Below, piece by piece: positions 1 to 64,000 of a stretch of 64,000 nt of DNA. Every line of letters starts with the position of its first letter. The stretch's first letter is position 1. The notes below the pieces were generated by a model. It made no database searches. It was not told the origin of the DNA and was given only the letters and a program-made list of their open reading frames with translations. Made by a program: the position numbers and the translations under genes. The stretch covers positions 28,596,197 through 28,660,196 of the forward strand of contig CM057149.1 in NCBI GenBank assembly GCA_029964075.1, in the 5' to 3' direction. This stretch comes from Patiria pectinifera. Its lineage: Eukaryota > Echinodermata > Asteroidea > Valvatida > Asterinidae.

Positions 1-3000
1 CATGACAGAGACATGCAGGGCGCGAAAGCTAGCGCAAAGCTCAAGAATCTCGCCAAGGCAAGATGACACAGATGGCTGTTACTTCAGACAGAGTTTCAAT
101 AATGAACAGTTTTTGGAACACCATTCATAAATTGAAGACCACTTCGCAAATGTTTTTTTGTTTTGGGCTTGACCAATATGGAACGTCTTGACTACATCTT
201 ATTTTTGTTTTTCTTTTAACAGAATTGGCGGCGCCAAAGAACGCTAGTTGAGAGCACTTAATTCTTTCGAAAGGGCCAAAGGATCAGGACGATTTGGTTT
301 TACACATGGTATATTCTTTACATACTATAATTATGGTTAGACTTCTATAGACAGGCACCTGGAGCACCAATTTGTCAAGGGGGGGGGGGGGCACTGAAGG
401 CAACCGATATACTTTTTTTGGGTGCAAATCAAGATTTTAAATTTGGGGGCCACGGACCTCCGCTGGGGGGGGGGTACGGTGCCCCCGTGCGCCCCCCCCC
501 CCATAGTTACGCCACTGCCTGCAAGCACCCTCTTATCTGCACCGCCATCGTCTTTGCAATATATTCGAGAGTAAAGATATTGCAAATTTATCCCGATTGG
601 TTCACACACCTGCAAAGGCCTCTCTCCTCCGAAATGCACAAACCAATGTGGTCTAAAATTTTCGGAATTGAATTAGAATAAAAAGGCAGTAAATAATTCT
701 GTTCATCTAACATTATACCTAGACATGAAGGCACTTGTAGACATCAAATCTGGCGCATCTATTTTCAAGCTGAAGTTGTCACCAAGCAACATTTATTTGT
801 TGTATTGACTGATGTGCTTTTACCATCCGCTTATGGTGGTCGTGAACGAATCGATAACGAAAAATATATACGTACCCATAACTATTTTGGCATTGTTATG
901 ATATGATGGTCCTGGCGATAGGAACAAGCGGCTCCTTGAACTATAAAGCGTCCAAGCCGTACCTCTCATCGAGTATACACTCTAACTAGGTTTAATACTC
1001 GACTAATGAAAATAAACTCGGTACTTAACACAGTTAGTATTGGGCTGAAGATAGAGCCAATAAAACTGTCGCTGGTATAATACTCTATACGGTTTGACTG
1101 TGTAGTATTTGGTATGGAATTAACCTAGATGTATAGGGTCTATGTGTGTGATGGCGTCCATTTGAACTGAAGCGATGACGTCAATGGAACTCTTCCAGAC
1201 CGAAACGATCTTGTATTTCTACCACATTATGAAAAGGGAAAACAATCAATATTGTGTAAGTTGCGTGCGTAAGCAATCATCAAAGGTTACAGATTAAAAA
1301 CAACGTCTAATTTTGAAATGACTTGAAGTTGAAACATTTTTATGAGCCTTGTCGTGTTTTAGACAAAACGAAAGCTCTTCCTCGCGAGCTCGTAACAGTT
1401 TACAAAATTCTGGCGAAGTCCAACGTGTGCTGAGATCTCCCAGAATATGAAATAAACATTTAATAGTGCAAGAGCTCAATAGAAGATGCATGGACATGTT
1501 CGGATACACAGGATGTATACAAGACAAAATTAAGACACCCACGTGTATTGTGCTTCAAAAAATCTTCCGGAAACAAAATACGACATCGGAGACAATGTGC
1601 GGGGGGCTTTTATGAGCGGCGGTACGACGTTAGGTTTGGTATACATGATAGTATCCCTTGCTTGGGAATCGCCGGGGACACTGTCCCGGACAATGGCGAA
1701 GGGCCCGAAATAAGGAACTCCGGGTCGTCCAGTTTCAGCCCATATCTGATAACCGCAGTATCGGGCTACCGTGCATGCCTTTGTCTTGGGCCCGGGATGC
1801 TCTCAATATTTATCCTCTCCGGGATTGAGGGGAGAGTGTCAGACATCCCCTCGCACAATGGAATGCATCTCAGCGAGCTTTGGGTCTATTCAGCGGGAGA
1901 CAAATCCGTTGGAGTATAACTTACTGGTTTGACGTAGGTATGTTGCACATGTAGCGAGCTATAGGGTTTCCAGAGCCCTTATTGATCGAGACATGGACAA
2001 ATATACAAAATATCACACATTTTTGAAGAGCTCCATATAGGTTGGCTCTTTTACCCGAAGTGTACACAACTCGTGCAAATATTTATTCACTGGGCTAGGA
2101 GCGGGTAATAATAGTTCAAATTTAGGTACAGTTCTTAAAAAAGATCCGCCGCTTGTTAACTGATATACACTCTTGGAGGAAAACAAATATGTCAGATTCA
2201 GTTTCCCACTGACTGAAGTGATAAAACGGTGACGTTGAGCCTGTAAAGTTCCAGCCACGACAACGAACTCTTTGCCCGTTTAGCTTCTAGAGGTAACCAC
2301 CACTGTGAAAGGAAGAAATGAATCATAGGCATCAATTCAAAATGAATTGAATTCAAACTTCTGGTGGGGATGCTTCCATGGGACTCTTTTGGGAAGTGTT
2401 ACGGGATCCCTCCCAGGTCGAGGGCCGGCCGTTTACATCATGGCCATGTGTCTCTAACCGCGCCTCTAAGGCTCTGAAGGGGAAAAAAAGCCTTGTTTTA
2501 ATAAGACTCAAAATGACCAAAATTATTAGTTGACGTACCCCCGCACCAAATACTGTATCACTCCTCCGCAATGTTGGCCCACCACACGTCCTTTTCGCAA
2601 CTGCGTAGCCAGCAAAGGGGGAGGGGTTATTCCCCCCCCCCAAAAAAAAAATTGTAAAACGATCGAGTGCCCTTCCTCCCACGAGCGCCCTTTCACTCTA
2701 GCTCTTTGGGAGTTCCATCCCCCATACAATTCCATCCCCAATACAATATTCACAATTAAATACTTGAGGGCGCTATATCTGCTTACAAGGGGCGAACATT
2801 TTTCACTCCTACAAGCAAAACAGTCATCATAATTCCACCTGTGCAGAGTAGGCTAACTGTACACGTACAGAGTAAAGAAGGGTCAACATCCAGGGCGCCC
2901 TCTGTCGTTCATAGTTGTTAAGAAGTTGGATTGAAAATACTGATAATACTCAAAGTATGAAAAACAGTTGTTAAGAAGTTGGATTGAAGAAAACCATGAA

Positions 3001-3513
3001 AGTTCATTTTCTATCTGACTATGCATAAAACTATCCGGGATGCATTCTACATTTTTACAGAAAACAAATGCAAACAAAGAAATCTTCATGGAATAATAAA
3101 CTCTTAGTGTTTGTGAAAAATCTTAACTGTTTAATTCTTGTCATCAGGTACATATTCTCTTTTAAGACATGTATACCCAAAAAGTCACAACGTTTGTAAT
3201 GACAGCCACTAATAATTACTACATGCATACTGCAATGTAAAAGACTGCAACATGGTCCAAACTTGAGTTAGGACCAATGCTATACATTTGTACATGTAGT
3301 TGGAGCGAAACAATATATTTTATCCTTGAGAAAAATTGAAAATAATCAATATTTTACATGTGCTATGCATTGTGTATCTATACAAAAATATATACAAGTA
3401 TGCATGTAGCATAGTTGATAGGAGATGGGAGACAAGGGACACAACATGAAAACTCTCCATTTTAGGGAATAAAAGGTTAAATGGACTGAATTTGAGTCCG
3501 TGTATGGCAAGCA
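1..3513. other. Intergenic, no supported gene
   Basis: Poly-G/poly-C tracts near 380-400, 465-475 and 494-502, and a C/A tract at 2630-2650, mark decayed mobile elements. Short ORFs here have no recognisable domain or codon pattern. Nothing else seen. Confidence 0.6.
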
Positions 3514-3521
3514 GGTACATT

Positions 3522-3850
3522 CAAGGGCGGATCCAGGGGGGTGGGAGCCCAACAGTAACCATGACCCCCTCCCCCCCCCAAAAAAAAAACACCCCAAATT
3601 TTTTGTTTAAGTGACGCCACAATAAAAGCAGGCACTGCGTACACCACCATCTTTTCCTCAAAAAAAAAATTTGGTCAAAGTGGTCAGAAATTGCCTCAGA
3701 TCACACCACAGAGCATCTAGAATCCAAACAATTTTCGGGGCCCGAACACCACGCCGTAATTTTTTAGACCCACTTTTTAGGGGACCAAATTTTTTTTTGC
3801 CCCTCCCCCCCCTCCCAAAAAAACCCAATTGTGTTCTGGATCAGCCCTTG
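3522..3850. mobile_element. hAT-type MITE (CAAGGGCGGATCCAG ends), exact 8-bp duplication
   Basis: Ends CAAGGGCGGATCCAG and CTGGATCAGCCCTTG, flanked by GGTACATT at 3514-3521 and 3851-3858. Interior has variable C and A tracts and the ggtcagaaattgcctcagat motif that also recurs inside the 1.8-kb array. Confidence 0.92.
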
Positions 3851-3858
3851 GGTACATT

Positions 3859-5918
3859 AGATCAATATTGTGCCTGTATGAGATGGCAAGCCATCTAAAT
3901 AAGACAATTATTTACGTACTCAAAGAGTTATCATCCTAGCAACATTATATTCTTATTGTCCAATTATCTTTGTCAGGATGAGGGCTTATTTCATAACTAT
4001 CAATCTCGTTTAAGGCATAGAGGATCATTGCCTTTCATGCATGTTGTTCATTCCAATAATACCACTCAAAATCTAAAGAATGAAGTTCATAGTCTGTGGA
4101 TGTTACATGCTTTACACTTTTTAAGAAAATGGTGAAAACCGTGCACAGCTTTTTGATCACTAGACGCAATTTCGTTTCTATATCTCTGTAATTGACTGAT
4201 TGTCGGAAATCACCTACACTTTCTGACTTCTTCTGAATGACAGCAAGCCTGGTGGACTTATCTCGTGGGGTGTTTAGTACCAGTACCATGTTTAATCCAA
4301 GTAATAATTAAAGCTTGTTGATAATAAATTGGCAGGTTACTTTTGGGCTAAATGCAAATGATCCTATAGCCTTTAAAGCATTTTTTTTCTGCTAGGGTGT
4401 TGTCATACATGTACATGCAGCAGCCCCCTTCCTTCTGGTAATCCTGACTCCGCCCATCAGATTCACCCATCTCTTGGTCACCGTGATCAGAAATGCTTCA
4501 ATAGACAGGCATTTTGTGGATTACGAGAGTTGTGTCTTCATGGGACTTCACTAGGACATTTCTGGGGAACGAAACAGAAACATTTTCGACAATCAGATCT
4601 GTCTTACTTGTTGCCAGAATTTGTGGTTTAAACTTAAAATCAATACGAACAACTCTATAAGATATTTTGCACACACCCTCAATCCTTCAAAATCTGACAC
4701 TGTGCAGTAAAAGATACGCTATTTTTCAAGTTTCATCCTGGTAAGGCCCAAAACAACAAAATAAAAAAAAATTTCTAAAGATGATGATGTCTCCCCAAAA
4801 CTCACTGGGTTTGACTGGAATCCTTCTGCTGCACAACTTTAACATGTTTTTTTTTGGGGGTTAAGGATCGAGTATAAGCTTTATGTGGCCTCTGACTCCT
4901 CCATATTTATTTATACTAAATTTAGTCGCACCATTTTTGCAGTCATCAGCCGACATTTGAAGAAAAAAAATGCTAAAAAAAAAATCTGCCCCCGGACCAC
5001 TTTTGGGGGTAAGCTCAATCCAAAAACCGAAAGGAGACTTTTTTTTTGACTACTAAAAATATTTTTTCATTCCTATTTTGCAAGCAATATCTAAGTTATA
5101 TTCATTTTTGAATGAGACATTGACCCCCCCCCCCAAAAAAAATCAGCCAACATTTAGTTATGAAATTCTTACTTTACAAAATAATTCATTGTGAATTTTT
5201 ATTTGGAGGCGGAAAGTACATGTACATGTAATTAAGTTCTGGCAGGGTCACAAATGCCCCCAAAAAAATTCCCACAATTTTGACATGATTTATCATTTTC
5301 ACAGACCCTCTAGGGAGGAAAGGGTAAAATTAAGATAAATCAAAAGTTTAAAGTTTGATAGGAAAACAAACGAGCACAGGCAGTGCATCTTTAATCAGTG
5401 GCAATTTTTTTTGCAAGAATGTTGCAACCTGAAGCTACATTGTAATTCCAAACAAAATTGGAAATGCATCTCAGTCCCAGATTCATGTCTTAGTCATTTT
5501 TGCAATGACTGACCTTCACATGTACATGTATATGGAAAAAAAATCAGCGTCAGGTTGCAACACTCTTTCCAATTCTTTGCCTAAAATAATGACCTGTGCA
5601 TATGCCATACACTACCTTTATACTGAATGAATCAATACATTTAAGTGATGGATGTTAAGATATATCTGGGTGGTTCGGAAAGTTAGAGGCCCTTACCCTT
5701 TGTCTGATTCCAGGCAAATGACGGGCGCAGTGCTTGCCTCTGGTTTGAGTAGTGCAGCCTGCTGAGATAGAGCGACCACTATCCCTGATGACTCGGGTGT
5801 GGCGGTGCCTTTAACTGAGTGTGGTGGAGGGAGAGGGGGGGTAGGGGAGTGAACACAAACAAAGAAAATAATGGTGGATTCTGTAGTTTAATAATACAGA
5901 TATGTATGTAGGTTGTGG
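3859..5918. other. Intergenic, no supported gene
   Basis: AT-rich sequence with A and C tracts (4735, 4965, 5125) and tacatgtacatg repeats (4405, 5220, 5520). No gene or structured element recognised. Confidence 0.6.
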
Positions 5919-5926
5919 CAATAGAC

Positions 5927-6599
5927 TAGGGCTGTGCATCAGAACCAGGTAGCCGAGTAACCGACCGTTAATGTCAGGAACTGGTTCTGGATTATGGGAT
6001 CGGGTACCTGTAACAGTCCTTCTGATTTGAGGCGTGCGATCGCACTCCCACGCCATCGCACGCCTAAAAGCTGCCTGAGAAGTGTAAATAATTGCACGCC
6101 TGAATTTCCCTGGACCACAGAATCACACACCTAGAAAATCACACACCTAGAAAAACCACACGCCTAGAAAAATCCAGGTGTGCCTTTTTCCACACGCCTG
6201 TGATTTTCAAATCGGAAGGACTGCTGTAACCAACTTTACAAATACTTAGCTACTTCTCAGTCAATGAAAAAGGTTTTGAATGTCATTTGTGGGGAATTTT
6301 CAAAATGAAAAGCAGGCTACATGGAAAAACAAAACAGTTTTTACATTTATGACACTCGCGAAAGAAAGCTGCAGTTTACACAGTAAAGCAAATAGAGCTC
6401 ACTGTACTTGTATCTTGCTGTATTGATGCGCCGATGCGGTAGTATTATCGTGTGGACATTTGTAAATAATCTCCACAGCAACTTCCAAGATTTGAATCTT
6501 GGCATGTTTGGCATTGGGTCAATTAACAGGTACCCGGGTACCCGTGTTTTTTCCAATCGGGTACCAAGTTCCTGTACTAACCGTAAATGCACACCCCTA
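5927..6599. mobile_element. hAT-type MITE with 8-bp target duplication
   Basis: Ends TAGGGCTGTGCAT and ATGCACACCCCTA form inverted repeats and are flanked by an exact 8-bp direct repeat CAATAGAC (5919-5926 and 6600-6607), which is the hAT signature. Interior carries ggtacccg-type repeats. A second element is nested at 6015-6222. Confidence 0.88.
6015..6222. mobile_element. Nested hAT-like MITE
   Basis: Inverted ends AGTCCTTCTGATTTGA and TCAAATCGGAAGGACT, flanked by CCTGTAAC and GCTGTAAC (7 of 8 bases match). The interior has repeated cacacgcct / cacacctagaaaa units. It splits the host MITE's ggtacctgtaac motif. A related partial copy in reverse orientation lies at 15130-15285. Confidence 0.8.
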
Positions 6600-7159
6600 C
6601 AATAGACCCTTTGCGAGGTGCAGGGACATACTGTTGGTGGCTGGTTTTTAATCTTATTAATCTAAACAAAAACCTTGATGGCCACTGTAAGCAAAGAGTC
6701 TGCAAAGATTTTGCTGCCAATCAAATTATCCATATAATTTACACATTATATTTACCTCCCAGACATAGTCCCTGTTTATCCGCACATAAGACACCAACAA
6801 CACCCGGATTGTTTAAGCTGTAAAAAAAAAAAAAAAAGTTTGTTAATAATAAATGTGATTTCACCCAAGATGAATCCAGGAAGCCTCACAAATGCGATTT
6901 ATTTTTAGGAAAAATGTGTTTTTAGAGCACATTTTGGATGCACACGTCGTGCAGAATTAAGTTGGAGGCAGCTGGTCAAATTGACTGAAGTGTCTGGAAA
7001 ACAGCGGTACGTTATAAACATGACATTTACAACCATGACAACACATTAGCCAACCAATGATAGGGAAATACGTCATCATGAATATTTATTTTTTCATGAA
7101 TATTTAGTTTATCGATTCTTCAAATACATGTACGTCCAAAGATCTATCATAATGCGATC

Positions 7160-7215
7160 GTGCGCATGGTCTAGTGGTAAAAGTCTCGTCTTACAAGCAA
7201 GTGTCCGCGGTTCAT
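7160..7215 (+). repeat. tRNA-like fragment (SINE head), truncated
   Basis: gcatggtctagtggtaaaag resembles a tRNA D-arm/A box and gcggttca the start of a B box, but the T arm and acceptor are replaced by TATA repeats. Not a functional tRNA. Confidence 0.5.
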
Positions 7216-7225
7216 ATATATATAT

Positions 7226-7790
7226 GATAGTGGATATTTTGCCGGAGGTAATGACGACAAACTAACGATTACTAAAGGTTTGCCGGCGGCAATCCATATC
7301 AACAGAGGGCGCTGTACTCTTTAAAATAGGGCTGAATTATAAGATGTATTAAATTCCCACCAAACGTTGAGTAGCACGTTTGGTGTAATGGTTAAGCAAA
7401 GGCTCTAGTAAGCGGGATGACTCGCGTTCGATTCCGACCGCACCACATTTTTAAGGTTTTTTTTCTCATCCCCAAATAAATAAGAATATTCTTCTTTTAT
7501 TATTTTAACATGTCTCAAACATTTTTTGCAGAGTATTACATTTTCTTTTTCAGATTTGTGGCTCTGGAGGATTTTTTTTTAAAGGGAAATAAAGTCCGAA
7601 ATTATAAAATGGTCTGAATCCCATCTTGTGAATACGAGGTAACAACGATAATTTTGGCATGGAGCCAGACTAAAACTTGTCACCGGAAAATGTTTAAGTA
7701 CAAAAAAACAGTAACTGCGCATGTTCAGTGCATATCCGGCAAACTAACGTTTACTAAAGGTTTGCCGTCTCCGGCAAAATATACACTGCC
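7226..7790 (+). mobile_element. MITE with tRNA-like core, second copy of the 60.6-kb family
   Basis: Inverse orientation of the element at 60591-61157, with ends tagtggatattttgccgg and ccggcaaaatatacactgcc, and an interior tRNA-like part at about 7372-7444 (tttggtgtaatggttaagc, gttcgattcc). Inserted in a TATA repeat that itself interrupts another tRNA-like sequence at 7160-7215. Confidence 0.85.
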
Positions 7791-10192
7791 TATATATATA
7801 CATTATCCCCGTATCTCGATTCTCGATAAAGTAAGTCTAAGTGACTGATTAATATTAATACAGCCAAAGAAGGAGAGGGTGAGAGTCTTTATTCATGACG
7901 GCAATCATGATGATGATGACGCAAATTCTAACAAGTGACAGTGATATTTGAATTTAAGACGCAATTTCCTATTCAGAAAATGAGTAGAGTAGGGGATGAA
8001 CCAGTGAACAGCGCCCTCAAGCGATATCAAACTTCAAAGCCTTGTCAAACCTTTCCTACCTCCATGGTCAAACATGTCAAAACTCAAATCAAGAAATAAG
8101 TAAGTTACAATACGAGTCGACTTACGTCTCGTCAAGCAAACGTTCCAAGTTATTTTCCATTGTAATTTTTTGGTCTTATCTCTTTTACTTTTTAAGTGCG
8201 AAAGTGTAGGACTGTGGCGGCTGCTTGCCAAATCATTTGTGACTAACTTCACTCGTTTACTTAAAGTTCAACTTGGAAGCTTCGGCAAAATAAATGTCGT
8301 GTACTGACACGACTCGACTACTACTTTTTATTTTATTAGGAAAATAACGTGGGCGGAGTGTGGGTACTAGACTAGACAGAGCGTTTTTCGATTCCTTCTT
8401 ACCGATTCTGTCAATTAGCTCGATTTCTAGTGCAGAGCAGCGGAGAACATCGATGAAGGCATAAAAAGTATCGATACTGTAATCGATCTGCATCTGACGA
8501 CCTCGACTAAAAAGTAGTCGAATTTACGTACGTACTACGAAATGCGCGAGGAGCAGGCAGCAGACATCGGCTTACCGGAGGTTGTATTTTTGTAACAATT
8601 AAATTTTTCTCTGACTTTGAAGCTTCAAATCATGCTAATTTTAATGAGGCAGAGAGCTCTGCTGGTCAGATGTATTTATATTTGCGGGAAAATTAGTTGA
8701 GTTTTGTCAGAATGGGATTGGGCACCGGCACCGTCTTAATTTTGGGATTGATTTGACTTTTTTGAGAACGAAACTGCAGAGGCAGTGTAGAGGGCGCTGT
8801 TTAACATTACCCCTAGGAAAGAACTAATAGAAATATCAACTAAGGACCGTACACGAACGTACAGGCAGACATTGATTTGCACAGCTGTCATGCAACACTG
8901 CCAACACAACAGTGAACAATTTTTTTTTCTAAATACGCCGCGTGATCATGGCTATCGCTTTTCGAATTTATGTTATTGTTGATTACGAACTTTATTTCGT
9001 TTCTGATAAATCAGGCCTCGTTTTTGGTCCACTGGCCACTTAAAAAGAAATGTGGGGAAAAATAGTGATAGATTTTGGCTTGCAAATGGGTACGGTACGG
9101 TAGATGGCAAAGTCAAATGGAATCACATGGTGATGTATCATTTTGGTGATTGGTGTGGGGGGGGGGGGCAACGTTTCATGTGATGGTTCCTCCTTTTCGT
9201 GATTGATGTATGACGTCCAATAGGATTGCTCAGGCTGTTCCGTTTAGTAAACCTACCTGTAGTATGTGTACAAGGCAGATACATGTGTACATGCAAAGTT
9301 TTTCCACGGCGGCAATAGAGAAGTGAGCAAAATATAAATTACAGAATAACTTTTTAAAGGTCATGCTTCAGTAATCCCTTATCGGATTTTGAATATTCAA
9401 ACAGCTGTGATGTCTTCTGTCACTTGACACAAAAAAAGTGGCTTTTAAAACTTTAAAAGAAATCATGTGCAGTCTCTACTAGAACTTTGGGGCTCCGCAT
9501 AAGCAAAGCCCCTTAGATGCTATACCAACGTTTATCATAACTACTCACGACCAACAACAACCAACATTACAAAATTGTACATGAGGGGGCTAGGGCTATG
9601 TACATTGTGGGGCTAGGAAGAACGTTCAAGCTCAAATGTAGTTTCACTGATTTCGAGTTTCAAAGTGCTCAAAAGACCAGCTTTATGTGGTTATCTAATT
9701 TGGTTAATCTGGCTGTTGATCTTGATCCAATACATGGCAACAGATCCGGTAGAATCCCTAAAAAAGCCGCGGGGGAGATCAGAGTGGTCATTAGATACCG
9801 TACATGTACATGTATTTTTAAGTAATTTGTGGTGCCTTTGTCTGATGAAGTCTATGACTCTGTCTTTGGAAACCTTAATATTTGACGATGTAACAACATA
9901 GTCTGGTAATAACTTGTTCCAGTCCTTACATGTTTGCATCCGTTCTCCTATACGGTTGATTCAGATCAGCTGGTACTATGCTGCCAGTTGTGGATCTACG
10001 TGTCCTTGTTGGTGCTGGATGGATAATGGATTTGGGAACAGCTGATTCCCTCATTTTAATTTTCTTCAAAATTATCTTCAACAAAATTGATATTTTGTAC
10101 AACATCAATTCTCATTTCTTTAAATTTAAATAATTTTTTCTTCTCGCAAGATCTTACCTACAGGATTGTAGTCATCTGCTGCACACAGAGCA
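7791..10192. other. Upstream flank of the zinc-finger gene
   Basis: No coding sequence recognised. 8330-8600 is locally richer in CpG (tcgatactgtaatcgatctg, acgtacgtactacg) and might hold a promoter or untranslated first exon; not supported beyond composition. Confidence 0.4.
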
Positions 10193-10550
10193 ATGGAAAC
10201 ATCCGAACTTTCAGACATTTCGCTTCCGGGCCTTACCCTCCTCGAAACAAAGACAGATGCGAGATCTGTGGCTATGCCGTCTCTACCTGATTTTACTTTG
10301 CCCGAACCGAGCATCATCCCAGAGGTAAGGGACAATGGAGGGGCGGAAGACCTCCCCAAAACCGCCCAGTCGGGAAACACAGATACCGGCAAGCTGGAAG
10401 GCCCCGAGAAACAAGCACAGACTTTGGGAGAGTACAAGATATGCAGCTTGTGCAATGTGTACCTAAACTCCAAGGTTCAAGCCGACATGCACTACTCCGG
10501 GAAACTACACCAAAAGAAACTCCGACAGAAGGCCTTGACTGAATCGTTAG
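10193..10550 (+). CDS. Zinc-finger gene, exon with start codon and finger 1
   Basis: Starts at ATG 10193 and ends at donor TTAG|GTAAAA, phase 1. The first ~80 residues are acidic, Pro/Ser-rich and look disordered. Finger 1 has Cys84 and Cys87, His100 and His106, followed by a basic helix end (QKKLRQK), the usual JAZ-finger exit. A 14-base G tract lies in the intron just after the donor. Confidence 0.8.
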
Positions 10551-11384
10551 GTAAAAACCTTAGCTTTGATTTTAATCCTAAAGAGAGGGGGGGGGGGGAG
10601 AGGTTGTGTCTTCTGTCTTCATATTTGCTGATAGGCCTATTTAGTGCAATTTTCTTTTTGTTCCGACTATTTGTGGGTTTGTAGGCTGATGTCTTGAGAA
10701 CATTTTGGCACTCATTGCATAAAAATCAGTAATAGGGTATTGAATATCGCAAGATGGCTTCATTCACAGATGAAAGTGGGAAAATGTTTGACCGTAATGA
10801 CAAGGCTAAACTAGAACCATTCATATACACCAAGCATATACACCAAGCATGACATCTTCTACGAGCTTGCCAAATTTTCATTCAGACTCGGTCATTGTGT
10901 TTCTGAGAACTGATCTTGATGGGAGACTTCTACAACTCCCCCCCCCCCCAATTACCTCAAGCATTTGCTCTTTTCATAGTGCCACATGTAAGCTACAAGT
11001 ACCGATAGGAGGATTTTGAAAATTTGGAATCTTCAGTTGTTTGTGGTTCAATATATTTTATGTGTACAAAGTAACTAAACAGACTTGCATGTAACTACTA
11101 GTTGAGATGCATACATGTACATGTACATGTAATTGAGCCCCCCCCCCCCCAGAAAACCAAAAATCAAAACGCTGTAGTACATGTACAATGTACCTTACCA
11201 TATTGATGGAGATGGTCACTTTCAGTGTGAAAAAATTCACACCTCATCAACATCATTAATTGCTCTTGAAAAGTTGGAAGGGATGATACGTATCTGTTTG
11301 CACTTACAAAGAGAGATGGAATGTCAATCCAAGATTCTTACATGATTACAAGAAGACGATTTTTAACTTTTTATTCCAATTTAG

Positions 11385-11615
11385 CATCAACGGCATCTGA
11401 CATGATGATGCCAGTCAGCCAACCTGGCCAACCGGAAAACACTGTAGCGAGTCCACCTGCGGAGGAGAAGCCTCACACGTATCTACCACACTGCAGTGTC
11501 TGCGGGCTGACCTTCACAGGTGCAGAACAGGTGCAGATGCACCTGACGGGGGCCCGGCATGCCAAGAAACTCAGGCAGCTGGCCCAGAAGCAAAAGCTGG
11601 AGGAGGTGAAAGAAG
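11385..11615 (+). CDS. Zinc-finger gene, exon with finger 2
   Basis: Acceptor CAATTTAG and donor GAAG|GTAAGT; phase 1 at both ends (231 nt). It encodes a Pro/Met-rich linker and a complete finger, HCSVCGLTF...MHLTGARH, with C-x2-C-x12-H-x5-H spacing, then a basic KKLRQLAQKQKLEE helix. It is the best-conserved finger of the four. Confidence 0.85.
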
Positions 11616-12039
11616 GTAAGTGATGACAGACAACATACATGTAGTCCAACTAACCTATCGCGGTAGAATCGCTTCAACGCAGCTTGTGAAATATTGTCCA
11701 ATTACAAATGGACGCGGAACGCGCAAAATCTGAGACAAACAAAACCCAACCTACAAAATTCCATAGGGTTGTCTAAGGGGCGTGGCTAACTCGTAAAAGG
11801 CAATTGGTCAATTGCTAGTCGTTCGTACATGTACTTGTAAGGTCACAAGTACCAGGATAAAAATGACAAAGCAAATGCCTTGGTCACAGTGGAGCGCTGA
11901 GGTCCAGTGGTTATGGTGTTTGGGGGTTACGGTGTGCCAGGGTGAGTAAAAAGGGGACGAACCTGTGTTCACAGGAACGGAGTGCCCATCTCTCTTTCAT
12001 TAGGTGTTGGGCCAGACTCATATGCTGCTGTGGGAGGAT

Positions 12040-12275
12040 CGCCACACCTCCTCCACAGCGAGTCTGTTACCTTCCCAGCATTGAATAATGCCGGTACCCA
12101 TTTAAAACCTGGGTTGAGAGGAGTAATTGAGGTAAAGCGCCTTACTCAAGGGCACAACTCGCACGGCCATGGCGGGGCTTGAACCCGCATCCTCACGATA
12201 TTGAATCTTGCGCTCTACCGCTAGACCACTTGGTGTGTGGGCACAGTGTTTGTGTTCTTGGGCAAGTCACTTTAC
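12040..12275 (-). mobile_element. tRNA-derived SINE in zinc-finger gene intron
   Basis: Minus strand: aagtggtctagcggtagagc (A box), gcgggttcaagcccc (B box), then gttgtgcccttgagtaaggc. The head is well preserved at 12165-12232. Confidence 0.75.
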
Positions 12276-12373
12276 CCAAATATGGAACAAAAATTCATTT
12301 TGGGAACCCCAGTCTGTAACAAAATGTTATCTGTCTCATTCCATTTTCAATTTATTCCTTCTGTTATTTTCAG

Positions 12374-12469
12374 AACCTGCGAACACTTCCTCAGTGTCAG
12401 CAGGTTTCTACTGCAAGTATTGTGATGTCGTTTGCACCGCTCAGTCACAGCTGGACCAACATTTCCAAG
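12374..12469 (+). CDS. Zinc-finger gene, exon with first part of finger 3
   Basis: Acceptor TATTTTCAG and donor CCAAG|GTAAAT, 96 nt, phase 1-1. Encodes FYCKYCDVV...LDQHFQ; the second zinc-binding His comes from the next exon (GSKHKN), so finger 3 is split by an intron after its first His. Confidence 0.8.
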
Positions 12470-13007
12470 GTAAATGTACACTCCAACCGCTGATCTCTAT
12501 TATATTGACTGGATAGCACTTCGGGCCGTGGGGCTGAAGTCACTGGTCGCCATTTTGACACTCCCTTTGGCCACGTAAAAATATATTCAAAGTCACGAAA
12601 TAAAATTATATATTTGAACAAATATTAACATGAGTAAAATAACACTGTGGGCAAAACGTGTTTGATGATCCAAAATTGCTTCTTAAATTGTCATTCTGTG
12701 CTTTTTATATACGGATCCGTGCAATGGGGGACTTTTGAGGGAGCTTCAAAATGGCCACCGCGTGTGTGTGAGGGCGTCACGGTCTTGTGCACACGCATAT
12801 GGTCGAAGCGCTGTCCAATCAGTATAATAGAGATAGTGATTCCAACACCAGCCATGTCAACGGTCTCAAGAGAAAATGGTATAATCTTATGTGCATAATA
12901 TATTGCATGTATGAATTTAAAAAAGAAAAAAGAAAAAAAAAAGCGGTCGAAACGAGAATTTTAAATTTTTTTAACTTGGCCTTATTTTATCCATACTCTT
13001 TTTCTAG

Positions 13008-13165
13008 GGAGTAAACACAAGAATGTAATGGATGCAGCTAAGCAGGCGACCAGTAACCGTCTAACGACCCAACCTGCATCCAGTGAGGCCACGACACCTG
13101 CCAGCGCCGTGTATGCATGTCCCACCTGTAATGTAACGGCTAACTCAGAGCAGCAGTATCTCCAG
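13008..13165 (+). CDS. Zinc-finger gene, exon finishing finger 3 and starting finger 4
   Basis: Acceptor TTTTTCTAG and donor CTCCAG|GTACTT; phase 1 in, phase 0 out (158 nt). It begins GSKHKNV, completing finger 3, and ends CPTCNVTA...QYLQ, which is exactly two Cys plus the 12 spacer residues of finger 4. The missing histidines must come from the next exon. Confidence 0.8.
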
Positions 13166-13529
13166 GTACTTGCAAACCTAAGCCACAATATGCATTTTTT
13201 TTTTGACACACCGCTAGGAAATTCTTTGGCCTGGTTGGCCAAATCATGGTTATACAGCATGAGTAAAAAAAGATGTCGCTTTGGACAATTCCTTGTCATG
13301 TTTTTTCTCTTCAGCAGACATTTGATCGGGTATTGATCACATTCAGTACAGATTTCACTGATATTCATCCATGCAGGCAAAGGATACTGGCCTTTCTTTG
13401 TGACTGCCCCAAAAGACTACAACACAATGTTCAGAATAGTCCTTTTGCTATGAACACAATGGCAACAATGGGCCTGAGGATAATGAAAGAAATAAGTGGA
13501 ATAACAGAACGTGGAGTACCATGGCTGAG

Positions 13530-13735
13530 CACTTACATGTAAGAGCACCTGACTCATGCTCTGGTGTTTCAGAGGCAACAGTGGCGAGGGTTCGAGCCCG
13601 CTGGGTGGACACTTGTGCCCTTGAGCAAGGCACCTAACCATTATTGCTTCGTCCTTTCGGATGGGATGTAAAGCCGTAGGTCTCGTGTGTTGTGTAAAGC
13701 AAGCTAGTCTGGTTCCTTGATCTGACAATTCCCAG
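13530..13735 (+). mobile_element. tRNA-derived SINE in zinc-finger gene intron
   Basis: B-box-like gggttcgagccc, then ttgagcaaggcacctaacc, gtcctttcggatgggatgta and aagccgtaggtctcgtgtgt. The A-box region is diverged. Different family from the 30.9-kb SINE but with the same gagcaaggcac core. Confidence 0.75.
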
Positions 13736-13960
13736 ACTTTTATAAATTAATCCATTTTGTCTGAAGTGGGGTTAGGGAGGCAGACTACAAGAACAGCATT
13801 TTATTCTTGGTTTTTCCAGCATCTATGAGCGCAAAACTTTGAACAGGTCCTTGTTACAATATGTGCTTTAAATTATTAACCTCAGAATCTGTCAGAAAAT
13901 TACAGCAAAAGCACAAATGTTGCATATTACCTCGAAGTTTATATTTTTTGGCACCAACAG

Positions 13961-14056
13961 CATTGTTCAAGTGCCAAACACAACAATAAACTCCTGAATC
14001 GACCTGGAAAGGACAAGTATCGGGATCATCCGTACCCCAACAGACGTGGAGCACAG
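13961..14056 (+). CDS. Zinc-finger gene, short exon supplying finger 4 histidines
   Basis: Easily missed exon of 96 nt (phase 0-0), acceptor CACCAACAG and donor GCACAG|GTAAGC. It opens with H-CSSAK-H, giving exactly the H-x5-H needed after the previous exon, and goes on NNKLLNRPGKDKYRDH. Recognition rests on the exact fit of register, phase and donor; the acceptor has only a modest pyrimidine tract. Confidence 0.7.
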
Positions 14057-14090
14057 GTAAGCAGATCAAGGAGCGATTAGGCCTATTATG

Positions 14091-14678
14091 TAGGCGTGTG
14101 CATCGGAGCCGAGTTGACATGGTTGACTCGACCCCTGATGCAGGAACCGATTCCAGATTATTGGATTGGGTACCTGTGACCAACTTTACAAACTACTCAG
14201 TAACTTCTCAGACAATAAAAAAGGTTTTGACCGCCTTTTGTGAGAAATTTTCTAAATAAAAACTAGGTTACATGCATGGAAAACCAAAACAAACTTCATG
14301 TTTACGTGAAGGATCGATAAATATTGTGTCGGGGCGAGTATCAGAACCAAGCCAGACCGATGATGTCAGCAACCGGTTCAAGATTATGGGATTGGGTACC
14401 TGTGTCCAACTTTTCAAACTACTCAGACAATGAAAACAGTTCTGAATGCCTTTTGTGAGAAATTTTAAAAATGAAAACTAGGCTATTTGCATGGTAAACC
14501 AAAACAAACTTTATGTTTACGTAAATTTGCAGTTTACACTGTTAAGGCATTAAGCCCCTCAGACAATTTCCAGGATTTGAGTTTTAGAGTTAAGTTTCTT
14601 TTATGTGTGACCAGGTACCCGTTTTTTTACTTCAATGGGGTACCTGGTTTCCATACTACCCGTAAATGCACACCACTA
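14091..14678. mobile_element. hAT-type MITE related to the 5.9-kb copy, with internal duplication
   Basis: Ends TAGGCGTGTGCAT and ATGCACACCACTA. Two tandem copies of the block starting ggattgggtacctgtg (about 14161 and 14390), each followed by aacttt..caaactactcag and the ttgtgagaaatttt motif. It lies in the last intron of the zinc-finger gene, just after the short exon. Confidence 0.75.
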
Positions 14679-15129
14679 TTATTGTGTTTTCAGTGTGATC
14701 AGTCAAATGTTGAAAACTGGCCTTTGTGGAGAACACTGGAAAGACTTCAAGCCAAAAACAACACCCACGTTTATTTCTGTTTATCTCTGGGATTTTTATT
14801 TTTACATGAATTGCTGAGGCTTCATGTGGCACTAGAGTTTGATAAGTTTGAACTGCAGAATCTTACAATGTAGACAAAGTTTTGAAAAGTCTTTGCTTCA
14901 CAATCCTGTCCATGTGCTTCGTCATGGGCCGCTTGTTTCCAATCAAACTAAATGTTTCTCTGTTGTTTCCCAAAAAACATGAAAATTCAATCCTTCGGTT
15001 GAAAGACTGGTATAAAGTGCTTTATAAACCAGACCCTGAAAAAACATTGGCTATTGAATATTCTTTGTGCTGAGACAATTTATTTACAAGTCATTTATTT
15101 TGTCATAAAAAGCTTTAAACTCCATACTT

Positions 15130-15285
15130 AGTTTTATTGTGAGTGTGTGATTTTCTAGGTGTGTGATTCTGTGGTCCGGGGAATTCAGGCGTGCAATTAT
15201 TCACACTTCTCGGGAAGCTTTTAGGCGCGCGCGATGGCATGGGAGTGCGATCACACGCCTCAAATCAGAAGCACTGACTCTGCTT
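15130..15285. mobile_element. Partial copy of the nested cacgcct MITE
   Basis: Reverse-oriented relative to 6015-6222: tgtgattttctaggtgtgtg, ggcgtgcaattattcacact, cacacgcctcaaatcagaag. The right inverted end is present and the left is missing. Confidence 0.7.
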
Positions 15286-15604
15286 CACATAATGCTTCAT
15301 AACCAAATCTGTTGAAATCTACCGCTGTTGCTGGTGGATTTTAATGGACTTGTTACACATGGCTTATCTGCCAATATCCCCAGAATCGGGAGGGGGATAT
15401 TGATGGAGTTGGAAAGGTTAGAGTTAATCAAATCGTTTGGGTAAAAAACTAAGTGCAATTATTAAAATAAGAAGCTTTTAGTTACCGACTTTTTTTCAGA
15501 TGTCACCGGTATCTATTTTTGAAAAATCCTGCAAGTATGGTTGCGGTAACACTTTTGAAACAGGTGGTGTAATCAGAGGACCTTTGTTTTCGTTTATCTC
15601 ACAG

Positions 15605-16099
15605 GGCATGGCCAATAATCCAAAGAACAACACCGCTACCAAGCCAGCCTGGGGCGGGGGAAAATGGAAAAGCAGCAGCGACTCCTTCAACCAGAGAAGC
15701 ACCTTCAATCAGAGAGGCACCTTCAACAACAACAGCGTGAGACCTGGCAGGGGCAGGGGCAGGGGGACGGGGAGGGGGCAGGGACGGGGTTTAGGGATGC
15801 AGTCCGACAACCGCCCCAACACCTCGTTTGGTAATGCCCACACATCCCAGACCAGTTATTCTGCAATGCAGGGCAGTTTTGGCGGGGGGTACGACAGAAG
15901 CGCCATGGATAAAATCTGGGGTACTAGCAACGCCTCACTAGGAGGTGGAACAGGGAGGAGTTGGCAAGGTGGTAGTAAGGCGTCGTCCCAAGAGCAGAAA
16001 CAGTGGGGTTCCAGCAACATGCTGGTGGATCCGTACGGCATGCCAGACCTGGACAGTTTCGTACGGGAAAGTTCATCAAAGGATCAGACTAACTTTTGA
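15605..16099 (+). CDS. Zinc-finger gene, last exon: RG/QN-rich C-terminus
   Basis: Acceptor TATCTCACAG at 15604, phase 0, running to TGA at 16097-16099 (164 residues). Encodes KPAWGGGKWK, then NQRSTFNQRG repeats, then RGRGRGTGRGQGRG, then a Ser/Gly/Gln-rich end. A stronger pyrimidine-rich acceptor at 15499 is also in frame and would add 35 residues (start 15500), so alternative acceptor use is likely. No clear poly(A) signal was identified close behind the stop. Confidence 0.75.
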   Translation, partial: GMANNPKNNTATKPAWGGGKWKSSSDSFNQRSTFNQRGTFNNNSVRPGRGRGRGTGRGQGRGLGMQSDNRPNTSFGNAHTSQTSYSAMQGSFGGGYDRSAMDKIWGTSNASLGGGTGRSWQGGSKASSQEQKQWGSSNMLVDPYGMPDLDSFVRESSSKDQTNF

Positions 16100-16950
16100 G
16101 ATATGGGTACCACATAATACAAACGTAGGGTAAAAGCCAGTACGTTTGCACGGACGGGAATCACGCCTGCAGCTTTACACCATCAGAATATAATAGCCAA
16201 TACATTTTGTAAGTCCGCATGGATAGAATAACTGGCCAGTTAGCGTAGTCTCCACATGCACATGTAGCCTGTTGGTCTGAGCAGGTACAGTGCCAGCTGC
16301 TGCTAATCTCCAATGACAGAGTACTAGCCAGTTTTTAAATATGAGTTCCCCGCGGTATTTTCCAGCTTCATCTAAAAAAACAATTGTTTTTTTTTAATTG
16401 CTATTTCTCCCTAAATTTTAAAGTTATTCACTTTTTAATGAGACATTAAATGAAAAATCCACCGACGTTTAGTTATTGAATTTTATCTTCACAAAAATCG
16501 AATTATTTACTGCAAGACTGTAATTTAATGCTTGGGGCAAACACGAAATTCCTTTTTGGAGGGTTGCAGAAAGTCCAAAATTGGAGTAAGGGTTTTTGTT
16601 TCTTCTTTAAAACAAAATATATAATTTTTTTATGCGGCATGAGGCATGCGTCTTTAAGCCTATGCAGATTGTAAGTGGCCAATAATAACTGTCCACAGGC
16701 ACAATATTTGCTAGATTAAGCTTATGCAGATGGGTAGTGGTCTGTGATGTGTGTCTACAAGCAGAACTGCCCGCTTGTTAGCAAAGCTAGGATACTGATC
16801 ACCGCAAATTTGCAGAACACTGGCCAGTTATTCTTTGGCTGATTCGACTACCTGCATCCCGACACGAAGCAAAGGGAGTTAGTCACATCAGCCAACATAG
16901 AGGGACCAGTAACTCTGCACTTTTCCTTAAAGTATCCGTGTACAGTATTT

Positions 16951-17483
16951 CGCTCGTACCCCCCGCCCTGCAAACAGGACGCTGGGATACTCTGATGAGC
17001 TTCACAGAATCTTGTGAAGGAAATGGCCTATGACCTATGTATAAAGCATCTGGCTGCAGCTGTTCAAGACCGCATTTAGACAATGTGCGCAAATGCTATC
17101 CAAAACTTCCCATAAAATTGCGCGCATTCCATACCGGATGTGATTTCTGTTTCATTGCGGACCATGTGGACAACATTTTGAGTGTCGCATAATGCAATCG
17201 TTCGTGATTCGAAACGGAGCCTGAGTGAGTGACAGGAATTGTACATTTACAACACAGATAAGTTTTACAGAATTTCCTTCATTATTACGCTTTTTAAACG
17301 AGAAAAAAACATCTCTAAACTGGAATAAAAGAGTAATGAATCAGTCTTAACGGCCGTTTCAAGCCTTGCAGAGTCATGACCGTGATTACGCGCAGGTCAC
17401 TGGTCACACAAAATCCAACCAATCAGAGCGTGAATTCATCAGAGTATCCCAGCGTCCTGTTTGCAGGGCGGGGGGTACGAGCG
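16951..17483. mobile_element. TIR element with about 33-bp inverted ends
   Basis: Left cgctcgtaccccccgccctg and right the reverse complement, continuing to atactctgatga on both sides. Nearly the same tgtacagtattt flanks both ends (16939-16950 and 17486-17497), a likely target duplication. Non-coding. It covers the 3' flank of the zinc-finger gene. Confidence 0.8.
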
Positions 17484-17837
17484 AATGTACAGTATTTGTA
17501 TTATTATACATCATTACAAAAGTAGGAAAACTCCCTATGAAATCTTTCACACACAATGCATGTTATCGTGTCCTCTAGTCTTTAAGAGTGTAGTATGGTA
17601 TCACTACTGGTGACCTTTTATAGACCATCATCAATGATCATGTACCAGCCATCTTGATTTTTTTTCCCATTCTGATCAACGTAACCAAAGCAAGGCTGAA
17701 AGGAAAAATAGTCTGGTTCCTGTATGTACAAAAACATCTTTCAGTGGTGTTATTGGATACAGGGAACATGACTGAAACGGTGGCAGCATGATATTAGTCT
17801 ATTGTGAATGCAGCTGTTGCTTGGTTGGGAGTGCGGG

Positions 17838-18122
17838 AGCTAAGGCCAAAAAAAAAAAAAAAGAATAGTTCTGCTTCCGATTACAAGACATTTAGAAATA
17901 GGGTAGGTAGGGGATCTTTTTTTCCGGCAAATTTCTTTTTGTGTGCGATCTATTGGAGGCGTCTGTGTGTAGTCAAGAGTAAACATTAGAAATTGATGGT
18001 TACAGGTGGTGTTTTTTTTCACCGTTTTTCCATATAAAAAAAAATTGGGTAGGGGCAGTAAGAATAGGGATGGTAGGGAATTAAACCGGAAGCAGAACTT
18101 TCTCTTTTTTTTGGCCTAAGTG
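17838..18122. mobile_element. Short TIR element
   Basis: gctaaggccaaaaaa..agttctgcttccg at 17838-17880 mirrors cggaagcagaactttctct..ggcctaag at 18088-18120. Interior holds an imperfect duplication around gggtaggtagggg / gggtaggggcagt. Confidence 0.65.
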
Positions 18123-20224
18123 TAGTCCTTAGTTCCCAGGTAATACCAGGGCCCAATTTCACGACTCTGTTTACCGTTAGCAAAAAGTACCCGCTTACTA
18201 CTGTGCCATGTGTCACGCTTACCATTACCATATTTCACTGGTTAGCGAGAATTTTTGCTTACACGCATGAGTACATCCCGTAACCTCATGGTGATTGTAA
18301 GTGTGGAATTCTGTGGTTAGCAGAACCTTGAAATTTGGCCCAGTTTGATACATGAAGCAGGTCTATTGGGGTAGCTACTTTTACTAACTCCCTGACCGTA
18401 CATCTCTGTACATTATGTTTGTGGTGCGTTTTGTTTATGAAATATGTATGGGGTGTAATAACGGCCAGTTTTCCTCCGGCGGCAGTGAATTGCATTGGTA
18501 GGACATACTGTCCACCGCTTATCTGCAGAGCCTACATTCTGGATATTATTCTGTGCAGAGAAAATAGGTTACTACTTGTATTCTGTTAGCAAAATACAGC
18601 ATTTTTTAAAGAACTTCAAAACACTGTATAAAAAAAATCGTTTTGGCCTGTAAAAACATGTGAAGTGTTACAATGTCGGTGCAGCTTAAATAAAAATAAA
18701 TCATAACATGTAAAATATTTCTTTTGTCAGTTCAGTTTTTGGAAAGAGTTATTGGATGCCTCTGAAGAGAAATCTGTGAAATGCTCAACCAAGTGAAAAG
18801 GAGGAGATTGAGGTCTTTTTGAGTGCCTTTATTGCCATAAATTGAAGTTGAGTTAGATATATAAAAACGAAAAGTACTGGTATTCTCAAGGCCTCATATA
18901 TAGTGCCCCTCTTGATCAACATTGAAATTTTGACGAAAAAAACCCATATTTTTATAGGAATATAGGTTACTGAAAAAGAGGTTTTTTTTGTGTTTAATAC
19001 AGGTTTTTTTTAATAAGGTTAGGTCTATATGTTTAAAGGATTCAATGTGAGGCCCAATTTCCTTATAAAATGTAAATGCATGTATGTACATCGATGTTAC
19101 TACCGTAGCCAAAGGAGGTGAATCCGGCGTTGAATTTCAATACCGTATAAAATATGTTGATCAAACAAAATAATGTGACATCGACATTTCCAATCATTGT
19201 ACAAAGAATGACCTCGACAGCTGAAAGAAAATACACGGGAAAATTCTATATTTCAACTTTATTTTCTTTTGTACCAAACTTCCAGTGTCAATAATCTAGT
19301 GTTTGTAAAAGTTGAAGTTACTGTTTTTGGACATGGGTCGCAAAATTCTTCTTCAAGTATCAAAGAGCAAAACAATTTCTGTTCAGGCATTCTAATGCTT
19401 TTATATAAGTAAATTAATAACATCATTTCTTCGATTCTTTTACCCTATGTGCGTGTATGCTCGATTCGTATGAAAGACACACGATTTCTCTGAGCCAACT
19501 TTAAAAGTGTATTTTACACTCGAAATAATCATGAATATTTCTGAAACAAAACAAATGATTCGTATTATGCAACTGCAGGCACGGATTGGGGGGGGGGGGT
19601 GTATTTTTTTCATAGAAATTCATTAAAAATAATGCGCCCCCCCCCCCCGCTCTGACACCCCCCAAAAATTATACTGGTAATAATTTCCGTCTGTGCACAA
19701 AATACGGACAGAGCCAGCTTTGTACACTATTCTGTTAATAATCGTCGGATTTGAACAGCGCTTCCATTGAAAGGACGGTACGAGCCCCCCCCCCATGCGT
19801 ACGCAGAAAACAAACCTGTCTACATTACATATTTGTTGCTGAAGAAACCCCCTCCCCTGCAATAAAAAATCCTGCATCCGACCCTGAACTGAATACCGCC
19901 ACTGACTTGTCACCATAAAGCACAAACGTTATTGAAATACGAGCTACTGTTTTTTATTACCAAAGCAGCTTGAATAACGATAGTTACACAATTTTGTTAA
20001 CGACTAATAAAAAGTACATTTGTCTTGAAGTCTTTCTGTTACACATTAAGGTACTTTCTTATAGACACTTGTTGTATAGCGTTCGTAAAATAATTAAACA
20101 ACTAAGTGATTTCTAATAACACAGGGATAAAGCACCTCTTCTTGACCATGAACTAAGCATCCACTTTACTGACATAGAATTGTTAAGAATAAAATATAAA
20201 ATTTAGGTGTTAGTCAGTGGGCTT

Positions 20225-20885
20225 GTGGTAGCCCATGCATTTTCGGGTACACTTTTTGAAACTCTCAGGATCACTAATAGATACCTCAAGAAGTTCAGAA
20301 CCACTTTATGTCATTTTTGTGTGACCCTTTTATAGGTGGGGCCATGACTTTCAAAAGTGGGGGGGGGCCTTCGTGCACAAGAAATGATTAAGATATTTCA
20401 CTTGTCTTGTTCGCATTGTTCACAAGAACAAGAATTCCAGCATTTTGCCTCTGTGGGGGTGAGGCTACATTTTATACAAGTGTGTGGGGGGGGGGGGGCA
20501 AATGCCGTTAACAGAAAATCGAGCTATAACGGAAAATTGTTTGGTGTTTTTGGTTTTTGTTTGTTTAAAAAAAAAAAAACCAAATTTTTTTTCATGACAG
20601 CTCAATTTTTTTGTCAATGTTATCCCCGCTTTTATAAAATGTGGCCACACCGCCGAAGATGCTCAATTCTGGATTTTTTTTCTCGTGATGTAGCGCTTGG
20701 GTGAGCTGTCCAAATTTGAAAAAAGAAATTATCTCAATCATTTCTTGTGCACGAAACCCCCACTTTTAAAGTTGTTGCCCCGCCTATAAAAGGGTCAGAA
20801 AATGACATCAGGTGGTTTGGAACTTCTTGAGGTATCTGTTCATGAGAGTTTCAGAGAATGTACCCGAATTTGCACAAATGGAGGC
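20225..20885. mobile_element. Foldback element with ~180-bp arms
   Basis: Left arm (tttcgggtacactttttgaa ... atacctcaagaagttc ... ccttttataggtgggg ... tgcacaagaaatgatt) is the inverted complement of the right arm ending at about 20870. The centre has G and A tracts. No coding capacity. Confidence 0.8.
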
Positions 20886-23394
20886 ATTTTCGACCGTAAG
20901 CACCCATGTCCATGAGTGATTACTTACCGTTCGACAAAACTCACTGAAACATACATGTAGACATTTTCCCACCTCCATGAATGAACGAAAACTTGTAAAG
21001 GAAACAGACAAAAATCGCCATCAACATTTCAGATAAAGAAGAGTTCACTTATTTTTCATATGCAATACACAAACTCTGACAGTAAGAGTAATTTTTCATG
21101 TTTGACTAAAGTGATTAATTATAAAATCTTTTTTTTGTACTTGAATGACTATGTGTAATCTGTAATTCTTCCCAATAAATTCCAATGGTATTCCGTGGAC
21201 AGCTATAAAAAAGGCTATTTGGTAAAACATGCATTAACTTCTTGTGGCATGGATCACTTTCAGTACTTTTTTCTGATAAGTGGAAAAATAAATTTTGTAT
21301 CAAATTGCATTTAAGTAAAACCAAATCATTAATAAATATCACTTTTGTTTGACAAACCCTGCCTCGTTATCATTCGAATATAAAATGAAACACTTTTTTT
21401 GACAGATCCTTTTATGTTTTTTTCACAATTTACAGTTATTTTATTCACTGGTAGGTGTCCCTTGCTACGGATGTAGACTTACGTGGTAATTGATATTTGA
21501 GTAAATCTTTGAAGAGCTTACACCGATATATACTTTGGAAAGCAATCATTTACAAATTCATGTTTCGTTATTGTCGGTTTAGTTGCTTCTTCAGAACAAA
21601 GCTTAACAATCAGTCACACAAACGAATTATTACACTAATGACACTTGTCTCCATACTTCCTAGCATTACTGGAACTCAAAGTAAATTATCACAACACCAA
21701 GAGGTGTTCCATTCCAGTCACACAAACGAATTATTACAAGAATGGCACTTGTCTCCATACCTCTTTATTATTATTATTATTGTTATTGGCAACCAAAACA
21801 TCTAAAATTGTAGGATTAAAAACAAAAAACATCAAAACATTAAAGATATTTATATTACATTTCAATTTAAAACATTTAAACATTGAAATATCAATAAGAA
21901 TTAAAAGCTACTGTAAACATTTCAGTTACAATCAATCATTAAATATTCACAGGTAACTTCACTTGACAGGAAAAACGCTATAACATCAAACAGTCATTAA
22001 TATCAACATCAGGATCAAATTAAAAGGGATAATAAGTGACCAACAATTAAGACTGTAAATTATAGAGACACCAGGGAATGAAACTGTTTCTTAGTCTGTT
22101 CGTTTTACAGAAAGGCTGAACTGTCTTTAGTTCCTTAATACGTACGATACAGGCTGGTGTTTTTCGAGAAAATGATTCAGCTTATGGTTAGGATTTGACA
22201 TGTAAGCAAATAACTGCTCACACAGTGACTTCCTGTAGGCATATAGACCCTGAATATCTACCTGCTCCATTGCCTTCGCATCGACTTACGAGGGATAATA
22301 ATTCCCAAAACTCTTCGTTGAATGAATTCCAACAAGTTGGACTGTTCCTTAGTTAAGCTGCTATGGTGAACCTGGCATGCATCTTCTTAGCATTTCAACT
22401 CAAAAGTAAATTATAACAGCACCATTATAGGTGTTCCATAATGACTGTTTAAAATGTACAAGTTGCATATTTACAGTTGGACGCATCCTGTCATTATTGG
22501 TGATAAATGTACACCACAAGTTAAAAAGGGGACAGTGGTGTCATGAAGAGCTCTTTACGTTCGAAACAGTACAACCTATTTATTTTTTATATCATAGCAC
22601 AAAACCATAATTAACAAGCATCTATAAAGCATGAAAAAAAGTCATACGATGGATCCAGGTAAAAAGCATATGCTTGTACAAGACCTGGAACCCGTTATTA
22701 CAAATTTAGCTAATAAGTTAATATGTACATACACTAGACTGAATTATATCAGGTATATAATTGTATACTAATTAAATTGAAAAGAAATTAAATTTACAGC
22801 AAACAGTGGCCAAGGAATTTTAAAACAATGATACTTTTTCAACAATCCGTGGGATGACATGAAAATTTTTATTGGGATATTTAATTATCAGAATAATTTG
22901 TTAGTAGCAACGTTTTCAGGTAGTTTTGAAGTGCTTCATTGGACATGGAAAATTATGTTCGAATATAATTATATAATAAGAAAGGAGTAATTTTAGTGAC
23001 TTTATTTCTCTCTCTTTGCTCTTGTCCCGTGAAATTCATTATACTGCCATATAGTGTAAGTATAGTGTTTTTTTACGAAGAAAGACACTCCATATGATTA
23101 CTGCAAATAAATCAGTCGTCCAGAGTGACAAGAAAGCATCACGTTGAAAATTGCTACGCGTATCATCCAGAATCAGTCGCCAAATTGAAACTGTTACAGA
23201 TGGGTCAAGGGGAAAACACGTCTCCTGACAGATCAAGCTAAACTCAGTGATGCATCAATAGATTCAATATCTGCACCCGTCAAGAAACATTCTGTTAAAT
23301 AACGTCTTCGGTCTTTTTTACATGTACATTAAATGAGAGCATATAGATAAACCAGCTAGTCAAGCATTTCCAGACAGATCAAGCTTAATTAAAT

Positions 23395-23675
23395 ATAAAG
23401 CAAGTCACTCAATGAAGCTGATCTTTCAAACGGAAATATTTTAAGTTCAGTTTCTGAAATTGTTTCATGCACAATAAATGAGTCCATGCACCTGAACCAC
23501 CAATGGATTTATTCCCAGACAGATTCAGTTCAACTAGATTTGGCGTGTCATTCAGTGATGTAACGCATTAAGCCGAATACCGTTTTATGTCAAAGAACAA
23601 GTCTGTTTGATAAGTTGTTGAAGTTGTTTCAAGATGTCAAAACAGGACAGGAAAGGAATCAAGCCCATTTACTGC
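23395..23675 (-). pseudogene. Decayed LRR sequence downstream of the NLR stop
   Basis: Read on the minus strand, 23480-23560 encodes TPNLVELNLSGNKSIGG and GAWTHL, a clear match to the LRR repeats upstream, but it follows the TAA at 23678 and is interrupted. Fragments of the same motif (ccagacagatcaagct) recur near 23365 and 23225. Either the receptor has lost its last LRRs through a premature stop or these are an unused 3' repeat. Confidence 0.7.
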
Positions 23676-23677
23676 AA

Positions 23678-26600
23678 TTAGAATTCGACAGTTAGGTTTT
23701 TCATCTCCTCACTCAGTTTTTTGATGTGCTCAAGGTCCTGATCTGTCAAACAGCAAGACCTTAAGGTCAGTGTCTGAAGTAGTTTGAGACATTTTAAATG
23801 GGACCATGTGTCCGAGCCCCCCAGGTATTTATTTTTAGACAGATCCAGCTCAACAAAAGGAGATGTGTCACTAGTATTAAGGGATGGTGCAATGTGAGTA
23901 ATATCAAGACCAATTAATGAGCAGTTCCGTACTTCAAATCGTTTAAGATGTTTGAGCTCCTGAAGAGCTGGTGACCATCGAGCTGCTTTGCCCCCCAGGC
24001 TGGAAATACCTGCAAATACCACTTCAACTAAATCATGAGAAATACATATGCCCTTCAAAATATCTATCACATCTGAGCCAGTGAATGACATCCTCGAGAG
24101 TTCCATCCTCACTTCTCTTTTGATTCTTTTCAACCTAAAGACGTCGTCAACACTACACTCCTTAAGCTTTGGCATGCAGCCAGCTAATGATGCGAGGTGT
24201 TTCACATATTGCGTGTCTGTTTTATTTCCAGACAGATGCACTTCAAGCAAAGTGGATGAGTTACCTGGCAATGCAGCAATCCGTTTAATATCTGTCGCTA
24301 ACAATAGGCATTTTCGTACCTCAAATCGTTCAAGACGTTTCAGGTGATGCAATGCAAATGACAATTGAGCTGTTTCCCCTTCCAGGCTGCGAATATCTGC
24401 AAATACCACTTCAAAGAGGTCTTTACAATTACCAGCGGCCTTCAGAATTTCTGCCACATCAGGATCAGTAAATGGAAGCTTCGAGAGCTCCATCCTTACT
24501 CCTCTTTCGATTCTTTTCAACCTAAAGACGTCATCAATACTACATTGTGCAAGATTTGGGACAGAAAAAGCTAATTCCGCAATGTGTTTCACATCTTGTA
24601 TGCCTAAGCCACAACGATGTAGCCTTAGCTTGTTCAGTTGTTTCAGGCGCTGTAACTGAGACCATGATGCTCCTGCGTCTGCTAGAGATTTATTTCCAGA
24701 CAAATCCAGTTCAACCAACGTGGGCGTGTCACTGTAGAGGGATTCAACTATGTGCTCGATATCCACCACAATCAACGAGCAATTTTGCACTTTCAATCGT
24801 GCAAGATAGTTAAGGTTGTGTAATGCAGGTGACCATTCAGCTGCTTTGCCCCCCAGTCCGGAAATATTTGCAAGTACCACTTCAATTAGGTTCTTACATT
24901 TACCAAAGGCTTCCAAAATGTCTGCCACATCAGGACCAGTAAATGAAAGCTCAGAGAGCTCCATCTTTACGTCTCTTTTGATTGTTTTCAATTTAAAGAA
25001 GCAACCAATGCTACACTGCCCAAGGTTGGGCATAGAACCGGCTAGTGCTGCAATGCATTTCACATCTTGTGCGTCTAAACCACAACGATCTAGCTTCAGC
25101 TTGTTCAGTTGTTTCGGGCGCTGTAAATGAGACCATGACGCACCTACGTGGGCTAGAGATTTATTTCCAGACAGATCCAGTTCAACCAAAGTGGGTTTGT
25201 CACTAATATGTTCAATATCCTCGCTTTGTAATGAGCAGTCGCGTACTGTCAATTGCTTAAGGCTCTCAAGTTTCTTGATTTGCGAGGACCATGTAGATGC
25301 TGTGCCACCCAGACCGGAAATATTTGCAAGTACCACTTCAACAAGGTTCTTACATTTACCAACGGCCTCCAAAATGTCTGCCACATCAGGACCAGTAAAT
25401 GAAAGCTCAGAGAGCTCCATCTTTACGTCTCTTTTGATTGTTTTCAATTTAAAGAAGCAACCAATGCTACACTGCGCAAGGTTGGGCATAGAACCGGCTA
25501 ATGCTGCAATGTACTTCACATCTTGTGTGTCTAAACCACAACGATCTAGCTTTAGCTTGTTCAGTTGTTCCAGGCGCTGCAACTGAGACCATGATGCACC
25601 TACGTGTGCTAGAGATTTATTTCCAGACAGATCCAGTTCAACCAAAGTGGGCGTGTCACTAATATGTTCAATATCATCGCTTTGTAATGAGCAGTCGCGT
25701 ACTGTCAATTGCTTAAGGCTCTTAAGTTTCTTGATTTGCGAGGACCATGTAGATGCTGTGCCACCCAGACCGGAAATATTTGCAAGTACCACTTCAATTA
25801 GGTTCTTACATTTACCAAAGGCCTCCAAAATGTCTGCCACATCAGGACCAGTAAATGAAAGCTCAGAGAGCTCCATCTTCACGTCTCTTTTGATTGTTTT
25901 CAATTTAAAGAAGCAACCAATGCTACACTGCGCAAGGTTGGGCATAGAACCGGCTAATGCTGCAATGCATTTCACATCTTGTGTGTCTAAACCACAACGA
26001 TCTAGCTTTAGCTTGTTCAGTTGTTTCAGGTGCTTTAACTGAGACCATGATGCACCTACGTGTGCTAGAGATTTATTTCCAGACAGATCCAGTTCAACCA
26101 AAGTGGGCGTGTCACTAATATGTTCAAGATCCGCGCCTTGCAATGAGCAGTTGTGTAGTGTCAATTGCTTAAGTTTCTTGATTTGCGAGGACCATTTAGA
26201 TGCTGTGCCACCCAGACATTTAATGCCTTCTGCATGCAGTTCACCAACGGCGTTTTTTCTTTCGCCCAATGCCTTCAATATTTGTTTCATTTCTGTATTA
26301 GAGAGTACTATGTGGCACAAATGCAGCTGTACATTGTCTCCATATGCAATGTGCATTCCAGGACAACCACTTTCCAATTTTACCAATTTAGGCATATCCC
26401 CCAGTGATAGCGCAATATATGTCATATCGGCGTTACTTAACCAACAGCCAGTAAGAATTACCTTCTTTACCTGTGTGTTTTTTAATAGTAGCAACCACTT
26501 GTTTACAGTATCCGTCAAACCATGACCCTCTGATATGTGTAGTTCAGTCAAGTGCTTAGCGGTTGTACCAAATTGTGACAAGATAACATTAATACTGCTA

Positions 26601-28554
26601 GGATTTAAGAAACATCTCTCGAAACGAATGACAGAAAGATTCCTCAATATGACCATGGCTTTTGCTAAATCATTACAACACCCTTCCTCTAAGGTACATG
26701 ATTCAAATTTAATTTCCTTAGGCCTAAGTTCGGCAGGATGATTATTCCATATGTTTTTTGACTGGTCAGCAACATGCTTCAGAAACGAAACGAACATGTT
26801 GATCTCGTCATTTCTGAAACAAATCATATCTAGTGAATCGGTTAAAACTGAATTTACGAATGCTGTCGATAAAAGGCTTTTTGCCTGACTTTCACGGTAA
26901 CAATCCAGGGCAAGTTTCAACGATACTGTCAGCATGTTTGAGACGTGTGACGGAAATGAATGAGATTGAGACGAATATTTGGTTACCGGTACCGCTGAAA
27001 ACGGCCTGTATGCCTGCTTTTCACAAGTCACTGGCCTTGTGTTAGTGCTAGAAACTTCTTGCCCCTCTGGACAACTTCCTGCTGACACTCGTGGTCGTGC
27101 ATCTGTAATATAACTGCTTGCAACATTTTGCAACATCGGTAAGACATGTTTCGTGCATGCTTCATTGTCACCACAGCAAAAGCGAAGGATAAAGCTAAAC
27201 CTACAAAGGTCCTGAAGTTTGAAAAGGGCTTTCTTAAATTCATCAGCGTCTGTTTTTTGTAAGTTTTGAAGGTACTTTGCAGCACTAAACTCCTGAATCG
27301 TTTTGTGGATAAACTGAATACTGTTATGAGGCTTTAACTCTTTTATTACTCGCTGGCTTGTCAGTATGCCAGCCTTCAAAGCTTTATCATATGCAAACGC
27401 AATTTCCTTTTTAAAATCTTTTTCTTCAAATGAAAGCCGCTGCACTGGAGATACAAGGCCACGAAAGGCAACCTCTCCGATTGCTTCAACAATATTTGGG
27501 ATTTCCTCTTGTGATACACCTTTTCTTTCGAACATATACCGTGTAGCGTTTCTGTATAATCGCGATAGTGTGTCTGGAAGTCTGGAATCTTGTCTCCATA
27601 ATAAACACATTAGTAGCAAGAGCATTGGGCTATGCGCTAAATCAAGTAAAACGTTTGAGGACTGAATCTTTTGGAACAGGGCCTTACCATCATCAGGTTT
27701 CTTAAAGAAAAATTTCCCCAAATTAGCTTCCATGTCCTTTTCAGAGAAGCCCAGAACTTTTATATGGGTGAAAGGTTTTTCAATCAGTGATTTGCTGACC
27801 AAAGTGGGAAAATGGGAGGGACGGGTGGTTATGATCACATCAATATCTGCTCCTACCTTTCGATTGAGGATTTGTAGGATCGAGCCAAATGATTGTCCAT
27901 TGAGTTTGGTTGTCCCAAATTCATCGAAGCCATCCAGAAGAAGTAGCACCTTTTTAGGATTCTTGATGATGAACCCTTTTAGATGTTTCTTATCGATAAC
28001 GTTTTTGTCGATGAGTTGATGAAAAAGGGAGTCAATAAAATCTGACGTTTGATCCAATGCGTTCATTTTTAGAACAAAAACTAGTTTGTACTTCTTTGTT
28101 GTTTCGCAAACGCCAAGCGCCCAGTCGTACGCAATTTTGCCTATAAGTGTTGTTTTTCCCATACCGGCCTCTCCATTATAAATGATACGATTGATAACAA
28201 AACCATGCTCCTTGAGAAAAATTTTCTCATACAACATCTTTTTATCGCTCAACCCCTGTCCTTGACCATTACTATCACCATGACTGTTATCATCATCACT
28301 AACAAATCGTACATTTGTGTATATTTTCTTGATATGCTTCATGTCATCATCAATCCATGGATTCACCTGCACGTAACTGCCCGTGGTTCTGTATACCCGT
28401 TTAAGCGCCTCCTCACACATATCCGCTGCAGCATCTTCTGCTGTATCGGTGGCTGGGCTGACATCTGGGCTGGTGTCTTGACTGGTCCTTGTCGATGGAC
28501 TGCAAACCTCAGGTTGGAGGTGTTGTACATAGGATTCATCATTTGTTATGCCTC
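23678..28554 (-). CDS. NACHT-LRR (NLR) receptor, 3'-terminal exon
   Basis: A single 4,877-nt exon (phase 1 acceptor GAACAG|GAGG at 28555, stop TAA at its 3' end) encoding 1,624 residues. Numbering from the internal Met at 28420: Walker A GEAGMGKT at about 83-90; Walker B LLLLDGFDE at about 159-167; sensor 1 IITTR near 196-200; a MLLLLMCLL helix near 266-274; the winged-helix motif IHKTIQEFSAAKYL near 371-384. Ribonuclease-inhibitor-like LRRs follow from roughly 560 to the end, including near-identical 152-residue blocks. These are the standard parts of an NLR: NACHT for nucleotide-driven oligomerisation, LRR for sensing. No DEATH or CARD domain is seen in this exon; about 60 acidic/Ser-rich residues precede the NACHT. 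Intact LRR-like sequence lies downstream of the stop, so the LRR may once have been longer. Confidence 0.95.
24850..26230 (-). repeat. Tandem 456-bp LRR modules within the NLR exon
   Basis: A block of 152 codons recurs at a spacing of exactly 456 bp: the same segment (gccacccagaccggaaat and its variant) sits near 24852, 25308 and 25764, with a diverged fourth copy near 26212. Differences between copies are few. Each module holds about five to six LRR units with the conserved strand VELDLSGNKSL. Exact spacing and high identity point to recent unequal exchange or gene conversion inside the exon. Confidence 0.9.
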
Positions 28555-29599
28555 CTGTTCAAAAGCAATGGTTACACAAACAACTTATTATCAAGAGAAT
28601 AAATGATTCAAAGCGATTTTTTTCTGAAAAAATTAGGCTACTGGTGTGCCTAATTTGATAAGGATTTAATTGTCCATAATTTCATCTTTGACAAGATTTT
28701 TGTTTGGTGGAATTTGCACTTTTGGTTCAAAAGTTATGACAAGTTTTGTGAAGCCCATCTGAAGCGGGTTGGTCTGATTTAATGACCTTAACACAACGAC
28801 CAGTTATGTACAATGCAGGTATGCATTGAAGACAATTTAAACCAGAACAAAACTTTCTTTGAAACAACTGATGATAAGTATCACTTAAATTTAATAACTG
28901 GACTATCATTGTTTCAAAGCATCATGAATTATTGACTAATAACGTTGATTGTGGACTAAAGGATTATGTAAGCCTAATCCTGCCACACATGTCCTTCTTT
29001 GTGATCCACAAATACTTTCATCTGTACTGAATTCAAACCTTTCATTAGGTATGTGTGATTTCACAAATCAGACCAGCTTGGAATTTATAACCTTCTTCAA
29101 TGTACTCTATCTCTAGCTCTGGACAGGATTGTCCAAATGAGATGGGATAAAAATCATAGTGAAGAGAAGGAAAGGTACTTTTAAAAGAGGGTTTACATTA
29201 TGATGAATAGGGGTGGTTTATATTTTTAATATTTTTGTTTCTAATCCTGTATTTGGATTTTTGTGACCGAAAGGATACTTGAATGTGAACAAATATGTGC
29301 CGATATTTAACACTATGTTTAAGATCGGTTTGAGTCTATGCTGATAATTAACCTCGCCATCAGCATTCTGACTCCAAGTGGTCTTTGACAGAGTGTTTAC
29401 AAACCAACCACACATTCAATCCTTAAGTAAAGATCCGATAAATAACGGGTAAAAATATTGTTGAAAGGCGGGTTGTAGAAGTTGCTGCAAGTACAGAGGG
29501 TGATGGGGCCAACACCCAACGGTTACCAAGGTCTGTTGTTGGCAATTGCCTGAGGAAATTTATTACTCTTCGCTTCATTGGAACACCGACTCGGTACCG

Positions 29600-30880
29600 C
29601 TGTAAAATGTGCAACCCTCTCCTCCTGGCGCAGACATTACATCCCCGCAGAAATAACCGTAATGTCCGCAGACATACCTGAGCAGAAGTACATGGCTTTT
29701 ACTTTGGCCAAAGTTTTACTGACCCCCAAGTGACCATTAATTTGCCATCAGTGCAACTCAGACAAAATTTCCTTACGGCAGTTTGAAATTTTCCAACATC
29801 GAAGTCCTACCCCTTTAATTTAACTCCTTCATGGACCTCCTTCTGGTCCCACTGCGACCAGTAGGCCATACAGGTTGCCGAGAAGTAGGAGCCTAATGTC
29901 TTCCACTCGGGACGAACATCCCTCTTCTTTAGTTCAACCAACTCATGGTGTCATCCTGTAACTGTACTTGTCTTTAAAACACTGTGTGACAGGGTTGGCT
30001 GCTGGGCGGCTACGCCATAACCAACAACTCACCACCCCGAGGTTGCCCCTCAGGCATCTCACCAGTTGTCTCATCCTCATTGACTAATAACGGCGGCACT
30101 GTTTGCATTGCCGTGTTCACAACCCATCAGCATGTTCATGCTTTTTGCCGCTTCTGTGCTTTACGACTAAGTGTATTGTGACAGGGCCTCAATCCACCTT
30201 GCCAGCTGACCCTCAGGGTTTTAAAATAAAAACCCACCGAAATGCGGCATGGTCGGTTCTGACAGCCACCCTGCGGTCGTACATACTGTTTGACATACTT
30301 CAAGTGACGCAGTACTTTCAGGTTAGCTGAAGATCTGGCTCGCATACGCAAGCACTTTTTCGTCTTGGACCTGCGAGAACAATGGCCCAATACCACAACC
30401 GATGTCATCGGTATCCAAGATTCACCCTCATGTAGGCATCGGGTATGAAAGAAATGGAGCAACCTGGAGCCTTTTCTTCACCTCGTCAAAAGTTCCTCGC
30501 ATCTCGTACACATCTTGGAACCGGCCAATGTGCCACTGCCTCAATTTTCTGAGGATCCATGGCTACCCCTTTTGAGGACGTAATGTGCCCTAGGTAAGCC
30601 ACTGACCTTTTAAACAAATGACATTTGCTGGGCTTCAATTTTAGCACTGCGTTTCTCATCCTGCCCAACAAAACTCGGAGACGCTCCATTGTCTCCATCA
30701 TCGTTTGATTAAACACAATCACATGAAGTCATCCAAATATATCAGTAAGATTTCCAACTTTATGAGCCGGCCATAACTTTTTCCATGAGCAGTTCATACA
30801 CATTGATCTCCATTAGTAAGACTGGATAGGACACGCGTATTCTTGCGCGCAGTGAATACAGTGCGGGTTTAACGTTTGCG
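29600..30880 (-). mobile_element. Degenerate Ty3/gypsy pol
   Basis: Minus-strand order is as in gypsy pol: a reverse-transcriptase YLDD motif near 30735-30746, then RLRVLLGRMRNAVLKLKPSK and VAYLGHITSSKGV at 30486-30722, then an integrase zinc-binding remnant (HLGVSKTLAKVKAMYF) near 29690-29735. Frameshifts and stops throughout; no LTRs recognised. Confidence 0.85.
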
Positions 30881-30944
30881 ACCGAGCATGCGTGACGTGA
30901 ACGTGCTGCATGGTCTGAGTGTGACGGGGTTGTGTCCTATCCTG

Positions 30945-31315
30945 TGGAGTACTGTGGTCTCGTGGTTAAGGGCACTGATTTGTGGTCTGCGGGTATAACT
31001 GCAGGTTGTGGGTTCGAGTCTTGGCGGGGTCATGGTGCGTGTGCCCTTGGGCAAGGCACTTTGTCACTCATTGCTTCTCTCCACCCAGGAGTAAATGGAG
31101 TAAATGGGTACCTGTGAGGGCACAGATGGTTATTGTGATTGAATTAGCTTCCTTGCGCCTAACAGGCTGCATCAAACTGTATACTCCCCAGGGAGCTGAG
31201 ATGGTATTTGGAACGTTTCATGTGCCCACTGAGCAGGGCTAATAATGATGTAGCGCCTTGAGCACCAGTCTTGTTGGATACGTGCGCTTTATAAGTATCC
31301 ACTACTACTATCCAG
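30945..31315 (+). mobile_element. tRNA-derived SINE (LINE-tailed)
   Basis: A box gtggtctcgtggttaagggc, B box gggttcgagtc, central ttgggcaaggcactttgtca and aatgggtacctgtgagg, and tail gcgctttataagtatccactactacta, whose form suggests priming by a CR1/L2-type LINE. Confidence 0.85.
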
Positions 31316-32089
31316 TCTCACTAATGGATATCAATGTTCATACATTGAAGGGGCGTTGCACATCCTGAAAGGCATGTATTTCAACTGGTACCAAAAAAAA
31401 CCCCTGTTTCTCACAACAAATGTTGACTTTTGGCTGGCGTCCTCGCACAGAATAACTTGCCAGTACCTCGACGCCAAGTCAACTCAACGTATAGTCTAGG
31501 GACTAGCCGTTGTTATGATTTGGTGAACGCGCCACCGCAGCGATAACCGGCCGTCGCGAGAGGGCGTTATCACGACCAACCAATATCGCCTACGGACCCG
31601 TTGGAACACGTCTAGGCCGACTTCTACTGTTTGTGTGGTGCGCACACACCTGTTTGGCCTAAACTATACAGAGGACATTAAAAAAATTGTAGTAGTCCCA
31701 ATAGTTTTAATTTATTTTTTAGTTTTAATTATTTTTTTTTCTGTTTAATATATTTGTTGTCGGGTGGTCTGTTTGCTTGTGGGTTTTTTTTATAAATAAT
31801 TGTCAATTTTCCTGTTGATTAAAATGCGCCATATATATTTGTTTAATTCTAATTGTAATTTAAATAAATATACAATTTTATGATACCTGTACATGGCGGG
31901 TCTCCGCTGTTGGTAATCAAATAAATATATATATAAATAAATAAATAAAAGCAAACTCTCAAATTTCTTCCCGTAATGTGAAAGAATCTTGGCAAGACGT
32001 TTGTGAAACTTCACTGGTTAGCTCTTTTGTTGTGCTGTGTGTAGTATGTGCGGGACAAATGAACAGTAATTGCCTGCAGAAGTCGCGCA

Positions 32090-32570
32090 TGCCCACTAGT
32101 TTCCCCCCGCCCTGCAACAGGACGATGGGATACTCTGATGAATTCACGCTCTGATTGGTTGGATTTTGCGTGACCAGTGACCTGCGAGTCATCAAGGTCA
32201 TGACTCTGCAAGGTCGTTAAGACTGATTCATTACCCTTCTATTCCAGTTTAGAGATGTTATTTTATTTTTTGAAAAGCGTAATAATGTAGGAAATTCTGT
32301 AAAACTTATCTGTGTTGTAAATTTACAATTCCCGTCACTTGCTCAGGCTCCGTTTTGAATCACGAACGGTCGGATTGCATTATGCGACGCTCAAAATTTT
32401 GTCCACATGGTCCGCAATGAAACAGAAATCACACCTGGTATGGAACGTGTGCATTTCTATAGGAAGTTTTCGGATAGCATTTGCGCATATTGCCTGACTG
32501 CGGTTTTGAACAGCTGCAGCCAGATGCTTTATACATAGGCCTCGGTCGAAGCGAAGGTGGGTTATCGCGT
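32090..32570. mobile_element. Second copy of the 17-kb TIR element, one end diverged
   Basis: Shares ccccccgccctgcaacaggacg, the ctgattggttggattttgcg stretch and the tttgcgcatattgcctgac / gtggtccgcaatgaaaca part with 16951-17483, reversed. It lies in the intron between the 39-residue exon and the NACHT exon. Confidence 0.75.
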
Positions 32571-33583
32571 ATATAACCATAATAAAACGTGTTACCCCTA
32601 GACGGGCCTAGACAACTCAACGCGCATCGACAGTTCATCAATGCGCAGCACAAGATAGGCATCCTTGATCAACCGAATTCAGTTTTCTGTTAACGAAAAC
32701 AACATTTGCCGCCCATAGACTGACAGGAGGTTCAATTACGAGCCCTCCTCCCCAGGGGACAATTTCGTGGAGCTGCTAAGCACAGAACTTTGCTAAGCAG
32801 AACAATGTTTGGCTTGGAAAAAAAAACCAGGTTACCAGCCAAAATTCCAAAATTTTTATGTGAAGCAGACAGCAGCTGAACATCAGTAACAAGCAATATA
32901 CAACACAAGAACATTTGGTTGGTACAGCCATGTGGTTTCGAAGGCATAAGCGTCCCGTCGTTAAACAAAGTTAATCCGATTACGTCAGAACAGTGAAATT
33001 CATGCACCCCCCCCCAAAAAAAAAAAAAACACGTCCTTTTGGATATTGTGTTTCTCAAAAAATGTGCTCAGTATGATTGAAATGTTAAATTAAAACGGAA
33101 GAAGAAGTTCTAAACTTCATGTCAGTGAAAACAATCGCCGTCGTAGATGCCGAAACGTCAATATTGGTTACTGGTAAAGCTGACCTTAAAGTCGGGAAGA
33201 AATCGTTCGAAAACGTCCCCAAATCTATGTATTCATCTTAATTTGTAGAAATCTCCTCAAGTTGTTATTTCACGAGTAGTTGAACAATTATATCGTCTAT
33301 AAGTATATTCCGAATTTCAGCGTAATCTGTTGTTGCAAATGTTTGTGTTACACCTTGAACTGTGTCCAATCATAATTTTGACTAAGATCTTTTTCCGATC
33401 AAACTCACGTGCCTGGTTTTCAGATTTATATATTTTGACTGGGTTTTTTTTATAGAAATTAAGAAGAAAACTCATAATCGGCAGTTTTTGGTTTCACCAA
33501 GGTAGCCGGTGCTACCTCCATTATGATAGGCTTACAATTAGATTTCTCTTGCTTGGAAACTACGAAATGGAAATTCGTCATAC

Positions 33584-33700
33584 CTGATGTAGATGCCTGG
33601 CTTGCCACATTCTGAGGGCTTTGGTATACAATGCAAATATTCCCGGTAACTTGACCCAAAAGAAGTGGACAACGGTCGCCAGACACGCACACATTTCCCA
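33584..33700 (-). CDS. NLR gene: 39-residue exon between linker array and NACHT exon
   Basis: Acceptor CTATATAG and donor CATCAG|GTATGA, 117 nt, phase 1-1. Encodes VGNVCVSGDRCPLLLG and TGNICIVYQ, with two Cys and beta-strand-like alternation; the end is Ser/Thr/Gln-rich like the linkers. I do not recognise a family. Flanking intron sequence is homologous to the 1.8-kb units at 37.5-47.4 kb, but those units lack this exon. Weaker than the other exons because the acceptor tract is poor. Confidence 0.55.
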
Positions 33701-33943
33701 CTATATAGAGAAGAGTATAGATATACAAAGAAACATACATTAGGCCTACATGAATCACACCAGTAAAATGTTTTACATAATGATTAAGATCCCTTTACAC
33801 TCGGCTTTCCTTGGCCTCTCGTTCTAACGTGTCAAATTGAAACGTGAAAAAAATGCATGGGAAGTCGGAAAGCAATAATAGAATATATATATATATATAT
33901 GAACTATACCTACGTTACTCTCCATCAGATGCCTGTAAATAAT

Positions 33944-36900
33944 GGGTCGTATGAATAATAACGAGCATTTGCTTTTACTACCTATTTTAAAGCATCTACG
34001 CACATTTGTTTGAATAAAAATCAAGCAACTGCTTTTAATGGAACGCATTAAAGTATTTACTTTTTTACTTTTCCGTTTTTCCTAGACTAGAAGTGTTTTC
34101 TTCATTTCGTATAAATAAAAAGAGAAAATGCCTTAGATTTCAAGCATTAATTGGTAACTTTTCAAGGCTGCGTTGGGGCTACGTTCAGAATACAGCAAAT
34201 ACTCTTACGCAAAAATTGTTGTATTTATTAATATTCATCGCACCAAACTTAACACAAAACTGAACTACACGTACAAAAATACAATATATTTTGAATAACA
34301 ATTATGCGAAATTGAAATATTTGTTATTATTAATTCCATTACTAGAAGAAATTATGATTTCGCATTTTGTTCACGATATGCGAAGTGTAAGCGTAACATT
34401 CAATGCGGCATAGAATGGAGACATTTTATCCAATGGCACCCTGGGGACTGAAAAAAATGAAATCATCGTAATCTTTGCAGACTGTTATTGTGTTAATTTT
34501 TCGATAAACAAAAACCTTTGCGTAATGAATTTGGTATGGTCTTACCCACATTAACACATGTCTGTGATTTTTTTATGCAATTGTGACGACACTGTGAACC
34601 TTTAAAATTTTCATGAATAATGAAATTATACTTTCTGTATTCTGCGAGTTGCGAAACGTGTCTTCATCATTTTTGCTGGATTCGAGGATCAAATGTACTA
34701 CTACATGCATTGTATGCATCAGCTTGATTTGAACTTTTATTATACCCTAGTAAGAACCCTACGAGTTTGTTTCTGCATTCAATAGGGGACGTTAAAGAAT
34801 AGAGGACAATAGGGTCCCCAATTCTTGAGAGCCAATTTCCGACTCATTTCTGGCATCTTTTTTTGCTCTCATGCTTCAAATTCAAGATGGCGCCCAATTT
34901 GGTGGCCAATATGGCCGCCATATCGGTAAAGAAATGGAAAAAGTCACACATCTGACTAATACTATGATAAAATCATAAAAGAAATTGTAAAATATGATTT
35001 TGACCCTCTCAAATTCATTCCAGGTATCTCTTTTTTTTGCTATCATGCTTCAAATTTATGATGATGGCCAGGATGGTGGCCAATATGGCCGCCAAAATGG
35101 TAAACAAAATCGAAAAAAAGTAATATATCAGCCATAGAATGTGATACAAGCATCAATAAAACTGTTAGTTGTATGTTTTGTACCCTTTAAAAAATCATTT
35201 CTGGTATCTGTTTTTGCTATCATGCTTTAAATCCAAAATGGCGTCAAATATGGTAGCCAATATGGCCGCCTTATTGGTAAAAAAAACGAAGAAAAAAGTC
35301 ATATATCTGCCAAATAATGTGATACAAGCATCAATAGAATTGTTAGTTATGTTTTTACCCTCGCAAATTCATTTTTGGTATCCCTTTTAACGATTATGCT
35401 GCAATTTCCAAATGGCAGCCTATATGGTGGCAATTATGGCGCCCAATATGGCCGCCTTATTGGTAAAAAAATATAAAAAGTCATATATCAGCCAAATAAT
35501 GTGATACAAGCATCAATAAAATTTGATATGTTGTTAAAAAAAATGTTTTTATTTGATATGCTTCAACTTCAAAATGGCGGCCAATATGGCGGCAAATATG
35601 GCGGCTCATATGGCCGCCTTATTGGTAAAAAAAAAATAGAAAAAAAATCACATACCAGCCAAATATTATGCTCTCTAGGAGGTAGAAATTTTGGGGTGGG
35701 TACATCTAATTCTACTTCCAAAATCTGACCTCTTCCACTGCGCTGCCAAATACCGGCCCTTTGAGACCGGTATGATCCTCAGCCGGTACTTTTGCCCCAA
35801 CGTCACTCAACGAACGACCTACTTCTATGCAACCTGTCAGCCTCCAAACTTAAACAAAGAGTTCTAAGCGGATTAGTGTCTATTGTGTGAACACGGCGTA
35901 AACAACTTTCCAGACTCTTTCTTTCCATAGATGGATGGCTGGCATATATATTTATTCATTTCCTTTTAGTGTATTACCTAACAGTTTGGTTTTTATGAAA
36001 GTAAAATTTACCAAAAGAAGAAGCAGAAAGTAACCCCTAATTATTTATCATAACCATTCGCCTGAAACTGACTCCCGAGGAAAGTGGCCACTTTATTTCT
36101 ATAGCAGTCGTGCGCTTAAGGCCTTTTGTTGACCGTGGAGGATTCAGCGGATTAAATACTCCTCATTGTTGGGTCCCAGATGTTGGACCTGCAATTATTG
36201 GGCATGAACACAATAGATCGTTTATAGTGGTTTGGTGCCTCAGCCAGCGTCTGGCCGGTTGCTCGGCCGGTTTGAAGAGGATTAAACTTAAACCGGCCAG
36301 TGATGGAAGCCCGGCCTTACTACCGTCACTTAGACCACCATCTTCAATTTGGAACATGTTTGCAAGTAAGACAAATCCAGATATGCAATGAAGACCAAAG
36401 TACATGATCTCAACTTTTACTGATATATAACATTTACATCTACAGCCAGTATATAGCTATTCTCAAATTTGACCATTTTTCGCAGCCATATTGGCAGCCA
36501 TCTTGAATTTTGTTCATGGTAGCAAAACAAATCATGCTTGAAATGAATTTGTTAAGGTTGAGAGCATGTATCTAATATTTAAATGTATGCATTTATTATA
36601 TTATTTGGCTAATATATATCATTTTTCTCACATTTGACTGCTTTTGGAGGCCATATCTGTGGCCATCCTGGCCGCCATCTTGAATTTGAAGCAAAATGGC
36701 AAAAAAATGCGATACCAGAAATGAATTTGCGAGGGTAAAAAACATAAGTAACAATTTTATTGATGCTAAGTATCACACTACTAGGCTGATTTATGATTTT
36801 TCCATTTTTTAAAACCATTTTGGCGGCCATATTGGCCGTAATCTTAGCCGCCTTTATGCATTTTAGGCATGATAGCAAAAAATGATACCAGAAATGAATT

Positions 36901-37488
36901 TGTGAGGGTCAAAAACATATAACTAACAATTTCACTTATGATTTTATCATAGTATTAGGCCGATATATGACTTTTTCATTTTTTACCAATATGGCGGCCA
37001 TATTGGCCGCCAATTTGGCCGCCATCTTGAATTTGAAGCATGATAGCAAAAAAAAATACCAGAAATGAGTTTTTGAGGGTCAAAAACATATAACAAACCA
37101 TTTTATTTATGCTTTTATCACATAATTTGGCTAATATTTGCCTTTTTCAATTTTTACCATTTTTGGCGGCCATATTGGCCGCCATCTTGGATATTTTCTT
37201 TGCATCGGATTTTTTTTTTTACTGTTAACATCCAAAATGTGTTTTAGGACCCTAAAAGGCAACCAAAAATTTGACCCTATTGTTGACAACCAATCGTCCA
37301 TGAAAACAATCCAAGAGTAAGAAGCATTTGCTACCTGTTGTCTAGTAAATGCTGGGCAGTAAAGGAAAACTGTTATTCATACGAAATCAAGCATTTTCTT
37401 TTCCTAAATGCTTTTACTCCAAAGTAAATGCTTTTACTTTTTTTGCTTAAACGTCTTAGCATTTACTAGTTTATTATTTATACGTCCA
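33944..37488. mobile_element. 3.5-kb foldback element with tandem-repeat arms
   Basis: Ends gggtcgtatgaataataac and (reverse complement) tggacgtataaataataaac are flanked by AAT; the empty site tgtaaataatgtctta survives in the sister units at 39.33, 41.18 and 42.91 kb. The arms (about 34.75-35.68 and 36.45-37.20 kb) are mutual inverted repeats made of ~165-bp tandem copies of an atggccgccatattgg-containing unit. The centre (35.7-36.4 kb) has no recognisable gene. Confidence 0.85.
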
Positions 37489-37556
37489 AATGTCTGATTA
37501 AACACGCGAATATTCACAATCCGTCATACTGATGATAGTCATTAATAAGCCTTCAC

Positions 37557-37709
37557 CTTGGATATTTTGTTGTGATTGAGTCTCCTCGCCCACTCTCCCG
37601 GGTTTATCACCGTGCTTCTGCTCCTGTTTTCCTTGCTCAAGTGATGCCGCCGTCTGTACTTGAGAGTTATGATTTCCTGCTTCACAAGATTGATCAGTTG
37701 TCATACCTC
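37557..37709 (-). CDS. NLR gene: 51-residue linker exon, copy 6 (nearest NACHT)
   Basis: Acceptor AAACAG|GAGGTATG and donor CCAAG|GTGAAG, 153 nt, phase 1-1. The peptide begins GMTTDQSCEAGNHNSQ and ends QNIQ|G: hydrophilic, Gln/Glu/Lys-rich, presumably disordered. It is homologous to the last third of the 121-residue linker exons at 47.6 and 48.7 kb. Confidence 0.75.
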
Positions 37710-39402
37710 CTGTTTAAAGGCCAAGATATTAAACACAGGTAATTATTATTAATGGAATATATGTGTGCTTGGCTGGCTTTAACGCTGTGAAATGTTTTGA
37801 CTTGTTTTGGTGAAGGTGCAACCCTTGTCTCCTGGCACAAACATAAAATCCACGCAAAAATGACCGTTTGTCTGCATGCATACCTGACCAGAAGTACACG
37901 ACTTTTACTGGCCCCTTAATATCTGAAAGTTCAGTTGTAAAATATTAGCCACGTTGTTATGGACAACATACACCGTGTTATCTTCATTGCTAAATCTTAG
38001 TAATGGTTAAGTTACTTCCTAAGGCAAACCCCCACATCACCACGGTGGACGGTACTACCTCCATTAACGACAGGCATATAATTTGATATGAAACTTTGAA
38101 AACCCATTAAACCTTGTCCCCCCCCCCCCCCCAGTCGCCCCCACTGAGATTTTGAGTTTCTAAAAAAATATCCATGATCTACATGACGCCATGGGCGTCA
38201 ATCCTGGGGGGACAGGGGGACTGGTCCCCCCTACTTTTTGAAGGGTGGGGGGACACAATATCAAATGCCCCCCCCCCCGATTTTTGAACTCATGTCTCAT
38301 TTACGGGCCCTATTATGTACTACAATGTATCTTTTGCTCAACAATATTGGTTAAAGTGGTCAGAAATTGCCTCAGATAGCACCACAGAGCATTTAGAATC
38401 CAATATTTTTCGGGGCCCTTAAGCGGGCCCCGAACCCCACGCCTATAGCTCAGGATTCTGGTAGCTGGTTCAATGACTCCATTCTCGAAATCAATGTTCA
38501 TAAAGTTTCTTATGCCGTTAGCTGAGAAAACCTCGAAAATTATTTTTAAATTATATTCTTTTGTGCTAAGATAATTATTGGTTAAAGTGGTAAGAAATTG
38601 CTTCAGATCACACCACAGAACATCTAGAATCCAATTTTTTCGGGGCCCTTAAGCGGGCCCCGAACCCCTACGCGGTATGGGCCGCGCGCTTCGCGCTTCG
38701 CATCTGTTCTGATCAAGGAATGTCCCCCTCCCCACTTTTGAGAAGCGATTGACGCCCCTACATGACGCCCCACTATGAAATGTTCCAGCCCCCTCAGCGC
38801 CCCCACTGAACAATTTCTGGCTAAGCTACTGCCCGAGAATGACGTTAGAACTAATCAAACGGCACCGGGCGGACACGTGTCGACTCGGGTGAGCTAAACG
38901 AATGTACCCAATATACGCTCGTACCAGCCCTGCAAACAGGACGCTGGGAAGGGCTGATGAATTTCAGCTCTGATTGGATTGATGTTGCGTGACCTGTGAC
39001 CTGCACGTCATCACGGTTCCGACACTGCAAGGTTTTAAACAGCTTTTAAGACCGAGTAACTACTCTTTTATTCCAATTCATCAATCCTGCCAGACACGTT
39101 TAAATCTCTCACTGGCGAAACGGCTGGTTGTAGTGCTGAGGGCACAAACTACCGCATCGCGAAGTATATACAGAGGAGTATAGTTAAACAATGACTATAA
39201 AGATACATAAGTTAAATGAATTACACCAGTAAAATGTTTTACAGAATTAATAAGATCCCTTTTCACGTGCTTCTGGTATTTGTTAACGACAGTTAACTGA
39301 ACCTACGTTACTCTCCACCAGAGTGCCTGTAATTAATGTCTTATTAAACACGCTAATATTCACAATCCGTCATACTGATGATAGTCACTTATAAGCCTTC
39401 AC

Positions 39403-39555
39403 CTTGGATATTTTGTTGTGATTGAGTCTCCTCGCCCACTTTCCCGGGTTTATCACCGTGCTTCTGCTCCTGTTTTCCTTGCTCAAGTGATGCCGCCGTC
39501 TGTACTTGAGAGTTATGATTTCCTGCTTCACAAGATTGATCAGTTGTCATACCTC
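39403..39555 (-). CDS. NLR gene: 51-residue linker exon, copy 5
   Basis: Same borders and phase as the copy at 37557-37709 and almost identical in sequence; part of the ~1.8-kb tandem array. Open, with both splice sites intact. The only clear difference seen is a Ser for Pro codon change in the cactttccc/cactctccc region. Confidence 0.75.
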
Positions 39556-41255
39556 CTGTTTAAAGGCCAAGATATTAAACACAGGTAATTATTATAAATG
39601 GAATATATGTGTGCTTGGCTGGCTTTAACGCTGTGAAATGTTTTGACTTGTTTTGGTGAAGGTGCAACCCTTGTCTCCTGGCACAAACAAAAAATCCACG
39701 CAAAAATGACCGTTTGTCTGCATGCATACCTGACCAGAAGTACACGACTTTTACTGGCCCCTTAATATCTGAAAGTTCAGTTGTAAAATATTAGCCACGT
39801 TGTTATGGACAACATACACCGTGTTATCTTCATTGCTAAATCTTAGTAATGGTTAAGTTACTTCCTAAGGCAAACCCCCACATCACCACGGTGGCCGGGA
39901 CTACCTCCATTAACGACAGGCATATAATTTGATATGAAACTTTGAAACCCATTAAACCTTGTCACCCCCCCCCCCCAGTCGCCCCCACTGAGATTTTGAG
40001 TTTCTAAAAAAATATCCATGATCTACATGACGCCATGGGCGTCAATCCTGGGGGGACAGGGGGACTGGTCCCCCCTACTTTTTGAAGGGTGGGGGACACA
40101 ATATCAAATGCCCCCCCCCCCCCGATTTTTGAACTCGTGTCTCATTTACGGGCCCTATTATGTACTACAATGTATCTTTTGCTCAACAATATTGGTTAAA
40201 GTGGTCAGAAATTGCCTCAGATAGCACCACAGAGCATTTAGAATCCAATATTTTTCGGGGCCCTTAAGCGGGCCCCGAACCCCACGCCTATAGCTCAGGA
40301 TTCTGGTAGCTGGTTCAATGACTCCATTCTCGAAATCAATGTTCATAAAGTTTCTTATGCCGTTAGCTGAGAAAACCTCGAAAATTATTTTTACATTATA
40401 TTCTTTTGTGCTAAGATAATTATTGGTTAAAGTGGTAAGAAATTGCTTCAGATCACACCACAGAACATCTAGAATCCAATTTTTTCGGGGCCCTTAAGCG
40501 GGCCCCGAACCCCTACGCCGTATGGGCCGCGCGCTTCGCGCTTCGCATCTGTTCTGATCAAGGAATGTCCCCCTCCCCACTTTTGAGAAGCGATTGACGC
40601 CCCTACATGACGCCCCACTATGCAATGTTCCAGCCCCCCCAGCCCCCCCCCCCCCCCACTGAACAATTTCTGGCTAAGCTACTGCCCGAGAATGACGTTA
40701 GAACTAATCAAACGGCACCGGGCGGACACGTGTCGACTCGGGTGAGCTAAACGAATGTACCCCATATACGCTCGTACCAGCCCTGCAAACAGGACGCTGG
40801 GAAGGGCTGATGAATTTCAGCTCTGATTGGATTGATGTTGCGTGACCTGTGACCTGCACGTCATCACGGTTCCGACACTGCAAGGTTTTAAACAGCTTTT
40901 AAGACCGAGTAACTACTCTTTTATTCCAATTCATCAATCCTGCCAGACACGTTTAAATCTCTCACTGGCGAAACGGCTGGTTGTAGTGCTGAGGGCACAA
41001 ACTACCGCATCGCGAAGTATATACAGAGGAGTATAGTTAAACAATGACTATAAAGATACATAAGTTAAATGAATTACACCAGTAAAACGTTTTACAGAAT
41101 TAATAAGATCCCTTTTCACGAGCTTCTGGTATTTGTTAACGACAGTTAACTGAACCTACGTTACTCTCCACCAGAGTGCCTGTAAATAATGTCTTATTAA
41201 ACACGCTAATATTCACAATCCGTCATACTGATGATAGTCACTAATAAGCCTTCAC

Positions 41256-41408
41256 CTTGGATATTTTGTTGTGATTGAGTCTCCTCGCCCACTCTCCCGG
41301 GTTTATCACCGTGCTTCTGCTCCTGTTTTCCTTGCTCAAGTGATGCCGCCGTCTGTACTTGAGAGTTATGATTTCCTGCTTCACAAGATTGATCAGTTGT
41401 CATACCTC
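41256..41408 (-). CDS. NLR gene: 51-residue linker exon, copy 4
   Basis: Near-identical to its sisters, 153 nt, phase 1-1, donor CCAAG|GTGAAG and acceptor AAACAG intact. The peptide keeps KQEQKHGDKPGRVGEE in the middle. Confidence 0.75.
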
Positions 41409-42981
41409 CTGTTTAAAGGCCAAGATATTAAACACAGGTAATTATTATTAATGGAATATATGTGTGCTTGGCTGGCTTTAACGCTGTGAAATGTTTTGAC
41501 TTGTTTTGGTGAAGGTGCAACCCTTGTCTCCTGGCACAAACATAAAATCCACGCAAAAATGACCGTTTGTCTGCATGCATATCTGACCAGAAGTACACGA
41601 CTTTTACTGGCCCCTTAATATCTGAAAGTTCAGTTGTAAAATATTAGCCACGTTGTTATGGACAACATACACCGTGTTATCTTCATTGCTAAATCTTAGT
41701 AATGGTTAAGTTACTTCCTAAGGCAAACCCCCACATCACCACGGTGGCCGGGACTACCTCCATTAACGACAGGCATATAATTTGATATGAAACTTTGAAA
41801 ACCCATTAAACCTTTTCACCCCCCCCCCCCCCAGTCGCCCCCACAGAGATTTTGAGTTTCTAAAAAAAATATCATTGATCTACATGACACCATGGGCGTA
41901 AATCCTGGGGGACAGGGGGACTGGTCCTCCCTACTTTTTGAAGGGTGGGGGACACAGTATAAAATCCCCCCCCCCCCGATTTTTGAACTCGTGTCTCATT
42001 TACGGGCCCTTTTATGTATTACAAAGTATCTTTTGCTCAGAAAATATTGGTTAAAGTGGTCAGAAATTGCCTTAGGTAGCACCACAGAGCATTTAGAATC
42101 CAATTTTTTTTCGGGGCCCTTAAGCGGGCCCCGAACCCCACGCCTATAGCTCAGGATTCTGGTAGCTGGTTCAATGACTCGTTAAAGTGGTAAGAAATTG
42201 CTTCAGATCACACCACAGAACATCTAGAATCCAATTTTTTCGGGGCCCTTAAGCGGGCCCCGAACCCCTACGCCGTAAGGGCCGCGCGCTTCGCGCTTCG
42301 CATCTGTTCTGATCAAGGAATGTCCCCCTCCCCACTTTTGAGAAGCGATTGACGCCCCTACATGACGCCCCACTATGAAATGTTCCAGCCCCCTCAGCGC
42401 CCCCCCCCCCTGAAAAAATTTCTGGCTAAGCTACTGCCCGAGAATGACGTTAGAACTAATCAAACGGCACCGGGCGGACACGTGTCGACTCGGGTGAGCT
42501 AAACGAATGTACCCAATATACGCTCGTACCAGCCCTGCAAACAGGACGCTGGGAAGGGCTGATGAATTTCAGCTCTGACCTGCACGTCATCACGGTTCCG
42601 ACACTGCAAGGTTTTAAACAGCTTTTAAGACCGAGTAACTACTCTTTTATTCCAATTCATCAATCCTGCCAGACACGTTTAAATCTCTCACTGGCGAAAC
42701 GGCTGGTTGTAGTGCTGAGGGCACAAACTACCGCATCGCGAAGTATATACAGAGGAGTATAGTTAAACAATGACTATAAAGATACATAAGTTAAATGAAT
42801 TACACCAGTAAAATGTTTTACAGAATTAATAAGATCCCTTTTCACGTGCTTCTGGTATTTGTTAACGACAGTTAACTGAACCTAAGTTACTCTCCACCAG
42901 AGTGCCTGTAAATAATGTCTTATTAAACACGCTAATATTCACAATCCGTCATACTGATGATAGTCACTTATAAGCCTTCAC

Positions 42982-43134
42982 CTTGGATATTTTGTTGTGA
43001 TTGAGTCTCCTCGCCCACTCTCCCGGGCTTATCACCGTGCTTCTGCTCCTGTTTTCCTTGCTCAAGTGATGCCGACGTCTGTACTTGAGAGTTATGATTT
43101 CCTGCTTCACAAGATTGATCAGTTGTCATACCTC
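42982..43134 (-). CDS. NLR gene: 51-residue linker exon, copy 3
   Basis: 153 nt, phase 1-1, intact borders. Reads QTSASLEQ where copies 1, 2, 4, 5 and 6 read QTAASLEQ or close to it, a variant shared with the copy at 44727. It also has an AGC-type change near the GRV motif. The shared variant suggests the two were duplicated as a pair. Confidence 0.75.
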
Positions 43135-44726
43135 CTGTTTAAAGGCCAAGATATTAAACACAGGTAATTATTATTAATGGAATATATGTGTGCTTGGCTG
43201 GCTTTAACGCTGTGAAATGTTTTGACTTGTTTTGGTGAAGGTGCAACCCTTGTCTCCTGGCACAAACATAAAATCCACGCAAAAATGACCGTTTGTCTGC
43301 ATGCATACCTGACCAGAAGTACACGACTTTTACTGGCCCCTTAATATCTGAAAGTTCAGTTGTAAAATATTAGCCACGTTGTTATGGACAACATACACCG
43401 TGTTATCTTCATTGCTAAATCTTAGTAATGGTTAAGTTACTTCCTAAGGCAAACCCCCACATCACCACGGTGGCCGGGACTACCTCCATTAACGACAGGC
43501 ATATAATTTGATATGAAACTTTAAAAAACCCATTAAACCTTGTCACCCCCCCCCCAGTCGCCCCCACTGAGATTTTGAGTTTCTAAAAAAATATCATTGA
43601 TCTACATGACACCATGGGCGTCAATCCTGGGGGACAGGGGGACTGGTCCTCCCTACTTTTTGAAGGGTGGGGGACACAGTATCAAATGCCCCCCCCCCCC
43701 CGATTTTTGAACTCGTGTCTCATTTACGGGCCCTTTTATGTATTACAAAGTATCTTTTGCTCAGAAAATATTGGTTAAAGTGGTCAGAAATTGCCTTAGG
43801 TAGCACCACAGAGCATTTAGAATCCAATTTTTTTTCGGGGCCCTTAAGCGGGCCCCGAACCCCACGCCTATAGCTCAGGATTCTGGTAGCTGGTTCAATG
43901 ACTCGTTAAAGTGGTAAGAAATTGCTTCAGATCACACCACAGAACATCTAGAATCCAATTTTTTCGGGGCCCTTAAGCGGGCCCCGAACCCCTACGCCGT
44001 AAGGGCCGCGCGCTTCGCGCTTCGCATCTGTTCTGATCAAGGAATGTCCCCCTCTCCACTTTTGAGAAGCGATTGACGCCCCTACATGACGCCCCACTAT
44101 GAAATGTTCCAGCCCCCTCAGCGCCCCCACTGAAAAATTTCTGGCTAAGCTACTGCCCGAGAATGACGTTAGAACTAATCAAACGGCACCGGGCGGACAC
44201 GTGTCGACTCGGGTGAGCTAAACGAATGTACCCAATATACGCTCGTACCAGCCCTGCAAACAGGACGCTGGGAAGGGCTGATGAATTTCAGCTCTGATTG
44301 GATTGATGTTGCGTGACCTGTGACCTGCACGTCATCACGGTTCCGACACTGCAAGGTTTTAAACAGCTTTTAAGACCGAGTAACTACTCTTTTATTCCAA
44401 TTCATCAATCCTGCCAGACACGTTTAAATCTCTCACTGGCGAAACGGCTGGTTGTAGTGCTGAGGGCACAAACTACCGCATCGCGAAGTATATACAGAGG
44501 AGTATAGTTAAACAATGACTATAAAGATACATAAGTTAAATGAATTACACCAGTAAAATGTTTTACAGAATTAATAAGATCCCTTTTCACGTGCTTCTGG
44601 TATTTGTTAACGACAGTTAACTGAACCTAAGTTACTCTCCACCAGAGTGCCTGTAAATAATGTCTTATTAAACACGCTAATATTCACAATCCGTCATACT
44701 GATGATAGTCACTAATAAGCCTTCAC

Positions 44727-44879
44727 CTTGGATATTTTGTTGTGATTGAGTCTCCTCGCCCACTCTCCCGGGCTTATCACCGTGCTTCTGCTCCTGTTTT
44801 CCTTGCTCAAGTGATGCCGACGTCTGTACTTGAGAGTTATGATTTCCTGCTTCACAAGATTGATCAGTTGTCATACCTC
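44727..44879 (-). CDS. NLR gene: 51-residue linker exon, copy 2
   Basis: 153 nt, phase 1-1, intact borders, carries the QTSASLEQ variant also present at 42982-43134. Flanking intron is nearly identical to the sister unit, including the shortened gttaaagtgg junction. Confidence 0.75.
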
Positions 44880-46472
44880 CTGTTTAAAGGCCAAGATATT
44901 AAACACAGGTAATTATTATTAATGGAATATATGTGTGCTTGGCTGGCTTTAACGCTGTGAAATGTTTTGACTTGTTTTGGTGAAGGTGCAACCCTTGTCT
45001 CCTGGCACAAACATAAAATCCACGCAAAAATGACCGTTTGTCTGCATGCATACCTGACCAGAAGTACACGACTTTTACTGGCCCCTTAATATCTGAAAGT
45101 TCAGTTGTAAAATATTAGCCACGTTGTTATGGACAACATACACCGTGTTATCTTCATTGCTAAATCTTAGTAATGGTTAAGTTACTTCCTAAGGCAAACC
45201 CCCACATCACCACGGTGGCCGGGACTACCTCCATTAACGACAGGCATATAATTTGATATGAAACTTTGAAAACCCATTAAACCTTGTCACCCCCCCCCCC
45301 CCAGTCGCCCCCACTGAGATTTTGAGTTTCTAAAAAAATATCATTGATCTACATGACACCATGGGCGTCAATCCTGGGGGACAGGGGGACTGGTCCTCCC
45401 TACTTTTTGAAGGGTGGGGGACACAGTATCAAATGCCCCCCCCCCGATTTTTGAACTCGTGTCTCATTTACGGGCCCTTTTATGTATTACAAAGTATCTT
45501 TTGCTCAGAAAATATTGGATAAAGTGGTCAGAAATTGCCTTAGGTAGCACCACAGAGCATTTAGAATCCAATTTTTTTTTCGGGGCCCTTAAGCGGGCCC
45601 CGAACCCCACGCCTATAGCTCAGGATTCTGGTAGCTGGTTCAATGACTCGTTAAAGTGGTAAGAAATTGCTTCAGATCACACCACAGAACATCTAGAATC
45701 CAATTTTTTCGGGGCCCTTAAGCGGGCCCCGAACCCCTACGCCGTAAGGGCCGCGCGCTTCGCGCTTCGCATCTGTTCTGATCAAGGAATGTCCCCCTCT
45801 CCACTTTTGAGAAGCGATTGACGCCCCTACATGACGCCCCAGTATGAAATGTTCCAGCCCCCTCAGCGCCCCCCACTGAAAAATTTCTGGCTAAGCTACT
45901 GCCCGAGAATGACGTTAGAACTAATCAAACGGCACCGGGCGGACACGTGTCGACTCGGGTGAGCTAAACGAATGTACCCAATATACGCTCGTACCAGCCC
46001 TGCAAACAGGACGCTGGGAAGGGCTGATGAATTTCAGCTCTGATTGGATTGATGTTGCGTGACCTGTGACCTGCACGTCATCACGGTTCCGACACTGCAA
46101 GGTTTTAAACAGCTTTTAAGACCGAGTAACTACTCTTTTATTCCAATTCATCAATCCTGCCAGACACGTTTAAATCTCTCACTGGCGAAACGGCTGGTTG
46201 TAGTGCTGAGGGCACAAACTACCGCATCGCGAAGTATATACAGAGGAGTATAGTTAAACAATGACTATAAAGATACATAAGTTAAATGAATTACACCAGT
46301 AAAATGTTTTACAGAATTAATAAGATCCCTTTTCACGTGCTTCTGGTATTTGTTAACGACAGTTAACTGAACCTACGTTACTCTCCACCAGAGTGCCTGT
46401 AAATAATGTCTTATTAAACACGCTAATATTCACAATCCGTCATACTGATGATAGTCACTAATAAGCCTTCAC

Positions 46473-46625
46473 CTTGGATATTTTGTTGTGATTGAGTCTC
46501 CTCGCCCACTCTCCCGGGTTTATCACCGTGCTTCTGCTCCTGTTTTCCTTGCTCAAGTGATGCCGCCGTCTGTACTTGAGAGTTATGATTTCCTGCTTCA
46601 CAAGATTGATCAGTTGTCATACCTC
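46473..46625 (-). CDS. NLR gene: 51-residue linker exon, copy 1
   Basis: 153 nt, phase 1-1, intact borders; QTAASLEQ form. This is the right-most unit of the array, next to the long-linker exons from which the short ones appear to derive. Confidence 0.75.
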
Positions 46626-47637
46626 CTGTTTAAAGGCCAAGATATTAAACACAGGTAATTATTATTAATGGAATATATGTGTGCTTGGCTGGCTTTAACG
46701 CGGTGAAATGTTTTGACTTGTTTTGGTGAAGGTGCAACCCTTGTCTCCTGGTACAAACACAAAATCCACGCAAAAATGATCGTTTGTCTGCATGCATACC
46801 TGACCAGAAGTACACGACTTTTACTGGCCCCTTAATATCTGAAAGTTCAGTTGTAAAATATTAGCCACGTTGTTATGGACAACATACACCGGGTTATCTT
46901 CATTGCTAAATCTTAGTAATGGTTAAGTTACTTCCTAAGGCAAACCCCCACATCACCACGGTGGCCGGGACTACCTCCATTAACGACAGGCATATAATTT
47001 GATATGAAACTTTGAAAACCCATTAAACCTTGTCACCCCCCCCCCCCCAGTCGCCCCCACTGAGATTTTGAGTTTCTAAAAAAAATATCATTGATCTACA
47101 TGACACCATGGGCGTCAATCCTGGGGGACAGGGGGACTGGTCCCCCCTACTTTTTGAAGGGTGGGGGACACAATATCAAATCCCCCCCCCCCCCCGATTT
47201 TTGAACTCGTGTCTCATTTACGGGCCCTTTTATGTATTACAAAGTATCTTTTGCTCAGAAAATATTGGTTAAAGTGGTCAGAAATTGCCTTAGGTAGCAC
47301 CACAGAGCATTTAGAATCCAATTTTTTTTCGGGGCCCTTAAGCGGGCCCCGAACCCCACGCCTATAGCTCAGGATTCTGGTAGCTGGTTCAATGACTCCA
47401 TTCTCGATAACAATGTTCATAAAATGCAACCCTTGTCACCTGGCACAAACATAAAATCCACGCAGAAATGACCGTTTGTCTGCATGCATACCTGACCAGA
47501 AGTACATGACTTTCACTGGCTCCTTAATATCTGAAAGTTCAGTTGTAAAATTTTAGCCAGGTTGTTTAATGGACAACATACATCTTCATTACACTCCGTA
47601 AAACTGATGATACATGTAGTCATTAATAAGCCTTCAC

Positions 47638-48000
47638 CTTGGATATTTCCTTGTGATTGATTCTCTTTGTCTACTCTTGCGGGTTTATCACCGTGCTTCT
47701 GTCCCTGTTTTTCTTGCTCATGTGATGTCACGGTCTTTTCTTGTGATTTACGTTTCTCTGCTTGACATGTTGATCGTTTCTTGGGCTGGACCGAGGAAGG
47801 TGGATCACTAATCTGCTGTTTCCCATGTGATGTTGATTCTCGGATGTTCTTTTTTCTGCCAGTGTGTTTGTCCCATTGTCTATGTTGCTCAACTGTAGTT
47901 TGCCGTCCGTGTGAAAATTTCTTTTCTGTGACAGGTTCAAGTTTCCGAATCTGTGGCTGTATAGTGGTGGCATCAGCGTTATTATTTCGTCCCCTTCCAC
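47638..48000 (-). CDS. NLR gene: 121-residue linker exon, copy 2
   Basis: Acceptor TATACAG|GTGG and donor CCAAG|GTGAAG, 363 nt, phase 1-1. Starts GGRGRNNNADATTIQ, has a Lys/Arg/His-rich centre (KKNIREST, QPKKRST, EKRKSQEK) and ends EKQGQKHGDKPARV...GNIQ|G, homologous to the 51-residue exons. Confidence 0.8.
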
Positions 48001-48674
48001 CTGTATACAAAGAATAACAAGTTTTTTGTGTCTACATAATCAGATTAAAAAATGTTTTGGTTTAATCGAGGTCCATATCAATGTCTTTATCAGGTAGCAC
48101 CCCATCTTTTCCTAGGTCTATGTTAAGATTGGCTCAGAAGAAAGCATTTTTTTAAAAAAAATCAGCGAATTTATCAACATACGAGAAAGTCAAAAATAGG
48201 TATAGTTAATCTCAATCGTTGACTTGGCTGTCAATATTGACCTATTGCCGTTGGCAAGTAAGCCCATCCCCTTCGACATTTGGGAGTTGTGTACGTTAAG
48301 TTTGTTTGTCCAAAATCTTGTGCGCCCTGCGTCCATTTGTATGTAACTGGACAATATATTTAACAAGATGTGTCTACACGATTCTACCGCGATAGGTTAA
48401 CTAAGTTGAGAATCACTCCGTCAATTGAATTTTCTACTGGTTCCTTCAGTTCAGATTTCCGACACAATTATCGTAGTGCATCTCCACGCAATTTGTAAGC
48501 TATGACCCTATCTTTCAACCAAGACACGTTGAGGCAAATCTGTGTAGGGTTTTTAGGTAAACCTGCTTACTTATGCTCAACAACTCACTCTATGTATAGA
48601 CGTTATAGGCTGATCTTTAGCTAGGTTTACCTCCGTAAAACTGATGATACATGTAGTCATTAATAAGCATTCAC

Positions 48675-49037
48675 CTTGGATATTTCCTTGTGATTGATTC
48701 TCTTTGTCTACTCTCGCGGGTTTATCACCGTGCTTCTGTCCCTGTTTTTCTTGCTCATGTGATGTCACGGTCTTTTCTTGTGATTTACGTTTCTCTGCTT
48801 GACATGTTGATCGTTTCTTGGGCTGGACCGAGGAAGGTGGATCACTAATCTGCTGTTTCCCATGTGATGTTGATTCTCGGATGTTGTTTTTTCTGCCAGT
48901 GTGTTTGTCCCATTGTCTATGTTGCTCAACTGTAGTTTGCCGTCCGTGTGAAAATTTCTTTTCTGTGACAGGTTCAAGTTTCCGAATCTGTGGCTGTATA
49001 GTGGTGGCATCAGCGTTATTATTTCGTCCCCTTCCAC
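48675..49037 (-). CDS. NLR gene: 121-residue linker exon, copy 1
   Basis: 363 nt, phase 1-1, almost identical to the exon at 47638-48000 (one visible change is RKNNIR for RKKNIR). Donor is CCAAG|GTGAAT. The pair lies in a 1.04-kb tandem duplication that includes intron sequence on both sides. Confidence 0.8.
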
Positions 49038-49666
49038 CTGTATACAAAGAATAACAAGTTTTTTGTGTCTACATAATCAGATTAAAAAATGTTTTGGTTT
49101 AATCGAGGTCCATATCAATGTCTTTATCAGGTAGCACCCCATCTTTTCCTAGGTCTATGTTAAGATTGGCTCAGAAAAAAAGATATTTTTTTTTTTAAAT
49201 CAGCGAATTTATCAACATACGAGAAAGTCAAAAATAGGTATAGTTAATCTCAATCGTTGGCTTGGCTGTCAATATTGACCTATTGCCGTTGGCAAGTAAG
49301 CCCATTCCCTTCGACATTTGGGAGTTGTGTACGTTAAGTTTGTTTGTCCAAAATCTTGTGCGCTCTGCGTCCATTTGTATGTAACTGGACAATATTTAAC
49401 AAGATGCGTCTACACGATTCTACCGCGATAGGTTAATTAAGCTGAGAATCATTCCGTCAATTGAATTTTCTACTGGTTCGTTCAGTTCAGATTTCCGACA
49501 CAATTATCGTAGTGCATCTCCACGCAATTTGTAAGCTATGACCCTATCTTTCAACCAAGACACGTTGAGGCAAATCTGTGTAGGGTTTTTAGGTAAACCT
49601 GCTTACTTATGCTCAACAACTCACTCTATGTATAGACGTTATAGGCTGATCTTTAGCTAGGTTTAC

Positions 49667-49778
49667 CTGCTGATTTCTCTTCATCGTCAGCTCCGCCCAT
49701 TAACCCTGACACGAGGCGTAACTCTATGTTAGCGTCTTGCTCAATCCCATGTTCTTTTAGAGAGATGCCATCACAAAG
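49667..49778 (-). CDS. NLR gene: UBL-3, second-half exon
   Basis: Acceptor CTTTTTAG, phase 0 in; donor CAGCAG|GTAAAC, phase 1 out (112 nt). Encodes LCDGISLKEHGIEQDANIEL and RLVSGLMGG, matching the ubiquitin C-terminal half ([20 protein letters not shown], then the LRLRGG region). The Gly-Gly is followed by ADDEEKSA, so it is internal. The intron separating it from the first half carries a LINE. Confidence 0.85.
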
Positions 49779-50004
49779 CTAAAAAGACAACATAAACCAT
49801 TTGAGCCAGAACAAAAACTGTGAAAAGAAACTTAATGGTTAGGATGTTTAAGAAGAGAGATTAAGGAACATGGCGTGTACAGGAATGTGCGGGATGTGCA
49901 TTGGTGTATGTGCTTCACATACATCCCGAGGACAGCAAAGCAACCATAACAACGTTTTCATTGTTGTCCTGGAACTGTTATTGACAACAGTCCTGGAACG
50001 TATT

Positions 50005-50952
50005 GTATGCGTGTGCTTTGTCTATGGTAACATGGTGACGCAGCTATTGTTGGCTTTCTGGATGGCAAAAGAATGTCTAGATTGTTTCACTGGTGAGGTG
50101 GCACAATTTACTCAGTGGTGTGATGATAACTATCTAGAAATCAATATCAACAAAACCAAAGAGATGGTGATTGATTTTAGGAAAAAAAATCTTCAATTAC
50201 ACCAGCTATTATTAAAGGCAAATGTGTGGAAGCAGTGTTTGTTTACAAATACTTGGGAACCGAAATTGATGACCAACTGAAATTTGACGCATGTACCAAA
50301 TCAAAATATAACAAGCTGCAACAACGTTTGTTCTTTCTGCGCAAACTCAAGTCTTCTCACGTTGATAAAACTATTTTGCAACTGTTTTACAAGTCCATTG
50401 TACAGAATATTCTCACATTTTGTCTTGTTTGTTTTTACGGAAATATGAGATGCCAGGATCGGATTAAGCTAGACAGAATAGTTTTAACTATAAAGCAAGC
50501 CAGTAAAGTTATTGGTTTACAACAAGAGTCTCCAGAGGCATTATGTGCAATAAAATTTAAAGACGGTTCTTTCCGACTCACATCACCCATTGCATGCCGA
50601 CTTCCAAACGAACTCAAGAAGTAATCGCCTTTAAAAACGAAGGATCAGGACACGGCGATACGACAGTTCGTTCGTTCCAGCAGCTATTAAATGGTGCAAT
50701 GAGCAACTGAAACGATGAGCTGTCGTGTGGCTGACTCTGATCCCTCATTAACGTAATGTTATATGTGTATTATATGTAGTAGTTTGTTTTTTACATTTAA
50801 TTACTGGATTTATAAGTTTGTGGTAACTACATTGCATTTTTACACCTTTTAAATTAATGACTGTATGTTTTTATAACCCGTTCTGTGTCAAGGCCATTTT
50901 AATTTCCCTCCTGAGGAATAATAAAGTTCAATCTTATCTTATCTTAACTTAT
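50005..50952 (+). mobile_element. 5'-truncated LINE (CR1/Rex1-like), antisense in UBL-3 intron
   Basis: Encodes the C-terminal part of a non-LTR reverse transcriptase: FTQWCDDNYLEININKTKEM, then after one frameshift near 50230-50280 VYKYLGTEIDD and LFFLRKLKSSHVDKTILQLF. The 3' end is AATAATAAAGTTCAATC followed by ttatc repeats, a tail type seen in CR1/L2/Rex groups. The limits come from the sister intron (54.30-54.69 kb), which is homologous on both sides but lacks the insert. Dead copy. Confidence 0.85.
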
Positions 50953-51070
50953 GGGGACAAAGGGCATCACAATGTCTTGTCTTCCGAATGCTAAAGCTTG
51001 ACTATGTTGGAAAAGGTAATTATCAACTGATAAATAACTTGAAAAGAAGATACTGGTATTTGTTCTTTAC

Positions 51071-51285
51071 CTTATGGTTTCCTTTGATGAAAAGATGTTG
51101 CTTCTCTGGTTCAATTCCTAGTTTTTCTTGTAGTTTCCCTTTCAACACTGTGATAAGAGTTGATGGATGCATTTGCAGACACATTGGTCCTATCGACGTA
51201 CTATTCAAAAACAGCTGGATTGGGAGTTCTCTGTTCTCTTCAAGTGATGGTTTCTTGGCAGAACTTATTTGTGGGTTATTTCTCT
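51071..51285 (-). CDS. NLR gene: UBL-3, first-half exon
   Basis: Acceptor ATGCTTAG, phase 1 in; donor CATAAG|GTAAAG, phase 0 out (215 nt). After a polar lead (ERNNPQISSAKK) it encodes LPIQLFLNSTSIG and MHPSTLITVLKGKLQEKLGI, then EPEKQHLFIKG. This lines up with ubiquitin beta1-beta2, the helix (TIENVKAKIQDKEGI) and PDQQRLIFAG. A Phe takes the place of ubiquitin Ile44. With the exon at 49667 it forms a complete UBL of about 76 residues. Confidence 0.85.
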
Positions 51286-51537
51286 CTAAGCATAATACAA
51301 GTAACACAAAATAATATTTATGTTTACGCAGCCGTCTACTCAGCAATTGACACTAACATTAAAAGTCAAATAGAATATGAACAAATATAAACGCCAGCGG
51401 CACTTGCCGTTCCAAACATTCTGCCTCACATTGTGAGTATTCCTATTCAAAAACAGTGACGTAAAATCCAGTGAGTGGTCAAAACAGATGAAGACGTCGG
51501 GCATATACACTCAGTGCTCACGGTTCACACAACTAAA

Positions 51538-52248
51538 GCCCCTGTCACACTGTCACAATGTAACCTCCCGATCACAATAAAACAGAGTTGAGACGCAAGA
51601 TTTGACCACATCGTGAAACTCGGAACGACATCTGAACTTTATCGGAGCGACTTCTTGAGCCATAATTAGTTTCAACAGTTGAAACATATTGTGATGGTAG
51701 GCCAAAACATCCCAAACGGATCGGAGTCTGTTCTCTGTCTGTACTCAAACGATTGCGTCGTAACGAAGTCGTAACGACATCGCCATAGTTTTGCAAGATC
51801 GGCAGTGGTCGTACATTGTCGGCCAAATTTGTTTGCCGACTTTGAAACGACCATTAAGACGTGAAATTCCGAAGATGTAGTCACTCCATTAAATCGTCAT
51901 CGGTTCTCGGTCTTTTGTGTCGGTACTCAATCGGTTGTGTCGGTATTCTGTCGGTACTCTGCCGGTTAAGTCGTTACAATATCGAGACTCAGTCGTGAAA
52001 AGAAATCAATTGAAAGGATTAAATTCGTAGCGAAGTCGTAATACTCGGTTCGAGGTCGTTTCGGAGTCGTAGTATTCGGGACGACATCGCAGCACATACT
52101 GATCACGGTCTGCTGACTGAAGATCGGAAGACGAAATTTGAATTTGGCGCCACATATGCTACGTTTTTGGTATGATTTTTAAGATATTTTTAAAATCTCA
52201 TGGTCCTGGCGGGGTCTTGATCTTTGGTTTTGGATGTGTGACAGGGGC
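51538..52248. mobile_element. Non-autonomous TIR element (GCCCCTGTCACAC ends)
   Basis: Perfect 13-bp inverted ends, GCCCCTGTCACAC at 51538 and GTGTGACAGGGGC ending at 52248. The interior has repeated gtcggtactc / tcgtaacgac motifs and no ORF of interest. End sequence resembles the element at 62585, so the two may be one superfamily. Confidence 0.75.
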
Positions 52249-52324
52249 ATTAAAGAATTGGTAAAGGGCATGTAAGTCATATGTATTTAAACAAATATAT
52301 ATATATATATTTGTACAGTTATAC

Positions 52325-52408
52325 CTTCAGCCGAATTAGATGAATCCTCTGCATCACCTGCGTCCTCTAACTGTATATCAGATTTTTCTTGTGTTATTTT
52401 CAATTTCC
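52325..52408 (-). CDS. NLR gene: 28-residue linker exon
   Basis: Acceptor TGTGTAG and donor CTGAAG|GTATAA, 84 nt, phase 1-1. Acidic: GKLKITQEKSDIQLE, then DAGDAEDSSNS. Counterpart of the exon at 57009 (both keep AGDAEDS) but 36 nt shorter. It lies directly upstream, in protein order, of UBL-3. Confidence 0.7.
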
Positions 52409-52524
52409 CTACACAAAGAATGAAAACATATTGTGTTTACGACAACAAGGCTATTTCCTCTTTTTTTGACCCCGGTAAAACGTCCTGGCAAAGGCACATA
52501 TGTTTTTATGGTCAAAGAATTGGT

Positions 52525-52855
52525 GAATATTGGAGCGCCGCTGCCTTGTGGTCTACGGGTATTCTGCAGGTTGTGGGTTTGATTCCTACCTGGGGGTTAT
52601 GATGCGTGAGCCCGGCAAGGCATTTTGTCACTTTCTGCTTCGCCCCATCCAGGAGTAAATGGATACCGGTGAGGGCAGAGATGGCTATTGTGATTGATTT
52701 GAGCTGTTTTGTACCGAAATGACTGCATCGCGCTGTTAACTTCCCAGGGACCTGAGATTGTACGTGGAATGTTTCATTGGCCGAATGATAGGGGATAAAA
52801 ATAATGTAATGCGCTTTGATCTTAGTTGAAAGCGTTATATAAGTACCCGTTATTA
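52525..52855 (+). mobile_element. tRNA-derived SINE (LINE-tailed)
   Basis: Head with A-box-like ccttgtggtctacggg and B-box-like gggtttgattcc, central cggcaaggcattttgtcac and ccaggagtaaatgg, tail gcgttatataagtacccgttatta. Same family as the copy at 30945. Confidence 0.75.
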
Positions 52856-53080
52856 AAGACATACATTACATCGAAAAACTAGGTTTTTATGACCGACTGC
52901 TACTGACGGTACAGGCTGCTGATGTGCGGAAAGTTTCGTTGCTATTCGTTGCCTATGTTTGTCCATTTGTGTCTTTTTACCAAGAGGAAAATGACAGGAA
53001 ACTGTTTACTGATCCAAAGACAATTCTTATAAGTGTGGCCTAAGTAAAGCCCAGAAATGAAAACATGATGTTAACATTAC

Positions 53081-53248
53081 CAGGTCCTGACTGTGTGGTA
53101 GGTCTAACACCAGGTACAGATGATGCCTTGGTAGCCCCCGAGTTCCATACATTTTCTTCAGCTTGGGTCGATGACATCTTTATTTTATCCTCACATGACG
53201 TTCTCTCATTATCATTAGCCTTTCTTTGTGTCCTTTTCTTCTTTCTTT
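53081..53248 (-). CDS. NLR gene: 56-residue linker exon
   Basis: Acceptor GAATAG and donor ACCTG|GTAATG, 168 nt, phase 1-1. Basic start ERKKKRTQRK, later MSSTQAEENV and a Pro/Thr/Ser-rich end. Counterpart of 57461-57622. Confidence 0.75.
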
Positions 53249-53387
53249 CTATTCAATCGAAATTATTTGAGGAAGAGTTTGTTACAGCTTGTTGACAATA
53301 AATTATCACGAAAATTCAATTAGAAAACAAGATTTGTACATCTGTTAAAATGATATGCTTTACATCAGGAATGATCAATCAATTTAC

Positions 53388-53531
53388 CTTTTGATTGGTT
53401 ACGTGTGGTGGTAATAGTTGCTGATGAAATGGAGGAACCCGAGTCACCTTCATTACATGAGGCAGTTTGTCTTCGGGATTCTTTAAGGAAGGATCTGTGA
53501 TATGGTTTTCTCCGTCTTTTTCTGTTTTGCT
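53388..53531 (-). CDS. NLR gene: 48-residue linker exon
   Basis: Acceptor ATTTTCAG and donor CAAAAG|GTAAAT, 144 nt, phase 1-1. Starts EQNRKRRRKPYHR, later ESRRQTAS, ends NQSK|G. Counterpart of 57755-57913. Confidence 0.78.
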
Positions 53532-53675
53532 CTGAAAATCGGAAATAACAAAAATTCTAATTTGAATTCAATCCAAACTTCACACGAGCTAAAGGTTCTT
53601 TCAGAATGAATTAAAGTGAACTAAAATCACTTGCAAATTGCATCGAATTACATGTATTAGGGTATTATATTTTAC

Positions 53676-53855
53676 CAGGCTTTGACTGAATTATTGCACC
53701 CTTCTCGGTTTTAAGGGAGGAGGGAGAGTTCCTCGAGTCGTCCGAGTTTTCTTGCTCTTTATCAGACAAGTTCGTATTTCTTTTGCCTGATGCTGTTCTT
53801 CCTTTCTTTTTTCGTCGTGATGTCTTCTTGGTCTTGTTTCTTCTCAGTCTTTTCC
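53676..53855 (-). CDS. NLR gene: 60-residue linker exon
   Basis: Acceptor ATCTGCAG and donor GCCTG|GTAAAA, 180 nt, phase 1-1. Very basic first third (GKRLRRNKTKKTSRRKKKGR) then NLSDKEQENSDDS. Counterpart of 58069-58251. Confidence 0.8.
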
Positions 53856-54191
53856 CTGCAGATATGAGAATGGTCGTAAAAACAGCTTAAGCGAGCAGGC
53901 CCAAAGTGAACATAATCACTTAAGTTGTATAAATGAATTTTGTTGCTCTCGATCGACCAGGTTTTCCGTCTATATAGGACTCTAATCTCTCGGTAGCTTT
54001 TCTGTTTCCCTTTCTTGTCCTCCTTTAATCCTTGCCAATCTGTGAATGTCTAGTACATATTGTGTCTTATGGTCAACAACTCAATCTATCTATTAAGACA
54101 CTTCATATAACTTTTTATGTGTACACGTTATGAGGAAATCATTAGCTCTTCCCTTACCCTAGGTTTATTTTTAAAAAAAAATTGACCTTAC

Positions 54192-54303
54192 CTGCTGATT
54201 TCTGTTCATCGTAGGCTCCGCCCATTAAACCTGACACAAGGTGTAACTCTATGTCAGCATCTTGCTCAATTGCGTGATCTTTGAGAGAGATGTCATCACA
54301 AAA
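54192..54303 (-). CDS. NLR gene: UBL-2, second-half exon
   Basis: Acceptor TTTTCAG, phase 0 in; donor CAGCAG|GTAAGG, phase 1 out (112 nt). Encodes FCDDISLKDHAIEQDADIEL, then HLVSGLMGG and AYDEQKSA. Same length and Gly-Gly position as the UBL-3 exon. Confidence 0.85.
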
Positions 54304-54701
54304 CTGAAAAGACAAAATAATCTGAAAGTGATATTAATCTACAACCCTTTTCATACCAAAAGCTGACGAATTGAGCTTTCCGAGGTGTCATAGTTAGGCT
54401 TTCAGGAGAGAATTAAGGAACAAGGCGTGGATAGCGAAAGCCATTATATGCTTGGGTGTATTTGTATCAGATGCATCACGAATACAGACGGACAGACAGA
54501 GAACAACATTTTCATTGTTGTCCTCGAAAGTTCATTTATTGTTGACAATGTTCCTCAAACGTATGGTGAGTGTTAAGGGGACAAAGAGAATCACAATGTC
54601 TTGTACTTAGACGTAATGGTAAAGTACGAATTTGTGACAAAGCTTGCACGGAAAATTGTAAACTGATAAATAATTTATACAGAACATTAAATTTTCTTTA
54701 C

Positions 54702-54898
54702 CTTAACACGTTGCTTCTCTGGTTCGATTCCCACTTTTTCTTGTAGGTTTCCTTCCAAGATTGTGATAAGAGTTGATGGATGCATTTGCAGACATATTGG
54801 TCCCATCGAAGTACTGTTCATGAACAGCTGGATCGGGCGTTCTTCGTTCCCTTCAAGTGATGGTTTCTTGGCAGCATTTGTTTGTGTCTTGTTTCTCT
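54702..54898 (-). CDS. NLR gene: UBL-2, first-half exon with 6-residue deletion
   Basis: Acceptor ATGCTTAG and donor GTTAAG|GTAAAG, 197 nt, phase 1 in and 0 out. Encodes RPIQLFMNSTSMG and MHPSTLITILEGNLQEKVGI, then EPEKQRVK. It is 18 nt shorter than the UBL-3 exon just before the donor, which removes the counterpart of the ubiquitin beta3 strand including the Ile44 position. Confidence 0.8.
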
Positions 54899-55139
54899 CT
54901 AAGCATAAATGAAAAGTACTACTTGTTTCTAATGCAGCCATCTTGTCTATAATCGACTTTCACAGTAGGCTTCAGTTAGGTCTAAATTCAAATTGCACCA
55001 AATGTCCAAAATACTGTAAGTAAACAATAAATCTGGCAAATGCTGCTCCAAACATTTTTCACAGGATTTTGATGTTTGTGATTATTCGGCATTTGGCCGG
55101 GATGTGAATTTTCTTCCAAACGACACCCGCATGTACGTT

Positions 55140-55715
55140 ATGACGTTTTGGACTTCCCTTAAAAACATGAAAACAAATATAAAATTGGAACAAAAAGAAA
55201 TGATTTCGAACGTAATGAAATTCGGACTTTACTTCCCTTTAAAACACAATCCTCCAAAGTCTCAGATTAGAAAAGAAATCGGGTAAAAATGGTGATTCGA
55301 ACCCATACGGGGACAAAATCACGATTCTATCCAACTGAGCTTTCGAGCTGCTCGACATCTCCTGGAAATTTATATACACCTGCGTACGTATCACAAAAGA
55401 CTCGTATATAGAGGGCGCTCAACAACCATGTAAACTGGATGTTGTTTGGGGAAAAACTATTCGCGGACGGGATAGCCCACGAAACTCCTTCGACGTATTT
55501 CCATTGGGGTCCCTTGGTAGAAGATGTGGAAGGAAATTACAGTTTAAGTGCTGGGAGGCAAACCCCAGAATAACATTTTAGGGAAAACCCACGGAATCAG
55601 GCAGGGATTGAAAACCCAATCCACATATTGGCCCAGGCGGGATTCGAACCCAGGTCACAGCGGTTGAAGGCGTGAAAAGTACCGCTACGCCAACCGGATC
55701 ATTCATGTTGCCCAT
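55140..55715. mobile_element. tRNA-like repeats in the intron upstream of UBL-2
   Basis: Two minus-strand tRNA-like stretches: about 55288-55362 (agctcagttggatagaatcg, gggttcgaatcacc) and about 55628-55702 (ggcgtagcggtactttt, gggttcgaatccc). The left flank shares ttcggactttacttcccttt with the 60.6-kb MITE, so at least the first belongs to that family. Confidence 0.6.
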
Positions 55716-55774
55716 CAAACAGTGATGCAAAATCCAGTGAGTGATCACGAAGGATAAAGCAGTGATGTAGTGCC

Positions 55775-56890
55775 TTGATGCTGGGCCTTGGCCTTAAGGC
55801 TGCCTTAAGGCTGGATTTTAGGGCCTTGGCCTTGGCCTCGAGGCTTGAGGTCAAAAGCCTTGGCCTTGGCCTTGGCCTTGAGGGTTCAGGGCCTTGCAAT
55901 TTTGAGTCAAGGCTCTTCGAGGCCCATAGATTTTTGCATTTTCCAGATAAATCTGTTCGAAATTTTGCTGTTATCATTTTAATCGTATTACCATGGAGGA
56001 GGGAAGCACCCTACAGATTTGTGTGTTGGGCACACTTCCACTTTTATAGCATACATTTTGTTACCATTGTAGTAGCTTTGCTGCAAAAATACTCCGTACA
56101 CTTGTGGGGCTAATGAGATGATCACTTAAATTGCATATAACTATGGAATAGATCTGATTGGTTGTATATGTCTCCCTGGTAAGTGCTAAAGATTTGCATG
56201 TATCTGTTTTAGACAATGCTGATATTTCTGACCATGTTAGGCCAGCAAATAAAAATTTCCCAAATCAGTTTACTTTGTTACACTTGGGAGAATTGTGTGT
56301 CAGTATAGAAGTAAATCATTATTTTGTTTAGTTAAACCATATTGAAGACCTGAACTTATACTTTAATAGATACAGTGCAGTCATAAAACGGTGTAGGCCT
56401 ATGCGAGCATGTTGATTGCAATTAAAACGAGCAATTCGTGATGATAAGGGCGGATCCAGGGGGCCAAAAGGGGCCATGCCCCCACCCACCCCAAAAAAAA
56501 CCCAAACCATTTTTTTTTATGTGACGTCGTAATAAAGGCAGGCAATGAGTACACCACCATCTTTTCCCCAGAAAACATCGGTTAAAATGGTCAGAAATTG
56601 CCTCAAATCGCACCACAGAGCATCTTGAATCGAAAATTTTTTCGGGGCCCCGAAGCCCAAGCCGTAATTTTTTGACCCACTTTTTGGGGGGACCAAAATT
56701 TCTTTGGCTCCCCCCCCCCAAAAAAAATTGTGTTCTGGATCCGCCCTTGCGTGATGATGTGTCACTCATGTGACTATAATTAGTTCTATATCAGTGGTCA
56801 TTTCATAAAACGGGGCATTGGCCTTGGCGTTGGCCTTGAGGGTTAAGCCTTGGCCTTGGCCTCAAGGCTTGAGGGTCAAAGCCTTTGCTC
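55775..56890. repeat. ggccttggcctt-rich intron tract, split by a MITE
   Basis: Degenerate (GGCCTT)n runs at 55780-55905 and 56815-56890 with the same aaggctTGAGGgtcaa motif, separated by unique sequence and the hAT MITE at 56445-56749. Confidence 0.7.
56445..56749. mobile_element. hAT-type MITE, second copy with exact 8-bp duplication
   Basis: Same family as 3522-3850: ends TAAGGGCGGATCCAG and CTGGATCCGCCCTTG, flanked by CGTGATGA at 56437-56444 and 56750-56757. It is inserted inside a ggccttggcctt-rich intron stretch. Confidence 0.92.
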
Positions 56891-57008
56891 CAACACTGGG
56901 ATAAAGACGTTGGGCCTACACTCCATGCATACGGTTCACACTTTCTCTAAAAGAAATGGTATAAAGAGCATGCAATGCGTGTAAAATAATTTTATTGTAC
57001 AGTTTTAC

Positions 57009-57128
57009 CTCCAGATAAGTTCGGTGAATCCTCTGCATCACCTGCTTTCTCTGACTGTACATCGCTTGTAAACGTTTGGTTACAAACACCCTCTTCCTTA
57101 CCATTTTCTTGTGATGTTCCCATGTTCC
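57009..57128 (-). CDS. NLR gene: 40-residue linker exon
   Basis: Acceptor TACTGTAG and donor TGGAG|GTAAAA, 120 nt, phase 1-1. Acidic and polar: GNMGTSQENGKEEGV, then SEKAGDAEDSPNLS. It lacks the basic start of the other linkers and, like its counterpart at 52325, precedes a UBL. Confidence 0.72.
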
Positions 57129-57460
57129 CTACAGTAATAATCAAAACACATTGTTTTAACAGCAGCACGTCCGTTTCCTCTTTATTTGACCCCCGTGAGA
57201 TTTTCTTACAAAGACATAAATGTTTACGGAGTTGCTTTTAAGGTCAAGGGAAAAGCTAGGTTTTCATGACCGATCACTGCCGACGGTATTGGCTGCTGAT
57301 GTGAGGCAAGTTTCATTGCCATTTGTGACTTAAATTTGTCATTTTGTGTCTTTTTGCGACGGTTAAGGACAAGCAAGAGTTTGCTGATCCAAGGATAATT
57401 TTTTTTTTATAAGTGCAGCCTGAGTAAAGATCAGAAAGGAAAACATGATGTTTAACTTAC

Positions 57461-57622
57461 CAGGCTCTGACTGTAAGGGAGCTGTGGCACCAGATACTGA
57501 TGAGGTTTGGGTATCTCCCGAGTTCGATACATTTTCCTCAGCTTGAGTCGATGACATTTTAGTTTCATCTTTACATGATGGTTTCTCGGCAGCCTTTCCT
57601 CTTGTCCTGTTCTTTTTTCCCT
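57461..57622 (-). CDS. NLR gene: 54-residue linker exon
   Basis: Acceptor TTGGATAG and donor GCCTG|GTAAGT, 162 nt, phase 1-1. Starts EGKKNRTRGKAAEK, contains KMSSTQAEENVSNSGDTQTS and ends LQSEP|G. Confidence 0.78.
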
Positions 57623-57754
57623 CTATCCAAGTGAAATGTTCAAGGAAGAACAGCTTGTTGATGATACATTATTACGAGAATCAATTTGAAACCAAGATGT
57701 ATACAACTGTTAAAATGATATGTTAAACATAACAGGAATGATCAATCAATTTAC

Positions 57755-57913
57755 CTTTTGATTTGTTACAAATGGCGGTAAGAGTTGCTGATGAAATCAA
57801 GGAACCTGAGTCATGTAGGTTCTTTGGATCTTCATCAACTGAGGCAGTCTGTCTTCTGGATTCCTCATGGAGGAATTTTGGGGCAGTTTTTCTTCGTCTT
57901 GTTCTTTTTGGCA
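57755..57913 (-). CDS. NLR gene: 53-residue linker exon
   Basis: Acceptor CTTTGCAG and donor CAAAAG|GTAAAT, 159 nt, phase 1-1. Starts VPKRTRRRKTAPK, contains ESRRQTASVDED and ends CNKSK|G. Confidence 0.8.
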
Positions 57914-58068
57914 CTGCAAAGCGTATTAACAAAGATGGAAAATACAATTCTCCTAAATTCCATTTAAATTCAATCCAGGGTTCACATGAGCAAATATTCT
58001 TTCAGAATGAGTTAAAGTGAACTGAAATAACTTGCAAATTGATCGTAGTTCAAGGGCTTTTATTTTAC

Positions 58069-58251
58069 CAGGTTGTGACTGAACTTTAGCGTCATCTTCG
58101 GTTTTAAGGGAACAGGGGGAGTCCCTAGTGCTATCCGATTTTTCTTGCTCTTTATCAGCCAACTTTGTGTTTCTTTTGCGTGCTGCTTTTCTTCTTCCTT
58201 TCCTTGTTCTTCCTGAATTCTTTTTGGTCTGGTTTCTTCTCCGTCTTTTTC
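58069..58251 (-). CDS. NLR gene: 61-residue linker exon
   Basis: Acceptor GTCTACAG and donor ACCTG|GTAAAA, 183 nt, phase 1-1. KRRRRNQTKK and RKGRRKAARKRN make a strongly bipartite basic region, followed by LADKEQEKSDS and a Ser/Pro end. Confidence 0.8.
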
Positions 58252-58346
58252 CTGTAGACAAAGATGAGAATAGTCGTAGAACCTTTAGCAAGCCTGCCTG
58301 CAGCGAACATAATCACTGAAATTGTTTAAATGAGAATAATATTTAC

Positions 58347-58553
58347 TAGTCTTTGATGAGTGACTTGTGGCTGTCTTGACTTCTGCGGAGGTATAAGAAT
58401 CCCCGGAGACATCTAAGATCTGTTCGTCTTTCTCAACAAGGCTTGTCTTACTCCTGGTGTCTTCTCCGTGGAGGACTTGCTTGGCAGTTTTTCTTTTTCC
58501 ACTTTTACTCTTCAAAGAACTCTTCTTTGTTCTTTTAGATTTCCGAGCTTTTT
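58347..58553 (-). CDS. NLR gene: 69-residue linker exon
   Basis: Acceptor ATTTTCAG and donor GACTA|GTAAAT, 207 nt, phase 1-1. Basic region ARKSKRTKKSSLKSKSGKRK, then VEKDEQILDVSGD. It ends on an A rather than the usual G, so the next junction codon would be AGA (Arg) instead of GGA (Gly). Confidence 0.75.
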
Positions 58554-58675
58554 CTGAAAATAAAAGATTATAGTAAATGTTTATTATCAACAAGAGTAAT
58601 GATCAACAAAGTAATACCGAGCTTGTTTTTTTTTATTATTAAAAAAGACAGAGACTGTAACTATGGGGATTTTAC

Positions 58676-58849
58676 CAGTTTTTAATTGTTTGCTTGCAGC
58701 GACCGGAGTTTGTAAGGGGATAGAAGATGAGTTATCTAAGTCCTCTTGCTCTTTATCAATAATTGGAGGACTTTGTATTTTGAGTTCTTTAGATGAGGAT
58801 TGCTTGTCAAAATCGTTCAGTCGTTTTCTGCACCTCCTCTTTTTATTTC
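58676..58849 (-). CDS. NLR gene: 58-residue linker exon
   Basis: Acceptor CTCTTTCAG and donor AACTG|GTAAAA, 174 nt, phase 1-1. Starts GNKKRRCRKRLND, contains IDKEQEDLDNSSS and ends KQLKT|G. Confidence 0.78.
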
Positions 58850-59031
58850 CTGAAAGAGATACGATTGTTCAAATGTTAAACAAGACAAGAAATCTTTGTA
58901 AATCAAAGTTTGCAAAATAACTATTGTTTGGCGGAAAGACGAGGGTAGGAAGCTGAAAAGAATGACGGATAGCAGAAAAAACACTGTTGACTTCAACAAG
59001 AATATAAAAGAAAACAAGAAGTCAAGTTTAC

Positions 59032-59202
59032 CAGATTTTGACCGGACGCTAGCATCAGCACTGGCTACGGAGGAGATTTCTGAGTTTTCGCATTTTTCAG
59101 AGTTTTCGAAATTCTCTTTTCCTTTCTGGTCTTGAGTAGGTTGTTCTTTACGTGATTGTTTAGTGTTTGCCTTTCGTCGTCCCCTTCTTGTCTTCTCTCT
59201 CT
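59032..59202 (-). CDS. NLR gene: 57-residue linker exon
   Basis: Acceptor TCTGTTAG and donor ATCTG|GTAAAC, 171 nt, phase 1-1. Starts EREKTRRGRRKANTK, then QDQKGKENFENSEK and a Ser/Ala-rich end VRSKS|G. Confidence 0.78.
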
Positions 59203-59311
59203 CTAACAGATTTAAACAAAAATCGATTTATTTAATACTTGCAATGTGTCCCGGCAATATTTCGAAATTGTAATTGAAAATGAATTAAATAACACGAACG
59301 CAAATTTCAAC

Positions 59312-59713
59312 CTTTGAGTGAGTTGCTCTGAGCATCTGCTACTGAAGATTCGCTTTGGTTAACTGAGTTGCAGCTTCGCTCCTTGTCATTCAAAGAAGTT
59401 TTTCTGTTGGCGTCTTCTTCGGAAGAAGAGGGACAACATGTAATGAGGGACAACACACAAAAGCTACACATGCTCAGAATGAAGCCAAGTGCAGCAAATG
59501 GAAAGCACAACATCCAAAGCAAGAGGTTGAATTTCTCAGACTTCGACTGGGTGCCACCTGCAACACCGGCTGTCGAGTGGCCGGTTTGAGATTCGTCAGG
59601 GCCATTTGAGCTTTCTTGAGATTCCTCAGCTTGGGAAGACTGCCTATTAGTTTTGTCTTCACATGAAAATTGCGTTCCAGCTTTCCTTCCTCTACGTCTT
59701 TTCTTCTGTATCC
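59312..59713 (-). CDS. NLR gene: 134-residue linker exon with a membrane-like segment
   Basis: Acceptor CCTTTAG and donor CAAAG|GTTGAA, 402 nt, phase 1-1. Starts GIQKKRRRGRKAG, then polar linker to GTQSKSEK, then a hydrophobic run at residues 63-94 (LLLWMLCFPFAALGFILSMC and onward; DNA about 59433-59531), then SSSEEDANRKTS typical of the linkers. It looks like two linker exons joined through a former intron. An internal phase 1-1 intron (donor GCAG|GTGGCA, acceptor TTCCGAAG) is also possible, in which case the hydrophobic part would be removed. The outer donor is weak. Confidence 0.6.
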
Positions 59714-59830
59714 CTAAAGGATGTACAAAATATGATTTGTACCATTTTGATTGAGATTCGACTTGAATAAGAAGGTGAATAAATCTATGGTTTACATAAT
59801 AATATAAATGAAATACATGAAGTATGTCAC

Positions 59831-59989
59831 CTTTTGACTGGCTATTAGCGACCGCGGTATTGGCTGCTGAGGAAGTGGAGGTATCCAACGAGTTATGATT
59901 GGAGGCTGTTTGACTGTTGGCGTCTTCATTAGAGGGAGGTTTCTCACCGGTTTTCATTCGATGTCTTCTTTTCCTTTTCTGGTTTCCTA
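59831..59989 (-). CDS. NLR gene: 53-residue linker exon (KRKRRHR family, unit 4)
   Basis: Acceptor TATGCAG and donor CAAAAG|GTGACA, 159 nt, phase 1-1. VGNQKRKRRHRMKTGEK, then NEDANSQTASNHNSLDTSTS and a tail NSQSK|G. One of four sister exons at 59.8-62.1 kb. Confidence 0.8.
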
Positions 59990-60104
59990 CTGCATAAAAA
60001 TTAAAAGTAAAGACTGAAGAGTAACCTCGAGTTACTTTTACTGAGGCCAAAACTTCCGAGGGTTTGAACATTAATTAAATCACTATACTCATATGTTATT
60101 TTAC

Positions 60105-60230
60105 CAGGTTCTGGCTGATCACTAGCCTGAGCATCGGCTGCCAAGGAAGTAGGAGAATCCCCGAGTAGTCCAAATGATCTTGATCTTCATCGACTGATAT
60201 GGATTGTCCCTCAGCTTTTTGAAGGATGCA
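60105..60230 (-). pseudogene. Broken GQSIS-family linker exon
   Basis: Third broken copy, with the same frameshift position as the copy at 61192 plus a further change in the DDS codons (gactactcgggg). The shared lesion means it arose before these units separated. Confidence 0.7.
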
Positions 60231-60344
60231 CAAATTAAGAATTGCAGGGCATCCCATTTTATCGCAACACGAGATTCGACTGGAAGGAGACGCTGATAAA
60301 ATGGTTGAGGCCTACCTCATAATAGGACTGAAAAAGTATCTTAC

Positions 60345-60500
60345 CTTTTGGTTGGTTATTAATGGCGGCATTGGCTGCTGAGAAAGTGGAGGCATCCAAC
60401 GAGTTATCACTGGATGCTGTTTGGCTGTTTGAGTCTTCATCGAAGGCAGGTTTCTCGCTGGTTCTCTTTCGATGTCTTCTTTTCCTTTTCCGATTTCTTA
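60345..60500 (-). CDS. NLR gene: 52-residue linker exon (KRKRRHR family, unit 3)
   Basis: Acceptor TGTGCAG and donor CAAAAG|GTAAGA, 156 nt, phase 1-1. VRNRKRKRRHRKRTSEK, then DEDSNSQTASSDNSLDASTF and NNQPK|G. Confidence 0.8.
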
Positions 60501-60590
60501 CTGCACAGTCATTAAAAGTAATAACTAAAGAGTAACCTCGCGTTACTTTTACTTAGGCCAAAACCTCCGAAAGTTTGAACATTAGTTTAA

Positions 60591-61157
60591 GGCAGTGTAT
60601 ATTTTGCCGGAGACGGCAAACCTTTAGTAAACGTTAGTTTGCCGGATATGCACTGAACATGCGCAGTTACTGTTTTTTTGTACTCTGACATTTTCCGGTG
60701 ACAAATTTTAGTCTGGCTCCATGCCAATATTATCTTTGTAACCTCGTATTCACGGGATGGGATTCAGACCATTTTATAATTTCGGACTTTATTTCCCTTT
60801 CAAAAAAAATTCTCCAGAGCCACAAATCTGAAAAAGAAAATGTAATACTCTGCAATAAAAATGTTTGAGACATATTAAAATAATAAAAGAAGAATATTCT
60901 TATTTTTTGGGATGGGAAAAAAAAAACTTAAAAATGTGGCGGCGATCGGATTCGAACTCGAGTCATCCCGCTCACTTGAGTTTTCGCTTAACCACTGCAC
61001 CAAACCAGCTACACATGTTTCGGTGGGAATTTAATACATCTTATAATTCAGCCCTATCTTAAAGAGTACAGCGCCCTCTGTTGATATGGATTGCCGCTGG
61101 CAAACCTTTAGTAAACGTTAGTTTGCCGGCGTTACCTCCGGCAAAATATCCACTACC
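60591..61157 (-). mobile_element. MITE with TTAA flanks and a tRNA-like core
   Basis: Inverted ends ggcagtgtatattttgccgg and ccggcaaaatatccactacc, flanked by TTAA on both sides. The interior holds a minus-strand tRNA-like segment (A box tggtttggtgcagtggttaa, B box gttcgaatcc). It sits between a linker exon and its dead partner; the sister introns at 60.0 and 61.65 kb lack it and give the empty site. Confidence 0.85.
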
Positions 61158-61191
61158 TTAATGTAATCACTATACTCATATGTTATTTTAC

Positions 61192-61312
61192 CAGGTTCTG
61201 ACTGATCACTAGCCTGAGCATCGGCTGCCGAGGAAGTAGGAGAATCCCCGAGTCGTCCAAATGATCTTGATCTTCATTGACTGAGATGGATTGTCCCTAA
61301 GCTTTTTGAAGG
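61192..61312 (-). pseudogene. Broken GQSIS-family linker exon
   Basis: Matches the intact exon at 62229 from the GQSIS motif to the donor, but a one-base loss after gactcgggg shifts the frame and the basic N-terminal part is missing. The donor CCTG|GTAAAA itself is intact. Confidence 0.7.
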
Positions 61313-61432
61313 ATGCACAAATTAAGAATTGCAGGGCATACAATTTGATCACAGCACGAGATTCGACTGGAAGGAGACGCTGAATAAAATGGTTTAGGCC
61401 TACCTCATAATAGGACTGAAAAAGTATTTTAC

Positions 61433-61588
61433 CTTTTGGTTGGTTATTAATGGCGGCATTGGCTGCTGAGGAGGTGGAGGTATCCAACGAGTTATCATTG
61501 GAGGCTGTTTGGCTGTTGGAGTCTTCATCAGAGGCAGGTTTCTCGCCGGTTTTCCTTTGATGTCTTATTTTCCTTTTCCGGTTTCTTA
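61433..61588 (-). CDS. NLR gene: 52-residue linker exon (KRKRRHR family, unit 2)
   Basis: Acceptor TATGCAG and donor CAAAAG|GTAAAA, 156 nt, phase 1-1. VRNRKRKIRHQRKTGEK, then DEDSNSQTASNDNSLDTSTS and NNQPK|G. Open and intact. Confidence 0.8.
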
Positions 61589-61703
61589 CTGCATAATAAT
61601 TAAAGGTAAAGACTGTAGAGTAACCTCAAGTTACTTTTACTGAGGCCAAAACTTCCGAGTGTTTTAACATTTATCAAATCACTATACTCGGACGTTGTTT
61701 CAC

Positions 61704-61826
61704 CAGGTTTTGACTGCTCACGAGCCTGAGCATCGACTGCTGGGGAAGCAGGGCAAACCGAGAGTCATCCAAATAATCTTGATCTTCATCACCTGAGATG
61801 GATTGTCCCTATGCATTTTTGAAGGA
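61704..61826 (-). pseudogene. Broken GQSIS-family linker exon
   Basis: Homologous to the 3' two-thirds of the intact exon at 62229 (ggacaatccatctcaggtga on the minus strand), but the basic start is replaced by sequence with an in-frame TAG, and an indel after the DDS codons shifts the frame relative to the donor. Confidence 0.7.
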
Positions 61827-61944
61827 TGCACAAGTTAAGATTTGTCGGGCATCCCATTTTATCGCAGCACGAGATTCGACTAGAGCAAGACGCTGAATAA
61901 AAGGATTATCCTCATAATAAATTATGACTGGAATAGTATATTAC

Positions 61945-62106
61945 CTTTTGGTTTGTTAATAATGGCGCCATTGGCTGCTGAGGAAGTGAGGGTATCCAAC
62001 GAGTTATCATTGGAGGCTGTTTGGCTGTTGGCTTCCTCCTCAGGCTCAGAGGAAGTTTTCTCGCCGGTTTTCGTTCGATGTCTCCTTTTTCTTTTCTTTA
62101 TCCTTA
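61945..62106 (-). CDS. NLR gene: 54-residue linker exon (KRKRRHR family, unit 1)
   Basis: Acceptor TATGCAG and donor CAAAAG|GTAATA, 162 nt, phase 1-1. VRIKKRKRRHRTKTGEK, then SEPEEEANSQTASNDNSLDT and INKPK|G. Confidence 0.8.
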
Positions 62107-62228
62107 CTGCATAATAATTAAAGGTATACGTACAGATATCAAGGTTACCTCAAGAATATTTCACTTTTAGCCAGATCTCCCGATTGCTTTGAAGGTAATT
62201 AAATTACTATTCTCAGATGTTATTTTAC

Positions 62229-62399
62229 CCGGTTCTGACTGCTCAGTGGCCTGAGCATCGACTGCCGAAGAAGTAGAGGAATCCCCCGAGTCATCCAAAT
62301 GATCTCGATCTACATAGCCTGAGATAGACTGTCCCTTAGCATCATTTTTAGTTGAGGATTTCTTGTTGTGATTTCTCTGGCTACGCTTTTTCCGCTTCC
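62229..62399 (-). CDS. NLR gene: 57-residue linker exon (GQSIS family, intact copy)
   Basis: Acceptor AATACCAG and donor AACCG|GTAAAA, 171 nt, phase 1-1. Starts GKRKKRSQRNHNKK, then GQSISGYVDRDHLDDSGDSS and ends EQSEP|G. It is the only open member of a four-copy family; the other three are broken. Confidence 0.78.
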
Positions 62400-62562
62400 C
62401 TGGTATTTCAAAAATTAAACAATCACAATGGAATCTTCCACATTATAATGTTTACCATTACAGAATTAAGCTGTTGATTTCTCTAGGCCTATATAATCAG
62501 CTCAATCTGTCAAACCGTGCTGCTGTTTTCACCCAGGATGTATAAACCTTATACCTGCTGAT

Positions 62563-63435
62563 TTGGATATACTTTTCGTTCAAAAGCCCCAGTCACATAT
62601 TCACTTTTTGGAGCTATGAATATCCACAGTTTACCAAGAATCAAGCAATCACCAAGAACCGTCGAGATCCGTGGAGAAATCGACTTTTTAAGAATTCACT
62701 ACGGTTCAGGACCGATAGCCACGACTGTCCTACGGTTTCAAGAATATCGACGGATTAGTGAAGAATATTGACGGTATTACCAAGAATAATTAAATATTAC
62801 CACGGTTGTCTGTGATTGCGCCACGGATGACCACGGTTCTCTTACGAATAAAGGGTGGTTATTCGTAGTACAACCTTACCAGAACCCTAGCACTTTCTGG
62901 CCGATCCGTAGGACATACGTAGCGAATTTGTAGATATTTCTACCACGAATGAGCTACCAATCTCCAACAATATATGCACAAATAGCCACAAAAAACACTA
63001 CGAACCAGCACGGTTGTCAACGGAAGTCCCACGATTGCACTAAGGATTAATTTTCATGGCGTTTCACCACGGAAGTTTTGAACAGGTTAAAACTTCAGTA
63101 GCCCCTCCACGAAAACCCAAGGAAGATGACGGATAGACAGGGGTGTACTAAGGATGAGTGTGGTACTCCCACGGTTTATCACAGATTTCAAACCGTGGAG
63201 ATCCGTAGCTCCAAACGGCGAATGTGTGACTGGAGCTCTTTATTTTTGTTTATCAGTTCCATCCATTAACCAAGATACTGCACTATTATAGTTGCAAATC
63301 TACACATATTACCTGCTGAGTTTTAAAAGGTCATAGCTATTCAACAGTTCAGACAACAAAGGTAACTGTAATACAATTAAGTATACGGAAAAAATTGTTT
63401 TCATCATCAACCCATACAACAAGTGTAACTCTATG
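62563..63435 (-). pseudogene. Decayed UBL second-half exon(s), split by a TIR element
   Basis: The piece at 62573-62584 (acctgctgattt) matches the donor end of the UBL second-half exons, and 63258-63285 (tcagttccatccattaacca) matches their middle; between them sits the TIR element at 62585-63237. More UBL-exon-like fragments lie at 63312-63323 and 63408-63435 (acaagtgtaactctatg). At least one extra UBL copy has died here. Confidence 0.6.
62585..63237. mobile_element. Non-autonomous TIR element inside a dead UBL exon
   Basis: Ends are imperfect inverted repeats: left AGCCCCAGTCACATATTCAC, right GTGTGACTGGAGCT, extended by a pair of ggagct-containing stretches (cggcgaatgtgtgac versus gtcacatattcac). 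Interior is rich in short ccacggt / accgtgg motifs and has no coding capacity. Confidence 0.7.
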
Positions 63436-63448
63436 TATACGAGATTAC

Positions 63449-63557
63449 CTGCGGATTTCCGTCGGTCAGCTTCACCATTCAACTCAGACGCAGTGCGCAA
63501 CTTTAATTTGGTTTCTTGCACAATCCCATGATCCTTTAGAGAGAATCCATCACGAAG
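63449..63557 (-). CDS. NLR gene: UBL-1, second-half exon (most 5' exon seen)
   Basis: Acceptor ATATTTCAG, phase 0 in; donor CCGCAG|GTAATC, phase 1 out (109 nt). Encodes LRDGFSLKDHGIVQETKLKL, then RTASELNGEADRRKSA. It aligns with the ubiquitin C-terminal half, but the Gly-Gly is replaced by Asn-Gly. The matching first-half exon is not recognisable in 63.6-64.0 kb. Confidence 0.78.
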
Positions 63558-64000
63558 CTGAAATATAAAAACAACAAACAAAATAATTTACTGTAAGTGT
63601 ATAAAACTCCTTTTAATTAATATGCCATGCCACAGTAAACAATCTTCCGAATAACTCTTTGTACCGTTGCGATATTACAGTTCGAATGAACCTAGCATTT
63701 GGATTCAACTGTGCATACTACTTTAAAGGTTGAACGAGGATTTGGCTTTCATAAAAACTTTGGCTAGGATCTCAACTTCATGCAATCCCAAAGCATGGGC
63801 GTCGCCAGGAATTGTTCTAGACAGGGGCAAAGCACATTCCCCCCCCCCCCCACCAAAATCAGTGTACCTTACCAGCACATTCTCCATTTATCATTATTCG
63901 AGGGTGGGCAGGGACATTTGCCCACCCCACCTATAAAATAAACAGCAATATGATTTCGCAATATGATTTTTTCTTGTCCCATGTCCCAACGTCTCCAAGA

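Follow-up and report, generated by a model that had tools for sequence, protein, structure and literature searches.

Ubiquitin-like domains as a probable N-terminal signalling adaptor of a tandemly expanded NLR family in Patiria pectinifera

NLRs are classed by their N-terminal signalling domain, with CARD, PYD, BIR, DEATH, DED, and TIR classes. A gene of the sea star Patiria pectinifera (gene A) carries ubiquitin-like domains (UBLs) at the usual position of a death-type domain, which suggests an undescribed route of NLR signalling. The locus therefore raises the question of whether the ubiquitin fold can act inside a receptor as its signalling domain, and what its binding partner would be. 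Gene A lies in a window of 64,000 nucleotides (C21:28596197-28660196 of the 613.5-Mb genome), which is the whole stretch of DNA analysed here. It probably belongs to an NLR family that has expanded in tandem and uses UBLs as its N-terminal signalling adaptor. A COX1 search of the assembly returned no match, and mitochondrial DNA seems to be missing from it.

On the minus strand, gene A has the order UBL, linkers, gapped UBL, linkers, UBL, linkers, short beta-rich exon, and NACHT-LRR. Its joined model consists of 32 exons in a single open frame with one terminal stop, and all 32 exons have AG/GT borders and compatible phases. The single open minus-strand frame of the original prediction stands, while its tally of 32 exons and 10,341 nt was matched only approximately: the model measures 10,242 nt, with 30 exons (9,846 nt) inside the window and two just outside it, namely an upstream exon, exon 0 (65463-65234 in window coordinates), and the first half of UBL1 (64399-64234). 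The model omits a likely linker near 53.2 kb and a dubious exon at 36419-36321. The second half of UBL1 (63449-63557; phase 0 in, 1 out; AG/GT borders) is kept in two paralogues and leads into 13 linker exons of 120-207 nt each (57009-62399), all running from phase 1 to phase 1. UBL2 has its halves at 54702-54898 and 54192-54303; the first has a 6-residue gap after GIEPEKQ, and the domain is probably damaged. Two linker exons (53855-53676 and 52408-52325) separate it from UBL3, whose halves lie at 51071-51285 (phase 1 in, 0 out) and 49667-49778 (phase 0 in, 1 out). Next come two near-identical 363-nt linker exons (49037-48675 and 48000-47638), with a related exon in gene B, and six copies of one 153-nt linker exon (37557-46625).

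The NACHT-LRR open frame comprises 1626 codons (23678-28558, minus strand), and its splice acceptor sets the exon to 28554-23678 (4877 nt), with the stop codon at its end. The predicted NLR exon is borne out by Pfam matches to NACHT (6.3e-24), LRR_8 (1.6e-9), and other LRR families, and by the motifs GEAGMGKT, LLLLDGFDE, and TTRP, with Walker A and B present. An LRR block within it is built of four 456-bp tandem units (24392-26217). Immediately 5′ of this exon is the short beta-rich exon of 39 residues (33584-33700). The suspicion that it is spurious was dropped on its alignment with the pre-NACHT exons of genes B and C, which beats nearly all shuffles (p 0.0005 and 0.001) and agrees with the original prediction. 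A genome-wide query with the beta-rich exon found 16 places, every one upstream of a C21 NACHT exon on the same strand; this count excludes gene A’s own diverged copy. Aligned with its C17 counterpart, the gene A exon does not score above chance (p 0.11). The exon looks RHIM-like by eye, but a Pfam search returned no match, and so no RHIM claim is made.

Between the UBLs and NACHT, mechanical chaining of phase-1/phase-1 exons yielded 13+2+10 exons for the minus strand and 1+1+0 for its opposite. Chain scores were 49.5/14.6/85.9 and 1.3/2.8/0, respectively, and the two strands are not perfectly equal in this comparison because the NACHT exons of genes A and B had served to train the codon model. 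With only 2 exons on the opposite strand against 25, chance joining of exons is ruled out. Most of the 13 linker exons have a basic start and an acidic or Ser-rich end, a charge pattern drawn from hand-picked exons. Linker composition was taken from 22 hand-picked, trimmed exons of the KR type (14 from gene A, 2 from gene B, and 6 from gene C), with other linkers omitted. The linker of gene A has expanded: the 153-nt exon is present in six copies, in tandem units of about 1.75 kb (1726-1853 bp apart), versus one counterpart in the compact neighbour. These copies diverge by 0.92% compared with 0.87% in their 5′ flank, so that the exon is no more conserved than that flank. A hidden DEATH domain in the linkers was rejected, as the linker sequences searched, from genes A and C, matched nothing in Pfam at E<=0.5.

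Three UBL regions had been predicted in gene A, and all three were modelled as joined domains. Against the Pfam ubiquitin cut-off of 25.4 bits, UBL3 passes (26.2 bits), UBL1 is just below (24.1), and UBL2 is a weak match at 13.8 (E 0.05). Four paralogue UBLs score 36.2 and 29.1 bits, which pass (best E 5.1e-9), and 23.1 and 23.0, which do not; the cut-off is thus reached by three of the seven joined C21 UBLs, with four below. A phmmer search with C21 UBLs finds ubiquitin chains. Residues were checked in seven UBLs, six from genes A-C and one from C5, with two gapped middle UBLs omitted. All 14 positions taken as the ubiquitin core are hydrophobic in six of the seven; in UBL3 of gene B, two of these positions are T and C. 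The position of L8 is S, T, or P in all seven, residue 44 is F or Y in six, residue 68 is E, D, or K in all seven, and both K48 and K63 are missing throughout. The position of V70 holds R in an ungapped register and V in the gapped phmmer alignment.

Genes B and C, two compact paralogues on C21, have the same exon order, phases, and splice sites as gene A. Of the 24 close C21 NACHT exons (gene A included), 23 are preceded on the same strand, at most 60 kb away and with no other NACHT intervening, by a UBL exon, and 22 by at least two; wrong-strand UBL exons occur at none. The UBL exon of gene A has 60 matches in the genome, 53 of them on C21 and 48 of these upstream of NACHT, a concentration that rules out scattered ordinary ubiquitin genes. 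The C21 exceptions are the NACHT exon at 7687764 (no UBL match), one NACHT exon with a single UBL, and five UBL matches without NACHT. Of the 72 genomic matches to exon 0, 55 are followed by a UBL exon within 3 kb (3′ side) and none is preceded by one (5′ side).

A diverged NLR family on C17 repeats this arrangement. Among the matches listed there, a UBL exon lies within 15 kb upstream in 26 of 38 NACHT exons, two UBLs in 21, and downstream in 6; 12 of the 38 have no UBL match within 15 kb. This C17 list, like the results of several other genome scans, comes from the portion of candidates that was scored. Within 10 kb, the upstream and downstream counts are 21 and 1. The one C17 locus examined reads UBL-DEATH-DEATH-UBL-DEATH-linker-NACHT. 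The exon 0 matches on C17 are weak (E 1e-5 to 9e-4, 36-44% identity), 13 of the 36 lack a neighbouring UBL, and no copy turned up at that single locus. On C20, a UBL stands before DEATH. On C5, exon 0 and a UBL stand before a TRADD-like_N match of 23.5 bits (cut-off 23.7), and a genome search with the TRADD-N family gave five matches, none on C5; the UBL there is tentatively placed ahead of a TRADD-N-like exon. The UBL unit is not restricted to NACHT genes, given its DEATH partner on C20 and, tentatively, its TRADD-N-like partner on C5.

Several UBL exons are under purifying selection. Among genes A-C, dN/dS is 0.16-0.19 for the first half of UBL1 and 0.21-0.35 for the second half of the last UBL, and exon 0 gives 0.24-0.38. 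Values not clearly below 1 were obtained for the second half of UBL1 (0.45-0.89), the first half of UBL2 (0.49, p 0.057), and, between A and B, the start of the NACHT exon (0.68), the NACHT core (0.70), and the first half of the last UBL (0.73). Recurrence in paralogues and on another chromosome, together with this selection, supports the claim that one family of NLR genes carries tandem UBLs N-terminally on a variable linker.

A single transcript probably spans all gene A exons. It is very improbable that a UBL/linker gene and an adjacent NLR gene were instead co-duplicated many times and never form one transcript, even though the C21 tandem arrays would keep any adjacent pair together and the last intron of gene A, at about 5 kb, contains degraded retroelement fragments (29426-31483; one piece matches RVT_1 at 20.1 bits, under the cut-off of 29.6) whose counterparts in the neighbouring region fall outside gene B. 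Block duplication of two genes could also produce the placement of UBLs and the beta-rich exon on C21 and part of that of exon 0, which leaves the C17 recurrence, selection, and the lack of a shared start codon to argue beyond it. The NACHT exon begins with a phase-1 acceptor in genes A, B, and C and has no early start codon common to the three: at residue 4, gene A has Ile where B and C have Met, and at residue 47, gene C has Leu where A and B have Met. Before residue 47 the exon is conserved as protein in comparisons with gene C (dN/dS 0.39 and 0.28), a phase-1 donor closes the beta-rich stretch in genes A, B, C, and D, and on C17 UBLs again lie upstream of NACHT, with intervening DEATH exons in the locus examined. 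That gene A itself is decaying within a real family is improbable. The gap in UBL2, the enlargement of its last intron and linker array by repeats, and an A-B dN/dS of 0.37-0.82 by segment over the NACHT exon up to residue 760 are consistent with decay, whereas every modelled exon remains open and bordered by AG/GT, including the 1626-codon frame.

The original prediction also proposed that the tandem UBLs, by mimicking a ubiquitin chain, could draw in signalling proteins that bind ubiquitin. The match to ubiquitin in sequence, mostly two or three UBLs per gene, the V70 of the gapped alignment, and the precedent of the tandem UBLs of OASL all favour mimicry. However, the Ile44 face (L8, I44, H68, V70) of such a mimic is not retained, with V70 depending on register, and linkers of tens to hundreds of residues separate the UBLs. 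The loss of L8, K48, and K63 and the mostly aromatic residue 44 weaken the proposal, which is now unlikely. It is quite unlikely that UBLs and linkers control receptor turnover, with the UBLs engaging the proteasome or shuttle factors and linker phospho-motifs serving as degrons. UBLs of the RAD23/ubiquilin type bind the proteasome, and DSGxxS, the beta-TrCP degron pattern, occurs three times in the 22 linker exons taken from genes A-C, where shuffles predict 0.08; the count is not independent because those exons were hand-picked and are related copies. Proteasome-binding UBLs work through an Ile44-type face, which is altered here.

In the preferred reading of UBLs as an N-terminal adaptor, the receptor would present exon 0, two or three UBLs, long charged linkers, and the short beta-rich exon ahead of NACHT-LRR. 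By analogy with the NLR family, the LRRs probably sense ligand and NACHT probably oligomerises. Oligomerisation would then cluster many UBLs on flexible tethers as a multivalent platform. Judged by its position, the UBL most likely acts alongside DEATH or replaces it: in the C17 family the two may signal jointly, and on C21, where no DEATH was detected, the UBLs may signal without it. Their binding partners may be further members of this UBL/DEATH network, contacted probably by a surface other than the usual Ile44 face of ubiquitin. More tentatively, the ubiquitin fold may rank with the DEATH fold as an adaptor domain of immunity, through which activated receptors and adaptors meet; UBL units would then head UBL-only NLRs (C21), UBL/DEATH-NLRs (C17), UBL-DEATH genes (C20), and a TRADD-N-like gene (C5). 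With about two dozen close UBL NLRs in which no DEATH was found and a UBL/DEATH family in the same genome, Patiria pectinifera offers a natural experiment on rewired NLR output.

OASL, ISG15, and FAT10 are tandem-UBL immune proteins with two UBLs each. They resemble the gene A family in placing multiple UBLs in one protein, but are not known to have NACHT or LRR. Metazoan TRADD-N expansions include ubiquitin domains among their variable partners, much as the C5 locus sets exon 0 and a UBL before its borderline TRADD-like_N match; in the portions available, that account describes no UBL-NACHT-LRR fusion (PMC8195603). The original prediction knew of no described NLR family with such a layout, and searches of the open-access literature listed none, where work on coral and sponge NLRs was covered in part; against this, the legend of an architecture figure for the NLRX receptors of the sponge Dysidea avara names UBQ (2026; PMC12909245). 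Those receptors share the NACHT-LRR core, and N-terminal domains besides CARD and DEATH are reported in “a few cases”. They differ in that UBQ is mentioned once, and nothing in the portions available describes a family with UBLs, UBLs in tandem, an expanded linker, or UBL combined with DEATH (PMC12909245).

The NLRD-type receptors of sea urchin and amphioxus have the order DEATH-NACHT-LRR (PMC2575513, PMC11508797), and the word ubiquitin does not occur in the main texts of these two reports. They share with the C21 family a NACHT-LRR core, N-terminal interaction domains, and expansion. The N-terminal DEATH of NLRD was not found for the C21 family among the DEATH candidates scored: none of the 150 scored out of 595 lay within 590 kb of the 24 NACHT exons. 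The NLRD-like feature in Patiria pectinifera is instead the DEATH exons upstream of NACHT on C17. Unlike NLRD receptors, the C21 family has UBLs in its N-terminal region, and the C17 locus interleaves UBL and DEATH.

Gene A is a predicted NLR-type gene on the minus strand that encodes ubiquitin-like domains (UBLs), a linker, and a NACHT-LRR region, and it extends beyond the right edge of the window, C21:28596197-28660196. Its NACHT-LRR exon (28554-23678) is one open frame, 5' of which 31 exons are modelled: exon 0 upstream of UBL1, three UBLs (UBL1-UBL3, with UBL2 gapped), 23 linker exons, and one 39-residue beta-rich exon directly before NACHT (33584-33700). A phase-0 intron splits each of the three UBLs into two halves. 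Within a UBL, the first half-exon is 1-0 in phase (2-0 in UBL1) and the second is 0-1; the linkers are 1-1 and the NACHT exon starts in phase 1. All modelled exons have AG/GT borders and compatible phases. The original prediction that many minus-strand exons join into one open frame is borne out by these 31 exons plus NACHT, which together read through 10,242 nt to a sole, terminal stop. With the gene A and gene B NACHT exons as the training set for its codon model, an exon chain finder returned 25 exons on the gene A strand versus 2 on the opposite strand.

The LRR part of gene A contains four 456-bp units (24392-26217), and its last intron carries degraded retroelement fragments at 29426-31483. 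On the plus strand, the open frame at 10172-10681 encodes a zf-met zinc finger (1.9e-7) and perhaps belongs to a neighbouring gene.

Genes B and C are paralogues of gene A on the same contig, C21. Gene B, 66 kb from gene A, fits the whole layout within about 13 kb: exon 0 is followed by three UBLs, of which the second is truncated, then by linker, the beta-rich exon, and NACHT-LRR. In gene C, which lies at 7.6 Mb, about 10 kb hold exon 0, two UBLs, linkers, and the NACHT start. Exon 0 was found by comparing the three genes, and its phase of 0-2 matches the phase-2 start of UBL1. It has an internal, by eye Kozak-like ATG, which is a candidate start only, because the codons 5' of it are also conserved. 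An exon 0 search gave 72 matches (111 of 111 candidates scored), with 28 on C21, 36 on C17, and the remainder on C5, C10, C14, C19, and C422. In 55 of the 72 a UBL exon follows at no more than 3 kb in the 3' direction, and in none does one lie that close in the 5' direction; the 17 lacking such a neighbour comprise 4 on C21 and 13 on C17. Exon 0 matches only weakly on C17, with E values from 1e-5 to 9e-4.

NACHT is abundant in the 613.5 Mb genome surveyed (1020 contigs), with at least 101 matches, all 101 of those scored among 439 candidates. Among 121 listed NACHT relatives, 24 have 63-100% identity and all lie on C21; the rest have 60% or less. Since the frames of these 24 span 298 to 2458 codons, LRR number may vary among them. 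The window UBL exon has 60 matches genome-wide, 53 of them on C21. Counting UBL exons up to 60 kb upstream of a NACHT exon and short of the next NACHT, 23 of the 24 close NACHT exons are preceded by at least one on their own strand (two or more in 22) and none by one on the wrong strand. Five C21 UBL matches (3.17 Mb, 28.80 Mb) have no listed NACHT; near the latter, C21:28795300-28803147 holds another exon 0 and three UBL matches.

Tandem duplication of one block could yield the C21 counts, so an independent case was sought elsewhere. A Pfam ubiquitin search placed 5 of 50 matches near C17 NACHT exons (150 of 270 candidates scored). Gene D (C17:11215901-11224400) represents an NLR family distinct from that of C21, with the domain order along the DNA UBL-DEATH-DEATH-UBL-DEATH-linker-NACHT. 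Read in order, the locus holds a UBL first half (31.1 bits), two DEATH domains (4e-14 and 3e-14), another UBL first half that scores 22.9 bits, under the cut-off of 25.4, and a third DEATH (8e-13). A long linker follows, charged and ending in a related beta-rich stretch, and then the NACHT start. Exon 0 was looked for at this locus and not found. As a query, the gene D UBL exon gave at least 145 matches (150 of 210 candidates scored). Across the 38 listed C17 NACHT exons, a UBL exon lies within 15 kb upstream in 26 (two in 21) and downstream in 6; upstream versus downstream counts are 21 versus 1 at 10 kb and 28 versus 10 at 20 kb. DEATH matches lie within 15 kb upstream in at least 16 of the 38 and downstream in at least 2 (150 of 595 DEATH candidates scored). 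The C17 NACHT exons share 48-58% identity with the window NACHT, so the two families probably parted long ago.

The UBL unit also occurs in other settings. At C5:4941001-4949000, exon 0 and a strong UBL (Pfam 1.8e-10) precede an exon that matches TRADD-like_N at borderline strength. On C20 (20.4-26.7 Mb), 10 of 21 UBL matches have a same-strand DEATH exon no more than 5 kb downstream and none has one upstream, with no close listed NACHT. This exon order suggests a UBL unit common to several immune gene families. Separately, C1:14148125-14151532 contains a polyubiquitin-like frame of 1143 codons with at least 15 ubiquitin units.

The linkers of gene A are polar in charge: in 14 hand-picked exons the first halves carry a basic charge of +5 to +17 and the second halves one of 0 to -7. 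In 22 hand-picked linker exons of genes A-C, which are related copies, basic runs and DSGxxS occur more often than in within-exon shuffles. Six gene A units of about 1.75 kb each carry one 153-nt exon, whose copies differ by 0.92% on average, at least as much as the 5' flank does (0.87%). This array is a recent expansion and not proof of selection. The beta-rich exon has no Pfam match. With that of gene C as query, all 16 matches lie upstream of a C21 NACHT, 15 with a UBL match further upstream. The gene A copy is not among the 16; by shuffle tests it aligns with the gene B copy at p 0.0005 and with the gene C copy at p 0.001. The gene B copy has a VNIGG..QNVTV pattern, and by eye the exon is possibly an oligomerisation or amyloid-type motif.

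Nei-Gojobori dN/dS among genes A, B, and C is low for exon 0 (0.24-0.38), the UBL1 first half (0.16-0.19), and the last-UBL second half (0.21-0.35). Values not clearly below 1 come from the UBL1 second half (0.45-0.89), the A-B last-UBL first half (0.73), and the A-B NACHT comparisons (0.68, 0.70). Upstream of residue 47 the NACHT exon gives 0.39 and 0.28, each against gene C, and up to that residue no Met is common to all three genes. A common Met lies deeper (DDDMKH/R), and a start there would lose the conserved stretch.

The hydrophobic core is kept in seven UBLs, fully in six, and residue 44 is F or Y in six. L8, K48, and K63 are lost in all seven. Position 70 (V70) is R in the ungapped register of this check and V in the phmmer alignment. 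Several UBLs end in an LMGG-like tail, and UBL1 of genes A and B is without the GG pair. The UBL-linker-NACHT-LRR layout is very probably the architecture of one gene family. It is improbable that the UBLs mimic a ubiquitin chain; a role as N-terminal adaptor is about evenly balanced.

According to the original prediction, no NLR family with this layout is known to have been described. None appears among the open-access full-text matches listed, where coverage of coral and sponge NLRs is incomplete and any priority is provisional. The word 'ubiquitin' is absent from the main text of PMC2575513, PMC11508797, and PMC5094078, and occurs twice in PMC8913654, on other matters. An NLR figure legend of PMC12909245 mentions UBQ. 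In PMC8195603, ubiquitin domains are given as partners of TRADD-N.
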